DNA of 64,000 bases. It comes from Aureococcus anophagefferens (taxonomy: Eukaryota; Sar; Pelagophyceae; Pelagomonadales; Pelagomonadaceae). Below are positions 1 to 64,000 of this stretch, piece after piece. A program made the translations under genes and the position numbers. The stretch spans positions 186,001 through 250,000 of the forward strand of contig NW_008705561.1 of assembly GCF_000186865.1 (NCBI RefSeq). The letters are read 5' to 3'. The notes beneath the pieces were generated by a model, which saw only the letters and a program-made list of their open reading frames with translations, was not told the DNA's origin and did not search any database. Within the stretch, counting starts at the first letter, position 1; each line of letters opens with the position of its first letter.

Positions 1-219
1 GAGCTCGCGCCCCACATCCTCCGCACGCGCCGCGCGGCCGTCAACGCGGTCAAGAAGGAGGAGCGCGCCGCGCGGCGCCAGCGCGCGATCATGCGCGACC
101 TCGGCACGGTCCGCGACGTCGGCACGCGCCGCGCGGCCGCGCGGCCCGTGGACTACACGGGCGCCGCCTACGACGCGCAGATCAAGGCCGCGGAGCGCGC
201 GCACGGCCGCTACATCTAG
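1..219 (+). CDS. 3' end of an unidentified basic protein (partial)
   Basis: Frame 1 is open from the window edge to a TAG at 217-219 and encodes the last 72 residues of a protein whose start lies outside. The fragment is rich in Arg and Ala (for example RTRRAAVNAVKKEERAARR) and ends in AAERAHGRYI. Codon use (strong G/C at third positions) matches neighbouring genes, which is the main reason for calling it coding. No family is recognised. The 80 bp downstream separate it from the convergent hydrolase gene. Confidence 0.6.
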   Translation, partial: ELAPHILRTRRAAVNAVKKEERAARRQRAIMRDLGTVRDVGTRRAAARPVDYTGAAYDAQIKAAERAHGRYI

Positions 220-300
220 GCGCTCTAAGTCGATTAACAGCGCCCGACGAATTGAGCCGGTCCAGATAAATGGAGGTGCAAACAGAGCCGATGTGGCCGC

Positions 301-969
301 TCAGAGCTTGGCGAGGAAGTCCTCGGCGGTCATGGGCGACGAGAAGAGGCCGAACGTGCCCTCCGTCGCGCCCCTGTGGCCGTCCGCGGACGTCGTCGCG
401 CAGCAGTCCGTGAGCGTGATCGTGTTGAAGCCCTTCTCGAAGGCCGTGCGCATCGTCGACTCGACGCAGCAGTTCGTCAGAAAGCCGCAGAGGACGACGG
501 TCTCGATCTTGCGCGCCTTGAGCTGCGCCTCGAGGTCCGTCCCCGGAAACGCGTCGAGGCCCTTCTTGCCCTTGATGACGACGTCGCCCGCGGCGGGCGT
601 CATCTCCTCGACGAACTCCGAGTTCCACGTGTCCTTGAGGAACAGCTTCCCCTCGAAGCAGCCGTTGAGGATGCCGAGCTTCTTGTTCGGGTTGTCGCTG
701 CCGTCCTCGGCGAAGGAGATGGGCGCGTGCATGAGCGTGCAGCCCTTCTCGCGCGCGACCTTGGCGACGTTCGCCGCCTTCTCGAGCATGCCCGTCGCCT
801 CCATGGACTCCTTCACCGCGCCGTACATCTTGCCCTCCTCGGCGGCGAATTCGTTCTGGAATTCGATGAAGACGACGGCCGTCTTCGCGGCGACGACGGC
901 GCCGTCCTTGTCGCCCTTGGCCTCCGCGGGCGAGAAGACGCGGTCCGACGACGACATGGACTGGCCCAT
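301..969 (-). CDS. Isochorismatase/nicotinamidase-type cysteine hydrolase
   Basis: The 222-residue protein has the alpha/beta fold signature of the isochorismatase-like hydrolases, which cleave amide or enol-ether bonds with a Cys-Asp-Lys triad. The nucleophile is in TNCCVEST, the lysine is probably in VIKGKKGLDAF, and the acidic residue lies in VVFIEFQNEF near residue 36, where most members have Asp (DMQNDF) and this one has Glu. The preceding open frame has no ATG; the first ATG, at 969, has a strong context (ACCATGG), so I start there. A CACAG just upstream could be the acceptor of a 5' leader intron. No targeting signal is evident. The substrate cannot be inferred. Confidence 0.85.
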   Translation of the reverse strand: MGQSMSSSDRVFSPAEAKGDKDGAVVAAKTAVVFIEFQNEFAAEEGKMYGAVKESMEATGMLEKAANVAKVAREKGCTLMHAPISFAEDGSDNPNKKLGILNGCFEGKLFLKDTWNSEFVEEMTPAAGDVVIKGKKGLDAFPGTDLEAQLKARKIETVVLCGFLTNCCVESTMRTAFEKGFNTITLTDCCATTSADGHRGATEGTFGLFSSPMTAEDFLAKL

Positions 970-1094
970 GGTGATGGACTGTGCTTGCGTTCCTAAGGAT
1001 GCGACGACGAGTGGACAGTCGGGGCAGCCAAGCAATCTCCGAGCACGATCCGCGTCGCTGACGCGTAAGCCGCAGCACTGTCAAACTTCATCAT

Positions 1095-2470
1095 CTACGC
1101 GGGCGGCGCGTAGAGCGCGCCGAAGTCGCTCGCGTTGTTGTAGGTCAGGATCGTCGAGTTCTGGTTCAGGAGGCAGCGCAGGCCGCCCGCCGTGATGCGG
1201 TAGGCCCCGCCTATGTTGGGGCATGTCAGCAGACAGACCAGGTATCGCGCGAACGGACGCCGCGGAACGCGCAGTAGTTGACGCGCTTGAGGAAGATGAA
1301 GTCGAGCGCGACGTGGGCCATGGACTTGTCCGTGAGGCGGTGGCAGCCGCCGAGGGACAGGTCGACGAGCGGCGCGTGGCGCAGGTGCTTCGCCAGGTCG
1401 TTGACGCCGCGGTCCGAGAGGTTCGTCGCGCCGGCGAGCGACAGGTGCGCGAGCTTCGGCGGGTTGCCGTGCCGCGCGAGCCCCCGCGCGAGCAGGAGCG
1501 CGCCCTCGTCCGTCAGCGCCTCCTTGCAGTGGGACAGGCAGAGGTACTCGATGGCGCCGCAGCGCGCCGCGATGGACCGGAGCCCGCGCAGCGACAGGCG
1601 CGACGCCGAGTGGCAGTCCAGCGACCTCAGGCCCCGCGCGCGCCGCAGGAACCGGCCGAGCGTCGCGTCGTCGAGCCAGGGGCCGACGCCGCCGAAGGAG
1701 GCGCGCGTCGTCGCGTCGCTCGCGCGGTCTACAGCGAGGTCCAGCGCCGCGCCGCCGCCGAAGAGCGCGAGCGGCGCCAGCGCGAGGAGCGCGCCGTCGC
1801 CGCGCGCGGGCCCGACGAGCCGCGCGAGCAGGTCGCGCAGCGCCGCCGCGTGGCGCCGCAGGAGCGCCGCGTTCCGGGCGGCTTCCCCGGCCTCGAACTC
1901 GGCGACCTCGACGAGCGGCGGGTCGTCGTCGACGTCGCCGAGGGATGCGGGCCAGGGGCTGTCGGAGATGTCGAAGCTGAGGTCGCCCTCGTCCATGAGC
2001 CGCCGGCGGTCCGCGCGGTAGCGTCGCACGAATACGCCCCAGAGCGCCGCGAGCGCGTCCGCGGGCAGGCCCACGGGCGCCGGCGGGCGCAGCGCGAAGT
2101 AGAGCGTGAAGCAGACGTCCGCGGCGCAGTAGCCCGCGACGACGGCGGCGACGCCGAGGGGCAGCTGCTTGACGAACTCCAGCGCCGCGTCGGCCGCGGA
2201 CGCTTTCGGCGCCGCGTCGGCCGTCGCGATCGATGACTCTGTTGCGGGCAGCGGTCGTTCGTCCTCTTCTGCTGCGACGGTGGGTTCTTCCGCCTCTTCC
2301 ACCGGCTCTTCGGCTCGTGCCTGGACCGCTTCGTGGTTCTGCACCTCCGCTTGCGTCGGCGCGGCTTCGGCGGCGAAGTGCGGCTCGACGCCGACGTCTT
2401 TCTCCAGCAATGCTGCCATTTCATCTTTCAGCGCGTCGACGTCGACGTCTTTCTCCAGCAATGCTGCCAT
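1095..2470 (-). CDS. Leucine-rich repeat protein with one GC-AG intron
   Basis: Exons 2470-1261 and 1210-1095 encode 441 residues. The N-terminus carries an exact duplication of its first residues (MAALLEKDV twice), then an acidic Glu/Ala stretch, one hydrophobic segment near residues 100-120, and cysteine-containing LRRs of the F-box/AMN1 type (LRSLDCHSASRLSLRGL, IEYLCLSHCKEALTDEG, LVDLSLGGCHRLTDKSM). Without splicing the frame ends in non-LRR sequence. Removing a 50-nt intron (1211-1260; donor GCGTCC, branch-like CTGAC, acceptor CATAG) joins another LRR-like stretch (AYRITAGGLRCLL) ending at a TAG. No F-box is recognisable; function unknown, perhaps an adaptor. Confidence 0.75.
2392..2470 (-). 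repeat. 51-bp tandem duplication covering the LRR gene start codon
   Basis: Two exact 28-bp copies (2443-2470 and 2392-2419) lie 51 bp apart. Each contains an in-frame ATG, so the gene has two equivalent potential start sites giving proteins 17 residues different in length. Confidence 0.85.
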
Positions 2471-2563
2471 AGCTCACTCCATCGTAAAAAACATCAAAAC
2501 ACTTTTTGTTGATGCACGATTGACGTTTTGAAGTGTTCGAACGATGGAGATCTCCCAGACACA
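2471..2563. promoter_or_regulatory. Divergent promoter with a 7-codon uORF
   Basis: Only 93 bp separate the start of the minus-strand LRR gene from the plus-strand ankyrin gene. It is AT-richer than its surroundings, with A and T runs at 2485-2508. A short reading frame starts at ATG 2544 and stops at TGA 2565-2567, overlapping the ankyrin start codon as ATGA; if transcribed with that leader, it would be an upstream ORF. Confidence 0.5.
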
Positions 2564-5500
2564 ATGAGCAGCTCCAGCCCCGACGGCGGCATGCTGTCGC
2601 CGTCGTCGTCCTACGACTCCTTCGACTCGTTCCCGGGGCGCGTCGCCGATGCGGTGACGATCCCGCCGCCGCGCGCCTACCTGCCCCACGAGGTCGAGGT
2701 GCTCCTCGTCAACGCCGCGCGCCGCGGCGACTGCGCGACGCTGGCGGCGATGATCGACGGCGAGGGCGGGTCGCCGAACGCGACGACGGCGTCCGGGACG
2801 CCGGCGCTCTACCGGGCCGCGGAGCACGGCGAGGCCGCGGCCGTCGCGCTGCTCCTGGACCGGGGCGCGCTCGCGGACGCGCGGAGCGCCTTCGACGAGA
2901 CGCCGCTCTTCGCCGCGGGCGTCCTCGGGTCCGTGGCGACGCTCGACGTGTTCCTCGCGCACACGCAGAAGATCCAGGGGTCCCTGCTCGCGCCGGGCAA
3001 CAGCGGCGTGCCCGCCGCGCTCGTCCGCCTCGCCGGCGGCGACCCGGCCATCCTGGACCGGGTCGTCGCGCGGCCGTCGGCCGTCTGCCGGGGCCACAGC
3101 TGCGCCTGCGCGGCGGCGGCGGCCCACGGCCGCCGCGACGTCCTGGCGGCGCTGCGGAACCTCGACCGCGGCGCGCTCGACGCGACGTGCGACGACGGCA
3201 TGTCGCCGCTGTACCACGCCGTGGACCGCGGCGACGCGCGCGCGGCGGCGGCGCTCGTCGCCGAGGGCGCGACGACGGCCACGAAAGCGCTCGACCACCA
3301 GACCTACCTCGAGCTGGCCCTGTCGCTGGGCCACGCGGACGTCGCGGAGGTTTTGGCGAAGACGGTGACGGACGAGGACCAGCTCTACGGCGACGACGCC
3401 ATGCCGACGATGAAGCGGCGCTGCTTCGAGGCCGCCGTCAAGTCCGGGTCCCGCGACGCCCTCGCCTGGGTCTGCGCCGGCGGCCTGGACCACATGCCCG
3501 GCGACCTCTCGAACGCCGCGAACGTGACGCCCCTCGTCTACGCCATCGTCCGCGCGCCGACGCTCGTGGCGACGCTCCTCGAGACGTTGCGCCCGGACGT
3601 CGACGAGTTCAGCGGCGCCATGGAGACGCCGCCCATGCTCGCCGCGGCGATCACGGGCGAGGCCGACGTCTGCGCGCTGCTGCTCGCGCGCGGCGCGAAC
3701 CCGCGGCGGACGAACAGGCAAGGCGTCGAGGCGCTCAAGGTCGCCACGCCGGCCAAGGCCTCCCAGGACTACACGGCGGACTTTAGCGCCACCTACACCA
3801 TGGACTTGAGCGCCGCGAAGGAGTCCTACACCATGGACTTTAGCGCCGCGAAGGAGTCCTACACCATGGACTTTAGCGCCGCGAAGGAGTCGTATACCGC
3901 GGACTTCGCCCAGGAGTCGTACGCGGCGGACTTCGAGGGCTCGAAGCCGGACGACGACGACGACGACGACTACTCGGCCGACTTCACGCCCATGGCGAGC
4001 CCGGCCCGGGGCGACGGGTCCTTCGCGGGCGAGTTCAGCATGGCGTCGAGCGCCGCGGCGACGCCCGAGAAGCCGCGGCGCGACGGCGACGCGTCCTACT
4101 CGCAGGAGTTCTTCACGCCCATGTCGTCCGCGGCGGCGACGCCCGCGAGGAGGGCCGACGACGAGTCGTATTCCCAGGAGTTCACGCCCCTGTCGAGCGT
4201 CGCCGCGACGCCGAAGAAGCCCGAGGAAGACGCCTCCTACGCGCCGGACTTCACGCCCCTGTCGAGCGCCGCCGCGAGCCCCGCGCGCGGCGACGAGCGG
4301 ACGCCGCCGTCGACGCCCGCGAAGCCCGAGTTCTTCACGCCCATGGAGAGCCTCGCCGACGAGTCCTACGCCGCCGACGATTTCGCGACGCCCATGGAGA
4401 GCCTCGCGGACTCGCCGGCCAAGGGCGACGGGTCCTTCGCGGGCGAGTTCTCCATGGCGTCGACGCTCGCGAGCCCGCGCGAGCCCGAGCCCGAGCCGGG
4501 CGACTACTCCGACGACTTCGCGACGCCCCAGTCGTCGAGCCGGCGGGCGGCCGACGAGTCCTCCGACGACGGCTACACGCCCATCCCCACGCCCCTCGAG
4601 GGCAGCGCCGCGAGCGGGAAGCGGCGCCAACGGGCCGGCGACTCGTCCGACGGCGGCTACACGCCCATCGCGACGCCCCTCGAGGGCAGCGCGGCGAGCG
4701 GCCGGCGGCGGCGCGCGGGCGCCGGCGACTCGTCCGACGGCGGCTACACGCCGATCCTGTCCGCGAGCGGCGCGAGCGGTCGGCGGCGGCGCCGGGCCGC
4801 GGACGCGTCGTCGTCGTTCGGCGGCTACACGCCGATCGGGAGCCGCGCGCCGAGCCCCATCCCCGAGGCCGAGGAGTCCTTCTGGGAAAACGACGACGCG
4901 GTCCGCGTGCGCCGCGCGCCGCACCTCCTCGACGACGGCCTCCGGGCCGTGCTGCGGGACTGGAAGGCGGGCAACGTCGACCCGGCGATGGCGGACCTCC
5001 TCGCGAAGCGGACGCTCGCCGCGGCGCCGCGGCGCGCGGGGCCCTCGGCGCGCGACGCGGCGGCGGAGCACGCCGCGGCGGCCCTGGCGAGGGCGCAGGC
5101 GGCCGCGTCGACAGGCGGCGGCCGCGCGATGATCCCGCCCGCGAGCGCCGCGCCGCGCAGGACGGACGTCGACGCGTCGTCCGACGGCGGCCGCGCGCCG
5201 GTCCCGTCCGCGAGCGCCGCCGGCCGGACGAGAGCCGCGGACGAGTCGTCGGACGGCGGCTACGACTTTGGGCCGCCGAGCGCGGCGGGCAAAGCCGCGG
5301 ACGAGTCGTCGGACGGCGGCTACGACTTTGGGCCGCCGAAGGGCGCGGACGACGACTCGTCGGACCGCGGCGACGCGCCCGTTCCCGCGCGCCTCGCGGA
5401 GGACGACGCGTCCTCCGACGACGGCTACACGCCCATTCCGACGCCCCTGTCCGTCAGCGCCGCCAGCGGGAAACGCGGCGCGATGGTCGGAGAGTCCTCC

Positions 5501-5971
5501 GACGGGGGCTACACGCCGATCCTGTCCGCGAGCGCCGCGAGCGGGAAACGTGGCGCGAAAGACGCCGACGCGTCCTCCGACGGGGGCTACACGCCGATTC
5601 CGACGCCGCTCTCCGTCAGCGCCGCGAGCGGGCGCCGCCGCGCGAAAGCCGACGAGTCCTCCGACGGGGGCTACACGCCGATTATGTCCGCGAGCGCCGC
5701 GAGCGGGACGCGGCGCGCGAAAGCCGAGTCGTCGGACTACACGCCCATCGCGACGCCGGTCTCCGGCGCGCGCCGCGGGACGAACGCCGCCGAGTCGTCG
5801 GACGGCGGCTACACGCCCATTCCGACGCCGCTCTCGAGCGGTCGAACGGTCACGCACCGCACCATCGAGGTCCAGGCGGACATGGGCGACGACCGCACCA
5901 TCGTCCCGCGAAAGTTCGCGACGATCGACGAGGTGGACGACGAGGACGGCTTCTGGACGGACCCCGAGTAA
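2564..5971 (+). CDS. Ankyrin-repeat protein with long Ser/Asp-rich repeat tail
   Basis: The first ATG of the frame is at 2564. Residues 50-400 form ankyrin-like helical repeats (SGTPALYRAAEHGEAAAVALLLDRGA, DDGMSPLYHAVDRGDARAAAALVAEGA, ADVCALLLARGANPRRTNRQG). From about residue 410 the 1,135-residue protein becomes low-complexity: three copies of an 11-residue unit MDFSAAKESYT, then motifs of the type QEFFTPMSSAAATP, then about ten copies of SSDGGYTPI with alternating spacers. Ser next to Asp/Glu and TP sites make the tail a plausible multisite phosphorylation substrate (CK2- or proline-directed); that is inference. The stop codon abuts the stop of the convergent downstream gene with no spacer. 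Confidence 0.85.
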   Translation: MSSSSPDGGMLSPSSSYDSFDSFPGRVADAVTIPPPRAYLPHEVEVLLVNAARRGDCATLAAMIDGEGGSPNATTASGTPALYRAAEHGEAAAVALLLDRGALADARSAFDETPLFAAGVLGSVATLDVFLAHTQKIQGSLLAPGNSGVPAALVRLAGGDPAILDRVVARPSAVCRGHSCACAAAAAHGRRDVLAALRNLDRGALDATCDDGMSPLYHAVDRGDARAAAALVAEGATTATKALDHQTYLELALSLGHADVAEVLAKTVTDEDQLYGDDAMPTMKRRCFEAAVKSGSRDALAWVCAGGLDHMPGDLSNAANVTPLVYAIVRAPTLVATLLETLRPDVDEFSGAMETPPMLAAAITGEADVCALLLARGANPRRTNRQGVEALKVATPAKASQDYTADFSATYTMDLSAAKESYTMDFSAAKESYTMDFSAAKESYTADFAQESYAADFEGSKPDDDDDDDYSADFTPMASPARGDGSFAGEFSMASSAAATPEKPRRDGDASYSQEFFTPMSSAAATPARRADDESYSQEFTPLSSVAATPKKPEEDASYAPDFTPLSSAAASPARGDERTPPSTPAKPEFFTPMESLADESYAADDFATPMESLADSPAKGDGSFAGEFSMASTLASPREPEPEPGDYSDDFATPQSSSRRAADESSDDGYTPIPTPLEGSAASGKRRQRAGDSSDGGYTPIATPLEGSAASGRRRRAGAGDSSDGGYTPILSASGASGRRRRRAADASSSFGGYTPIGSRAPSPIPEAEESFWENDDAVRVRRAPHLLDDGLRAVLRDWKAGNVDPAMADLLAKRTLAAAPRRAGPSARDAAAEHAAAALARAQAAASTGGGRAMIPPASAAPRRTDVDASSDGGRAPVPSASAAGRTRAADESSDGGYDFGPPSAAGKAADESSDGGYDFGPPKGADDDSSDRGDAPVPARLAEDDASSDDGYTPIPTPLSVSAASGKRGAMVGESSDGGYTPILSASAASGKRGAKDADASSDGGYTPIPTPLSVSAASGRRRAKADESSDGGYTPIMSASAASGTRRAKAESSDYTPIATPVSGARRGTNAAESSDGGYTPIPTPLSSGRTVTHRTIEVQADMGDDRTIVPRKFATIDEVDDEDGFWTDPE
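3800..3898 (+). repeat. 33-bp in-frame tandem repeat, three copies
   Basis: Units begin at 3800, 3833 and 3866, each encoding MDFSAAKESYT or a one-residue variant. They lie inside the ankyrin gene and are nearly identical at DNA level, suggesting recent slippage expansion. Confidence 0.9.
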
Positions 5972-7888
5972 TTAGGCGACGTGGAGCTGCCGCTCCAGGG
6001 GCGGGGGCGCGTAGTCGGCCTTGGGCGGCCGCGTGCCGTTGGACGTGTCCCGCGTCGCGAAGGACACGCGCTTCCGCGGCGCGAGCGGCGCGCCGTCGTC
6101 GACGGCCTGCTGCGCGAGCTCCAGGGCCCCGAGGAGCCGGTCGCGCGTCCAGGCGTCGGCGTCGTCGAGCCCGAGCACGAACTGGAGCAGCTCGAGGCGC
6201 AGGTTCGGCGTGCGGCACGCGGCGACGAGCGAAGACAGCGCCGCGAGGCCCTTGCGGACGTCGCCGCTCTCCTCGGCGAGGGGCGCGAGCGCGTCGCGGA
6301 AGGCGCGGCGGTTCGACACGGCCTTGCGCCCGGCGAAGGCCGTGAACTGGGTGGTCGCGTTCGCCTTGGCGCTCGCGTCGCGGTACGAGCTGATGCGGAA
6401 CGCGAACGACGACTCGGCGCGCTCGAGCCAGTCGTCGAGGAGCCGGACGGCGTCCGTCGCCCGCCGCGCGAGGCGCCCGCCCGCGAGGGCGCCGAGGGCC
6501 GTCACGGCGCCCGCGGCGCGCAGGCAGTCGTCGCCGAGGTCGCCCGCCGGCGCCGGCAGCGCGACGTCCGCGGGCCGCGACGGCAGGAGACCGGCGAGGT
6601 CCGCGCCGACCGCCAAAGCCACGGCCTTGGCGGCGCCGGCGTTGCCCGCGCGGAGCGCCATGTCCAGCGCCTGGTACGCGCCGTCGCGCCGGCCGTCGTC
6701 GTCGCGCAGCGCCGCCCGCAGCGCCGCGTCGCCGAGGCCGACGCGGCCGTGGACGCGGAGCAAATCGGACCGCGCGAGGTCGAAGGGCCCGAGATCCCGG
6801 AGCACGGGCGCGCTGCGGTGCACGGCGAAGCTGCGGTCGTCGTCGGCGGCCGCGACGCGCCGGAGCAGGCCCGCCTGCGCCGCGAGCGTGAGCTCCGCGG
6901 GCTCGTCGGAGCCCGACGCGTCCAACACGAGGATCGGCAGCCGGCTCTCCGCGCCGCGGCCCAGCAGGTCCCGGACGGCCATGGCCAGCAGCAGGTGCTG
7001 GGCCTGGCGCGTGCGCGCGAAGACGGCCACGACGGCGCTCCGCGCGCCCCTAGCGAGCACCTCGTTGTAGGGCGCGACGTCCGCGACCTTAATTTCGCCG
7101 AAGTGCGCGTACTCGCGGCGCGCGGCCATGGCCTCGAGCACGCGCAGCGGCACGGCGTTGGCCCGCAGCTCCTCGTCGACGAAGGACGACCGCTCCTCGT
7201 CGCCCTTGCCCACGCCGAACTCCGTCTTGGCGAAGAAGCCGGACGGCCAGCACCACGCGTCGTCGCCGAGTTTCAGCGCCGACCGGTCGAAGACGACGCC
7301 GCAGCTCTGGGCCCAGACCCGCCCGAAGAGGCGCATGCCCACGGCCCGCGGCGGCGGCAGGCTGCAGGGCGTGCGGTCGCCGCGGTCCAGGCCGTTGCAG
7401 AACTGGACCCAGAAGTCGTTCTTGACCGTCTTCACGAGGACGCCGCGGTCGCGGCACCGGCCGCCGGCCGCCGCGCCCTCGCCGAGCCGCGCGAGCGCCG
7501 CGGCGGCGGCGGCGGCCTCGGCGTCGCGCGCCGACGCGTCGCAGCTCGACGCGCCCGCCTCCTCGAGCCACCGCAGCTCCAGCGTCGTCGCGCTCCGCAG
7601 CGGCTCCGCCGCCGCCGCCGCGCGCCGGTCCTCGGACCCGAGGCGCGGCCGCGGCTCCGGCTCCTCGTGGAGCAGGCGCCGCCGCAGGTCCTCGATGGCC
7701 ACGCGCCGCGGCGCGCTCGGCGGCGCCTCGACGAACTTGGCCGCGCCGCGCCGCACGGCCTCGACGTCGCAACTGTGCGGCGTCGCGCTTTGCTCCACGG
7801 CGCGCCGCGCGGCGTCGCAGGCCTTTTCGATGTCCGCGCAGGTCGAGAGCGTCGTCAGGAGCTTGTGGATCGCCTCCTCGGCGCCCAT
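5972..7888 (-). CDS. Unknown 638-residue protein
   Basis: The first ATG in the frame, at 7888, has a strong context (GCCATGGGC). The protein is Ala/Arg/Asp-rich and mostly helical by composition. A central stretch (NDFWVQFCNGLDRGDRTP, then DAWCWPSGFFAKTEFG) is the least biased and may be a folded domain. The C-terminus has alternating charged helices and ends in LERQLHVA. No signal peptide, membrane segment or recognised motif was seen. It is convergent with the ankyrin gene with adjacent stop codons. Codon use supports a real gene. Confidence 0.65.
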   Translation of the reverse strand: MGAEEAIHKLLTTLSTCADIEKACDAARRAVEQSATPHSCDVEAVRRGAAKFVEAPPSAPRRVAIEDLRRRLLHEEPEPRPRLGSEDRRAAAAAEPLRSATTLELRWLEEAGASSCDASARDAEAAAAAAALARLGEGAAAGGRCRDRGVLVKTVKNDFWVQFCNGLDRGDRTPCSLPPPRAVGMRLFGRVWAQSCGVVFDRSALKLGDDAWCWPSGFFAKTEFGVGKGDEERSSFVDEELRANAVPLRVLEAMAARREYAHFGEIKVADVAPYNEVLARGARSAVVAVFARTRQAQHLLLAMAVRDLLGRGAESRLPILVLDASGSDEPAELTLAAQAGLLRRVAAADDDRSFAVHRSAPVLRDLGPFDLARSDLLRVHGRVGLGDAALRAALRDDDGRRDGAYQALDMALRAGNAGAAKAVALAVGADLAGLLPSRPADVALPAPAGDLGDDCLRAAGAVTALGALAGGRLARRATDAVRLLDDWLERAESSFAFRISSYRDASAKANATTQFTAFAGRKAVSNRRAFRDALAPLAEESGDVRKGLAALSSLVAACRTPNLRLELLQFVLGLDDADAWTRDRLLGALELAQQAVDDGAPLAPRKRVSFATRDTSNGTRPPKADYAPPPLERQLHVA

Positions 7889-8207
7889 GGCCGCGTGCTC
7901 TCTGGCAACAGGCAAGGCAGATTGCAGGCGCTTCCAAGCTTCGGCTGTTCGACCTTCCGAGGTTGCCCTGCACGATCCACCTCAATCACGAGTGGTGCCT
8001 CGCACCCCGTCGAAGGCGGAACCGGAACGCCGCGCTGGTGCTGGTGCGGAGGAGCAAGAAAAACGCGGTCGGCCGTCGCAGATGCCGCGCGCGTCCGGAC
8101 GTCGCGCGGCGCGCTCGCGGAGCGCCCGCGAGAGACGGACTACGGAGAGGCTTTCGGCGTAGACATGCCGCGCACCTCCACATTAATCGTCGTAAGTACA
8201 TCGAGCT
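7889..8207. other. Intergenic region between two minus-strand genes
   Basis: These 319 bp hold the upstream region of the unknown gene and the 3' flank of the sulfotransferase gene. No convincing gene is present. The end near 8165 belongs to a degenerate dispersed repeat. Confidence 0.5.
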
Positions 8208-8230
8208 TTATGCGTGGTTGACGCGAGGAG
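8165..8230. repeat. Degenerate ~65-bp repeat, copy 1
   Basis: This segment begins ATGCCGCGCA and shares spaced blocks (ACATTAA, AAGTAC, GAGCT, GCGAGGAG) with 11496-11560 in the same order. It overlaps the 3' end of the sulfotransferase gene. Confidence 0.4.
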
Positions 8231-9230
8231 GTTGATAGCCGTAGGCGGCCGCGAGCTCCGTGATCATCCGGTTCGCTTTGTCGACGACGTGGAGGTCGCA
8301 CACGTTCGCGAGGCGCAGGAGCCGCCTGTCTTCGAGCGACAGGTCGTAGCCGCGCGCCTTCGCGTACGCCCACTCGCCTCTGACCGGCGCCACGGACAGC
8401 GGGCCGCCCTTCGGGCGCGCGTTGTGCTTCCGGTCGACGGTCCTCACGCCGACGAGCTCCGTCAGGATGTAATACGATTCGCCCGGCCTGTCGGCGAGAT
8501 TCAGGATCGCGTGGTACTTTGGCAACTGCGCCAAGGCGACGGAAAGGAGGTCCGCGGTACACGATGTCGTCGCGTTCGAAGAAAGGAAATGTTTGCTGGG
8601 CAGGAGATGTCGCGTCAAGAAATTGTACAGCTGGCGGCGGAATTCACTCATGTACTGGGACTCTTCGCGGAGCACGTCCTTGAGCTCGGCCGAGTTGAGT
8701 CGATGGGCGCCGAGGCCCATGGCGGCGTACGAGACGAACCTCTCGAGGGGGTCACGCACGAGCAGGAGCCACGTGTAGCTCGTCCACATGCTTGAATGCG
8801 CGGGCCGCGCGACGACGGCGTCCAAGACCGTCTTCGCGCAGTCGTCGAAGCGCCAGCCGGGCTCGATCATGATCGTGTTGCACAGCGCTTTGTTCGCCGT
8901 CATCGCCTGGGACGTGCGCTCGGCCGTGACGTTCGGACCCACGACGGAGGGGCATTTCCATACCCTCTTTTTGCCGTTCAAGGTCGGCTCGTGGCCGTCC
9001 AAGGCCTTCAGGTAGTCCAAGGCGATGGGAGCGTCGAGGCGGCAATTGTAGTTGGTATGCTTGCCATTGAATTGCTGGCAGGCGGACTTGCACAGCGCCG
9101 TGCCGCCGGCCTTCATGACGTGCATGGCGAGTATGGGCCGAGAGGATGCGTTCGTGTGCGCAGCTCTGGCACCGACGACGAGGCCGACGAAGAGCGCGAA
9201 TCCGAGGAGCCGGTGCGAATGGAAGCCCAT
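8208..9230 (-). CDS. Secretory-pathway sulfotransferase
   Basis: The 340-residue protein starts at ATG 9230 and has a signal peptide or signal anchor (LLGFALFVGLVVGARA). It carries the two PAPS-binding elements of Golgi sulfotransferases: the 5'-phosphosulfate loop MKAGGTALC (residues 39-47) and the 3'-phosphate motif LLLVRDPLERFVSY near residue 160. Known family role: transfer of sulfate from PAPS to glycans or tyrosines in the Golgi lumen; the acceptor here is unknown. Cysteines in the N-terminal half (CKSACQQF, NCRLD, WKCPSVV) fit an extracytosolic fold. Confidence 0.85.
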   Translation of the reverse strand: MGFHSHRLLGFALFVGLVVGARAAHTNASSRPILAMHVMKAGGTALCKSACQQFNGKHTNYNCRLDAPIALDYLKALDGHEPTLNGKKRVWKCPSVVGPNVTAERTSQAMTANKALCNTIMIEPGWRFDDCAKTVLDAVVARPAHSSMWTSYTWLLLVRDPLERFVSYAAMGLGAHRLNSAELKDVLREESQYMSEFRRQLYNFLTRHLLPSKHFLSSNATTSCTADLLSVALAQLPKYHAILNLADRPGESYYILTELVGVRTVDRKHNARPKGGPLSVAPVRGEWAYAKARGYDLSLEDRRLLRLANVCDLHVVDKANRMITELAAAYGYQPPRVNHA

Positions 9231-10262
9231 GGGCGCGCGTTGTCGCCCCGCCAACCGCTCGTGGGGCGTCGAGCGTGTCCGTCGCGGGCCCCTGAGGAAA
9301 CAGCGATCATGGGGGGGAGGCGTGGGGGGTGCACCCGGTGTGCACCCGGCCGGCGCCGGCGGCGCGCGCGCGGGCCAATGAATTTCTTAACCCGCGAGTT
9401 TGTACCAGTCGTGCCCGCGGGGCCGCCGGGAGTGCAGCAAGCTCTTTCTAACTCGACCATCTCGGGACAATATCCTCCCTCAAAGATCTCCTGCGTACGA
9501 ATACGCGCGTATACGCGCCAGCCATACGCTGCGTCAATGCGCCGAGCGGTCGCTTTTCGTGGTCGGGGCGACGCCCCATGACCCCTGGCGTCGCCCTGGA
9601 CGGTTGGTGGGCGCCTCAGGCGCGATTTCGGTCTCGACCAAAAATCGACCTCGCGGCCCGGTTCGTGCACTGTCGTCCCACGGACGAATTACGGACGAAT
9701 CCGCCACCACCGATCTCGCCACCATCGACGCCGTTGTAGCCTTCGGGAACGCCCGGGTTAAGAAAATCAAGCGACCGCTGAAGAGCAGGGGCAGCGGTGG
9801 CGCGCGCTGCACTATGCCGGGACACCCCCCCTAGCGATCTGTGGATTCAACGCAACGCACGAGCTCGAGAGCATGTCGCCTAATGCGCTAGAGAGAGAGA
9901 GCATCTCTAGACACTCCTGCAAAGCCTCTCCTATCAACGTAAGAAATCGGGTCCCAACCACTCCCCACCTGCTCTATATCGTTCGCAAGTCCTCCGCCGA
10001 CCCCCTCAACCCCAATCGCCCGCCCAAGCTTCCCCCCCTCCGCTTCGGGGCGCCTCGATTTGCGACTGCCGACTTCAAGACCGGAAGTACGGCGATCCGA
10101 GATTCAAAGAGAACGACCCCCTCCCTTCGCACGTCGTCGGCGGCCATCCCCTAGCACCATAAACCTCGCGCGTCCGACGCGCCTCCCCTCGAAACCGCCG
10201 CGCGCGCGACCCGGACGCCGAAGCGAGCGATTCGACCGGCCGCCGTCGCAGGCACGCCCATC
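9231..10262. other. 1-kb spacer without a supported gene
   Basis: No reading frame here has family features or the codon bias of its neighbours. Visible structures are a twice-repeated GTGCACCCGG near 9340, a strong 10-bp-stem hairpin at 9566-9596, a GA-rich run near 9893 and a pyrimidine-rich stretch at 9990-10045. The right end must contain the promoter and leader of the carbonic anhydrase gene. Confidence 0.6.
9566..9596. repeat. Perfect 10-bp inverted repeat (hairpin)
   Basis: GGGCGACGCC at 9566-9575 pairs with GGCGTCGCCC at 9587-9596 around an 11-nt loop. No gene is associated with it. Confidence 0.8.
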
Positions 10263-11352
10263 ATGAACAAGGTCCTCGTCGCTCTCGCTCTCTTCGCCCC
10301 GGCCTTCGCGGCCGACGAGTGCGCCGTCACCGAGGTCGACGTCCACTCGACCGAGGGCTCGGCCGACCGCGGCTCGCTCGAGCTCGACGAGGCCAACCCC
10401 TGCATCGACGCGGCCCTGGGCTACGCGCCCCTCCGCGACGACCTCGCGAACGTGCCCTGCGACGACGCGGGCGCCCAGTCCGCCACGGACGTCACCGTCG
10501 GCGCCGTCGGCGAGATGGACCCGGGCCTCGACCCCATCGAGGACTACAACGCCATGGGCATGTGCACGGTCAACATCCACTGGCACATCGGCGCGGAGCA
10601 CCGCTCCGAGGGCGTCTACGACGAGACCTTCGACTTCGACCACCCCGCGCTCCACGACGACGACGCGCACCGCAAGCTCGCGTGGACCAACGGCAAGCAG
10701 CGCCCCAACGGCCGCCGCAAGCTCGCCGGCGGCCGCGTCGGCCACATGTGCAAGAACGCCAAGGACATGCACGACGCCAACGACCCCATGGTCGCCGACG
10801 AGTACGACTGGAAGTACTGCGAGGGCATGCACGTCGGCCTCACCTACGAATTCCACTGGCCCCACTCGTCCCTCGGCGCCTGCCAGACCAAGTGGCAGTA
10901 CCAGTACCACTTCCTCGACGGCGTGCTCTGCGGCGCGACACAGGGCAACGTCGACATCGCGACGGCCTCCGCGCTCCTCTCCGACCGCACGCACGGCATC
11001 GGCGTCGAGGGCCAGGTCTACACCATCGTCAACAGCGCCGACGGCGCCCACAAGCAGGGCACCTGGGACGCGCTCCAGGGCTGGAACAAGGAGCTCGCGT
11101 CGGACGGACTACGCGTGGTACCAGGGCTCGACGACGGGCGACGCGGCGGACAACGAGATCTGCCGCGGCACGGGCGGCCTCGTCACCTGGCACCAGGACC
11201 GCCAGTGCCACCTCCTCGAGGCCTCGACCATGGACAACATCTGCCGCCAGATGCTCGTCATCTCCGCGGACGACATGTCGCCCGACGTCGCGCCCCACGG
11301 CGCCCGCGAGACCGTCAGCGCCTCGCTCTCGGACACGCCCTACACGCCCTAA
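10263..11352 (+). CDS. Delta-class carbonic anhydrase with a 1-nt frame break
   Basis: A cleavable signal peptide (MNKVLVALALFAPAFA) is followed by the delta-CA core: NIHWHIGAEHRSEGVYDE near residues 104-121 with candidate zinc histidines, VGLTYEFHWPHSSLGAC, and downstream GSTTGD and VTWHQDRQCH. Delta-CAs interconvert CO2 and bicarbonate and are typical of diatoms and other chromist algae, so a role in carbon acquisition at the cell surface or periplastid space is likely. The frame from ATG 10263 loses homology at about 11103. The conserved C-terminal part (from DYAWYQGSTTGD to TAA 11350-11352) continues in another frame, and dropping one G at 11106-11107 reconnects them. This is either a sequencing or assembly error or a real frameshift; there is no room for an intron. 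Confidence 0.88.
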
Positions 11353-11664
11353 GCGCGCGCCCAGCACACGGCCCGGCCCCGGACCCAGTCTGCGCGGCCC
11401 GCCGGCGCCGCCAAGCCCGCGCGCTCCCCATCCTCCGTTCCCCCTCGTGTCCATTTTCCCCAGCAGAAGGAGCTGAAGCCAGGCTGCTGCGCGAAATGCC
11501 GCGCATCTAGACATTAACTTTCAGAAGTACGTTGAGCTCGACGCGCATCCCCGGCGAGGAGGGCGTGTGCTCGTCGGTCAGCCACCGGCCTGCACTCTTG
11601 ATGCGCAAAATCGCTGTCGCCTACAATAGTACCCGCTGCTGTGCGCCTGGTTTAATAGATCGAC
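11353..11664. other. Intergenic region between carbonic anhydrase and MYND gene
   Basis: These 312 bp contain no gene. They hold a 22-bp sequence at 11403-11424 that recurs exactly at 12997-13018, and copy 2 of the 65-bp degenerate repeat. Confidence 0.5.
11496..11560. repeat. Degenerate ~65-bp repeat, copy 2
   Basis: Related to 8165-8230 in the same orientation: starts ATGCCGCGCA, followed by ACATTAA, AAGTAC and GAGCT at matching spacing. Confidence 0.4.
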
Positions 11665-12964
11665 ATGGGAGACGAGAATAAGGAAGAGCCGGCGTGGCGA
11701 ATCAAGCAGCGCGAGTTCGAGCAAGTCAAGGCACGGGCGAAGAACGCCAAGCTCCGCACGACGTGCACCATTTGCGGGGAGAAGGCCAAGCTCAAATGCC
11801 CCTGCGAGACGACACAGTGCGCGCCCGGCGCCGGACGCGACGCGCGCGAAACGGTCGGGGGGCGGCCATTTTGACGCGCGACCTGGCAGGTACTGTTCGG
11901 TCGCCTGCCAAAAAGTAGACTGGCGCGAGCGGGGGCACCGCGAGGCCTGCAAGAGGATCCGGAACGAGCGTGCGGCGGAGGCGGCGCGGGCCGATGCCCC
12001 GACGCCCTCGTCGCCGCCGGAGGAGGTCTTCTACGGCCCCGCGCCGCGTTCGCACGCCGACGAGGTCCGCGCGCGCATCCGAGACGAGCACGAGGCCGCC
12101 CGCTTACGGCGCGAGGCGAACCCGGAGCCGGAGCAGCCGTCGCGATGCTCGATCTGTTTGGAGGACTGGGATGTGAATTTGTGGCAGTTAGAACCGGCCT
12201 TTCGTCCCTGCTGTTGCCAGGTCATGTGTTGGACGTGCTACACGAGAGATCGGGGCGGACCGTGTCAAATCTGCCGAGCACCATTACCGAAGAGTCGTGA
12301 AGAGCATCTGGCGCTACTTAAGCGCCACGCCAAGAACGGAGTACCGGAGGCGATAAACGCTGTGGGAGATTTACTTCGCGACGGTCCACTCGGCTCATCG
12401 CGCGCCCAACCGTATACCGGCCCCTTCTTCTACAACTCCAATTGCAGGGTGGCCGCGACGTTTTTCGAGCGTGCTGTGGAGCTCGGTAGCGTGCAGGCAA
12501 TGACGAGTCTTGGGCTCTTACACGAAAATGGGCTCTGCGGCAAGCGGGACATGAAGAAGGCGACGCGGCTGTATCGTATGGCTAGTGACAGGGGCAATGC
12601 GAGGGCGCAGGAAATCTTGGCCAGGCACCTGCAGTTCAACACAACACAATCGCTGCGCGAGGAGTCCTTCCGCCTCTACAAGCTCTCCGCCGAGCAGGGA
12701 TATACGCAGGCGGCGTATGAACTCGCGAGCTGCTACGAGCGCGGCCGGGGCGTGGAACGCGACCTCGAAGAAGCCAAGCGCTTGTACACGGGCTTGAAAG
12801 ACGACCTCGATTACGCTGACGCCGCCGAACACGCGCTCCATATCATACAGTCGGGCGAAATTCGCGAGCAACAAAAACTTTGTGCGCAGCAAGCGGCCTG
12901 TTCTGCGATTGCGCGCCTCGAGGCCGCGCCCCTGCCGAGTCGGGAGCGGCGTTCACGCGGCTAG
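11665..12964 (+). CDS. MYND finger - RING - Sel1-repeat protein
   Basis: Exons 11665-11816 and 11890-12964 give 408 residues. The first exon ends within a MYND zinc finger (CTICGEKAKLKCPCETTQ) and only splicing of the 73-nt GT-AG intron completes it (YCSVACQKVDW, then GHREAC). A RING-like finger follows (CSICLEDWDVNL, then CCCQVMCWTC and CQIC). The C-terminal half has Sel1-like repeats (ERAVELGSVQAMTSLGLLHE, YKLSAEQGYTQAAYELASCY). RING proteins with Sel1 repeats usually act as E3 ligases or scaffolds, so protein-protein interaction is likely; the target is unknown. GACCCCG at 12964-12970 and CGGGGTC at 12980-12986 form a hairpin starting at the stop codon. Confidence 0.85.
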
Positions 12965-13082
12965 ACCCCGAACGCAGTCCGGGGTCGGCGGGCCCCCGGC
13001 GCCGCCAAGCCCGCGCGCCTTCAACGAACCCCCCTCCCCCCTAAACGGCCACGCGTGGCCGACGAGTCCCTGCCACACAACA

Positions 13083-16000
13083 TTAGCGCCCTTCGCGGGA
13101 GCGGGGCCGCGCCGGCGCCGCGTCGACGCCGGCCGTGGGCGACTCGCGGCCGCCCGGCGGCCGGTCGCCGAGGGACGAGCCCCGGTCGCGGCCGTCGCCC
13201 TTGGGCCGGTCGCCCGTGGACTTGCCGCGCGTGCCGCGCGTGGAGTCGCGGTGGTGGCTTGCCTGCGCGAGCGCGTCGGGGGCGCCGTACGTCGACTCGC
13301 GGCCGCCGCCGAAGTTGTGGCGGCCGTCGTCGTCGGCCGCCGGCGCGTGGCCGTCGTCGCGCCGCGCGTTGTGCTCGAGGCGCTGGACCGCGTCCACGAG
13401 CAGCGACAGCTGCGACTCGAAGTTCCGCGCGCCGCCGCCGGCGTCGTCGCGCGACGCGCGCCGCGCGGGCGCGGCCGCGTCCCCGGCGCCCGGTGCGCCC
13501 GCGTCGCCGTCGCCGGCGGGCGGCGCCCCGCGGGGCCCGGCGGCGTCGGCGTCGTCGCGGGGCCGCTGCGCGGCGTCGTCGCCGGCCGTCGCGGCGTTCG
13601 ACGCCGTCTCCTTGAGCGCGAAGCACGTGTGCACGGGGAGCATGGTCGGCGTGCCCTGGAGCAGGCAGTTGAGCGCGTAGGTCTCGTGGGCCGTGAAGGT
13701 GCGCGTGCCCTTCTGCCACCACTCCCGGAGCGAGATCGCGAGCGACACGTACTCGAGCGGGTCGTGGTCGTGGCGCCTGGGCAGCACAAGAGTGATTTAA
13801 CGTCGCTTCAACGTGAGTGTTCCGCGCGCGCGCGTTCCGGAAAAAGCATCCACGCTTCAAGACCGTTCCGAGAGATGAACGCTCGTCCAAAAATCAGCCG
13901 AAACGAGTGGAAAACGGCCGAGATAGGAGCCTTTGAAGTTGGGAATTTCGCTCTCTTTTGCTGCCCTGCGTGGCGCGTGTGGTGGCGGAAGTCGTGGCCC
14001 GCGCGCTCGAGGCGGTCCGCCGTGAGGGAGCAGACGAGGCAGCACTCGCGCATGTCGATCTTCAGCATCTGCTGGTCCATGTACATGGCCGTGAACTCGT
14101 TGAGAATAATACCCGTGATCAACGCCTGGAATAACAGCACGAAGAAGATGAAGGCCATCACGTTGATCGCGATCCAGAGCGCCGACATGTAGTGCTCCCA
14201 AATATACAACTGGTTCGACGCGATGAGCGGGTAGAGCGGCACGTCGCCGAGCGTCGTGTACTCGTCCGGCTGCACGAACGGCGCGACGCCGAGGAACGCG
14301 TTCGTGATGCCCACGAGGAAGCACTGCCAGACGCTGTCGCACTGGACCCGCCCGAAGCTGATGAACACAAAGGCCGACGCCGCGAACATGCAGACGCCCA
14401 TGAAGAGCAGGATCCGCAGCAGGTTCGCGGAGCTCAGCCGCAGCGCGCGCGTCACGAACGAGATCGTCCGGTCGTTGCGCACGTAGGGCACGAGCACGAC
14501 CGAGTACCAGACGGGGCTCTGGAAGTTGCCCAGGACGCTCGCCGCCAACCCGAAGAGGGGCACGCCGAGCCGGCGCAGGAACCAGGCCCGCGCCCTGCCC
14601 AGCCACCGCCGGAGCCGCCGGTGCGCCGAGAGGTGCTCGAGCGGCGCGCCCAGGTCCCCCGCGAGCTTCGTGTAGACGTCGATGGCCCCCGAGTTCTGGC
14701 TCAGGTCCGCCGACGAGTGGTCCTTGCCCGCCGCCCTGTCCTCGACGGCCTCGCGCGCCTCCTGGGGCCGCGCGTGGCGGTCGTCGCCGTCGTCGTCCTT
14801 GTCGTAGAGCGCCGCGGCGACGACGACCTGGAGCGCCGCGAGGGCGACGTGGACCTTGCCGATGTACCAGGCGAGCACGCCGAAGTCGACGTTGATGGCG
14901 TCGCCCAGCAGGCTCCGCAGGGCCCGGGGCGTCCGCAGCACGTCGACGTCGATGTACGAGTACTGGAGCTTCCGGTCGTGGGTCCACCAGTCGTCGCCGT
15001 CGCTCCAGGTGTCGTCGCCGCCGAAGTTCACGTCGATGGTCTCCTCGACGGCGTCGCCCCGCGGCGCGTTCTTCCGCGTGTACCCGAAGAGCACGAGCGC
15101 GTTGAGCGCGAGCGTCGCCGCGAGGAGCGCCTTGTGCAGGAGCGAGATGGCGACCATCATGTACTGGGACTCGGCCTCGTCGAGGGCCTCGACGGCGATC
15201 TCGTTCATCTTCTTGAAGAAGGCGCGCGCCTTCATGTTCTCCGAGACCCCGACGCCGCGCGGGATCTCGCGGAGCCGACCCAGCGTCGCGTCGCGCCACG
15301 TCGCCTTGGCGAGCAGCGCGATGGCCAGCGGCGACCGCCGAAACAAGGTCACGGTCACGGAGCCGTCGGCCATGGCCAATTCCACGCTCCCGACGTGCTG
15401 CTCCAGCTCCAGCGTGTCGTTGCGCACGGATCGGAGCTCGTGGCGCAGCTGGTGGCAGAACGCGTCGAAGTCCCACGTCCCGCAGACGCGCTTGAGCCGC
15501 AGGCGCACGTGGCGCGACGCGTGGAGCTTCGCGACCTGGGCCAGGGTCTTTAGGACCACCAACGCCAGGTAGGACTCCTCGAGCACGTCCGCCTCCGCCG
15601 CGACGGCCGTGTTCGCGCGCGCCATCGCGAGGCCGAGCTTGATCGCGTGCGTGAGCTGGCGCAGCAGCGCCGCCGAGTCCTTCATGATCGTCGACAGGCC
15701 CACGATGTCGCGCTCGCGCAGCATCTCGAGCACGGTGCGCAGCACGGGCTCGCGGACGTTGTGGACCGCCTGGTTCTCGCGCGCGGGCTGGAGCCGCCGG
15801 AGCTGGAAGAGCCGCGACGCGCGCGCGGGCTCCTCGGACCCCCGCCGCCGGGTCGCCCGCGCGTCGCCGTCGGAGCCCCGCCGCCCGCCGTCGGAGCCCC
15901 GCCGGCCACCGCCGCGGAGCCCCCCGATCTTCGACGCCGAGTCGCGCTTCCGCCGCTCGGGCCGCTCCGCGGCGCGCGGCGCCTGGTCGTCGTCGCGCAG

Positions 16001-19000
16001 CGACCCGCGGCCGAGGCGCAGCAGCGACCCCGTGCGGTCGGCGAACGGGGTCTGCGCCCGCGACACCTGGTGGAGCGAGTAGGTCACGTTCCGCAGGAGC
16101 GTCGACGCGATGTCCATGTAGCCGTACTGGACGACCATGAGCTGGTTCCGCGGGTTGCCCTTCGTGAGCCAGAACAGGATCTCGCAGAGCGTCTCCGTGC
16201 AGTCCGCCGAGTCCTCGTCGTAGGACGCCGTCTCCGTCGTGAAGACCTGGAGCAGGCGCACCAGGTGCTCCAGGAGGCACGACGGCTCGCCCTCGCCGGG
16301 CGCGACGCCGCCCTCGTACGACGCGGACCGCACGTAGTCGTGGACGCGCCGCGGCGCCTCGCTCACGAGCATGAGCACGAAGCGCAGCGCGTCGCGCGCG
16401 ATGCCCCCCTCGGACTTGGACCTCGCCTCGGCCGCGTCGAGCTCCGCGGCCATGACCCTCAGCTGCTCCGCCTGCGTCGACTGGCCGCTCGGCGGCGGCG
16501 TGACGTACTTGCCCGGCAGGGCGCCCCCGCGGAAGCCGCCGTGGCCCGGCAGCGCCGACATGGTGCCGCGCCGGCTCAGCGCCGACGCGATGGCCGTCGA
16601 CGACCCCTCGCCGAAGATGTTCGCGGGGCCCGCGATCTTCGCCGCGGACGCGAGCGAGCTCCGGCGCCGGTTCGGCCCCGCGCCGGCGATGGAGCCCGTG
16701 CGCTGGCGGCTCGTGACGCCGCCGCCCGCGAAGGACACCATGGAGGCCCGCTCCTTGATGACCGACGACCGGCCCAGGGACCCGCCGAGACCCGCGTGCT
16801 TCACCATCGACCGCCGCGGCCCGCCGCCGGGCCCCGCGAGGTTCGCCTCCGACGTCATGCGCGCCTTCTTGAGCGAGTTGCCCACGTGGGCCTCGGACGT
16901 GAGCCGCGCCTTTTTGTGGTGCTCCAGCCCCGGCGCGCGCGACTGGTTCCGCGCCTTCGCGACCTCCGAGGGCACGTGCGCCGCGGCCTCCTTGATGGCC
17001 CGGGCCTTGGCCTTCTCGCGGCCCGTCTTGAACTTGCCCACGGCCAGCGCCACGTGCAGGTTCGTCGCCGCGTCGGGCCCCTTGGCGTGCTTGTGGCCGT
17101 CGCCAAACAGAATACCCGTCTTCTTCCGCTGCTCCGTCGCCATCGTCTGCCGGAGCTCGATGGCCTTGGCGTGCGTGACCTGCTTCTCGTAGACGATGCG
17201 CTTCTTGCGCAGGTCGCGGTGGGCGGCGACCCACTGGCCCACGCGCACCAGGAGCGACCGCAGCTGCAGCGCGAAGCGCGCGCCCTCGCCGCTGAGCGCG
17301 TAGTCGATGACGTTGCCCTGGACCGTCGCGCGCGTGGCTTGGCAGCTGAACAGGAGCGCCATGAGCGAGATCGACGGCGTCTCCAGGAGGGGCAGCCCCA
17401 TCAGCCCGAGCACGACCTTGTCCAGCGCCCACGTGTCGACCGCGTGGCTCACCGTGGCGCACGCGACGTCCGTCTGCGGCAGCGTCTGCTCCTGGACGTT
17501 GCCGACGCCCGAGTTCGCGCGGTAGTGGAGCATCAACAAAAAGGCGTGGAGCGCCATCTCGATCTCGCGCGTGTTGTGCTGGGCGCCGCGGACGCCCGCG
17601 CCCGACGCGCCCTCGGACGCCTCCAAACCCAGGTGCGCCGCGGCCTCGAGCTCCGCGGGCCGGCTCCTATAGATCTCGCCGTGCGACTTGACGATGTCGA
17701 GCCGCAGCGAGCTCACGAGGTAGGGGATGCAGAACTGGCCCTGGGCGCTCAGCAGCAGGAGCGCGATCTGCTGCGCGGCCTCCTCGTGGGGCTGCGGGCC
17801 GAGCTCGACGAAGCTTAGCACGAACGCGCGCCAGCACGACCCCACGAGGCTCGCCTCGTCGCCGCCGTCCGCGTGCGTCGCGACGCGCAGCTCCAGCGCC
17901 TTGGACCGCGCCTGCTTCTCCGCCGCGCGCTCCGTCGCCGTGCGGGCCTGCTTGGCGACGTTCGCCGTCAAAACGGCTTCGACGTCGAGGTAGCGCTCCA
18001 ACACGCCGTGGACGCGCGCGAGCTGCTTCGCGTCGAGCAGGTCCGGCCCCACCTCCGTGACGAAGTCGAACAAAGCCATGGCCAGCTTCTTCCGGCAGCG
18101 GTCGTCCATGGGCCGCAGCTTGCCCCGCATGAGCTCCCGCATGAGGTACTTGTTGCCGTAGCACGCCTCGACGGCCGGCACGACGCAGTCGCAGACGTAG
18201 TCCACGACCAATTTCCCGCTGTGCCAGGCCTCGGGCACGGGCTCGCGCGTGTGCGCCGGCGACGCGCTCCCCAGGTCCGGGCCGCCGGGCCCCCAGGCCT
18301 CCTCCTCGTCCGCGGCGCGCGCCGCGTCCGCGCGGAACCGCAGGCACCGGCGCACGTCCTCCGCGAACTCCTCCATGAGCGACTTCGTCGGCGGCCCGCC
18401 GGACGCCGCGTCGAGAAACGACGCGACGCCGCCGCCGCGGCCCGCCTTGGACGCGCCGTCGCGGCCGGACGCCTTGCCCGCGGCGCCGCGGCCCGTGTTG
18501 CGGTTCCCCGACACGGTCTGCCGCAGCAAGCGCAGGTGCGCGTCGGGCCAGATCCAGGAGATCATGGATCCGAACATCTCCGGCGAGCAGGACGTGCACT
18601 CCAAATAGACCTTGGTGATGAGCCGGAGCCAGGGGCCCTTGAGCGCGAGCGTGGACAGAAAGTGGTCGTCGCGGTCGACGCCGAACCAGTACCGCGTCGC
18701 CGCGTCGTCGTCGTCGTTGCCCTCGTCGAAGTCGTCCAACCCGTCGGGCTCGTCGTCGTCGTCGTCGGACTCGGAGGAAAGATAGGAGTCCTCGCTGTCG
18801 TCGTTCGAGGACTCGCCCGCGGACGCGTCGCCGCTCCGCACGGCCGCCAACACCTCGCTGTGCTTCTCGACGAGCATCTCGAGCTGCTTCTCCTCGCTGA
18901 AGGCGCCGATGACCGTCGCCGCGCACTGCTCGAAGCTCAACAGGCTGTGGAGCGTCCGCGCGGTCGCGCCGTTCGCGCACGCGCCCAGCAGGTCGATGCA

Positions 19001-22000
19001 CGCCGCGTGGTAGCGCACGACGGAGTCGACCGCAAAAAGGTACTCGCGCTTCTCGACGAAGGCGCGCATGTCGTCCTGCCAGTCCTCGCCGAGGTGGTCG
19101 AGGAGCACGGGCTGGTTGTCGATGACGACCTGGAGCACGGACGACTGGAGCTTGCGGAGCTCCGGCGCGGTTTCGTCCAGGTAGAGCATGCCCCGCAGCA
19201 GGCTCACGTAGGGCAACCGCCGCCCGTTGACGCAGGTCAGCTCCACGACCGTCTCGGAGATCGACGGCGCCAGGGAGCTCAGGATCGGCGGGTGGCTCCG
19301 GAAGACGGAGCCGAGCGCCCTCGCGACGGACGCCTCCAAGGGCCCCACGGCCAGATGCTCCTGGACGTGGCGCGCGTGGGGCGCGACCTCCTCCTGGAAG
19401 GAGGGACCGCCCCGGCAGTACAGCTCGATGAACTCCATGCAGCGCTCCATGAGCACCATGTAGTTCCGGTCGTAGCACCGCGCGGCCGACCCCGCGGACC
19501 CGCGGCGCCGCGCCTGCACGGCCCGCGAGTCGTCGATGTGGCGCAGCGTGTTCCGCACGGCGGCGACCTTGCTCTCGCGCTGGACCATGGTGCGCCGCCG
19601 GTACTCGGGGCTCAGCAAGTTCGCCTTCATGGACTCGCGGTGGATCGCGCTCCGCAGCGCCTCGATCTCCTCGAGGTCCTCGGGCGACACGCCCGGGTCG
19701 CCGTCGCCGGTTTCCTCTTCGTTGACCTCGGACTCGCCGCCGCCGGGCGTCGCGGCCCGGATTTCCTCCTCCGTGACGCGGCCCGGGTCCGGCGGCGCCT
19801 CGGGCTTCGGCCGGAGGTCGCAGTAGCGGTCGTCGCCGCCCTTTTTAAGCGTCCGCCGCCGCCCGTTCGGCGACGCGCCCGAGGAGTCGAGGCTCGGCCG
19901 CGGCGACGCCGCGTAGCTCGACTCGCTGTCGGCGGAGCCGCGCTGGAACTCGGCGCCGTCCGGCTCGAGGAGCTCGTCGTCGGGGTCGACGGCCGCGCGC
20001 ACGGCCGGCAGGCGCACGAGGCTCAGCACCTCCGGCAGGATGTTCGACCCCCGCAGGATCGCGAGCTCCTTGGGCACGTGGTCCGGCCCCCGGTCCGCGT
20101 CGCGGTCGCACGCCGCGCGCGCGAGGTCCGTGATGTACCGCAGCACGTCGACGGCCTTGGCGACCGCGACGGACCGCACGTCCTCCTCCATGTCTAATAC
20201 ATAAGTCGACAGCCGCCAGAGGATCTTCGCCGCCTGCTGGATGTGGCAGAGCGTGCGGTAGTCCTCCACGGAGCTAATGAAGGCGACGTGCTGGAGCTGC
20301 GTCGCGAGCGTCTCGTCGCGCGCGGCGACGTTCCGCACGAGGATGCGCATGGCCTCCGAGCGGATGTCGCCGTCGGGGCAGGTCTGGAGCTTCAGGAGGC
20401 AGAGGCTCAAGTTCGTGAGCATCTTCGGGTCGAGGTCGTCGTTGAAGATGGGCACGCGGTGGAGCTCCGCGGCGAGCTTCGCCGCCGCGGCGACGGTCAT
20501 GTCGAGCCGCCCGGCCTCGAGGAGCGTCACGGCCCCGGGCTTCGGCGGCGGCGCCTCGACGGGCGGCGCGCTCACCGCCGTGGGCCGCTTGCCGCCCGAT
20601 GGCTCGCCGGAGAGCTTGGACTGCATGCGGACGATCGCGGACGGGCTCCGGCCGCCCGAGTGGCCGCGCCGGAGGACCGCGGCCTGGCTCTCCGCGCGCC
20701 GCTTGGCGATGGCGTCGACCTTCTTCGCGTACTCGTCGCGGACCCGCAGATCCTCGACCAGGCGCGCCTCGAAGGCCGCCTGGAAGCGGTTGAGCTGCGT
20801 GTTGAGCTGGCGGTGGAAGAGCGTCTTGACGACCTGGGCAGGACACGAGTGATTCAACGTCGCTTCAACATGAGTGTTCCGCGCGCGCGCGTTCCGGGAA
20901 AAGCATTCACGCTTCGAGAACGTTCCGAGAGATGATCGCTCGTCCAAAAATCAGCCGAAACGAGTGGAAAACGGCCGAGAGAGGAGCCTTTGAAGTTGGG
21001 AATGTCGCTCTCTTGTGCTGCCCTGGCCGCGACCGATAAAGCGACGCGGTTGAGGTCGTGGACGATGACGCGCTTCGACCGGCTCGGCGTGCTGGCGACG
21101 CAGGAATTCAGGTTGAGCACCTTCATGACGACCAATAGGATGGTCTGCACGGTCTGGGGCCGCGCCGACGGCGCCTCCTTGACCGCGATCAAGGACCCGA
21201 GCCGCGACCCGCGCCGCGTCTTGCCGTCGACGCCCCGGTCCGGCGACGAGCCGCCGCCGAGCGTCGGGAACTTGGGCTTGCGGCCCGTCGGCGAGTCCGG
21301 CGCCTTCTCCTCGCCGCCGAGGCGCAGGCCCGGCGACACGCGCGGCGACTGCGCCGCGAGCGTGCCGCGGACGGCGACGTCGCCCTGCTCCGGCGCGTCC
21401 GCGCCGCGGCTCGCCTCGACGGCGGCGTCGGGCACGACGGCGGCGACGGCGTCGACGACCCCGAAGGAGAGCAGCCGCTCCATGGTCTTGAGCAGACACA
21501 GGATCAGCTCGAGGCGGTGGTTCGACGTCGCCTCCTCGGCCTTCGCGGACCGGCTCCCGCCCGCGGCGAGCATCACCCGCGACAGCGTCGACCGCCGCCG
21601 GCCGGCGGCCTGGGGCCTCCCGGGCACGTGGAGCGTCTCCTCGGCGATCAGGCTCCGCCGGTGGGCCGCGGGTTTTTGGGCGCCGCCGAAGTTGCGGTTC
21701 GTGCCGAACGACCGGCCCTCGCCGGGCTTGCCCGCGGTCGCGAAGGCGCGGCCCTTGCCCGCCTCCGTGGCGCGGTCCGCGGGGCCCGCCGGGTCCGTAC
21801 CCAGGCTCTCGGCGGACCCCGTGAGGGACGCGAGGGGGTGCATGACGTCCGCGAAGAGCTTCGGTAAGGACGGCGCCTCGTCGACGGACGTCGACAGCGC
21901 GTCGACGTCCGCCTCGTCGAAGCGGTCGCTGCGCTTGACCGTGACCCGGAAGTGGCTCCGCGACCGCGCCGTGCAGAGCACGGGCTGGGGCGCGTGGGGC

Positions 22001-25000
22001 TCCGCGTCCACGTAGAGCGCGTGCCAGAGGCGGCTCGCGGCGGACCGGACGAAGGACGGCACCATCGCGGACTGGACGACGCCCGTCAGCGCCGCGTAGT
22101 CCACGAGCTCCCTGAGCGCGGGCTGGCGCAGCAGGAGCTTCCGCGCGTTGCGGTTCCGGTGGCCGCACAGGTCCGCAAGGAGCACGAACGTGTGGCGCAC
22201 GTAGACGAGGAGCCGGTGCTCGGGCTCCTGCGACTTGGAACCGACGATGTGCTCCGTGATGTGCATGTAGGAGCAGGCGTCGACCCAGTTCCCGACGGCG
22301 TCCTTGGACTTTTGGCGCGACAGGGGCGACGCGGAGAGCTGGCTCGCCTGGCGGCGGCCCTTGGACAGGCCGTCGCCCTTGGACATGGACCGGCCGAGCG
22401 TGGACATGTTCAGCGGGCTCCTCCCGATCATGGAGTGGCGGATCGTCGCGTTGCCCCGCTGGAGCATGCCGCCGACGCCGCGCTTCGCCGCGGTCGACGC
22501 GGGCGCCGCGGCCGCGGGCGCGTCCGCCGGCGCCCTGTCGCCGCGGCCCGACCGCGACACGGGCCGGCCCTCGCCCCGCGACGCGGGCCGCGACGCCGGA
22601 CTCTGCGACGCGACGCCGGCGCGCTCCTTCATGAAGAGGCGGTAGGTCGCCTGGACGTGCTCGTCGGGCGCCGCGCGGACGCGCGGAAAAAAGCCCGCGC
22701 CGTCCTGCTTCGCGAAGACCGTCGCGGCGATGAGGTCCTGGTTGTGCTTCATGGGCACGCCGTCGCAGACCGTGAGGGCGCTGTACAGCTCCAGAATCTC
22801 CGGCAGGCAGCCCGCGGCGTCCGAGCCCGCCTGGAACAGACGGTCGATGAGCCCCTCCTTGGGATCCCGCAACGCGGCCTGGTTGTCCCGGTAAATCTCG
22901 ACGAGCAGCGCCTCGATGTCGACCTCCTTGCCCAAAAAATCAAACAGCAGCGCCTCCTGCTCCGCGAGCAGCCGCTTCACGACCATGTTGCCCGCGGTGA
23001 TCTTCAGGAGGAACTTGGCGCACGCGGCGCTCAGCCCGCGCGCGCCCGGGCCCGTGTCGAGGTGGTTCCGGCACATCTGGAGCGCCGTGAGCACCAGTCG
23101 GGGGATGTCCTGCTCCGCGAGGAGCATCTGCATGGAGTAGGCGACGCTGCTGCGCTGGTCCTTGCCCTTGTCGGCCTTGCCTGGGCAGCAAAAGGGTGCG
23201 AAATTCCCAACTTCAAAGGCTCCTATCTCGGTCGTTTTCCGCTCGTTTCGGCTGATTTTTGGACGAGCGATCATCTCTCGGAGCGCTCTCGAAGCGTGGG
23301 TGCTGTTTCCGAAACGCGCGCGCGCGGAACGCTCACGTTGAAGCGACGTTGAATCACCCTTTTGCTGCCCTGGGCCCTGCGGCCCGCGCCGCCGCACGTC
23401 GCGCGCATGTCGTCGATGGTCCGCGTGAGCATGTCGACGCGCTGCTGCTGCTCCTCCGCCGACGAGAGGGCGTAGAGCGCGTCGGCGGAGGACTTGATGG
23501 ACATGGCGCGCGTGTGGCGCTTGTTCTTGTCCTCGAAGCCGACGCAGAGCACGAGCTTGTTGCGGCAGCTCCTCGCGAAGACGACCTTGCGCGCCTCCTC
23601 CTCCGCGCAGCGGTGGACGGCGAAGGCGCTCTGCTGGGCGTGGGCGCCCTTGAAGGCCTCGAGCCTGGGCTCGCGGCCGTGGACGGCGACCTGTGTGGAA
23701 ATCAACCAGTGGAATGGACGCGTCCAGCAAAACTTCAAACCTCTCTATCTCGGTCAAATCGAAGTCGATTCGGCTGATTTTTGGACGAATCGATTGCTCT
23801 CGTCGAGTTCTCGAAGCACAGCCGAAGAACTTGCGTCGAAACTGTCGCGTACGCTCACATTGAAGTCGGGTTGAAGATTTGATTTGCACACAGACGGCGA
23901 CGTGGCAGTTGAGCGCGTAGCCCGAGACGACGGAGACGATGTTCACGGTGTCGCCGTCGCAGAGCGGCGCCGTCGCCGCGTCGCCGCCCGGCGACCGGTC
24001 CGCGCCGTCCCCGAAGGGGCCGCCGGGCGCGACGAGCCGCAGGCTGAAGAGCGTCGTGCCGAGCTTGTCCTCCCGCAAGCTCCGCCACGTCGTGAGCTCG
24101 ATGCCGCCCTCGTCCTCCGCGGACCGCTGCTGGCCCCGGTTCACGTAGCCCAGGTAGACGCCCGTCACGAAGTGCTTGATGCGGTAGTGGTGCCGCACGC
24201 CGGCCAAAATCTCCTCCGCGCCGGAGGGCATCTCCGTCTTCTCCAGCACCCACCAGCTCATGGAGTTCGTGAACGTCTGCTGCTTGTAGATGGACCGGTC
24301 GAACACGGGCCGCGTCGTCGTCGGGAGCTGCGACGACGTCGACCAGGACGCGGCCGGCAACGCGAGCTCCTCGAGCGTCTGCGTGAACGCGAGCTTGACG
24401 ACGTCGCTCCCGTTGAGCCGCCGCGCGAGCTTCAGCCGCTTCTCCAGGGACGTCTCCGGCTCCGCGGCCCGGAGCTGCATGATCTCCATGCGCAGGCCCG
24501 CCGTGTGCGTCGCGCAGACGCCGTCGACGCGCGACACGTGCGGGTGGCCCCGGGTCCGGAGCGTGCCCGCGGGCCGCTCCTTGTCCGCGGCCGCGCCGTC
24601 GGTGATCAGCAGCCGCATGGCCTGCTCGACAAATTCCAACACGACGAGGTTCCCGTTGCGGATCGTCAGCGCGTCGACGTGGGAGTCGTGGCTGTTGAGC
24701 GCGGGGAACAGACGCACGTGCGCGTCCGACGACGCCTCGCTGGGGTCCTTTAGCTGGATGTCGAGCGTGCCCGGGTTCGGCCCCTGGTCGCTGACGATGC
24801 ACAGCACCTTGCCCGTGCCGACCTAGGGGTGATTTTTTTGGGGGACGGGGTCGCGCCGCGAAAAAAGACGCGGGTCCGCGGGACGTGGTGCAGCTCCACC
24901 ACGGCGCCGTAGCGCACGGGCGTGCGGTGGAGGCGCCGGTTGTCGTCGGCGTTCTGCTGCTCCTCGAGCTCCGCGAGGCGCTGGAGCTCCGCGCGGCCGT

Positions 25001-25378
25001 CGTAGCCCGAGCCGTTGACCGCGCCGCCGTAGCCGTAGTCGGCCTTGGCGTGCAGCCGGTTGAGCTCGTTCTGCGCGCGCCGGTTCGCCATGCGCCGCAC
25101 GACGAAGCGCACGTCCCGCGGGTTCGGCGGCATGTTCACGCCGTGGTGCAGCTTCTCGAAGACGAGGTTGTTGTCGCTCACGCCGTCGGCCGTCAGGAAG
25201 CCCCTGCGCGGGGGGACGCGGCTCGACCGCCGCGCGCGCGCGCGGTGCCGCTCGCGCGCGAGCCCTGCGCGCGCGATCCGTGCGCGGGAGAAACGCACCG
25301 CTGCCCGATGAGCGCCAGGCAGATCGTGTCGCCCAGCCGGATGGACGTGCCGCTGTCCCCGGCGTGGTGGAGCGCCAT
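13083..25378 (-). CDS. IP3-receptor/ryanodine-receptor-like giant Ca2+ channel, 7 exons
   Basis: Exons (minus): 25378-25299, 25203-24885, 24822-23902, 23690-23381, 23180-21034, 20833-13977, 13776-13083; total 3,775 residues. The start has a strong context (GCCATGG) and the N-terminus LGDTICLALIG matches the IP3R opening. Residues 40-440 contain the ligand-region/MIR-type sequence (VFEKLHHGV, NADDNRRLHRTPVRYGAVVELHH). Helical RIH-like regions fill the middle, including RIH-associated-like sequence around DSADCTETLCEILFWLTKGN. Membrane helices lie at about 3150-3480, followed by the C2H2-type linker CCLVC...HDFRHHTRHDHD typical of IP3R/RyR, which is completed only after splicing. The usual GGGxGD filter is absent: the aligned stretch reads NAFLGVAPFVQPD. 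Four of the six introns are introners (D, C, B, A). The other two are ordinary GT-AG introns of 95 and 62 nt. Confidence 0.88.
13777..13976 (-). mobile_element. Introner A (family 1), 200-nt GC-AG intron
   Basis: Gene-sense ends are CAGGGCAGCA and TGCTGCCCAG. The 8-bp duplication GCGCCACG is perfect (13969-13976 inside the intron, 13769-13776 in the exon). Donor GC comes from the duplication, acceptor AG from the element. Phase 2. Sense orientation (GGCTGATTTTTGGACGA on the coding strand). Confidence 0.93.
20834..21033 (-). mobile_element. Introner B (family 1), 200-nt GT-AG intron
   Basis: Sense orientation, phase 0. The duplication is decayed: GTCGCGGC in the intron versus GTCGTCAA in the exon (4 of 8 identical), but the donor GT is kept. 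Ends are CAGGGCAGCA and CCTGCCCAG. Splicing joins RVALS to VVKTLFHRQLN. Confidence 0.92.
23181..23380 (-). mobile_element. Introner C (family 1, antisense), 200-nt GC-AG intron
   Basis: The element is inverted relative to the gene. Duplication GCAGGGCC versus GCAAGGCC (7 of 8). Phase 1. Gene-sense ends are again CAGGGCAGCA and TGCTGCCCAG. Splicing joins CGGAG to RKADKGKDQ. Confidence 0.92.
23691..23901 (-). mobile_element. Introner D (family 2, antisense), 211-nt GT-AG intron
   Basis: Perfect 8-bp duplication GTCGCCGT (23894-23901 and 23683-23690). Inverted-repeat ends CTGTGTG and CACACAG. Phase 0. Splicing joins YALNCH to VAVHGREPR. Confidence 0.93.
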
Positions 25379-25686
25379 GGCTCCCGGCCCCCGTGCGCGC
25401 ACGTCTACCACGCGCGGCCCGAGCGCCGTCCAGTCATGCGCGCGCCTCGAGCCGCGCCGCGCGACTCGGCGCCAGCGGTGCGGCTACGCGCACACCGCCG
25501 CCCGGCCGCGCCGCAGAGCAGCAGCACCTCGAAACGGGCAGCACTTCACCAGCACGACACCGGCCCCGGGGTGTCTAAGCTGCCGGGCAGCTCTTGTGGC
25601 ATGACTGCAATGCCAACCCACGAGTTTGCCTTGCAGAGGCATCTGCGGCCTCGCCGATCTGAGAAGCTCGAGGACTTGAGCCAGCT
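25379..25686. promoter_or_regulatory. Shared divergent promoter region of the IP3R-like gene and clpP
   Basis: These 308 bp lie between two divergent ATGs and must contain both promoters. No TATA box or other motif is evident, and no gene is supported here. Confidence 0.5.
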
Positions 25687-26457
25687 ATGTCGACCGCGAT
25701 GCGATTGCTCACCGCCGCCTGCGCGCTCTCGGGCGCTCTGGGCCTCGTCGCGCCCGTGGCGCGCACCGCGTCCCGCGTCGCCCGCGCGTCGGAGCCCGGC
25801 CCCCAGACGCCGACGCCGGAGCCCGAGAAGCCCAAGCCGGCGCCGTCGCCGGTGATCATGCCCACCGTGACGGGCGCCAACGGTGAGCAGATCGACGTCG
25901 TGAGCCGGCTGCTCAAGGACCGCATCCTGCTCCTCGGCAGCGAGGTCAACGACGAGGTCGCCAACGTGCTCGTCGCGCAGATGCTGTACCTCGCGAACGA
26001 GGACCCCGAGGGCGACATCACGCTCTACATCAACTCGCCCGGCGGCTCCGTGTCCGCGGGCATGGCCATCTACGACACGATGCAGTTCATCCCCTGCGAC
26101 GTGTCCACGGTCTGCTTCGGCATGGCCGCGTCCATGGGCGCGTTCCTCCTCGGAGCCGGCTCCAAGGGCAAGCGCAAGTCGCTGCCGAACGCGCGGATCA
26201 TGATCCACCAGCCCCTCGGCGGCGCCCAGGGCCAGGCCGCCGACATCGAGATCCAGGCCAAGGAGATCCTCTTCACCAAGGCCTGCATCAACACCTACAT
26301 GTCCGAGTACACGGGCCAGCCCATCGACAAGCTCGCCGAGGACACGGACCGCGACTTCTACATGATGCCCACGGAGGCCCAGGACTACGGCCTCATCGAC
26401 GAGGTCATCAAGACCAAGACGTCCCACATCAACCTCGGCACGATGCCCTCCCTCTGA
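25687..26457 (+). CDS. clpP: Plastid-targeted ClpP protease subunit
   Basis: The 256-residue protein is a ClpP serine peptidase, the proteolytic chamber subunit working with Clp ATPases. The catalytic Ser is in GMAASMGAF (Ser149), His in MIHQPLGG (His174), and Asp in EDTDRD (219-222). Family landmarks YINSPGGSV and the C-terminal [12 protein letters not shown] are present. The N-terminus is a bipartite plastid presequence: signal peptide [16 protein letters not shown], a VAP site, then a Ser/Arg/Pro-rich transit region to about residue 58. Nuclear encoding with this leader indicates import into a secondary plastid. Confidence 0.97.
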
Positions 26458-26690
26458 GGCGGCCGCGCGCGCGGCGAGTAAGCGGCGGGGTCGTTCCGAG
26501 TTCGTACGTGCGGCACGCGTTTGTGGTTTATGTTTCTAGGACGGCGACCCGCGCCTCGATCCTCTAGGGCAGCCGCGAGCTCTCTAGCGAGTTCGGCGTC
26601 GGTCAGCTCGAGCTTGGAGAGGCTCGATGGGCGTCCGTGTCGGCGACGTTGAGTGAATGTTGAACATCATTGAACTTGCCAGCGACGAAT

Positions 26691-29206
26691 ATGACGCAGT
26701 CGAGGATGGTCATGCATTCGTGGCTAGCTTTCGCGCTCCTGCGCGTGTCGTCGGCGCTCGTCGCGCCGGCGCAGCGCGCGCGGATCGGTAGCCATCTCCC
26801 TGCCGGGATCCAGTTCGGCGACACGGGCGGCGCGGCCATCGTGCTCGACGACGTGGCCGTGCGGCGGGGCCCTGTGGAGCTGCTGAGCGGCGTGAGCTGG
26901 CGCGTGTTGCCCGGCGAGCGCTGGGGCATCGTGGGCCCCAACGGCGCGGGCAAGTCGACGCTGCTCGGCGCGATCCTGGGCGTCCACGAGTCGACGACGG
27001 GGGGGATCGCCGTGAAGGAGGACGCGTCCGTCGGCTACCTCGAGCAGACGGGCGTCGGCGGGTCGTCGTCGACGGTCCGCGAGGAGGTCATGTCGCGCAT
27101 GGGCGATCTCGCTGCCGCGCAGGCCGAGCTCGACGCGGCGACGGCGGCCGTCGAGGGCGGCGACTACTCGGAGGCGGCGCTCGAGCGCATGGGGACCGCG
27201 CAGGAGGACTTTGAAGACAAGGGCGGCTACACGGCGGAAGAAACAGTAGCCAAGGTGCTCGGCGGGTTGGGCTTCGACGTGAAGAGTGATCTGGACCGGC
27301 CCTGCGGCGACTTCAGCGGCGGCTGGCAGATGCGCATCGCGCTCGCGCGGCTCCTCCTCTCGGGGCCCGAGATGTTGTTATTAGACGAGCCGACGAACCA
27401 CCTCGACAGCGCCGCGCGGTCCTGGCTCGCGACCTACCTCGCGGACTACGAGGGCACGCTCGTCCTCGTGAGCCACGACACGGCCATGCTCAAGCGCGCG
27501 CGCGGATCAGGGCGGCACAAGAGAGCGAAATTCCCAACTTCAAAGGCTCCGATCGCGGCCGTTTTCCACTCGTTTCGGCTGATTTTTGGACGAGCGATCA
27601 TCTCTCGGAACGGTCTCGAAGCATGAATGCTTTTCATGGAACGCGCGCGCGCGGAACCCTCACGTTGAAGCGACAATGAATCACTCTGTTCCCGCCCAGG
27701 TGCGACTCCATCGCGGAGGTCGTCGGCGAACAGCCGCGCGCGGACCGCCCCGCGGGCCACGGCCGGCGCCTCGAGGCCTACAAGAGCTGCTCCTTCGACA
27801 AGTGGCGCCAGCAGCGCGCCGAGCGCGCGGCCCAGTGGGTCACGGAGTACGAGAAGCAGAAGGTCGAGGAGGCGGATCTGGAGGATTTCATCAGGAGATT
27901 CGGAGCAAAAGCGTCGAAAGCGGCGCAGGCCAAGGACCGCGAGCGGAAGCTGGAGCGGCTGCGCGAGGTCATGCGCCCGCGGCCGCCCGACGACATCGTC
28001 CAGCTCGCGAAGACGCTCGCCGACGAGACGGAGGCGCTCAAGCAGGCGTCGCGCGACGACGCGCCGGAGACCAATTTGGGCGACACGGTGGCGTCGCCGC
28101 TCCTGTCGACGCGCACGAAGACCTACCTGAAGTTGCCGACGCCGCCGGAGTGCGGCAAGATGCCCGTGGAGCTCAAGGGGGCGACCTTTGGGTGGCCGCC
28201 GCGCGCGTCGTCGGCGCCGCGCGCGAAGCGCGCGCGGCGCTCCGACGACGAGCTCGAGCTCGAGGACATCGACGTCGACGTGAAGCCCATCGTCCGCGAC
28301 GCGAATTTGGCCGTGGAGCGCGGCATGCGCATCGTCGTGCGCGGCGCGAACGGCGCGGGCAAGTCGACGTTGGTGAAGGCGGTCGCGGGCGCGTTGCCGC
28401 TCATCGCGGGCGAGCGCCGGTGCGACGACCGCCTGAGCCTCGGCTTCTTCCGCCAGGACCTGAGCCAGGAGCTCGACCAGGAGGCGACGGCGCTGGAGGT
28501 CGTGCTCCGGGGCACGCGGAAGGACGGCGACGCGATGACGTCGGAGAAGCAGGGCCGCGACACGCTCGGCGCGCTGGGCCTCCGGGGCGAGATGGCGCTG
28601 CGCAAGGTCGGCTCGCTCTCCGGCGGCGAGAAGGCGCGCGTCGCCCTCGCCTGCTTCGTGCTCGTGCCCAACAACGTGCTCATCCTCGACGAGCCGTCGA
28701 ACCACCTCGACGTCGACACCGTCGCGGCGCTCGCGAACGGTCTGAACGCCTTCGAGGGCGCGGTCATCGTCGTGAGCCACGACCGCGCCTTCGTCGACGA
28801 GCTCAAGCCGACGCACGTCGCGACGGTGGCCGACGGCGCCGTGTCGCTCGAGAAGCGCGACCTCACGGACGCGGACTGGGACGTGTCGTCCATCGACGAG
28901 CGCGGCGCGCCCGCGGCCGACGCCGTCGTCGTCGCGGAAGCCGAGGCGCCGGCGCCCGTCGTCGAGGTCGTCGAGGACGACAAGACGCGCAAGAAGCGCC
29001 ACAACGCGCCGAAGCGCATGGAGAAGCTCGAGGCGCTCATCGCGGACGCGGAGGCCGCCGTCGCGGCCATCGACGCCGACATGGCGGCCGAGCGCGACGC
29101 GGGCGCGCTCATGGGCCTCCAGGAGAAGCGCGACGCGACGCAGGCCGACGCCGACAAATTCTGGGCCGAGTACGGCGAGCTCGAGGAGCTCCTCGCCGCG
29201 GCGTAA
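26691..29206 (+). CDS. ABCF-type ATPase with plastid presequence, split by an introner
   Basis: Exons 26691-27499 and 27700-29206 encode 771 residues. Two ABC domains: Walker A GPNGAGKST (82-90), signature FSGGWQMR and Walker B LLLDEPTNHLD in the first; GANGAGKST, LSGGEKAR and LILDEPSNHLD in the second. Between them is the charged ABCF linker (DFIRRFGAKASKAAQAKDRE). No membrane spans: ABCF proteins act on ribosomes in translation. The leader WLAFALLRVSSALVAP looks like a heterokont plastid signal, suggesting a plastid ribosome factor. A C-terminal helix pair (residues 700-771) resembles a coiled coil. The introner falls just after the first H-loop (SHD). The first in-frame ATG at 26691 is used as start. 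Confidence 0.93.
27500..27699 (+). mobile_element. Introner E (family 1), 200-nt GC-AG intron in ABCF
   Basis: Sense orientation, phase 2. Ends CAGGGCGGCA and CCCGCCCAG. Duplication decayed: GCGCGGAT versus GTGCGACT (5 of 8). Splicing joins MLKRA to CDSIAEVV, the normal ABCF path; unspliced frames run into element sequence. Confidence 0.92.
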
Positions 29207-29235
29207 GGAGGTGTCTATGCTAGACTCCAGGTGGC

Positions 29236-30429
29236 TCACTTACTACCAAGGGCAGCGGCGGCTCGCTTCGCCCGCCGTCGGCCGCGAGCCTCGGCGATGG
29301 AGAGCGTTTTGAGGATGTCGAAGAAGGCTGGGTCGATTTTGTCTTCGTCCGAGATGTGTTTTTTGAGCATGACATTCAGAGGTGTCTCCCCTTGTCTGCC
29401 CCACAATGCGCTTGCGAGTGCAGTGTCGCATTTCAGAATCGCTTTCACAAGTTCGAGAACTTCAGGCCAAGGGTGTTTCGAAATATTATACGCAACGAAA
29501 TGGAGCAGTGTAACCCCATCATTGGACTTTTGTGCATACCCAAGATCCACCCCAAATTCGAGAAGAAGCTTCAGCACATCCAGTCTCGAACCGTAGTCAT
29601 GGTTCACTTGACGAAAAAGTAGTCCATACAGGGGTGAAGTGTTTTTTCGGTTGCCGTGAAAATTCGGATCCGCGCCTGCTTCCAACAGCATGCGGATCAC
29701 ATCCAGCCGCTGGCGCCGGCAGGCGACTTGGAGCACACAGATGTCATCGAAAATAAACTTTGGATTCGCGCCCCGAGCGAGTAACTCCGAGACCCACGCG
29801 GCAGGAACTAATCCATAGACGGCGGCTTGCAGGGCGCCGTCCAGAGGCAACTGAGACAGCAACGACTTGAATGCGGCGCACGACACGCAAGACACGTCAA
29901 GAGGTTGCAACTCCCCATCAACATCATACGCGCCCAATCTGAGATCCGCGAGATCTTTTAGCTGTCGCAGCGCGCCTGAGCGGACGAGCCGATCGCATTC
30001 CGTTGGGAAGGATGTCAGGTCTGCGCCAAAAGAGAAATACATGGTGAACGCGCGAAGGTCCTTCATGATGCGCAGAGGCCAGCTGAGAGCTCTCAGATCC
30101 TCCGCGGAATCAGCACAACAAACAGTTAGCCCCCGGCAGCGCGTCAACTGCGAGACGATGCCCACACAGGAGCAGGAGAGACCGCGCGGCGTGATCCCAT
30201 GGACTTCCTGGACACAGGGTAGAGCCGCCCGCGCCGCGCGGTCCGTAGCGGTAGCTTTCAATATTTCATCGAAGTCCAGGTAGTCGAGGATGCGCCCTCG
30301 GAGGTGCGCGTCGAGGTGGCGCATGGCAGCGCGCGCGCCCTCGTTCCGCGCCATGAGGCGCGCGCGGTTCTCGGCGCGGGACGACGCCCGCGCTTCACGC
30401 GCGCTCGTTGCTTGTCCTGCTCCAACCAT
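29236..30429 (-). CDS. Ankyrin-repeat protein, tandem paralogue 1
   Basis: The 397-residue protein starts at ATG 30429. Near residue 36 it has an F-box-like helical start (MRHLDAHLRGRILDYLDFDEILKATATDRAARAAL), then a spacer and ankyrin repeats (VSELLARGANPKF, DVIRMLLEAGADPNFHGN, DVLKLLLEFGVDLGY, VTLLHFVAYN). It has the same layout as the next gene and shares blocks such as TDRAARAAL and DVIRMLL, so the two arose by tandem duplication. Base composition is lower in GC than the surroundings. An F-box-ankyrin adaptor is a reasonable guess. Confidence 0.8.
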   Translation of the reverse strand: MVGAGQATSAREARASSRAENRARLMARNEGARAAMRHLDAHLRGRILDYLDFDEILKATATDRAARAALPCVQEVHGITPRGLSCSCVGIVSQLTRCRGLTVCCADSAEDLRALSWPLRIMKDLRAFTMYFSFGADLTSFPTECDRLVRSGALRQLKDLADLRLGAYDVDGELQPLDVSCVSCAAFKSLLSQLPLDGALQAAVYGLVPAAWVSELLARGANPKFIFDDICVLQVACRRQRLDVIRMLLEAGADPNFHGNRKNTSPLYGLLFRQVNHDYGSRLDVLKLLLEFGVDLGYAQKSNDGVTLLHFVAYNISKHPWPEVLELVKAILKCDTALASALWGRQGETPLNVMLKKHISDEDKIDPAFFDILKTLSIAEARGRRRAKRAAAALGSK

Positions 30430-30529
30430 GCCCGCCTTCTTCTCGAGTCGCGGTGCAAATAGCCAAAGCTGAAGTGCTCGAGGAGCTCCTCCGGCGGCGT
30501 CAGGAAAGACGGAGCTTCTTACCCTAGGG

Positions 30530-31561
30530 CTACCGGTTCATGGACTCGGCTCTGGATAGCTGGGAGGCGATAGCGTGGAAGGCTGCTGCCTGCAGTGCTG
30601 GCTGGTTCTCGACAGGGACATGGAATGCAAAAAGGGTGTTCAGTGGTGTTTCGCGGCAGGATTCTTTTCTGGCCCACACGGCGCTGGCGAGGGATCGGTC
30701 GTGGTCCAGCAACACTTCGACAACTTCGAGGATCTCGGACCAACGGCGTCCCTTATTCTGGGCGAGGATATCGTGGAGCGGAGTAGATCCACTTTTTCCA
30801 ACACGTCGAGGATCGGCGCCAAATTCGAGAAGCAGCTCCACCACATCCGCTCGTGTACCATCGTCTCCCTCGAGCTCACGAGGCAATACTGCTTTGTAAC
30901 AATCCGACTTGGGGCATGCGCCGGCATCCAACAACATGCGAATAACGTCCGGTCGCTGAAACTCGCAAGCTGATTCGAGCACACTAAGATCCTCTACGGT
31001 GTATTTCGGGTCCGCGCCCAGAGCCAGCAGTTCCGAGACGCATGACGCGGGAACGCAGCCAAACGTCGCGGTCATCAAAGCACAATCCAGCGGCAGTTGA
31101 CGCAACAACTTCTTGAACGCGGCGGACTCCAAGTGAAAAGCGTCCATGGGAAGAGCGCTTCTTTTAGCGTCTAGCATGCCAATTTCAAACCACTTAAGGT
31201 TCTTTGATCCTCGCAGCGCTCCCGTGCGGACTAGTTTTTCGCAGTCCTCCTCCCAGGTGGTCATGTCCGCGCCGCTTACGAAGAAGATGGACAATTGCTC
31301 GAGCGCCTTCATGAATGTCAGAGGCCACGCGAGGTGCACAAGATCGCGCGGCTCTGCCACGTCGACGTCCAGTGTTCTGGTCCGTGTCAATTTCGACACG
31401 ACGTTCACGCAGGAAAGAGCACCTGCCTTGATGTCACGGACTTCCTTAACACAGAGTAGAGCCGCCCGCGCGGCGCGGTCTGTCGTCGAAGCTCTCAAGA
31501 CATCGGTGAACTCTAGGTGATCGAACACCGCTGCGCGAAGGTGCGCGTCGAGGCGCCGCAT
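30530..31561 (-). CDS. Ankyrin-repeat protein, tandem paralogue 2
   Basis: The 343-residue protein starts directly at MRRLDAHLRAAVFDHLEFTDVL, equivalent to residue 36 of its neighbour. It contains the same spacer (LRQLPLDCALMTATFGCVPASCVSELLALGADP) and ankyrin units (DVIRMLLDAGACP, DVVELLLEFGADPRRVGKSGSTPLHD). Tandem orientation with 100 bp between the genes supports local duplication. Third-position GC is reduced relative to flanking genes, as in paralogue 1. Confidence 0.8.
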   Translation of the reverse strand: MRRLDAHLRAAVFDHLEFTDVLRASTTDRAARAALLCVKEVRDIKAGALSCVNVVSKLTRTRTLDVDVAEPRDLVHLAWPLTFMKALEQLSIFFVSGADMTTWEEDCEKLVRTGALRGSKNLKWFEIGMLDAKRSALPMDAFHLESAAFKKLLRQLPLDCALMTATFGCVPASCVSELLALGADPKYTVEDLSVLESACEFQRPDVIRMLLDAGACPKSDCYKAVLPRELEGDDGTRADVVELLLEFGADPRRVGKSGSTPLHDILAQNKGRRWSEILEVVEVLLDHDRSLASAVWARKESCRETPLNTLFAFHVPVENQPALQAAAFHAIASQLSRAESMNR

Positions 31562-31642
31562 CGTTGGGCAGCCAGCTGGGGAGCCGGTCGCTCAAAAGTT
31601 CAAGAGCGACGGCACCCAACCAACGTGAAGCGCGCGGCGACG

Positions 31643-32121
31643 ATGGCACGCCTGATATCGATCGCAGCAATGCTCATCGCCGCCGTCGGCGCTCTGCGGC
31701 CCACGCGCATTCAGCACATGCGTAGCGTGCGCAGACTAAGCGCCTCAGACGCCAGCGCCGACGAGATGAAATTGTTCTGCGAGGAGACGGCCGAGGCGAG
31801 CGCCGACGCCGTGCGCAAGGTGCGCGCTCCTCCGTCCCACGCGCGCGCGCGCATCCCGCCGCGCCAACGCGCGCGCGTCTCGCAAATTCGACGAAATCAC
31901 AGATGTCCGTCGAGGAGCGCGTGCAGCGGTCGATGGCGGCCGAGGCCGCGGAGGATCGCATGATGGCGCTCGCGGGCGAGCTCGAGGACGCGATCGACGC
32001 GGGCGACGCGGCGCTCGAGGCGGAGCTCCGGGCGAACATGGCGGCGACGCGGCAGCAGTACAAGGACCTCGTCGGCGGAGGCTCGAGCCTCTTCGTCGAC
32101 GCCGTGAGCGAGGCTTCATAA
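31643..32121 (+). CDS. Small plastid-type protein, two exons
   Basis: Exons 31643-31819 and 31903-32121 (83-nt GT-AG intron, acceptor AATCACAG) give 131 residues. The leader MARLISIAAMLIAAVGALRPTR resembles a heterokont signal-plus-transit peptide. The mature part is a charged helix-rich domain (ELEDAIDAGDAALEAELRANM, then TRQQYKDLVGGGSSLFVDAV), possibly a short coiled coil of UVR-like type. No family is assigned with confidence. Confidence 0.7.
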
Positions 32122-32282
32122 CGTAGTCCGACGGCAGGCTCACGTGGCAGGGGAGGGGCCTCGTCTACTCAGGTCAGGTCCGGCGATACCGTAGAACAAC
32201 GGGAGCGAGAGAAGTCCGGGTCAACAACAGGAGTACAGAGCGGCGCGCTTGTCGCGCCGCGGCGGGGGGATGCGGGTGCGGC

Positions 32283-35200
32283 CTACTTGCGGCCGCGGCG
32301 CGAGGCCGGCTTCTTCTTCGGCGGCGGCGACTCGTCCTCGTCGTCGTCGTCGTCCTCCTCCTCCTCGAGGGGCGCGGCGGGCATCCAGGAGCGGCGGCGC
32401 TTGCGGTCCGCGGCGTCGGCGTCGTCGTCGTCGTCGTCCGTCGTGATGTGGCCCGCGTCGCCGGAGTACGCGCGGCGCGCCGCGGGCATGATGGGCTCGT
32501 CGTCGGAGTCGGAGTCGGCGCCGTCCTCGGCGAGGGGCTCGAGGAGCGGCGGCGCGTCGTAGGTGCGGCGGCCGCCGGGCAGCGGGTCGTCGTCGGAGTC
32601 GGACTCGGCGCGCGGCGGCGCCGGCGCGGCGTCGTCGTCCTCGTCCGCGGACTCGTCGATCTTGCCGAGGGGCGTCGACCGGGCCGACGACGGCCGGCTC
32701 GACGCGCGGCGGCGCTTGTCGCCGGACCGCGGCGCCGGTTCCTCCGGCTCCGGCGGCGGCGGCGCGCGGGGCTTGGGCCGGGGCTTGCCGCCGCGGAGCG
32801 CCGCCTCGAACGCGTCGAGGCGCGCCCAGGCGTCGTCGTCGTCGTCGTCGGCGCCGTCCGGGCGCCGGAGCGCGCGGGACCGCGCGTCGAGGGCCTCGAG
32901 GACCGAGGCCCGGAGGCCCGCGTCGCGCCGCGCGCGCGCCGATTTCGCGTTCTTGCGGCCGTCGGCGACGTAGGGCAGCAGCCCGGCGAGCCCCGCGAGG
33001 CTCGCGGGCGGGTTCGCGAAGGCCGCGTCGAGGCCCCCGTGGAGCACGCCGTGGAGCGCGTCCGTCGCCGCGGCCGCGTCGTCGCCGAAGGACGCGCGGA
33101 GCGCCTTGGCCAGCGCGGCCCCGAGGTCCGCGACGGCGTCGCGCGCGGCCTCGTGTTCGTCCTCGTCGCCGTCGTCGGCGCCGAGGAGGGCCGCGACGCG
33201 GTCGAGGGCGCGGAGGTGGACCGTGGCGGCGTCGTCCGGGTGCGCGGCGAGGGCCTCGGCCGCGGCCGCGAGGATCTCGGACTCCTCGGCGGCGGCCGCG
33301 ACGGCGAGCACGGCCGCGAACAGATCCTCGCGCTGGGGCGTGTCCGGCCGGCCGCCGGCGACGAACTGGAGGGCCGGCTCGAGGACGAGGCGCGCCGGGG
33401 ACGCGTCCTTCGTCGCGGCCTTCCACGACGACGCGTAGTGCTTGGGCGTGGGCCGCGCGGGCGTCGCGCCGAGCGCCGCGGCGCCGTGGCGCCAGACGAC
33501 GTCCGCGGCGAGCGCCGCGAGGTCGCGGTCGTCGTCGACGGGCAGCGCCAGCGCCGCGAACCCGCGCTTGCGGCGCAGGCCCGGGTGCGCGAGGCCGCCG
33601 GCGGCGGCGGCGGCGACTGCGAGCGCGCGGAGCTGCGCGGCGTGGAGCGCGGCCCAGGCGTCGCGGTCCAGGTCGCTCCGCAGGGACTTGGCTCCGTTGA
33701 CGCCGTCCTGGGCCTCGGCGAGGGACCGCTGGGGCGCGACGGCGAACTCGTCGAGGTGCGCGACGAGCAACGTCTTCGCGGCGGCCGCGGCCGCGACGAC
33801 CGCGGGGTCCGCGGGAGCGTCGCCGTCGTCCCTGGCGCCGTCGGCCCTGGCGACCGCGCGCGCCGCGACCCAGGCGTGGAGCGACGCGAGCGCGTCGAGC
33901 GCGTCGACGGCCGCGCCGTCCGCGGCGGCCGCGTCCTCGGCGACGCGGTGCTTGAGGTCCTCGAGGAGCCGCGCCGCGTCGCTCTTCTTCAGGCAGGCGG
34001 CGACGTCGGCCTGGGCCGCGAGGGCCGCGAGGCGCCGCGACGCCGCGCGGCCGTCGGCGACGGCCGCGTCGCGCTCGAAGCGGTCGTCCTCGCGGTCCGC
34101 GGCGTCGCGGAGCGCGCGGGCGAGGCGGCCGCAGCAGGCGCCTAAAGCGGCGTCGACCTGCTTCTGCGCCGCCTTGGCGTGGCACACGAAGGCCCGCGCG
34201 GCCTCCGCGGCGAGCCGCGGCGCGGCGCCGGACCCGCGCTCGACGGCGCCGAGCGCGGCCGCGAGGACCGCGACGTAGCGCGCGTCCTTCGTCGGCGCGC
34301 GCGCCGCGAAGGCCGCGAGGCCCAGGAGGTGGGGCAGGAGGCCGTCGTCGGCGCCGTACTTGCGCAGCAGGCCCGGCAGCGCGTCGAGCAAGGCGGCGCC
34401 GAGCGCCTCCGCGCCCGCGGCCTCGGTCCTAGACGCCGCCGCGAGGAAGAGGCGCAGGAGCACGTCCACCAAACGCGCGGCCTGGGGCGACTGCGTGCCG
34501 ACGTCGTCGCGGCCGAGCACGTCGACCCAGGCGCGCCAGTCCTGGAGCAGCGCGCGCGAGTCGTCGCCGAGGTCGAGGAACGCGTCCGCCGCGAGCGGCG
34601 CGAGCGCGAGCGGGCCGTCGTCGCCGAGGATCGACGCCTCGACGAAGCGGCCGAGGTCGTGGAGCGTCTTCGCGCCGTCGCCGCCGGCGCGCGCGACGTC
34701 GAAGTCCTCGTACTTGAGCGCGAGGCCGAGGCACGCGGCGCGCAACTCGGGCGCCGCGTCCTCGTCGACGATCTTCGAATACACTTTATCCGTGACGTCG
34801 GCGACGTCGTCCTCGCCCAGATCTAACTCCGCCAGGAGGCCGCAGTCCATGCAGGCGTCGAGCGCGCCGACGGCCGCGGCCCGCGCGGCCTCGTCGACGT
34901 CGTGCGCCATCTCCGCGAGCCGCGGCACGAAGCGCGCCGCGAAGTCGCCGAGGGCCTCGCGCGTGGCGTCGTCGACGGCGCCGAAGGCCCGCGCGAGCGC
35001 GCCCGCCGCCGCGGCGCGCTCCGCGCCCTCGGGGAAGTCGAGGACCCACGCGACGTACTTGAGGTAGCGCGTGTCGAGGTACTTGGCCGGCCGCGCGGCG
35101 ATCCACTTGCCGAGGCGCTCGACGACGGCGACGCGCACGCGCGCGTGGACGTCGCGGTAGCGCTTGCAGAAGACGTCGTCGAAGATGGCCTCGCCGAGCT

Positions 35201-36189
35201 CGTCGAGCCGCTCGAGCGACGCCTCGAGGTCGTCGGTCCGCTTCCGCACCGCCTCGGCCTTGGAGCCCTTCTTCGGCTTCGCGCCGCCGCCGAGGGCCTC
35301 GAGCTGGGCCGCGCAGCTCGCGACCTGGGCCTCCAGCGCCGCGGCGGCCGCGGCGACGGCGAGGCCCACCTCCATGGCGCCCGCCGCGCCCGCGTGGCGG
35401 CAGTGGACGACGTCGTGGCGCGCGCACGCGCCCAGCGTCTGCGACACGGCGCCGAGGGCCTCGGCGTCGTAGGACGACCCGGACCGGCAGCGGTCGACGA
35501 TCTTGCCCCAGACGGCGTCGAAGCGCGCGCCGAAGCCCGTCTTCTTGCTCGACGGCTCGTGCACGGGGTACGCGTGCGGCCGGTCCTTCGCGCCGAGCTG
35601 GTCGCTCAGGGCCTCCAGCGGGTCCCGCAGCGCCTCGCCGTCGCCGGCCTCGAGGTCCAGGCTCTCGCCGACGAGCGCCGGCGCGTCGACGGCGCCGCAG
35701 GCCTCGAAGACGAACCGCGCGAGCATCGCCGCGCCTGCGATTCCGCCGCGTTCGGAGCGCGCGGTCGAGCGTCCCCGCGCGCGCGCGCGCGCAGGCGCGC
35801 TCCCGGTCGGCGCGCGCGCGCGCGCCCATCCCTGAAGACGACGCCGGCCCCGCGCCCTTGCCCGCGTTCGCGGCGTACTCGACGACCCACGCTTCCGCCG
35901 CCGCGTCGAGGTCGTAGTCCTTGTTCTTGAGCTTCTTCGCGTCCATGCACGCCTCGAAGAGCCAGCTCATGTTCTTCGGGTTCTTCGGCGCCCGCGGCGC
36001 CCGCGGCGCGCGCGGCGCGCGCTTCTTCGGCGCCGCGCTGGGCATGGGCTCGTCGTCGTCGGAGTCCTGCGCGAACTCCTCGTTGTCTTGGGTCAGCTGC
36101 ATCGCCGCGCGCCGCGCGAACTCCTGCGCCGCGAGCTCCTCGGCGTAGCTGACGGTCTGCTTCACGGCGCGGCGCGGGCGCGTGGCCAT
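32283..36189 (-). CDS. SCC3: Cohesin subunit SA/Scc3 (stromalin)
   Basis: Exons 36189-35856 and 35734-32283 encode 1,261 residues. The conserved core is the stromalin domain: IFDDVFCKRYRDVHARVRV, ERLGKWIAARPAKYLDTRYL, KYVAWVLDFPEG. The first exon carries an acidic N-terminus and DLDAAAEAWVVEYAANAGKG, and the second continues AMLARFVFEACGA as in SA proteins. Frame and homology require a 121-nt intron with donor GC (GCGCGGGG) and acceptor CGCAG; the intron contains long alternating GC tracts. HEAT-like helices fill the middle, and the C-terminus is acidic, Ser-rich and basic by turns. SA/Scc3 binds the kleisin and DNA in cohesin. It is divergent from the CTNNBL1 gene. Confidence 0.9.
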
Positions 36190-36607
36190 GGTTGTTGCGT
36201 GCGCTCTCTTGCAGCAGAGATGGCGGACCTTTGCGCGCGAAGCCGAAGCTCGACTCTTGAAAACCTGGTCGATCAACTGGCCGGCCGGGGGTCGCGCGCG
36301 CGTCCCAGATGGGCGAAGAGTCGTAGCAAGGCTAGCTACGGCCTTCTAGGACCGTCGCAGGACAGCCTGAGAGGCGTGGCTCTTACGTGCTGGTCTTGCG
36401 AGTTCGAGGCGTGGCTGTCAAAATTGAATTTACCCCCGGCCAAGTGCGGCACCGAGAGAGGCAACATCTCCCGCTCAAGTGCTGCTCCCTCGCGGCGAGC
36501 GGCGGCAGCGACGCGCGCAAGGCCACCCACCGCGTCGCAGCCGGACACCGCCGCGCTGCAGCAACCGCACGCGACAGCCACCGTCGCGCGGCGCGCTTGC
36601 AAAAGAG
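36190..36607. promoter_or_regulatory. Divergent promoter region of SCC3 and CTNNBL1 genes
   Basis: These 418 bp separate two divergent start codons. No gene or clear core-promoter motif is seen. The middle (36400-36440) is AT-richer than the flanks. Confidence 0.5.
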
Positions 36608-38461
36608 ATGCCGTCCTGGCACGCCGGGACCACCGGCGCCGTCGAGGACCTCTTCATCCCGGCAAAAACATACGAGGGCTCGCGGCCGGGCTACGTCTTC
36701 TCGACGCGCGACGGCCGCACGGGCTACTACAGCGACGCGCGCGCCGCGAAGCGGCCGCGCGACGACGGCGCCGAGAGCGCCGCCGCGAAGCGCGCGCGGC
36801 CCGACGACGACGGCGGCGTCGAGGCGATCCTGGCCAAGGCCGACGAGGCGGAGATCACGGAGCTCGACGCGGCGTCGCTGAAGCGCCTGCTTCTCTCGCT
36901 GGAAAAGAAGATCACGCGGAACCAGCAGCTGCGCGTCAAGTACGGCGACGACCCGAGCCGCTTCGCGGAGAGCGAGGTCGATCTGGACGACGCGCTCCAG
37001 CAGATGGGCCTCTGCGCGGCCGCGCCGGAGCTCTACGGGTCGCTCTGCGACCTCGGCGGCGTCGCGTCCATCGTCGGGCTGCTGTCGCACGAGAACGCGG
37101 ACATCTCCGCGTCGGCGTGCTCGCTGCTCTACGACCTGACGGACGCGGACGTCGTCGACTCGTCCGAGGCGGGCGCCGCGGGCGCCGCGACGCTCGCCGC
37201 GGCCATCGAGGCGGCGCAGGGTCTGGAGGTGCTCGCGTCGAACGTCGCGCGCTTCGACGAGGCCGTCACGGAGGAGGCCGAGGCCGTGCACAACACGCTC
37301 GGCGTCTTCGAGAACGTGCTCGACGTCGGCGGCCCGGGCGCCGCGGAGGCCGTCGCGGCGAAGACGTGCCTCGGGCCCTGGCTCCTCGCGCGCGCGGGCG
37401 TCAAGGGCTTCGGCCCCATCAAGCTCTACGCGTCGGAGATCCTGAGCATCCTCGCGGGCGCGTCCGAGGCCGCGGCCGGCGCGCTCGCGGAGGCCGAGGT
37501 CGGGGGCGCGGACGGCGTCGACGCGCTGCTCACGGCCTGCGCCTACTACCGGAAGCGCGCGCCCGCCGTCGGCGACGAGGAGGAGTGCGTCGAGAACCTG
37601 TTCCAGGCGCTGGGGTCCCTCGTGTCGTCCGCGCCCGCGACGACGCTCCCGCGCCTCGTCCGGTCCGAGGGCGTCGAGCTCCTCGTCAAGTGCGCCAAGG
37701 AGGGCAAGCACGCCGCGGCCTGCGCCCTGCGCGTGCTCGCGGGCGCGCTGGAGTGGGGCAACCTCGGCGACGACGGCGACGCGAACCCGCTGCCGCCGTT
37801 CTTCGCGTGCGGCGGCCTCAAGGTGCTCTTCCCCGCGCTCCGGGGCCGCGGCGCCGCGCGCGGCGCGATCGTCGCCGGCGACAAGCGGAGCCGCCAGCGC
37901 GGCGGCAAGATCAAGCGGCGCCGGCGCTTGGTCGACGACCAGCGCGACCTCGACGAGCACGTCGTCTCCGTCGCCGCGTCGATCTGCCTCTACGCGGGGC
38001 CGGAAGCGCCGGACCTCGCGATGAAGCGGCTGCTGGCCAAGTTCGCCGAGGACGACTGCCGCGCCGTCAAGGCCCTCGCGGACCGCTACGCGGCCTACGC
38101 GCGCGACGTGCGCGCCGCGGCCGAGGACCCCGTCGCCGCGGCCGACGGGCCCGACGCGCGCCTCGCGCGCGCGCTCCGCGCGGGGCTGCACGCGCTCCGC
38201 CTCACGGCGACGGCCCTCGCCTTCGCGGCGGTCTACAGCCCCCGGGCGCGCGCCGCGCTCCTCGCGAAGCTCGCCGAGGCGGCGACGTCGCCCAACGAGC
38301 TCGCGAACGCGCTCGCGGACTACGCGCGCGACGTCGGCGACGGCGCCGACGCCGCGACGGGCGACGCGGAGCTCGACGCGGCGGCCGCGCCCGGGCCGGG
38401 GCTCGCCGCGACGCTCCGGGCCTGGGCCGCCGCGCTCTCCGCGCTCGCCCAGCCGTCGTAA
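36608..38461 (+). CDS. CTNNBL1: Beta-catenin-like protein 1 (spliceosome-associated)
   Basis: The 617-residue protein matches CTNNBL1 along its length: LLLSLEKKITRNQQLRVKYGDDP, ESEVDLDDALQQM, a GLLSHENADISASACSLLYDLTD armadillo repeat, EEAEAVHNTLGVFEN, KLYASEILSIL and CVENLFQALGS. Known role: an ARM-repeat component linked to the Prp19/CDC5L complex in pre-mRNA splicing. The N-terminus has a basic stretch (AAKRPRDD, AAKRARPD) suitable as a nuclear signal. An extra basic insertion, KRSRQRGGKIKRRRR, precedes the C-terminal helices. Single exon. Confidence 0.95.
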   Translation: MPSWHAGTTGAVEDLFIPAKTYEGSRPGYVFSTRDGRTGYYSDARAAKRPRDDGAESAAAKRARPDDDGGVEAILAKADEAEITELDAASLKRLLLSLEKKITRNQQLRVKYGDDPSRFAESEVDLDDALQQMGLCAAAPELYGSLCDLGGVASIVGLLSHENADISASACSLLYDLTDADVVDSSEAGAAGAATLAAAIEAAQGLEVLASNVARFDEAVTEEAEAVHNTLGVFENVLDVGGPGAAEAVAAKTCLGPWLLARAGVKGFGPIKLYASEILSILAGASEAAAGALAEAEVGGADGVDALLTACAYYRKRAPAVGDEEECVENLFQALGSLVSSAPATTLPRLVRSEGVELLVKCAKEGKHAAACALRVLAGALEWGNLGDDGDANPLPPFFACGGLKVLFPALRGRGAARGAIVAGDKRSRQRGGKIKRRRRLVDDQRDLDEHVVSVAASICLYAGPEAPDLAMKRLLAKFAEDDCRAVKALADRYAAYARDVRAAAEDPVAAADGPDARLARALRAGLHALRLTATALAFAAVYSPRARAALLAKLAEAATSPNELANALADYARDVGDGADAATGDAELDAAAAPGPGLAATLRAWAAALSALAQPS

Positions 38462-38729
38462 ACCGGGTGTGCGCCGTGCGCGTCGAAGTACGCGTCGGGG
38501 CGGCATCGTCGACGGCATCGGGTCCACGTTGAAGCTCGACGAAGCGGTCAAGCACTCGCCTGACTGTCTGTCGGCGTCGTCGTCCCGACACTTCGCAAGC
38601 ACACCACACACCTCGGCGCGCGCCCTGCGCCCATCTCTCGCGCGCATCCCTCGCGCGCCATCGCTGCGCCGCGCGCGCACCCTGCTCGCAGTCGCGCCGA
38701 CCCCGCCGTTCCTCCGCAGGCGCCGCACC

Positions 38730-39206
38730 ATGTCGTCGTTCCACGGTAATAGCGGTCAGGACTGGTCCACGGTGAACGTGGGCCGGTCGGCGAAGCCCTT
38801 CAAGAAGCCGACGGACGCGGACAAGAAGCAGGACCTCACGAAGGCGCTGCGCACGGGCGGCGTGGCCACGAGCGCGCGCATGGGCGGCGCGACGAACAAG
38901 ACGGTCGCGGGCCACGGCATCATGGGCACGACGGCCGGCGCGGGCGCGCGGAAGATCGAGGAGGAGACGGAGACCTTCAAGGTCCAGAAGACGGGCCTCG
39001 CCTTCGGCAAGGCGCTCATGCAGGCGCGGACCGCAAAGAAGATGTCGCAGAAGGACCTCGGCACGAAGATCAACGAGAAGCCCCAGGTCATCCAGCAGTA
39101 CGAGGGCGGCAAGGCCGTGCCCAACCCCCAGGTCATCTCCAAGATCGAGCGCGCCCTCGGCGTCAAGCTCCCCCGGCCGCCCAAGGTCCAGAAGGTCAAG
39201 GACTAG
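38730..39206 (+). CDS. MBF1: Multiprotein-bridging factor 1 (MBF1/EDF1)
   Basis: The 158-residue protein has the MBF1 N-terminal domain (QDWSTVNVGRSAKPF) and a C-terminal cro-type helix-turn-helix (MSQKDLGTKINEKPQVIQQY, then NPQVISKIERALGVKL). MBF1 is a transcriptional coactivator bridging TBP and bZIP factors, and in yeast also acts on stalled ribosomes. The length equals that of typical eukaryotic MBF1. A CCGCAG 10 bp before the start codon could be the acceptor of a leader intron. Confidence 0.97.
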   Translation: MSSFHGNSGQDWSTVNVGRSAKPFKKPTDADKKQDLTKALRTGGVATSARMGGATNKTVAGHGIMGTTAGAGARKIEEETETFKVQKTGLAFGKALMQARTAKKMSQKDLGTKINEKPQVIQQYEGGKAVPNPQVISKIERALGVKLPRPPKVQKVKD

Positions 39207-39478
39207 GCGCGGGCGCCGCGCCGCGCGCTAAGCTCGATCGACGTTCGTTTGGGTTGGCGCGACGCGCTGGGGCGCCGCGGCCGCTTGGTGCGTGCGTCGG
39301 CGGCCCGTGGGGCGGGCCTCGCGGCGCGGCGCGCGACGCCGAGGCGTCCGGGACTTGGCCGGGGGTCGTGGCGTCGCGTTCGCCGTCGTCGAGCTCATCA
39401 CCAGCGTCGTCGTCGCATCAGCCGCACGTAAGAGCGACCGACGCCGTCCGACGCGCCGCCGCCGCCCGCGACCCGAGC

Positions 39479-40447
39479 ATGGCCGACTTCGCGGCGCTCG
39501 CGGCGAACGCGAAGAAGGCGCCGAATGTGAAGAACGCCGTGCTGCTGCTCAAGCACATGCGCGCGCACAAGGTCCGGCGCAGCGACCTCGTCGTGACCTA
39601 CGGCGGCATCGCCCTGCGGAACGCGAAGCGCCTCGGCGACGACGCCTGGGCCGTCTACGAGCAGACGCTTTTGGCCGCGCTCGACGTCGACGACCAGCCG
39701 CTCGCGAAGACGTGCGCCGACGCGCTGCTCGCGCGCTTCGAGCCCAAGGACGGCGGCAAGCCGTCGGCGCGCGTCGAGCGCCTCAAGGGCCTCGTCGCCG
39801 AGGCGCGCGGCGACTGGGACGGCGCGCTCGCCAAGTACGCGGGGCTCCTCGAGGCGAACGCCGCGAACGCCGCGGCTTTGAAGCGCGAGATCTGCGTGCT
39901 CAAGGGCAAGGGCGCGGCGCCGGCGGCCGTCGCCGAGGCGCTCAACGGCTACGTCGTCAAGTTCCAGAGCGACCAGTCCGCGTGGCAGGCGCTCGGCGAG
40001 CTCTACGCGGCGAACCTGCGATTCGCGGACGCGATCTTCTGCTACGAGGAGCTCACGCTCTTCGACCCGCTCGCGCAGCACTACCACCGGCGGCTCGGCG
40101 AGCTCTACTACTCGCTCGCCGCCGCCAACGCCAAGGACGCCGAGCCCCGCTACCGCCACGCGCGCAAGTACTTCGCGAAGAGCCTCGAGCTGCGCAAGGC
40201 CGCGAACGCGCGCGCGGCGACGGGCCTCCTCCTCGCCTGCAGCGCGCTCAAGGTCCTCGTCCGCGGCGACAAGGTCGACGCCGACGACGAGCTCAACGCG
40301 GCGCTGGGCTCCGTCGCCGCCGCGCACCTCAAGGCGGCCTACGCGAAGGCGCCCGCGGAGCTCCAGGCCGCGAACGCGGCCGTGCTCGACGCGCACGCGC
40401 CGCCCTACGCGCGGCTGCTGCCGGCCAAGGACGCGGACCCGCAGTAG
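39479..40447 (+). CDS. EMC2: ER membrane protein complex subunit 2 (TPR)
   Basis: The 322-residue TPR protein contains the EMC2 series RVERLKGLVAEARGDWDGAL, LKREICVLKGKG, FQSDQSAWQALGELYAANL, FCYEELTLFDPLAQHYHRRL and ARKYFAKSLELRKAANARA. EMC2 is the cytosolic scaffold of the EMC insertase, which inserts tail-anchored and polytopic proteins into the ER. No signal peptide or membrane span, as expected. Single exon; starts at GCATGG 39479. Confidence 0.92.
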   Translation: MADFAALAANAKKAPNVKNAVLLLKHMRAHKVRRSDLVVTYGGIALRNAKRLGDDAWAVYEQTLLAALDVDDQPLAKTCADALLARFEPKDGGKPSARVERLKGLVAEARGDWDGALAKYAGLLEANAANAAALKREICVLKGKGAAPAAVAEALNGYVVKFQSDQSAWQALGELYAANLRFADAIFCYEELTLFDPLAQHYHRRLGELYYSLAAANAKDAEPRYRHARKYFAKSLELRKAANARAATGLLLACSALKVLVRGDKVDADDELNAALGSVAAAHLKAAYAKAPAELQAANAAVLDAHAPPYARLLPAKDADPQ

Positions 40448-40743
40448 GAAGCGGCGGGGGCTAAGGCGTGCTTTTACGAGGCGTGCCGCGTGTGCGAAAA
40501 ACGCGACGGCCGGGCCGTCCGCGGCGTCGCGTCACTCCGTCGCGGCTTGGGCGGCGCAGGCGCACGGCGCGGACGGACGCCGTGCAGACGGACGCCGCGG
40601 ACGTCGGCAACACGCTCGGGGCTCAGGCCGCTAAATGATGACCCCTCGGCGTCTCCTGCGTTGCATTTGCCACGTTTTCCTCTGCCACTAACACAACATT
40701 CAAGCGAGCTATTCGGCTTTCGACTTGTTCAAGGCCGTTCGCG

Positions 40744-42066
40744 ATGAGAGTCGTCGCGATTTCTCTTTCTCTATCTGCCGTTGCAGCGCTCCGAACGCCG
40801 AGCCGCATGCCGAGCCTGTCGTCGCAGACAAAAGCTTCGCTCTCAAAAGCTTCGCTCTTTCGTCGCACGAGCTCAGGGCTCTCGCCCGCGATCGAGTCGT
40901 CGGACTCGGTTGACGGCAAGTATGTGAGTTCCGGGAAAGAGAAACTCGACGCGATCTGCTCCGACGGCCGCCTCGTGAACGAGAAGGCGGCCGAGCAGGC
41001 CGCGCGGGAGGCCGCGTGGATCGCGGCTACGGTCGCGAACCTCGAGCGCCTCAAGAGCGAGAAGGACTGCGCGGCCCAGGCGGCCGAGAACGTCAAGGGC
41101 TACGTGCCACCGGTCGGCGGCCTCGGAGCCGCCCTGGCCCGAGCCGAAGCCGCGCGTCGAATTCAGGCCGTGGACGTCGTCGGCCTCGGCGAGCAGTCGG
41201 CCGCCGAGCAGGCGCTCGCGAGCATGGAGCAGGAGCGCCTCGCCACGGCCGCCCCCGCCAAGGCCGCCGCGGACGTCGACGCGGAGACGCGTCGCGCGGT
41301 CCTCGGCGCGCTCGGATGCGGCTGCGTCGCGTGCGCAGCGGCCTACGCGAGCGACCGCGAGAATCCAATCGATTCGCTCCTCGCGATGGGCGTCGAGGCG
41401 TCGCGGGCGAAAAACGAGCGCTTCGCGCGGGTCATGAGGGGCGGCATGCAGGACTACGAGGCTTTGGACGAGGTGCACACTTTCAAAGAGGAGCTCTTCG
41501 CGAACGTGCGGCCCGGCGACGCGGTCGTCGAGATCGGCATCGGCGGGGGGCCGAACCTGCAGTACTACGGGCCCCACGCGAAGCGCGTCGTCGCCGTCGA
41601 ACCGAACCTCGCCTTCGACACCTTCGCCTCCGACGAGGCCCAGGCGACGGGCACGAATCTCGAGGTCCGCGAGGGTGTGGCAGAAAGGCTCCCGTTCCCG
41701 GACGGCAGCGTCGACGTCGTCGTCGGCACGATGGTGCTCTGCTCCGTGACGAGCGTCGCCGCGTCGCTCGCCGAGGTGCGCCGCGTGCTGAAGCCCGGCG
41801 GCCGCTACCTCTTCAGCGAGCACACGCGTGCGCCCGACGGCTGGAACCTCCTCGCCACGGCGCAAACCGTCGCGAGTCCGCTCCAACTTGCCCTCGCGAA
41901 CGGCTGCCACCTGCGGCGCGACCCCCTGCCGGACATCACGGCGCGCTTCGGCGCGGCCCACGTGCGCGCGAGGAGCTTCGTCCTCGGCAACACGGGCCGA
42001 GGCCCCCCCTGGCCGCCCCACTTCCTCCTCGCGCCGCACGTCGTCGGCGTCGCGACGAAGGCCTAA
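40744..42066 (+). CDS. METTL7-like methyltransferase with plastid-type leader
   Basis: The 440-residue protein has a leader (MRVVAISLSLSAVAALRTPSR) followed by an Ala/Glu-rich helical region. A class I SAM-methyltransferase domain begins near residue 245: SAM loop VVEIGIGGGPNLQYYG, acidic VVAVEPN, VAERLPFPDGSVDVVVGTMVL, and EVRRVLKPGGRYLFSEH. The end resembles METTL7/thiol methyltransferases (NGCHLRRD). The substrate is unknown. The helical insert between leader and enzyme is not typical of the family. The convergent neighbour's stop lies 7 bp away. Confidence 0.85.
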   Translation: MRVVAISLSLSAVAALRTPSRMPSLSSQTKASLSKASLFRRTSSGLSPAIESSDSVDGKYVSSGKEKLDAICSDGRLVNEKAAEQAAREAAWIAATVANLERLKSEKDCAAQAAENVKGYVPPVGGLGAALARAEAARRIQAVDVVGLGEQSAAEQALASMEQERLATAAPAKAAADVDAETRRAVLGALGCGCVACAAAYASDRENPIDSLLAMGVEASRAKNERFARVMRGGMQDYEALDEVHTFKEELFANVRPGDAVVEIGIGGGPNLQYYGPHAKRVVAVEPNLAFDTFASDEAQATGTNLEVREGVAERLPFPDGSVDVVVGTMVLCSVTSVAASLAEVRRVLKPGGRYLFSEHTRAPDGWNLLATAQTVASPLQLALANGCHLRRDPLPDITARFGAAHVRARSFVLGNTGRGPPWPPHFLLAPHVVGVATKA

Positions 42067-42073
42067 GAGCGAC

Positions 42074-42964
42074 TTAGATCGTCGGGAACCCGTCCAGGCC
42101 GCCGCCGCCGCCCCCGCCGCCGCCGCTACCAAGCAGGGTCTGGACGACGACGACGACCAGAGCGAGGCCGACGCCGAGCAGCGCGCCCTCGTTGCCGTCC
42201 GCGGCGTCGCGGCTCGCGTCCGCCGCCTGGCTGTAGGTCCCCGCGGGCTTCTCGCGCGGCGCGATGGCCGCGACCTCGGACTCGAGGTCCGCGAGCAGGG
42301 CCGCGGTGACCCACTTCTCGTCGACGTCGTCGCCGGCCTCGTCCTGGAGCGTCGTCATCGCGAGGAGCGCGCCGCCGTCGGCCTTGTTCCGCGCGCCCGC
42401 GGCGGCCTTCAACACCGGCGCCAGCAGCGTCGCCGCGGCGCGGCTCGCGGCGGGGCTCGCGTCCTCGTCCTCGACGTCGCCCTCGACGACCGCGCGCTCG
42501 AAGCGCCGCCGCTTCTCGCTCTCGACGACGGCCGCGGCCCACTTGCCCGCGCGCTGGAGCTCGGTCCGCGCGGCGACGACGCGCTCGAAGCGCGGCGCGA
42601 GCTCCGACGGCGTCGCGTTGCGAAAGCGGCGCCGCACGGAGAGCTCGTCGCGGTCGTAGAGCTCGACGGCTTGGGCGACGGAGATGAGCCGCGCGTCCGC
42701 GGCGCCGCGCGACGGCCGGCCGGACGGCAGGATGCCATCGAGCTCGCCGGCGTTCCACGCCGCGCGCACGTCGAGCAAGCTGAGCGGCCGCTTCCACTTG
42801 GTCTCGTGCTTCGCCCAATACGCCTCGAGCTCCTCGAGGGGAGACTCGCCGCGCGTCTTGGCGCGCAGCGGTGGCGGCGCGTACCGCTGCCGCGGCGCGT
42901 ACCGCTGCCGCGGCGCGACGAAGCCTGAAGCGACCGAGAGCGTGGCGAAGATTGCGAAGCCCAT
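42074..42964 (-). CDS. Plastid-type single-span membrane protein of unknown function
   Basis: Starting at ATG 42964, the leader MGFAIFATLSVASGFVAP is a textbook heterokont plastid signal with a GFVAP cleavage motif. An in-frame ATG at 43012 would add 16 residues. The 296-residue protein has a helical charged middle (FERVVAARTELQRAGKWAAAV), one C-terminal membrane span (LLGVGLALVVVVVQTLL) and a poly-Gly tail. RQRYAP is repeated after the signal. Possibly a thylakoid or envelope tail-anchored protein; no family recognised. Confidence 0.75.
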   Translation of the reverse strand: MGFAIFATLSVASGFVAPRQRYAPRQRYAPPPLRAKTRGESPLEELEAYWAKHETKWKRPLSLLDVRAAWNAGELDGILPSGRPSRGAADARLISVAQAVELYDRDELSVRRRFRNATPSELAPRFERVVAARTELQRAGKWAAAVVESEKRRRFERAVVEGDVEDEDASPAASRAAATLLAPVLKAAAGARNKADGGALLAMTTLQDEAGDDVDEKWVTAALLADLESEVAAIAPREKPAGTYSQAADASRDAADGNEGALLGVGLALVVVVVQTLLGSGGGGGGGGGLDGFPTI

Positions 42965-43587
42965 TCTTTGGGCCCGCAACGGCAGGCAGAGGGCCGCAAA
43001 GATCAAGCCCATAGCCGGCCCAAGCAAGTCCGACGGGAGTGGATACGTTTCACGGCAAGTGTGGTGTCGAGGTATTGACGTAATTACGGCAAGTATCGAC
43101 GATTTATCGGTCGATTCCGGCCGGTTCGGCCGGTCTCGGTCGCGGTGTCGGCCGGTGTCGATCCAAAAAAACTACTGCAAGTATCGGCAAATATCGGAAA
43201 AGTCGCTCGGTATCGGCCGGTGTCGGTCAGGGTGTCGATCGGAGTTGGTGCCGTGTCGAAAATTGTCGATGGTCGCGCCTAGCCCCGCTAAAAAATGTCG
43301 GAAAATATCGATAAATATCGAATTAAATGTCGAATAAAATCGATTAAATCGGCTCGCGTCGCTCGATTTATCTTGGTATCGGTGGCGGTGTCGGTCGGTC
43401 TCGCCCAAACTACGGCAAGTATCGGTCGATTTATCGGTCCAAAAAAACACGGCAAGTATCGGGTCGTTTGCGTCGTCTCCCGTCGGCCCTGCTTGAGCCG
43501 GCCCCAGGGCCTCAACTTTGTCAACTTGCACCATGTTGCCGTCTGAGAGCAGCCCCAAATTATGATGGCATAAGCACCCCCATCGAG
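42965..43587. other. Spacer dominated by TCGG-rich repeats
   Basis: No gene is supported. Most of this interval is the low-GC repeat region listed separately; the right end is the leader of the fucosyltransferase-like gene. Confidence 0.5.
43040..43465. repeat. AT-richer degenerate repeat array (TATCGG/TGTCGG type)
   Basis: The interval is built of imperfect short units ending in TCGG or TCGA. CGGCAAGTATCGG or a close variant occurs about five times (near 43053, 43087, 43175, 43413, 43450), always in the same orientation. TCCAAAAAAAC occurs twice. GC content is far below the rest of the window. Confidence 0.8.
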
Positions 43588-44445
43588 ATGCGCGCGCTCG
43601 TCGTCGCCGCGAGCTTGTGGCTCGCCGCGGCAACTTCACCGAGCTGCCCCTGCGAGGACTGCAGCGACCCGCGGCTCTCGAACGCGTCGTCGTGGGCGCT
43701 CTACCGCCTGTCCGACGTCTACGCCCACACGCTGTCGACCTACGACGCCTGCTTCTGGCCGACGTCCATCGCCTGCGACTACTCGCGGCGGCGCGCGAAG
43801 CTGTCGGACCTCGGCGCCTTCCTCGGCGCCGTGGGCCGCGCGGAGGCCGCGCGACAGCCGAAACCGGAAGCGCCGTCGCCGACGGAGGTCGTCTGGCACC
43901 TGCGGCTCGGCGACACGGTCAACTGCAGCGAGGCCTTCGAAAAGCCCTGCGACCGCAACGCCAAGTACGTGCTCCAAAAGTCCTACTTCGAGGCCGTCGT
44001 CGCCGCGCTGCCGCGGGACGCGGCCAAGATCACGCTCGTCTACGCGTTGGGGCACGAGGCGTGCCGCGGCGCCGCGGACCCGCGCCACGTCGACAACTCG
44101 CGGCGCTACGTCGCCGCGGCGCGGACCTTCCTGGAGTCGAGCAAGTTCGCCGTCGCCGAGCGCGCGGACCTGGAGCCCGACGACGACATGATCTACATGT
44201 GCAACGCGCGGCGCTTCGTGCTCTCGGGCGGCGGCTACACGCGCCTCGCGGGCGAGTGCGCGCGGAACTACGGCGCCGCGCCCGCCGCGGTCTACGGCCT
44301 CGGCCCGCCGGCGACGGACCTCGTCAAGCTCCCCAAGGCCGCGAGGCGCGAGCGGGACGCGCTCCTCGCCGCGGAGAAGGACCGGCACCGCGCCAAGCAG
44401 GCGCGCCAGTCCGCGAACGGCGGGCGACGGCGCGCGTTACACTGA
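43588..44445 (+). CDS. Secreted fucosyltransferase-like protein
   Basis: The 285-residue protein has a signal peptide (MRALVVAASLWLAAATS) and a Cys-rich start (CPCEDCSD). VVWHLRLGDTVN resembles the HxRxGD motif of fucosyltransferases, and EPDDDMIYMCNARRFVLSGGGYTRLAG resembles their donor-binding region. The C-terminus is a basic helix (AAEKDRHRAKQARQ). A role in glycan fucosylation in the secretory pathway is plausible but rests on two motifs. Confidence 0.6.
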   Translation: MRALVVAASLWLAAATSPSCPCEDCSDPRLSNASSWALYRLSDVYAHTLSTYDACFWPTSIACDYSRRRAKLSDLGAFLGAVGRAEAARQPKPEAPSPTEVVWHLRLGDTVNCSEAFEKPCDRNAKYVLQKSYFEAVVAALPRDAAKITLVYALGHEACRGAADPRHVDNSRRYVAAARTFLESSKFAVAERADLEPDDDMIYMCNARRFVLSGGGYTRLAGECARNYGAAPAAVYGLGPPATDLVKLPKAARRERDALLAAEKDRHRAKQARQSANGGRRRALH

Positions 44446-44489
44446 GGTGCTCGACGACGCGCGCGGCGACACGGCGGCTATTAAAGATC

Positions 44490-44848
44490 CTAGGCGAGCG
44501 TGAGGTGCTTGATGACGCGCTTGAACTGCCAGTGCTTGTGGGACCACTCCGAGAAGTTGGCCGCGTACTTCGTCTTCGCGTTCTCGAGCGCGTAGGCCGC
44601 GAAGAGGACGACGTAGGCGTAGCGCTCGAGGTAGTTGCGCGCGCGCGTCCGCCAGAACTCGGGCGACCGCGCGGCGCCGGGCTCGGCTTTCGACGCCGAC
44701 GACTCGCAGGCGACGATGGCCTCGACCATGTTCTGGGCGTGCGCGCACGCGTCGCAGCACGCGTCGGCGAGGGCCTTGGCCTCGTCGCCGCGGCCGCCCG
44801 TCGCCTTGTCGATTACATCCAGGAGCTCGAGCACGGACGCGAACGCAG
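44490..44848 (-). pseudogene. 3' fragment of a paladin-like (PTP-type inositol phosphatase) gene
   Basis: The frame from about 44846 to TAG 44490-44492 encodes 118 residues resembling the C-terminal helices of paladin-like proteins ([54 protein letters not shown]). There is no ATG and no room upstream for the phosphatase domains: at 44849 a different gene end begins on the other strand. It therefore looks like a 5'-truncated remnant or one side of a misjoin. Codon bias supports former or present coding. Confidence 0.55.
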
Positions 44849-45052
44849 CTGCCGGCGCTCGCGAAGGTCATCCTGGGCGGGCCCGCGGCGGACCTGCCGC
44901 ACCCGGAGCTGGACTGGAAGGGCTTCCTCAAGGCCCTGGACCTGTGCCAGCGCGACTACACGGTCTGGGACCCGGCGCGGAACCGGCGGCGACCTTGGTT
45001 CCACATCAAGAAGATGAAGAAGTGCTACGGCGACGGCTGCGCCATCTCCTAG
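44849..45052 (+). pseudogene. 3' terminal exon of an unknown gene, 5' part missing
   Basis: After an acceptor-like CGCAG the frame is open for 67 residues ([19 protein letters not shown], then [11 protein letters not shown]) and ends in CAIS followed by TAG. CAIS fits a CaaX prenylation box. No upstream exon is found on this strand; the preceding DNA is the antisense of the paladin-like fragment. Not recognised as a family. Confidence 0.5.
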
Positions 45053-45122
45053 GGGGGCAAATTCGAAGACCGCGCCCCCACCCCTACGAATTCGGCCTCC
45101 AGTTGTACGGGAGCGCGCGCGC

Positions 45123-46493
45123 TCAGTGGTGGTGGTGCGCCGCGTCCTGGGTCCAGTTGATCGTCGAGAGGTCGACGCCCTCCTGGACGAGCTCCCAGAG
45201 CGGCGACATGTCGCGGAGGCGGCCGACGTGGGTCTTGAGGAGGTCGACGGCGAAGTCGAGCTCCTGCTCCGTCGTGAAGCGGCCGATGCCGAAGCGGATG
45301 GACGTGTGCGCGAGGTCCTCGGAGACGCCGATGGCGCGGAGCACGTACGACGGCTCCAGGGACGCGGACGTGCACGCGGAGCCGCTGCTCACGGCGATGT
45401 TCTTGATGGACATGAGCAGCGACTCGCCCTCGACGTACGCGAAGGACAGATTCACGTTGCCCGGGTGGCGCGCCGTCGGGTGGCCGTTGAGCACGACCTC
45501 GGGGATGTGCTCGTCGACCGCGTCCATCAACCGCTTCGAGAGCCTGGCGATGTGCGCCATGTCGTTGTCGAGCTCGCGCGCCGCCACGTCGGCGGCGGCG
45601 CCCAGCCCGACGCAGAGCGCCGTCGGCAGCGTGCCGGACCGCAGGCCGCGCTCCTGGCCGCCGCCGGAGAAGACGGGCTCGAGGCGCACGCGCGGCCGCC
45701 GCCGGACGTAGAGCGCGCCGACGCCCTTGGGCCCGTAGAGCTTGTGGCCCGAGATGGACACGAGGTCCGCGCCGACGTCGTCGACGTCGAAGGGCAGCTT
45801 GCCGACCATCTGCGCCGCGTCCGTGTGGAAGAAGGCCTTGGCCTTCTTCGCGATCGCGCCGATGGCCTTGAGCGGCTGGAGCGTGCCGATCTCGTTGTTC
45901 ACGGCCATGACCGACACGAGGGCCGTCTCCCCGGGCCGCACGGCGGCCTCGAGCTCCTCGAGGTTCACGAGGCCCGTGGCCCGCTCCACGGGCAGGTACG
46001 TGACCTCGAAGCCCTCGGTCTCGAGGACCCGGCAGCTGTCGAGGACGCACTTGTGCTCCGTCTGCGTCGTCACGATGTGCTTCTTCTTCTTGCCGTAGAA
46101 GTGGGCGACGCCCTTGATCGACATGTTGTTGCTCTCCGTGGCGCCCGACGTGAAGACGACCTCGCGCGGATTCGCGCCGATCAACGTCGCCACCTGCTCG
46201 CGCGCGGTCTCCACGGCCTCCTCCGACTCCCACCCAAAGGAGTGGGTCTTCGAGTGGGCGTTGCCGAAGGACCCGACGAGGTAGGGCAGCATGGCGTCGA
46301 GCACGCGCGGGTCCACCTGGCTCGTCGCCTGGACGTCGAGGTACGCCGGCACGCCCTCCCGCGACATCTCGTCGATGGCGAAGCCCAGGGGCTTGTCCGG
46401 GTCGCCCATGCGCGCCTCCGCCGGCAAAGCGCTCAGGGCCCGCGACGGGACCCGCGACCGGAGGCCAGCAGACAGCAGGCGGGACGCGATCAT
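45123..46493 (-). CDS. NFS1: Mitochondrial cysteine desulfurase
   Basis: The 456-residue protein is a class V aminotransferase-fold desulfurase that supplies sulfur for Fe-S clusters. The PLP lysine is in [12 protein letters not shown] (Lys251) and the catalytic loop cysteine in [17 protein letters not shown] (Cys374). [13 protein letters not shown] and TSGATESNN are also diagnostic. The N-terminus ([20 protein letters not shown]) is a typical mitochondrial presequence. It ends in AAHHHH instead of the more usual SPLW-type tail, although SPLWEL occurs upstream. Divergent from the helicase gene with 201 bp between starts. Confidence 0.97.
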
Positions 46494-46694
46494 CTTCGAG
46501 CTGGCGCCTTCTCCGCTTTTGCGATTCTGCTTCGCGGCTAGTCAGTCCTCTTTGGCCACCCGCCTGCGGGCCGACCTTGCCCCGCTCGGAGAGCGGTTCA
46601 AGAGAACCCGCAGGCAAGAGGCAGCGCTGAGCTTCGGCCGCCGAAGCCAGACCGAAACTCGTCGACGTGCGCCTCTCTGGCGTCAACGCACGCC
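46494..46694. promoter_or_regulatory. Divergent promoter region of NFS1 and the RecQ-like gene
   Basis: These 201 bp must hold both promoters. Half of the interval is occupied by the left hairpin repeat (46549-46647). Confidence 0.5.
46549..46647 (+). repeat. Hairpin repeat, left copy
   Basis: About 100 bp containing GCCTGCGGG and, 40 bp later, CCCGCAGGC, which can pair. The same sequence recurs in inverted orientation at 49351-49444, sharing CACCCGCCTGCGG and CCCGCAGGCAAGAGGCA, with a diverged loop. Confidence 0.75.
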
Positions 46695-48626
46695 ATGGAC
46701 CTCGAGGTAGACTCCCTGGGCGACGCGCCGTCGCTGGAATGGAAAAAATCGGCCCGTCGGCGGTCGAGCACGGGCTCTCGGAAGGTTCCCCGGCGATCGG
46801 TGCTGAGCGAGTCGACGAATCGGCACAACAACGCCGCCGACGACGCCGAGGCCGACAGCGACGGCGACCTCTGCCACAAGACCGACCCCGAGCGCGGGGA
46901 GACGTGGTTGGCGCGGTGGGGCGAGCTCGTCGACGCGCTCCCCGCCATCGACGACGACGTACCGCCGGACGCGTTCCGCGGCGCGGCGCGCGAGCTGCTG
47001 CGGCGTGGCGTCGAGATCGTCGACGCCGCGGACGCGGAGGACGCGGCGGGGCGCGACGCGCTCGTGCTCCGCTTCGTCGACGGACCGGAGGGGCGGGTCT
47101 CGCTGCCGCCGCCGTTCGACGACCCGTTCTCGTTCGCGAACGACTACCTGCCGCTCTACGGCCCGCTGCGGGGGTTCCAGGTCGACGCCATCGCGGCGCT
47201 CCACGAGCGGCGCGACGTCCTCCTCGCCGTGCGCTGCGGCGCCGGCAAGAGCCTGCCGCCGGCGATGGTCGCGGCGGCTCGGGCCCGGGACGCGTTGGAC
47301 CGCGGCGCGCAGCAGGTCTGCGTCTGGACCGCGCCGACGCAGGCGCTCGTCGCCGACAAGGTCGACGACCTCCAGGGGCGCTACGGCGAGGGCTGGCGGA
47401 ACGCGGGCGGGCGCGGCGACTTCGCCGCCGCGGTCGCCGGCCTGGAGCGCGCGGGCGCGCGCGACGACGACGGCGACGTCGTCTTCGACTACGCGGACGC
47501 CGCCGCGTCGAGCTCGACGTCGGCGTCGACGGCGCGCCACCCCGTGCTGGCCGCGATCTCGGCCAAGGCGTGCGACGTCGCCGTCCTGGTCATGTGCCCC
47601 GAGATGCTCGCGGAGCACGCGGCGTGGTTCGTGCTCGCGGCGCGCGCGGGCATCATCTCCCTCGTGGTCATCGACGAGTGTGACGAGGAGGTCGGCAACG
47701 ACGACTCGTTCCGGCGGAGCCAGGAGGCGCAGGGGCGCACGATCCAGGCCTGCTTCGCGTTGGCCGGCGCGAAGGCGCCCGTCGTCGCCCTGTCGGGCAC
47801 GCTGTCCAAGTTCGAGGTGGGCTCGCTCCTCGAGGCCCTCGGCCTGCCGCCCGCGCCGGCGACGCTCGTCATCCGGACGGCGTCGCCGATCAACTCCATG
47901 GTCGACATCCACACGGGCGAAGCCGACGACGAGGACCCGGACGGCTACGGCGCGCCCTGCGCGAGCCCCCTGGACCACGTGGCCGTGAGCCCGCCGGCGC
48001 CGGTCACGCAGCGGCCCGTGGGCACCGCCTTCCAGCTCGAGCTCGCGCGCGACTCGTGCGAGCCGCCGCCGACGGCCTTGGCGACGCGCCGCGCCGCGCG
48101 CCGGGCCGGGTCCGACGCGCAGCTGGCCAAGGCGTTGGGCATGGCGCAAGAGGGGCCGAACGCGCTGCTCGTCGCCGCGAGCGCCGCGATCTCGGACGCG
48201 ACGGCTCCCGCCGAGCCCGGCGCCGGCGACGAGGCCGATCGGGCGACGATGCGGCGCGCGGAGACCCTGCTCCGGCGCCAGAAGAGCGCGCTCGTGGCCG
48301 AGCGCGACGGCGCGGCGGCCGAGCACGCGCACCTCTGCCAGGAGAAGGTCCGGGTCCTGAAATCCAGCACCGCGAAGATGCAGGACCTGAAGGCCACGAT
48401 CAAGCAGTGCAACGCCGCGCTGCGCAAGAACCAGAAGGACAGCAACGTTGTCCAAGCCCGGCGCAAGGCGGCCGAGCTCCAGGACCGGCTGCGCGCCGCC
48501 ACCGCCGCGGAGCCCGAGGCCGACGGCGCCGTGGAGCGCGACCCCGACGACGAGATCCGCATCACGGACGGCGAGCCCGTCTTCTCCGACGCCGACGACA
48601 GCGACGGCGACTTCGGCGACGCCTAG
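46695..48626 (+). CDS. RecQ-like helicase N-terminal half without the second RecA domain
   Basis: The 643-residue protein has superfamily 2 motifs in RecQ order: Q-like LRGFQVDAIAALHERRDVLLA, motif I RCGAGKS (180-186), Ia CVWTAPTQALVADKV, motif II VVIDECDEEVGND (324-336; DECD in place of DEVH) and motif III VVALSGTLS. Motifs IV-VI of the second RecA domain are absent. After residue 400 the chain becomes low-complexity, with a coiled coil (residues 515-610: RATMRRAETLLRRQKSALVAE, KMQDLKATIKQCNAALRKNQ) and an acidic tail. Without domain 2 it cannot be an active helicase alone. It is flanked by inverted hairpin repeats, so it may belong to a mobile unit. Confidence 0.75.
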   Translation: MDLEVDSLGDAPSLEWKKSARRRSSTGSRKVPRRSVLSESTNRHNNAADDAEADSDGDLCHKTDPERGETWLARWGELVDALPAIDDDVPPDAFRGAARELLRRGVEIVDAADAEDAAGRDALVLRFVDGPEGRVSLPPPFDDPFSFANDYLPLYGPLRGFQVDAIAALHERRDVLLAVRCGAGKSLPPAMVAAARARDALDRGAQQVCVWTAPTQALVADKVDDLQGRYGEGWRNAGGRGDFAAAVAGLERAGARDDDGDVVFDYADAAASSSTSASTARHPVLAAISAKACDVAVLVMCPEMLAEHAAWFVLAARAGIISLVVIDECDEEVGNDDSFRRSQEAQGRTIQACFALAGAKAPVVALSGTLSKFEVGSLLEALGLPPAPATLVIRTASPINSMVDIHTGEADDEDPDGYGAPCASPLDHVAVSPPAPVTQRPVGTAFQLELARDSCEPPPTALATRRAARRAGSDAQLAKALGMAQEGPNALLVAASAAISDATAPAEPGAGDEADRATMRRAETLLRRQKSALVAERDGAAAEHAHLCQEKVRVLKSSTAKMQDLKATIKQCNAALRKNQKDSNVVQARRKAAELQDRLRAATAAEPEADGAVERDPDDEIRITDGEPVFSDADDSDGDFGDA

Positions 48627-48705
48627 CCCTGCGGGGCCTAGCCCAATTCACAGCTAAATTAGCCGCTCTCACGATCGTTCTCGACTCGGAGGTTGTCTCG
48701 CGCGC

Positions 48706-49030
48706 TCCTGGACTGCGAGCTGCTGCGGCTTCCGCGATCCGCCGTACACTCCGTTCCGATTGTGTGAGATATCGCCGGACGGCCTGTCGCGTCGCTCGCG
48801 CGTACGGCGCACGAGCTCGTCGTCGGCCAGCTCGTCGTCGGCCGCAGCGAACCGGCTCCGCGACTCTGCCCGCGCCCGACGGAGTCCTGGACCGCGTGCG
48901 CGGCTTCCGCGGTCCGCCGCACGTCGTCCGGGCGCGCGTCGCTGGACGGGCCGTCGCGTCGCGCGCGCGCCCGACGCACCAGCTCGTCGTCGGCCGCGGC
49001 GAAACGGCTCCGCGGTCCGCCGGCTCTGCG
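48706..49030. repeat. Two degenerate direct repeats of about 175-180 bp
   Basis: TCCTGGAC, GGCTTCCGCG and AGCTCGTCGTCGGCC recur in order at 48706/48727/48821 and 48885/48902/48981. A third partial copy of the CGGTCCGCCG block lies near 49012. Confidence 0.65.
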
Positions 49031-49350
49031 ACACGATGTCGGCTCCGCGGACTTCCGCCGAGGCAGCGAGAGGCCGAGGGCCACGTGTGTTTCCTCGCAC
49101 GGGCATCGATTCGGGATGCCCTGGGACGGCTTTGAAGCTTTCGAGCGGCCCGCGAGACCGTCGGTGGACGGTGTTCAGCTGGGCCGCGCTGAGGGCTCTC
49201 CGAGAGCGATCCGTCCGGCGCTCGTTCTCGGCGCCAGGTGCATCGATTGCGACCATTCAAGCGCTCGAACGTCCCCTCGGTAGGCAAGGTCGAAGGCCGC
49301 GGCGGGACTTTAGTTGATCACGGCGCACACAGCGAGGTCGGGGGCCGCCG

Positions 49351-49444
49351 CTTCGTGGCCGAGCTCAGCGGTGCCTCTTGCCTGCGGGTCCTTGGACCGA
49401 GCGCGCGCGCTTGGCCGGGGGTCCGCAGGCGGGTGCTCTTTGGC
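49351..49444 (-). repeat. Hairpin repeat, right copy (inverted)
   Basis: Inverted relative to 46549-46647, so the RecQ-like gene and the 48.7-49.0 kb repeats lie between two facing copies. Confidence 0.75.
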
Positions 49445-49523
49445 GTCCCGGTCCGGAGGCAGCCTGCTGCCACGCCCATCTGGCGCGTACACCTCGACGA
49501 GACGCCACCGCTTCTCCAACCAC

Positions 49524-52500
49524 TTACGCTCCCAGGTCCACGTCCGCGAGCGCGGCGTCGTCGCCGTCGCGGAAGCGCCCCGGCGCCCAGGCGTCGATCT
49601 CGTCCGCGGACGCGGGCCCCGGCGGCACGACGCCCCGGCAGACGACGCAGCCGCCGTTGCACTGGGAGCAGGGCCGGCCCGGCCGGCAGTCGGAGCAGAA
49701 CGTGCAGCCGCAGCGCGTGTCGCGCGGGTAGGGCCGCAGCGCGACGTGGTCCTCGACGCCGTCGTTCGAGCAGAAGAGGCGGCAGCCGCAGACGGAGCCC
49801 GACGTGCCGCGCTGGAGGCACGCGTAGCAGAAGTGGGTGCCGCAGTTAAGGCAGCCCGTGCCCGGCTTGATGTGGTGGCACGCGTGGCCGTGGCAGTGCG
49901 TGATGCGGAACGCGCACTGCGGGCACGGCTTCGACGTCGCCTCGACGAACGCCATCGTCGCCGTCGGGTCCGGGCCGTCCTTGACCTGCTCGCAGGTCAA
50001 TAGTGCGTGCGCGGGCACGCGGCAGCGCACGCAGGACCGCCGGTTGCAGTGCGGGCACGCGACGAACGGCGGCGGCCCCTCGAAGTCGTCGGGCGCGGCG
50101 CCGCCTTCCAACTCGTCGTCCACGCCCTCCGGCAGGGGCGCGTGCGGGTTGTCGCGCTGCTGCGCCAGGTGCCGCGCGAAGCCCAGCATGGAGCTCGTGA
50201 GCCGCCGCGGCAGCCGCGCTAGACCCTCGCGGACCGCGCGCTGGCTGCTGCCCGCGCCCGCGCCGTACTTGACGAGCGCGTCGCGGTGGGGCACGGCGAA
50301 GAGCCGCGCGCAGGTCGGGTGCGTGCAGTAGAACCGCTCCGCGACGTCGATGGACGCCTCGTAGAAGAACCGCACCAACCGCTCGAACTCGTCGCTCCGC
50401 AGCGGCAGCGTCTCCTCGGCCATGTCGTCGCGCACGGGCCGCGTCACCAGGCGCTCGACGACGTCCACGGTGACGACGCCGTCGCAGCCGCCCACGTGCA
50501 GCGGGCACCGCAGGCCGTCGTCGCGGACGAGCTCCGCGACGTCTCCGAGGCACGACCGGACCTGTGCCGAATTCAAATCTTCAACTCGACTTCAATGTGT
50601 GCGTATGCGACGGTTTCGACGCAATTTCTTTGGCTTGGCTTCGAGAACTCGATGAGAGCAATCGATTCGTCCAAAAATCAGCCGAATCGACTTCGATTTG
50701 ACCGAGCTAGAGAATTCTCAAGTTTGGTCAGGACCACCCAAACCAGTGGTTGAATTCGGCACAGGACCGGACGTAGCCCACGGAGCACGACGTGCAGAGC
50801 TGGTGGCCGCAGGCGCCCAGAGCCACGAGGTACTGCGCCGACACGGAGTCGAAACAAATCGAACAGCACAGCTCCAGGGTCGGCGCGACGATCTCGCTCG
50901 CCTCGCCGCAGCGGCTGCACACCGGCGACCGCCCCCTGAACTCGGCCGCGCACGCCGCGCACAGCGTCGCGTGGCCGCAGGGCGTGTCCACCACCAGCTC
51001 CTTCGACTCGCCGCAGACGCCGCAGGCCGACGCGAGGAACCGCCGCTGCGCGCCCCGCCGCGCGCGCTTCGTCGCCGCGATCGCCGCCCGGAGCTCCGCG
51101 ACGGACGCGGACCGCGACGTCCGCCGCTCGAGAGCGCTCGCCTTGACGGGCGCGAGCTCGATGTTCCCGAGGGGGCCGACCTCCTGGGCGTCGTCCCGCT
51201 TCCGCGACGACGCGCCCGTCCGTAAAATGACGTCGCGGACGTCGCTCGGCGCGCGGCACGCGTTGCAGATGGCGCCGTTCTCCTCGCGGAAGCGGTCCGC
51301 GCACTCGTTGCACAGGAACTGGTGGCCGCAGGGCAGGTTCAGCGCCGCGGCGCGCCGCTGGCGGCACAGCGTGCAGGCGAAGCTCGAGATGTTCTTCACC
51401 TTGGCCTCGGTCGCCGCGCGCTCGCGCTCCCACTTGCGCGTCTGCCGCAGGAAGTCGCGCCGCAGGCGCAGGCGCACGACGCAGCGATAGACTTCCCGGG
51501 CGACGGCGCCGACGTCGACGACCGGCACGCAGCACAAGAAGCAGACCGCGGCGACGGCGAGGAAGACCGTGCCGGCGACGAGCGACGCGTGGCGCTCGCC
51601 CGGGTCGCAGCCCTTGGCCAGGGACGTCGCCGCGAGGCGGCCCTTGTAGGGCCAGGACTCGGACCGCTGGCGCAGGGGCTGGAGCCACGCGGCGAAGAGC
51701 GCGCCGCCGAGGAGCGAGCTCGCGACGAGCGACGACCCGAAGACCATGGGGATGAGCTCGCTCCGGTAGGCGTGGACGCGCGTCGGCCAGCCCGCGAGGC
51801 CCCGGCTCACGAGGAAGCCGCCGACGTTCACCTGGAGGAAGACGGCGGCCGTGCCGAGGAGCAAGGGGCCCGCGGCCGTGAAGACGGAGGTGACGATGTA
51901 GGCGCTGCGCTGGGCCCGCCCGAGGTTGCCCCCGCAGAGCACGGAGCCGCCGGCGTTCGCCGTCGTCTCCGGCGCGAAGTAGGTGCCCAACAGGCTCGCC
52001 GGCGACCGCGTCGGGCACGCGTCGCACCGCGCGTGGCCCTCGCCGCGCGCGTACTTGCCGAACGGGCACGCGGCGCAGGTCGACGCGCCGGACGCGGCGT
52101 AGGTGCCGCTGCGGCACGCGGCGCAGGCCGTCGCCGCGGAGAGCACGGGCGCCTGGCAGACGTACCCAAAGTGCGCGCGGCAGTTCTCGTCCCAGAGCTC
52201 GCCCGTCGCGCCCATGCGGACGCAGCGGTAGGAGATGAGTTCGATGTCCTCCGTGGGCTCGCGCGTGGTGGTGCCCTCGGCGTCCGTCGTCTCGTACCAG
52301 TTGCGATAGTCGGAGCAGCACTCCGGGTTCGTCCAGGAGAAGGCCTTCTCGTTGCCGCGCTCGGACATGCCGATCCACATCGCCGCGACGCCCCGCAGCT
52401 CGGCCTGCTCGGCGACGAAGCGCGCGTGGCTCGGCCCGGAGACGCAGGCGAGGTGGCCGCCGAGCGAGTTGCAGGACCGCTCGGCCGCGGTCCACGTGCT

Positions 52501-52851
52501 GCCGCCGGCCTCGAAGTAGTAGCAGCTCCCCTCGTGGTCGACGACGCCGGGCGCGTGCGCGGGCGCGCCCGTGGCGTTGTCGACGCGCGACGCGGCCCAG
52601 GTCCCGGGGAAGCAGGCGCCGCCGCTCGGCACGCTGCCGCCGGCGCAGGCCTCGCAGCCGTTGTCGCTCGCGTAGCGGCCCGCGGGGCAGGCGGCGCAGG
52701 CCGACCCGCCGCCGTCGAAGACGCCGAAGCCGGCCTCGCAGTCGAGGAACGACGGCTGGAACGTCAGCGACGGGAGCGCCGTCGGGAGCGGCGTTGGCAG
52801 CGGCGTCGGGAGCAGCGACGGAACGGAGGTCTGGTAGTAAGATGTCGACAT
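49524..52851 (-). CDS. Lectin-ectodomain, multi-span, RING-RING-RBR ubiquitin ligase
   Basis: Exons 52851-50773 and 50561-49524 encode 1,038 residues. In order: Pro/Thr/Leu-rich N-terminus without a clear signal peptide; Cys-rich EGF/TNFR-like units (36-80); C-type lectin-like domain (108-233; GSCYYFEAGGSTW, MWIGMSERG, ELWDENCRAHFGYVCQ); more Cys-rich units (240-285); three membrane spans (about 316-342, 366-392, 420-446); C3HC4 RING (493-533; CTLC, PCGHQFLCNEC, CNAC); second RING (610-650; CGVC, PCGHATLCAAC, CSRC); and from 662 an RBR module: RING1 (CSICFD, ACGHQLCTSC), IBR, and RING2 (CPQCAFRITHC, GHACHHI with the likely catalytic Cys, CGTHFCYAC). RBR enzymes form a thioester with ubiquitin. 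The introner splits RING1, so splicing is required for activity. Confidence 0.85.
50562..50772 (-). mobile_element. Introner F (family 2), 211-nt GT-AG intron in the RBR gene
   Basis: Perfect 8-bp duplication GTCCGGTC (50765-50772 and 50554-50561). Perfect 15-bp inverted repeats CTGTGCCGAATTCAA and its complement. Sense orientation, phase 0. Splicing joins CTSCSVGY to VRSCLGDV. Confidence 0.94.
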
Positions 52852-52920
52852 CGCACCTTGTAAGACGCGGGGCAGCTTCTGCCACTTCAGCGTCTCACCC
52901 GGGCCAGCGTTTCACGGAAC

Positions 52921-52930
52921 GAGCAGTGCC
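52921..52930 (+). repeat. Left target-site duplication of the MULE element
   Basis: GAGCAGTGCC, identical in the same orientation to 55669-55678. Confidence 0.75.
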
Positions 52931-53002
52931 CGCAAAGGCCCGCTGGAGGATTTTGTGGCATTTGTCCGAGAGGCCAGCTCGCCACAGGATTTTGTGGGTG
53001 CG

Positions 53003-54151
53003 ATGGCATCGTCGCTGGTCCACCTGCGCTTGACTGGCCAAAAACCCGACACATACCAGGCCACGCCGAATCTGCCGCCGATCGACGGCCGCTGCAAGTC
53101 GCACGTCTTGATGGCGCTGGATAAGCACAAAAAGATGTTCAAGAACAAGAAGCTGCGACAGCAGCTCCACAACGACGTGTTTTTCGTGTCGAAGATCAGC
53201 GGCGTCTTCCACCACGCTTTAAACTCCGTCTTCGAAGCGCTCACGCAGCGCTACACGGACCTCGGCGAGGGCGAGGTGATGAAATGGTTTTCTTCAGAGT
53301 ACTTGGAGAACGGCGCGTGGACGCGCGCGGAGCTGCCGCCGGGCTTCCCCAATGACACGAACACGCTCGAGGCCTCCAACAAGACGCTCAAGGAGCAGTG
53401 CACGGAATATACGATGAAACCCGTCCTCGCCTTCCTCTCGGACATCTTCGCCTACGTGCAGGACAAGAGCCAGCTCAACGCGGAGTTCGCGTACGACGCG
53501 CCGCCGTCGACGCCGCAGACGAAGCTGGCGAAGGACGCGACGGCGGTCCTGAGCTCGGTGCAGCTCCTCAAGGGCGTCGAGGTCTCCTACGACATCCTCA
53601 CCTCGGGGACCCACCTCACGTCCATGCTCCTCATCATCGGCGTCAAGCCGGACCTCGCGGCGCCGCCCGTCGCGTTCATCTCCGACGCGACCTACGTCGA
53701 CATGCTCCGCGCGCTCGACACGAACGACAAGGAGGCCTGGACGACGGAGGTCGACCGCCGGCTCGCACCGTTCGTCGGGCTCGCGACGGGCGACGCGTCG
53801 TCGTCGTCGGGCCGCGGCGCGCGCGCGCCGTCGTGGGGCGCCGTCACCGCGGCCCTCGACGCGGGGATTTTGCTAGTCCCGCTCGAGGGCGGCAACTTCT
53901 TCTGCACCTGCGGCGACTACCAGCACAGGGGCGTGTGCAAGCACGCCCTCGCGTACAAGGTCATGAACAACCCCACCGCCCTCACAGGCGCCACCGACGA
54001 CCGCCCGGTCGCCTCGAATCGGGGACCGAGTCGGCGCCACGCGCGCCGGGGAGGAGCTCGGGACAACGACACGCTCACCAACCCGCCCCGCCCCGCGCCC
54101 AAGTTCGCCTTCCTCGGCGCCCCCCGCGACGCCCCCCGCGACACCGCCTAG
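53003..54151 (+). CDS. MULE transposase C-terminal half with SWIM zinc finger
   Basis: From ATG 53003 the frame gives 382 residues. NDTNTLEASNKTLKEQ matches the conserved MULE stretch carrying the catalytic Glu. FFCTCGDYQHRGVCKHAL (CxC...CxH) is a SWIM finger, which in these transposases binds DNA. The first two catalytic Asp residues of the DDE core are not present in this frame, so the protein is 5'-truncated or the rest is elsewhere. The C-terminal 60 residues are basic and Pro-rich. Confidence 0.75.
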   Translation: MASSLVHLRLTGQKPDTYQATPNLPPIDGRCKSHVLMALDKHKKMFKNKKLRQQLHNDVFFVSKISGVFHHALNSVFEALTQRYTDLGEGEVMKWFSSEYLENGAWTRAELPPGFPNDTNTLEASNKTLKEQCTEYTMKPVLAFLSDIFAYVQDKSQLNAEFAYDAPPSTPQTKLAKDATAVLSSVQLLKGVEVSYDILTSGTHLTSMLLIIGVKPDLAAPPVAFISDATYVDMLRALDTNDKEAWTTEVDRRLAPFVGLATGDASSSSGRGARAPSWGAVTAALDAGILLVPLEGGNFFCTCGDYQHRGVCKHALAYKVMNNPTALTGATDDRPVASNRGPSRRHARRGGARDNDTLTNPPRPAPKFAFLGAPRDAPRDTA

Positions 54152-54336
54152 TGTCATGTTGTAGACATCCGGCGGCAGTGGCGCGCGCGGCGGCGCGCGC
54201 GCGGCGCGCTCGCGCGGCGCGCGCCGCGGCGCGCGCGCGCGCAGTCCGTCCGGCGGCGAGCGCGCGGCCCAGGGCGCGGCCCCCGACCCAGGCGGCGCGC
54301 GAGACCTTCGCCCTCTTTGAGAAGGACCAGTAAGCT

Positions 54337-54386
54337 NNNNNNNNNNNNNNNNNNNNNNNNNNNNNNNNNNNNNNNNNNNNNNNNNN
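54337..54386. other. Assembly gap (50 N)
   Basis: The run of 50 N is probably a placeholder of arbitrary length. On its left, 54180-54300 is an extreme GC/CG-repeat stretch likely to have stopped sequencing. Confidence 0.98.
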
Positions 54387-54591
54387 ACGCCGCGGGGCGC
54401 GCCCGTAGCTCCCTGCACACGCTGCGCCGAGGCGCGCGTCCTCGGCTGCTGCACGGGGCCGCTTGGCGCGCGCAGCCCTCGTCGACGGCAGCGAGCGCGC
54501 GCCGCAGAGGCACGCGACGCTGTCGCTGCCTCGAAGCACTCCAGCAGCCTCGCGGCGCCGCATCGGGGCTGCTCCCACGCGTTACAGGATC

Positions 54592-55590
54592 CTAGGACTG
54601 GATCAGCTCATCAACGTCTCCCAGGTTCAAGACATGGCCGTGGAGCCACGCGGCTAGCTCCTGGTAGGTCCCAGCCCAATACGCCCGTCGTGTGTCGCGC
54701 TGGAGGTACATGACGTAGCGCTTCAAGGCTTTTTTGAGCGCTTGACCGTGATCTTTGAAGTTGGGCTCGATGCCCGCGTCTTTGAGCACGCGAAGCATGA
54801 GTCGCTCATCGTATTTGACGTGCGCGGCCAGTGGCTCGAGCGCGAGCTTGACCTGGGGCGCGAGGCCTGATTGACGGTGCGTCAGCCGCACGTCCGCGGG
54901 CGGGTGCGTGTGGCCTCGACCCTCGTATACGTGCAGGACGTTGTCCGTCGTCCGGTACGCGCGGATCTTGGCGCTGCACGGCGGGTCGTAGCACTTGCCC
55001 AAGCAGACCCAGGTGAAGTATTCCACACCCGGTCGATCGAACGCGCGCTTCTCCTTCTCGGACATGGTCTTCGCGTCCTTCTTGACCGGCGTCCAGCCCT
55101 CGCCGTCGACCCGGCTCTTTCGTAGAATCGCTTCGAGCCCCGGTGACGCGTACGCGTCGTCGGGATCCGCGGGGCACGCGCCGCAGTACTTGTCGAAGGG
55201 GACCTGCCGGTTGGCTGGCGTGCGGTCCTCGGAGGGGGTAGAGAAGTCGAGGTTGCGCGGGGCTTGGCCCGCGGCGATCGACTTCGTCGGACCGCACACG
55301 CGGAAGAAGTCCTCGCTCTTCTCCGCGGACGCGTAGACATGTGGGTCTTCGTCACCCTCTTCGGCGCCCTCGTCGCCGTCCTCGAGTTCGTCGCCGGACT
55401 CGGCGCGGGGGGCCTCGGTCGCAGCGAAGGCTTCGCGAGAGACCTTTTGCGCTTCGGCGGCGTCGAGCTTCGAAAGCGGCGAACCGGGCACGATTTCGAA
55501 AGCGGGGGCGGCGGCGGGAGCTTCCCCGATGTGGTCGGGGATCTGCTCGGCGTCCGAGTTGGACTTCGTGCCGAAAAAATAGTTCAGCAT
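54592..55590 (-). CDS. FLYWCH-like zinc-finger ORF of the MULE element
   Basis: From ATG 55590 the frame gives 332 residues. YFTWVCLGKCYDPPCSAKI followed by HVYEGRGHTHPP has the C...C...HxH spacing of FLYWCH/WRKY-GCM1-type fingers, which occur at the N-terminus of MULE transposases. The N-terminal third is acidic. The C-terminal part is helical (VKLALEPLAAHVKYDERLML). It runs toward the gap, opposite to the SWIM ORF. It could be the N-terminal half of the same transposase family, separated by rearrangement, or an accessory protein. Confidence 0.65.
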   Translation of the reverse strand: MLNYFFGTKSNSDAEQIPDHIGEAPAAAPAFEIVPGSPLSKLDAAEAQKVSREAFAATEAPRAESGDELEDGDEGAEEGDEDPHVYASAEKSEDFFRVCGPTKSIAAGQAPRNLDFSTPSEDRTPANRQVPFDKYCGACPADPDDAYASPGLEAILRKSRVDGEGWTPVKKDAKTMSEKEKRAFDRPGVEYFTWVCLGKCYDPPCSAKIRAYRTTDNVLHVYEGRGHTHPPADVRLTHRQSGLAPQVKLALEPLAAHVKYDERLMLRVLKDAGIEPNFKDHGQALKKALKRYVMYLQRDTRRAYWAGTYQELAAWLHGHVLNLGDVDELIQS

Positions 55591-55668
55591 GGCGGTGGCG
55601 GGCGGCGACGCGGGCGATGCCACAAAATCCTGAGCTGTCCTCGCAAAATCCTGAGAGCGGCCCCAGCT

Positions 55669-55678
55669 GAGCAGTGCC
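55669..55678 (+). repeat. Right target-site duplication of the MULE element
   Basis: GAGCAGTGCC; partner of 52921-52930. Confidence 0.75.
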
Positions 55679-55700
55679 AGCGCAGGACTGCTCCGGACCG

Positions 55701-57719
55701 ATGCTCGAAGCTTTGTCTCAGTCAGCAACCAACCACACGACTTGCAAAGCAAGAATGTGCAAGCCCGACATGGACAAGCAGCTCAAGCCCGACAACAAGC
55801 CCGACATGGAGCTCAGCGTCCACTTCCGCAACCTGTCCGTGCGGTTCAAGGACGTCGTCGCCCTCGCGCCGTGCAGCGGCGACGTGCCGGCGGGCGAGCT
55901 CACGGCGCTCATGGGCCCCACGGGCTGCGGCAAGACGAGCCTGCTCAACGCCATCGCGCGGCGCGGCCCCGTGAGCGGCGGCAGCGTCTGGTACGGCGCG
56001 GACCTCGCGTGGTCGAGCGCGCTCAAGCGCCACGTCGCGTTCATCGAGCAGGACGACCTCGTGTTCCCGGGCCTGACCATCCGCGAGACGCTCGTCTTCT
56101 CCGCGCGGCTCCGCCTCGCCGACGCGACGCTCGCGGAGAAGCTCCGGCAGGTCGAGGAGTGCATCGAGCTCCTGCGCCTGTCGCACTGCGCGGACGCCAT
56201 GGTCGGCGGCGGCATGGACCGCGGCGTGTCCGGCGGCGAGCGGAAGCGCCTCATGGTGGGCCAGGAGATGCTCACGAACCCGCGGCTGCTCTGCTGCGAC
56301 GAGCCGACGTCCGGCCTCGACTCCACGACGGCCTGCGTCGTCGTCGAGGCCCTCCGGGATCTGGCGAAGGCGCGGAACGTCGCCGTCGTCGCGTCCATCC
56401 ACCAGCCGTCGAGCCGCCTCTTCCTCCTCTTCCACGGGTTGCTGCTCCTCGAGAAGCGCGGGTTGGCCTACCGGGGCCCGACGGCGTCGGCGGGCGACGC
56501 CTTCGCGGGCGCGCCCTTCGGCCTGCCGTGCCCGCCGGGGTTTTCCGCGCCGGACTGGATGATGGAGGTCGTCGTCCGCGGCGATCTCGCCGGGGACGCG
56601 GCGGTCGCGGCGCTCGACGCCGCCTACGGCCCCGGGACCCTCTCCCCGCCGCCGGCGCTCCGCGCGCTCGACGCGCCGGCGCGGCGCCACCGCTACGCGG
56701 CGCCGCTCTCGGAGCAGGCCGCCGTGCTCTGCGCGCGCGCGTGGAAGGAGGTGAAGCCCAAGATCTTCCAGCGGACGTCGCTCCAGCTCCACGTCGGCAA
56801 CGCGACGATCGGCGGGCTCATGTGGTTCCAGCTGGGGTACCGGGAGAGCGATATCTGGTCTCGCTACTCGCTCGCCTTCGCCGTGCCCATCGCCTGGGTC
56901 TTCTTCCCGCTCATGGACAGCCTCGGCTTCGTGCCGACGGCGGAGATCATGCTGCGGAAGGAGCTCTCCGTGAACTCGTTCCGCCTCGAGGCCTGGTACC
57001 TCATCCAGACGACGTACCTCCTGCTGCCCATGTTCGCGCAGTCCATGATCTACTTGATCGTCTTCTTCGCGCTCTCGGGCGTCTCCACGAACCCGCTCGT
57101 CTTCGTCGCGCTCTACGCCGTCGTCGTCATCGCGCTGCTCACGTTCCAGTCCATCGGCCTGCTGCTCTCGGCCGCGGTCAAGCCGGAGAACCTGTCGACG
57201 TGCGCCATGCTCTTCGTGACCTACTGCTTCCTCTTCACGGGCTTCTTCATCCGCCTCGACGAGACGGCCGTGCCCTGGGCGGCGTTCTGCAACCCCGTCT
57301 TCTACATCCTCCACCTGGCGGTCTGGTCCGTGTTCAGCATCGACAACAAAAGGTTCAAGTGCGGCAACGACACGGACGACGAGGGCACGATCTACGTCGA
57401 CTCGTGCGGCGGCGGCGCGGACCGCAACGACGGCAAGATCGCCGTCGTCGAGATCTACAAGCAGTACGAGCTCCGCCGCTTCGAGCCGGCCATCGCGGTC
57501 CTCGCGCTCCTCCTCATCTTCCTCGTCGCGCGCCTCGCGGCCTTCGTCCTCCTGAAGCGGCGCATGAAGAGCCACTTCAAGAAGCTCCTCTCCTACGAGG
57601 AGGGCAAGGGCGCCGACGCGGAGAAGCCGCCCCTCAACGCGCGCAAGAGCGTCCTCTCCCGCGCGGAGCCCGAGGCCGTCCTCCTCGCCGACGACGCCGA
57701 ATCCAAGGAGAGCGCGTGA
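55701..57719 (+). CDS. ABCG-type half transporter
   Basis: The 672-residue protein has one N-terminal ABC domain (Walker A GPTGCGKTS 72-80; signature VSGGERKR 176-183; Walker B LLCCDEPTSGLDS 197-208; H-loop SIHQPSSRL) followed by six membrane helices (about 395-640, for example IAWVFFPLMDSLGFVP, FAQSMIYLIVFFALSGV, LLTFQSIGLLLSAAV). This reversed domain order defines the ABCG/White family; half transporters dimerise to export lipids or small molecules. A Cys-containing loop (FKCGNDTDDEGTIYVDSCGGG) before the last helix matches the external loop of the family. First in-frame ATG at 55701; the MULE ends 33 bp upstream. Confidence 0.95.
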   Translation: MLEALSQSATNHTTCKARMCKPDMDKQLKPDNKPDMELSVHFRNLSVRFKDVVALAPCSGDVPAGELTALMGPTGCGKTSLLNAIARRGPVSGGSVWYGADLAWSSALKRHVAFIEQDDLVFPGLTIRETLVFSARLRLADATLAEKLRQVEECIELLRLSHCADAMVGGGMDRGVSGGERKRLMVGQEMLTNPRLLCCDEPTSGLDSTTACVVVEALRDLAKARNVAVVASIHQPSSRLFLLFHGLLLLEKRGLAYRGPTASAGDAFAGAPFGLPCPPGFSAPDWMMEVVVRGDLAGDAAVAALDAAYGPGTLSPPPALRALDAPARRHRYAAPLSEQAAVLCARAWKEVKPKIFQRTSLQLHVGNATIGGLMWFQLGYRESDIWSRYSLAFAVPIAWVFFPLMDSLGFVPTAEIMLRKELSVNSFRLEAWYLIQTTYLLLPMFAQSMIYLIVFFALSGVSTNPLVFVALYAVVVIALLTFQSIGLLLSAAVKPENLSTCAMLFVTYCFLFTGFFIRLDETAVPWAAFCNPVFYILHLAVWSVFSIDNKRFKCGNDTDDEGTIYVDSCGGGADRNDGKIAVVEIYKQYELRRFEPAIAVLALLLIFLVARLAAFVLLKRRMKSHFKKLLSYEEGKGADAEKPPLNARKSVLSRAEPEAVLLADDAESKESA

Positions 57720-57922
57720 AGCACCCCTGTCTGCTGCCCATAAAGTGCCTGTTTGCCTGCTTGGGCTTCGAGGGAGGCGAAGTTAAGCCTTCGAGGGCTG
57801 AGGGCCTCGGCGAGGCTGGTTCGAGGCCAGCCCCTTGGCTTGCTGAGGGCCGTCTAGTCCGCTACACGGCGTCTTGGTCTTAGGAGTCGCGAAGCGCGGC
57901 AGCAGTGCCGATCGGGCGTGGT

Positions 57923-59872
57923 CTAGTAGTCTTCGTTGACGGAGCCGATTTTGATGACCGCCGAGGTGTAGATGTAGCCGGCCTCCATGCCTTCGTTGCC
58001 CGTGTAAAGGCGCGTGTACGTCGGGTCCGTGCGCTTGAGGATCCGCGTAAAGTCGTCTGGGTTGAGCAAGGTAATGTCGCGACCAAAATGACACCACTCT
58101 CCTTCGCAGATTTCGCCAAAGTTGAAGCGCTGCTGATTGCCTCCTTCCCCCTCCTCAAAGTCGCGGACGCTCACGAGGTCGATGCAGATCGGCAGCTTCC
58201 CCGGATAGTCCGCGTCGCAGTCGCCGTCGCCGTCGGCCGAGTCGTCGCTTTCGCCGTCGCTGTCAAAGCCGCCCCTTTCAACGAGGCGATTCACCGCCGC
58301 GACGAGCGTGGCGTAGACGATCGCGTCCTCTCCGCGGAGATGCGACGGGTCGCGCTTGAAATACCCCGGCTGATCCGGGTCGCGCTTCTGGACGTAGGGG
58401 AGCGTGTTTTCCGTGTACTTGTGCGTGAGTGCGACGATGATGCCCGAGCCGCTCGTCACGCGCTCGAGGCACCACCCAAGGCTCGCGGCGAGAAGCAGGA
58501 CGCTCCCGGTCTCGCCCGCGGAGCGCGCGCGGAGGAGCGCGCGCGGGGGCCGCGGCACGGCGCCGGCGAAGGTCGCCGCGTGCAGGTGGTACGTGAGCGT
58601 GACGCGGAGGCCGCGGCGCACGCGCTGGACCTCGTGCTCGACGTCCGTGTAGAACGCGGTCCACAGCGGGGGGCCGTCCGACGCCGCGGACGGCTCGGCG
58701 CGGCCGCGCGCGCCCGCAGCCGCGCGCGGGTCGTGGAGGACGAGCTCGCCGCCCTCGGTCGCGCCGCGGACGGGCAGCGACACGACGAGCGAGCCGATGT
58801 GGTTCGGCGCGCGCGCGGTGTCCATGTGCCGGTGGAAGAAGTCGCCCTCCTCGTAGACGAGCATCTGGTACGGCTGCGCGACGACCGCGCCGCGGCCCGA
58901 GAGCGCGGGCGCCATCTTGAGCAGGACCTGGTCCAGGATCGACGCGTCGCCGCCGCCGCGCGACGCGGTCAGGGCCGCGTTCCACTCGGGCGACGTCGCG
59001 AGCACGTCCTTCCCGAGCGCGAAGCGCCACGTCCGGCGCGCGTCGAGGTCGACGACGGTCTCGGTGCCCTTGCCGAGGGGCGCGCGCTCGCCGGCGCCCG
59101 CGACGAGGCGCCGCACCGCCTCCGGGTCGAGCGGCAGCGCGAGCTCCGTCCCGAGCGACGGCACCCAGAGCCGCGGCTCGAGCTCGGCGGGCGCCTCGCC
59201 GCGCGTCGCGTAGCTGACCGCCTCCGCGTTCTCGCCCACGGCCACGGACAGGAGCGCGTGGACCTTGCCCAGGGCCCGCCGCGCCCAGGCGGGCCGCTGC
59301 CCCCGCCGGCCGAAACGCCAGTCGCGTTGGCGGGAGCTGGCATCGGCGTCATACGCGCGTCGACCGATGCGCGTCTCGACGAGCATGCGACCGGCGAGCG
59401 GCCAGCACGAGTGGGTCGGCGGGACGCGATTGAAGCCAAAGTCGTAGAGGTCGCTGTAGAGGTCGCCCTGGACGGCCGCGATCGACCGCCACCACTCCGG
59501 ATCCGCGTCGAGGCCGCGGCCCGCGGCGACGTACGCGCGCGACGTCGCCCGGATCGCCGCGCACGTGGCGAGGTCGGCGTAGCCCGCGAGGACGCGCCAG
59601 CCGACCGCGTCCGCGACGCGCACGACGGCGTCGATCGAGACCCGGTTCTTCTGCTTCTTGACGCTGAGCGCACGCTCCACCGAGACCCAGCGCTCGACGA
59701 GCGCCGGCTTGAGCCCCGAAAGATCGGCGCATCCCGCGGCGCTCAGGCGGTCGCGGAGCTGCTGGGCGGTCATCTTCTTCGCGGCGCGCGTGGCCGCCGC
59801 TTTGTCCGAGCTCAGCCGGTCGCCGAACTGCTTGGCGGCGCGCGTGGCTCGGACCGGGTGCACCGCGCCCAT
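57923..59872 (-). CDS. SAP-domain protein fused to a 2OG-Fe(II) dioxygenase
   Basis: The 649-residue protein has a SAP-like DNA-binding motif (MTAQQLRDRLSAAGCADLSGLKPALVERW, residues 34-62) and, after a middle region of unknown type, a prolyl-4-hydroxylase-like dioxygenase: QMLVYEEGDFFHRHMDTAR with HxD near 347-349, GGELVLHDP, a distal His in FYTDVEHEVQRV near 410, and the 2OG Arg in RRGLRVTLTYHL. All iron and cosubstrate residues appear present. An acidic insertion (DSDGESDDSADGDGDCDAD) lies near 575. Likely a nuclear hydroxylase or demethylase; substrate unknown. Single exon. Confidence 0.85.
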   Translation of the reverse strand: MGAVHPVRATRAAKQFGDRLSSDKAAATRAAKKMTAQQLRDRLSAAGCADLSGLKPALVERWVSVERALSVKKQKNRVSIDAVVRVADAVGWRVLAGYADLATCAAIRATSRAYVAAGRGLDADPEWWRSIAAVQGDLYSDLYDFGFNRVPPTHSCWPLAGRMLVETRIGRRAYDADASSRQRDWRFGRRGQRPAWARRALGKVHALLSVAVGENAEAVSYATRGEAPAELEPRLWVPSLGTELALPLDPEAVRRLVAGAGERAPLGKGTETVVDLDARRTWRFALGKDVLATSPEWNAALTASRGGGDASILDQVLLKMAPALSGRGAVVAQPYQMLVYEEGDFFHRHMDTARAPNHIGSLVVSLPVRGATEGGELVLHDPRAAAGARGRAEPSAASDGPPLWTAFYTDVEHEVQRVRRGLRVTLTYHLHAATFAGAVPRPPRALLRARSAGETGSVLLLAASLGWCLERVTSGSGIIVALTHKYTENTLPYVQKRDPDQPGYFKRDPSHLRGEDAIVYATLVAAVNRLVERGGFDSDGESDDSADGDGDCDADYPGKLPICIDLVSVRDFEEGEGGNQQRFNFGEICEGEWCHFGRDITLLNPDDFTRILKRTDPTYTRLYTGNEGMEAGYIYTSAVIKIGSVNEDY

Positions 59873-60064
59873 TCTGAAGCCTGTCCCCGCGTCGACACTC
59901 GACGAGGCTCGGTCTCGCGCGGCTTCGGCTTCTTGATCCGCCCCGACTCGACGCGGTCCTTGAGGCTTGCTTGCACCTAAAGTTGGTCCAGGACGTCCCG
60001 CACTTCGTCCCGCCGCGCGTGCCCGCCTGAGCGCTGGATCCCCCTAGCCCGCCTAAACCCCCTC

Positions 60065-62065
60065 TTACATGATCGTGAGGCGGCTCGAGTTCTGCTTCGC
60101 GGCGCTCGAGGACCCCTGGGGCACGCGCGCGCCGAAGATCTGGCGGATCTCGTTGGAGATGCCGTCCTGCTTGCCGTCCTCCTCCTCCTCGTCGCCCGGC
60201 GCCTGGCGCAGGTTGAGGGCCTTGGGCCGGTCCACGGGCGCGTCGTCGACCTCGCCCTCCGTCGGGATCTTGCCCGTGCCGTAGCTGCGGCCGCAGGACA
60301 CGAAGTGCGGCGCGACCTGGTCCTTGACGACGCGGCGCTTGTAGCGCTCCCAGGCGACGGACTTCTGGTGGAGCGAGAGGATGGTGTGGTGCTCGAAGGC
60401 CGCGGAGACGCGCTCGAGGTGGGCCCGGATGTGGCCGAAGCACGCGCGCGTCGCCGGGTTGCCGTCGCGGACGAGCGCCGCGACCGGCGCGACGTAGACG
60501 CGCGTGTAGCAGAGCGCGATGACGGAGTAGTCCGGCCCCTCGTTCCAGAGGCTCTTGGTCTTGCCGCCGCCGACGGCGAGCGACGAGCAGTCGCCGAAGA
60601 AGTCGCCCGCCTGGAGCCGCCCCAAGTCGTAGAACTCCGCGACGGTGTTGATGCTGTTGTGGCGCCCGGACAGGGATCCGCGCCGGCCGCCGAGGGACTC
60701 GCGGCGCCCGCGGCGCGGCGCCCCCGCCGGCGGCGCCGGCTGCGGCGGCGCCTTCTTCTTCCGCGCGTCCTCCAAAAACGACGTCGCGCGGCGCCGGCTC
60801 GCGACGTCGCCGCCCTTGGCCGCGGCCGGCAGGATGAGCTTCTTGACGATCCTACACTCGCCCGTGATCACGACGAAGAGCTTGTCGAAGTGCTTTTTCT
60901 CGCCCTGGCAGGAGATGACCTGGTTCGCCGTGTGGTCCTTCTGCTCGAAGGGCAGCAGCGCCTTCCGCAGGTCCTCGAGATGCAGGTCGTGGAAGTGGGG
61001 CAGCTGCCGAAAGAAGTGGATCTTCTCCGACATCTTCTTGTCCTCGATGTGGCGCGTCGCGTTCTCCACGTCCCGGACCGTGACGACCATGAGCTTGCAG
61101 TCCGTGACGCACCGCGCGGCCGTCTTGTGGCTCGGCGCGCGGTTGAAGGTCTCGCCCGTCGTGTACTTGCACACGTCGAAGATGATCTTCTCGTAGGCGA
61201 CCTCGACGCTCACCGTGCCCGACACGAGGACGTAGAACGCGCCCGAGTTCTGCCGGCCGTCCTTGGGCTTGAAGATCATATCGCCGAGGCGGTAGGTCAG
61301 CAGCCGCATGTGGCGCGCGAGCTCCGTGACGACCTCGTGGCCCTTCTCGCTAAAGTAGCTGTGGCTCAGGAGCTTGTTCACGAGGACCCTCAAATCCTCC
61401 TCGCGCCGGAGGCCCGGGTCGAGCTTCACGATCTCGAGGAGCGACAGCGGGCCGCCGCGGCGGCCCTTCTTCGAGCCGCCGCGGCTCGTCGCGCGGCTCT
61501 CGCCGCGGCTCTTGCCGTCGCGGTCGTCGTGGTCGCCGGTCTGGGGCGGCGTCTCCGGCGTGTGGACGCCCGGCTGCGCCTTGCGGCCGAGGCGGCCCCG
61601 CTTCTTCTTGCCCTTGTCCTCGACCATGACGAGCTGCTCCACGCGGCGCGACCCGGGCATGTCGACGTAGGTCGCGCCGCCGCGCTCCCGCGACTTCTGC
61701 CGCTCGCGCTGCTCCCGGTACTCGAGCGGGATGAACTGCTGGCTCGCGCGGTGCGCGAGGATGTACTTGCGGACGCCCGCGCGGAACCGCGCGAGGCCCC
61801 GGCCGACGACGCGCGGCATGAGCGACGGCCGGTCCAGGTACGTCGCCTCCGCCTCGCGCAGCTCCATGTCGTCGGGGAAGAGGTCCTCGTTCTCCGGCTG
61901 CGCCACCTCCTGGTGCACGTCCTTGGACGGCAGCTGCACGACGTGGACGACCTTCTCCTCGTCGTGCTTGCCGGCGTCGAAGTCGACGGGCGCGTCGTCC
62001 TTGCTCGGCGAGCTCGCGCCGCCGGGCGAGCCCATGGGCTCGTCCGGAGGCTCGGGGCTCTCCAT
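60065..62065 (-). CDS. Protein with two cyclic-nucleotide-binding domains
   Basis: I use ATG 62065, which has A at -3 and G at +4; in-frame ATGs at 62101 and 62173 are possible, but the last would overlap the leader of the divergent gene. The first cNMP domain includes RLGDMIFKPKDGRQNSGAFYVLVSGTVSVEV; the second includes ANQVISCQGEKKHFDKLFVVITGECRIV and GRLQAGDFFGDCSSLAV. The phosphate-binding FGExAL-Arg signature is not intact (FFGDCSSL), so cAMP/cGMP binding is doubtful. Basic Ser/Arg-rich linkers (SRGESRATSRGGSKKGRRGG) and a C-terminal EEEEDG stretch flank the domains. No membrane span or kinase domain. This type is common in ciliated protists and algae. Confidence 0.85.
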   Translation of the reverse strand: MESPEPPDEPMGSPGGASSPSKDDAPVDFDAGKHDEEKVVHVVQLPSKDVHQEVAQPENEDLFPDDMELREAEATYLDRPSLMPRVVGRGLARFRAGVRKYILAHRASQQFIPLEYREQRERQKSRERGGATYVDMPGSRRVEQLVMVEDKGKKKRGRLGRKAQPGVHTPETPPQTGDHDDRDGKSRGESRATSRGGSKKGRRGGPLSLLEIVKLDPGLRREEDLRVLVNKLLSHSYFSEKGHEVVTELARHMRLLTYRLGDMIFKPKDGRQNSGAFYVLVSGTVSVEVAYEKIIFDVCKYTTGETFNRAPSHKTAARCVTDCKLMVVTVRDVENATRHIEDKKMSEKIHFFRQLPHFHDLHLEDLRKALLPFEQKDHTANQVISCQGEKKHFDKLFVVITGECRIVKKLILPAAAKGGDVASRRRATSFLEDARKKKAPPQPAPPAGAPRRGRRESLGGRRGSLSGRHNSINTVAEFYDLGRLQAGDFFGDCSSLAVGGGKTKSLWNEGPDYSVIALCYTRVYVAPVAALVRDGNPATRACFGHIRAHLERVSAAFEHHTILSLHQKSVAWERYKRRVVKDQVAPHFVSCGRSYGTGKIPTEGEVDDAPVDRPKALNLRQAPGDEEEEDGKQDGISNEIRQIFGARVPQGSSSAAKQNSSRLTIM

Positions 62066-62196
62066 CGTCGTCTGAAACGCTCGGGCGACTTTTGGCCTCA
62101 TCGTATCCCATGAGGTCGGGGCTGCCCCTCGGGAAGCCGCCGCGCCGTCGCGTCGAAGCGCCGCGCAACGCATCGTCGCGCGCCCGCGCCGCGAAG

Positions 62197-62769
62197 ATGA
62201 GCTCGCTCTCGTCGCGGATGCCCGCGCTCCCGCCCGCGCCCGCCTACGACCCGTCGACGACGCCGGCCTACGACCTGCACAGCGTCGGGTCGCTGACGAC
62301 GTACCAGCTGCGGCAGGAGCTCGAGCTCAAGGGCGCCTTCGCGCGCTTCTTCCCCGACGACACGGGCGTCTGCCACGACTCGCTCCTCGCGGCCATGGTG
62401 TCCTACCTCCGCGAGGAGCAGGCCAAGGCGGAGGCGGCCCGCTTCGAGGCGCTCGAGGCCGAGGCGGACGCGCGCAAGAAGAGGATGGCGGAGGCCAAGG
62501 AGGCGCGGAAGGCCGAGGCGCTCGAGCGGAGCCGGCTGCGCCGGGAGGCCGCGGCGAAGGCCAAGGCCGAGAACCCCCCCGGCGACGCCCCAAAGGAGCC
62601 CGTCGTCCTCCCGCCGCCGACGGGCAAGGTCGTCATGCTCGACGGGCCCGCGCCCGAGAAGCCCGAGGCGCCGCTCGTCGCGGAGGTCGCCGCGCCCGAG
62701 CCGGCGGGCGAGCCGGCGCGCGTCGCCGAGGACACACGATACGCGCTCCCCGTCCCCATCGAGGGCTAA
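62197..62769 (+). CDS. Small SAP-like coiled-coil protein
   Basis: From ATG 62197 the frame gives 190 residues. LTTYQLRQELELKGAFARF followed by HDSLLAAMVSYLREEQ resembles a SAP-type helix pair. A highly charged helix follows (EALEAEADARKKRMAEAKEARKAEALERSRL), then a Pro/Ala/Glu tail ending in LPVPIEG. Its stop lies 5 bp from the stop of the convergent SNARE gene. Function unknown. Confidence 0.7.
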   Translation: MSSLSSRMPALPPAPAYDPSTTPAYDLHSVGSLTTYQLRQELELKGAFARFFPDDTGVCHDSLLAAMVSYLREEQAKAEAARFEALEAEADARKKRMAEAKEARKAEALERSRLRREAAAKAKAENPPGDAPKEPVVLPPPTGKVVMLDGPAPEKPEAPLVAEVAAPEPAGEPARVAEDTRYALPVPIEG

Positions 62770-62774
62770 ACCTA

Positions 62775-63425
62775 CTACGCGAAGACGGCCCAGAGGAGGA
62801 AGCTCGAGCAGCAGCCGATCGTGACGCCGATGATGGCGTTGTTGCGCGTCTGCTTCTGCCGCATGGCCTCGATGACGCCCTCGACCGTGGGCAGCTTGGC
62901 GACGAGGCCGCCGAGCGTGAGCTCGCTGCCCTCGAGCGCCGCGCGCTGCGCCGCGAGGTCGCTCCGCGCCTCGGCGGCCTGGTCGAGGACGTCGCCGACG
63001 CCGCGGCTCGCGTTGCCCAGGTGCTTGCGCTCCTTGAGGATGGGCTGCAGGTGCTCGCCGCCGGCCTCCGGGTCGTCGGCATCCGCGCCGCAGAAGAGCC
63101 GCGACCGGTCGCTGTTCGTTTTTACCTCGCGCATCGCCTTCTTGCGCTCGCGCTCGAAGTCGCCCGCGACCTCCCGCGACCGCTGGAGGATCGCGTTGCG
63201 CGCCGCCGACGGCGCTTTCTCCACCTCGACGGCCATGGCGTCGGCGACGTCGCGCAGCTCCGCGAGCAGGCCCTCCATGCTCGCGCTGAGCCGCGACTCC
63301 TCGGCGCCGCTCGTCGACGGCCGCGCGACGAGGCTCACGAGGTTCGGCAGCGACCGCTCGAGCTCCGCTTCCAGGTAGCGCGCGCGGCTGCGCAGCTTCT
63401 CCCAGGACGTCGTCTCGGCCGCCAT
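62775..63425 (-). CDS. GOSR1: Golgi Q-SNARE of the GS28/GOSR1 type
   Basis: The 216-residue protein begins MAAETTSWEKLRSRARYLEAEL, like GS28 proteins, and ends with a SNARE helix (QRAALEGSELTLGGLVAKLP, VEGVIEAMRQKQTRNNAII) and a C-terminal anchor (GVTIGCCSSFLLWAVFA). GS28 is a Qb-SNARE acting in ER-Golgi and intra-Golgi fusion. An N-terminal helical region (residues 40-90) matches the Habc-like part. ATG 63425 fixes the start; the frame upstream has no better candidate. Confidence 0.85.
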   Translation of the reverse strand: MAAETTSWEKLRSRARYLEAELERSLPNLVSLVARPSTSGAEESRLSASMEGLLAELRDVADAMAVEVEKAPSAARNAILQRSREVAGDFERERKKAMREVKTNSDRSRLFCGADADDPEAGGEHLQPILKERKHLGNASRGVGDVLDQAAEARSDLAAQRAALEGSELTLGGLVAKLPTVEGVIEAMRQKQTRNNAIIGVTIGCCSSFLLWAVFA

Positions 63426-63504
63426 CGTTGGTGGCGGCGACGTTGGCGGCGCGAGAGCGCAGCGCGGCACCGACGCGGCACGATGGTTGCGTGAAGTGGC
63501 AAGA

Positions 63505-63984
63505 ATGGACGCCGAGGAGACGCGCTCCTTCGGCGTCCCGCGCGACGCCTCAACTGCTGCAGTCACACTCAGTCGTAGGTCGTCATCGTCGACGGCAGCA
63601 CCAGACGCGCCGTCGCCGCCGCCGCCGCCGCCGGAGCCGCCGAAGCCGAGCAAAATAAAGCTGCATTTCAAGGCCGTGGGCAACGCGCCGATCATGCGGA
63701 AGATGAAATTTCACATCAGCGGCGACGAGCCGTTCCGATCCGTGCATCGATTCCTGCGGGACCGGCGCGGCGCCGGCGTCCGCGCGCGCCGCCGGCCGCG
63801 CGCGGCGGACGAGCGACCGCCGCGCGCTCGCAGGCTCCAGCTGTCGAGCGACAGGCAGCTCTTCCTCTACTGCGACAGCGCGTTCACGCCGAGCCCCGTG
63901 GAGCCGCTGGACCACCTGTTCCGGTGCTTCGGCGCGGGCGGCGAGCTCGTCGTGAACTACGCGACGACCGGCGCGTACGGTTAA
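63505..63984 (+). CDS. ATG12: Autophagy ubiquitin-like protein ATG12, with GC-AG intron
   Basis: The ubiquitin-like fold is seen in KIKLHFKAVGNAPIMRKMKFHISGDEPFRSVHRFL, LFLYCDSAFTPSPVEPLDHLFRCFG and GELVVNYATTGAYG, ending in the Gly needed for conjugation to ATG5. The continuous frame carries 23 extra Arg/Pro-rich residues in the middle. Removing a 69-nt in-frame intron (63765-63833; donor GC, acceptor TCGCAG) restores FLRDRLQLSSDRQLFLY as in other ATG12 proteins and gives 136 residues, the usual length. The N-terminus has a poly-Pro stretch. If unspliced, the protein would still be in frame. Confidence 0.9.
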   Translation: MDAEETRSFGVPRDASTAAVTLSRRSSSSTAAPDAPSPPPPPPEPPKPSKIKLHFKAVGNAPIMRKMKFHISGDEPFRSVHRFLRDRRGAGVRARRRPRAADERPPRARRLQLSSDRQLFLYCDSAFTPSPVEPLDHLFRCFGAGGELVVNYATTGAYG

Positions 63985-64000
63985 GCGCGGGGACCTCGAC

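Follow-up and report, generated by a model that had tools for sequence, protein, structure and literature searches.

Are six short, repeat-ended insertions within coding frames introns made by transposition, or ordinary mobile elements lying in damaged genes? An earlier note, written from a 64,000-nucleotide stretch of Aureococcus anophagefferens DNA (the window), had described four introns of 200 nt and two of 211 nt, and the sequence of all six intervals agreed with these positions and lengths. We hold with high confidence that they are introners, namely, short non-autonomous MITEs of A. anophagefferens that behave as spliceosomal introns. The copies, 8-bp duplications, terminal inverted repeats, GY donors, AG acceptors and kept frames all support this reading. 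The six are listed below, with splice-site types as predicted.

13777..13976, minus strand: introner a1, family 1, subfamily 1a; GC-AG intron, phase 2; element 13777-13968, 8-bp target copy 13969-13976, exon copy 13769-13776, 8/8 identical
20834..21033, minus strand: introner a2, family 1, subfamily 1a; GT-AG intron, phase 0; element 20834-21025, decayed target copy 21026-21033 (4/8)
23181..23380, minus strand: introner a3, family 1, subfamily 1b; GC-AG intron, phase 1; element 23181-23372, target copy 23373-23380 (7/8)
23691..23901, minus strand: introner b1, family 2; GT-AG intron, phase 0; element 23691-23893, target copy 23894-23901 (8/8)
27500..27699, plus strand: introner a4, family 1, subfamily 1a; GC-AG intron, phase 2; decayed target copy 27500-27507 (5/8), element 27508-27699
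50562..50772, minus strand: introner b2, family 2; GT-AG intron, phase 0; element 50562-50764, target copy 50765-50772 (8/8)

The intron consists of the element (192 bp in family 1, 203 bp in family 2) and one 8-bp target-site copy. The perfect duplications (8/8) are CGTGGCGC in a1, ACGGCGAC in b1 and GACCGGAC in b2; the interior of a3 is reversed with respect to its gene, and that of b2 is opposite in orientation to that of b1. The note's tally of three perfect duplications, one of 7/8 and two decayed was borne out. Those of a1, a3, b1 and b2 came from a blind scan for duplications flanking inverted ends, while the identities in a2 and a4 were obtained by letter count outside that scan. A profile search of the window, with profiles built partly from a1, a2 and b2 (13777, 20834 and 50562) and leaving out a3, a4 and b1, recovered all six introners at E <= 1.1e-59 and no seventh among matches up to E = 1. 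The claim of two exact size classes holds in the window; elsewhere, a few copies are off by one to ten bases.

The introners lie in the following host genes.

13083..24822, minus strand: host gene of a1, a2, a3 and b1; 3642-aa open frame after removal of the four introners
26664..29206, plus strand: host gene of a4; ABC-F ATPase, 771 aa from the first ATG with a4 removed
49524..52911, minus strand: host gene of b2; C-type-lectin/RING-like protein with b2 removed

Removal regained an open frame at each of the six intervals, as had been claimed. That it restores domain sequence every time was found for three of the six (a1, a4 and b2), with domain matches not found for a2 and a3. The C-terminus of the 13083..24822 product resembles ryanodine/IP3 receptors, and the RyR1/IP3R C-terminus homology crosses the a1 join without a gap, as does the ABC-F homology at a4. 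At b2, RING protein homologues align without a gap, the join is crossed by a homologue whose source is an MMETSP transcript, and the Pfam RING stretch across it (PF13445) fell just under the cut-off. The b1 join is identical in the public A. anophagefferens gene model P0128, exactly as predicted, and that model has an extra N-terminal part compared with our frame. When b1 is retained, the frame shifts, yet no in-frame stop occurs within the next 600 nt unspliced. The a2 and a3 joins had no Pfam match, nor did a3 have a PDB match, and the open frame is their support.

The ABC-F protein is 99.5% identical to P0012 over 655 aligned residues. Eleven top-scoring ABC-F matches (97.9-98.9% identical to the spliced protein) are continuous across the a4 point, and these may be cDNA or empty sites; with the MMETSP-sourced homologue at b2, they lend splicing indirect support. 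Public models omit residues just before the a4 join (78 in P0012, 41 in P0013 and 41 in P0015), and P0128 continues for six codons of a3 before it terminates. We take these anomalies to be gene-prediction errors at GC donors, with other splicing as a possible cause.

Across the 49-Mb genome, a 16-mer end of the element occurs 431 times, a shared 19-base core 2184 times, and the two-ended family-1 element, counted by exact 14-base ends on both sides, 440 times. The reversed-pattern controls were 0 in each case, so chance is excluded, and the 440 copies are the further genome copies with the same ends that the earlier note had led us to expect. The terminal inverted repeats are at least 12 bp long, and the 3' terminal repeat of the element has CAG as its last bases (family 1: CTTTTGCTGCCCAG; family 2: GAATTCGGCACAG). 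Family 1 comprises at least two subfamilies, 1a and 1b, with the acceptor at opposite ends. Profile comparison related families 1 and 2 over about 148 columns, and the two share a common ancestry. Among the family-1 copies listed, of the 440, an AG acceptor was found at exactly one end in 50/50.

Short elements with terminal repeats and 8-bp duplications on their flanks could be any MITE, and relatives of 479 and 502 bp have similar ends without an acceptor. The six might then be ordinary insertions that disrupt genes (recent, polymorphic or in a pseudogene) and stay unspliced, which we consider highly improbable. Such insertions should show no sense bias, and in a family-1 set of 42 copies including a1 and a2, sought by a CAG...CAG end rule, the AG end agreed with the independently scored coding sense in 42/42. 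Frame was kept in 40 of these copies; the two scored otherwise were L021, whose downstream flank looks non-coding, and L029, whose two 8-mers are offset. The 8-bp duplication was exact in 34/42 and at least 7/8 in 39/42, and the intron began with GC in 30, GT in 10 and other bases in 2. A second family-1 set of 13 copies, chosen by end type (11 of subfamily 1b and two of a third type, with one copy also in the first set), gave 13/13 for sense, kept frame and GY start, and GC donors in 4/13. The acceptor end was thus downstream in coding sense in the 55 family-1 copies tested (54 distinct).

Family 2 was represented by 37 copies, 31 with clear coding sequence on both sides and 6 ambiguous. Frame was kept and the intron began with GY in 31/31 clear copies, whose interior orientation was split 16:15; the duplication was exact in 29/37. 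Unspliced insertions would also predict ordinary first bases in the duplication, and a GY start was observed in 71/73 copies (42 of family 1 and 31 of family 2) versus 19.7% of window dinucleotides, the donors from the target duplication being more often GC (47/73) than GT (24/73). Nor would they predict a preference for AG downstream. The sense 3' end was CAG in 31/31 clear family-2 copies, while the sense 5' end had an altered second base in 6/31, and none of the 440 exact-end family-1 copies genome-wide lacked an acceptor at both ends. Four insertions within a single 3642-aa open frame likewise speak against gene disruption. The copies, duplications, ends, frames, sense-strand bias and acceptor conservation are all read directly from the DNA.

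A strict two-sided coding test was passed on the sense strand by 37/42 family-1 copies, and on either strand by 1166/2082 random window positions. The codon score was trained on three window genes with introners removed, and its result is slightly favoured because these very introns had been taken out of the training genes. Cutting 200 nt at random points kept the frame in 6/58 cases, which serves only as a frame-shift control, since 200 nt is not a whole number of codons. The duplicated 8-mer ended in RC in 25/73 copies versus 19.7% (p = 0.003), a weak palindromic target preference.

That the examined copies of family 1 lie within genes as introns on the sense strand, as in the strict test, would also suit spread through RNA, by reverse splicing and copying, a route that PMC9860276 describes as proposed for fungal introner-like elements. 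We give this even less credence than unspliced insertion. One copy of the 8-bp duplication lies inside the intron, and the duplication is exact in most copies of both families; terminal inverted repeats are present, and family 2 is used in both orientations. A longer relative, L075 (502 bp), has similar ends and no acceptor, with a perfect 8-bp duplication, CGCGCGAC. These features favour transposition as DNA.

DNA transposition of introners would proceed by a transposase acting in trans, with 8 bp of exon duplicated as the element is inserted. MITEs of the hAT superfamily have CAGGG-type termini and 8-bp target duplications. The elements here are like them in both respects (duplications exact in 34/42 and 29/37), unlike them in that the family-1 ends differ mutually at the second base. 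From the CAGGG ends and 8-bp duplications, the enzyme would be hAT-like. Where the duplicated 8-mer starts with G and then C or T on the sense strand, its upstream copy would become the 5' splice site, and the outward-reading element end, with its terminal repeat ending in CAG, would provide the 3' splice site. Removal of the element with one 8-mer would regain the pre-insertion exon, and we infer that the six introners are spliced at the predicted joins.

The acceptor itself may have arisen when the last base but one of an ordinary CAG...CTG terminal repeat changed from T to A. Because the 479-bp (L070) and 502-bp relatives keep acceptor-less CAG...CTG ends, it is suggested that one such substitution turns the end of a transposon into a splice acceptor. 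We offer only tentatively, as somewhat doubtful, the fuller account in which a single T-to-A in a hAT-like terminal repeat turned CCCTG into a CCCAG acceptor, separately in the two subfamilies of family 1, at opposite ends, and in family 2 at both ends, with the longer sister MITEs unmutated and the MITE-to-intron-maker step preserved in the genome. This account would also explain the species' hitherto unexplained excess of GC-AG introns, since donors would be taken from GC-rich target duplications.

L070 has no clear 8-bp duplication, and neither longer relative is large enough to house a transposase; used as a DNA query, L070 matched only itself and L075. A partner search for family-1 ends lacking the introner interior gave 20 matches, and 82 with one mismatch, most of which were the introner's own GGGTGCG end. 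In 15 end-match regions examined in addition to L070 and L075, no coding (autonomous) element was seen, and L070 and L075 were the only elements of greater length. Introner copies are contained in 13/15 of these regions, L091 and L095 not among them; L090 and L099, considered as one-ended elements, were rejected as decayed introners in genes. Searches for the hAT transposase (PF05699) and the KDZ, Zisupton-like transposase (PF18758) each gave 0 matches, which is uninformative because the control genomes were silent too. A viral vector was also considered: one IMG/VR contig with the 19-base core was taken as a chance match, as it is low-GC and phage-like with the match amid apparently coding sequence (by eye), and the a1 element had no match in a phage collection. 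RNA folding z-scores were -1.0 for a1 and -3.7 for b2, and were not interpreted further because the terminal repeats themselves form the outer stems.

The earlier note had named Aureococcus as a precedent, and this proved to be the source species itself, P0012 and P0128 both being named A. anophagefferens. Huff, Zilberman and Roy (Nature, 2016), a study to which PMC9860276, PMC7789003 and PMC9481584 refer, reportedly described introner elements in A. anophagefferens, with one splice site said to be borne by the element and the other recruited from the target duplication. Those families and ours come from the same species by protein identity. PMC7789003 describes A. anophagefferens introners with direct and terminal inverted repeats and constant length, features shared with the copies here, and PMC9481584 puts their length at around 210 bp. 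Since constant-length, inverted-repeat introners are already reported there, the finding is real yet known in kind and species: introners of A. anophagefferens are a known phenomenon in a known host. The splice motifs called canonical in PMC7789003 fit poorly with the excess of GC over GT donors. This excess fits the 39.6% of GC-AG introns reported for the species (PMC3033335). The families of Gozashti et al. 2022 (PMC9860276) share with ours the target duplications, inverted ends and division of labour in which the element gives the 3' site and the duplication the 5' site, and they also have a genic bias. GC 5' sites range from 0 to 50% in that survey, compared with 47/73 here and 4/13 in the end-type set. 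Its Aureococcus sp. family 4, from a Tara metagenome genome, is described there as carrying both sites and adding 12 bp to the transcript, unlike the present introners, which are predicted to add nothing.

Few mechanisms have been shown to generate introns in large numbers, and introners are one of them. The window offers a clean example, in which intact copies occur together with decayed ones and one gene holds four. Some public gene models of A. anophagefferens appear wrong at GC-donor introners. The end-state pattern, in which none of the 440 exact two-ended family-1 copies is acceptor-less and family 2 conserves the acceptor while the opposite end drifts, points from sequence alone to selection for splicing and can be sought where RNA is lacking. 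Because the longer relatives have unmutated ends, the passage from transposon to intron can be tested, and, if the single-change account is true, the genome would keep the step between an ordinary MITE and an intron-maker.

The earlier note had read six introners, short DNA transposons acting as introns, in two exact size classes, and this interpretation is real and was read correctly. The sizes are a direct readout of the sequence. Each element, taken with one copy of its 8-bp target, gives an intron of exactly 200 nt (192-bp elements, family 1) or 211 nt (203-bp elements, family 2). The six exemplify a system already described, in the species already known to carry it.

13777, 192-bp family-1 element, receptor gene, minus strand
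20834, 192-bp family-1 element, receptor gene, minus strand
23181, 192-bp family-1 element, receptor gene, minus strand
27508 (intron from 27500), 192-bp family-1 element, ABC-F gene
23691, 203-bp family-2 element, receptor gene, minus strand
50562, 203-bp family-2 element, RING-like gene

The window, C1:186001-250000, has a GC content of 70.6% and lies in a genome of 49.05 Mb in 86 contigs. A blind scan for 8-bp duplications flanking inverted ends returned 25 candidates in the window, including four of the six introners. Among the remaining 21, 20 were GC-rich (at least 70%) and were put down to chance, while one resembled a different element. Profiles of 55 family-1 and 36 family-2 copies, built with the elements at 13777, 20834 and 50562 and excluding those at 23181, 27500 and 23691, recovered all six introners in the window and identified no seventh. 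The different element, at 43021-43495, is 475 bp long with 52% GC; its 8-bp duplication (AGCCGGCC) is perfect, its inverted ends are CAAGCAAGTCCGAC/GTCGGCCCTGCTTG (12/14 in the scan), and ACGGCAAGTATCGG-like repeats lie in its interior. Neither introner profile matched it.

Removal of the elements had been said to restore frame and domain sequence every time. This gained homology support at 13777, 27500 and 50562 and gene-model support at 23691, with the open frame as sole evidence at 20834 and 23181. Once its four elements are removed, the receptor gene is a single open frame of 3642 aa (minus strand, 24822 down to 13083), and it matches the A. anophagefferens model P0128 at 95% with 65% query coverage. 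At the 13777 join, its C-terminus aligns without gaps to ryanodine receptors (RyR1, E 8e-8) and more weakly to IP3 receptors (6e-5), and in this alignment the matching cysteines precede the join and a matching histidine follows. P0128 also has the same join at 23691. A tRNA-Arg reported by ARAGORN within the 3' coding end of this gene (13086-13177, minus) is probably spurious, and Rfam found none. The host at 27500 is an ABC-F ATPase, gap-free against bacterial YheS within seven residues of the join; the eleven highest-scoring database matches all show the same join. Over 655 aligned residues it shares 99.5% identity with P0012 (Aureococcus anophagefferens), and the figure of 93% in the match table comes from a local alignment confined to a single exon. 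On this match and that of the receptor gene to P0128, the window is assigned to A. anophagefferens. For the RING-like protein at 50562, the join is gap-free in four homologues (P0121, P0122, P0123 and P0125), one of which has an MMETSP transcript source.

A whole-genome pattern search yielded 440 two-ended family-1 elements, 431 end 16-mers and 2184 core 19-mers, compared with 0 for each reversed-pattern control. Because an alignment of the two families extends over about 148 columns and their cores are conserved above the element average (0.976 vs 0.950 in family 1, 0.996 vs 0.949 in family 2), they are taken as sister families. Decayed copies at L089 (107-276), L090 and L099, the latter two apparently in coding sequence, point to older rounds of insertion.

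Coding sense was scored by codon usage over 240 nt on each side of a copy, with a model trained on three window genes. In family 1, sense agreed with the AG end in 42/42 copies (a set that includes those at 13777 and 20834), and the frame was kept after removal in 40. Of these copies, 27 came from 30 pattern-sampled loci (L009-L038), which left out two duplicates of earlier loci (L010, L015) and one locus under the script's end rule (L033). A strict two-sided coding test was passed in the sense strand by 37/42 copies, compared with 1166/2082 random window positions on either strand. A further 13 copies, chosen by end type from the genome-wide listing, all agreed, one of which (L087) duplicates a member of the 42. 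Family 2 gave 37 copies, 31 of them unambiguous, and all 31 kept the frame.

The two family-1 ends differ at their second base. Among the 440 copies, the 50 that were listed each pair a CAG end with a CTG end, and none of these 50 has an acceptor at both ends. The acceptor-less combination has a genome-wide count of 0. In the copies examined, the acceptor lies downstream in the coding sense whatever the interior orientation, so family 1 comprises at least two subfamilies, which differ in the end that carries the acceptor. Family-2 ends are mostly CTG...CAG, with interior orientations of 16 vs 15. The second base of the sense 5' end is unchanged in 25/31; changes occur at this upstream end in 6/31, compared with 0/31 at the other. 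Judged from sequence, these patterns are those expected if splicing were under selection.

Two longer MITEs resemble family 1 over roughly 20 bp at their ends.

L070, 177-655, 479 bp, CAG...CTG termini, no AG acceptor at either end, without a clear 8-bp duplication
L075, 148-649, 502 bp, CAG...CTG termini, no AG acceptor at either end, perfect 8-bp duplication

As a lead and not as proof, these two examples suggest that the ancestral end had no acceptor; the change could also have run in reverse. The literature passages searched cannot establish that either the end polarity or the longer relatives had gone undescribed. Possibly new is the proposed single-base change that would turn a transposon end into a splice acceptor.

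The predicted donor is supplied by the duplicated target. The 8-mer began with GY in 71/73 copies (GC 47, GT 24, other 2), compared with 19.7% of window dinucleotides. In the 13 additional family-1 copies the starts were GT in 9 and GC in 4, so the GC share varies between subfamilies. Public gene models apparently falter at unrecognised GC donors: P0128 treats the GT-donor intron at 23691 correctly and continues for six codons inside the GC-donor intron at 23181, while P0012, P0013 and P0015 lack 78, 41 and 41 residues, respectively, before the GC-donor intron at 27500. P0019 (A. anophagefferens) has this join as predicted. The passages of PMC7789003 searched call the splicing motifs of A. anophagefferens introners canonical, but the GC donors observed here do not bear this out. 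In a 2011 survey (PMC3033335, passages searched), GC-AG introns made up 39.6% of those in A. anophagefferens, and their origin was termed an enigma. An explanation by target-copy donors was not found in the passages searched of PMC9860276, PMC9481584, PMC7789003, PMC3033335 and PMC12768974, a search that did not extend to Huff et al. 2016. Much of this GC-AG intron excess would be accounted for if donors are recruited from GC-rich target copies.
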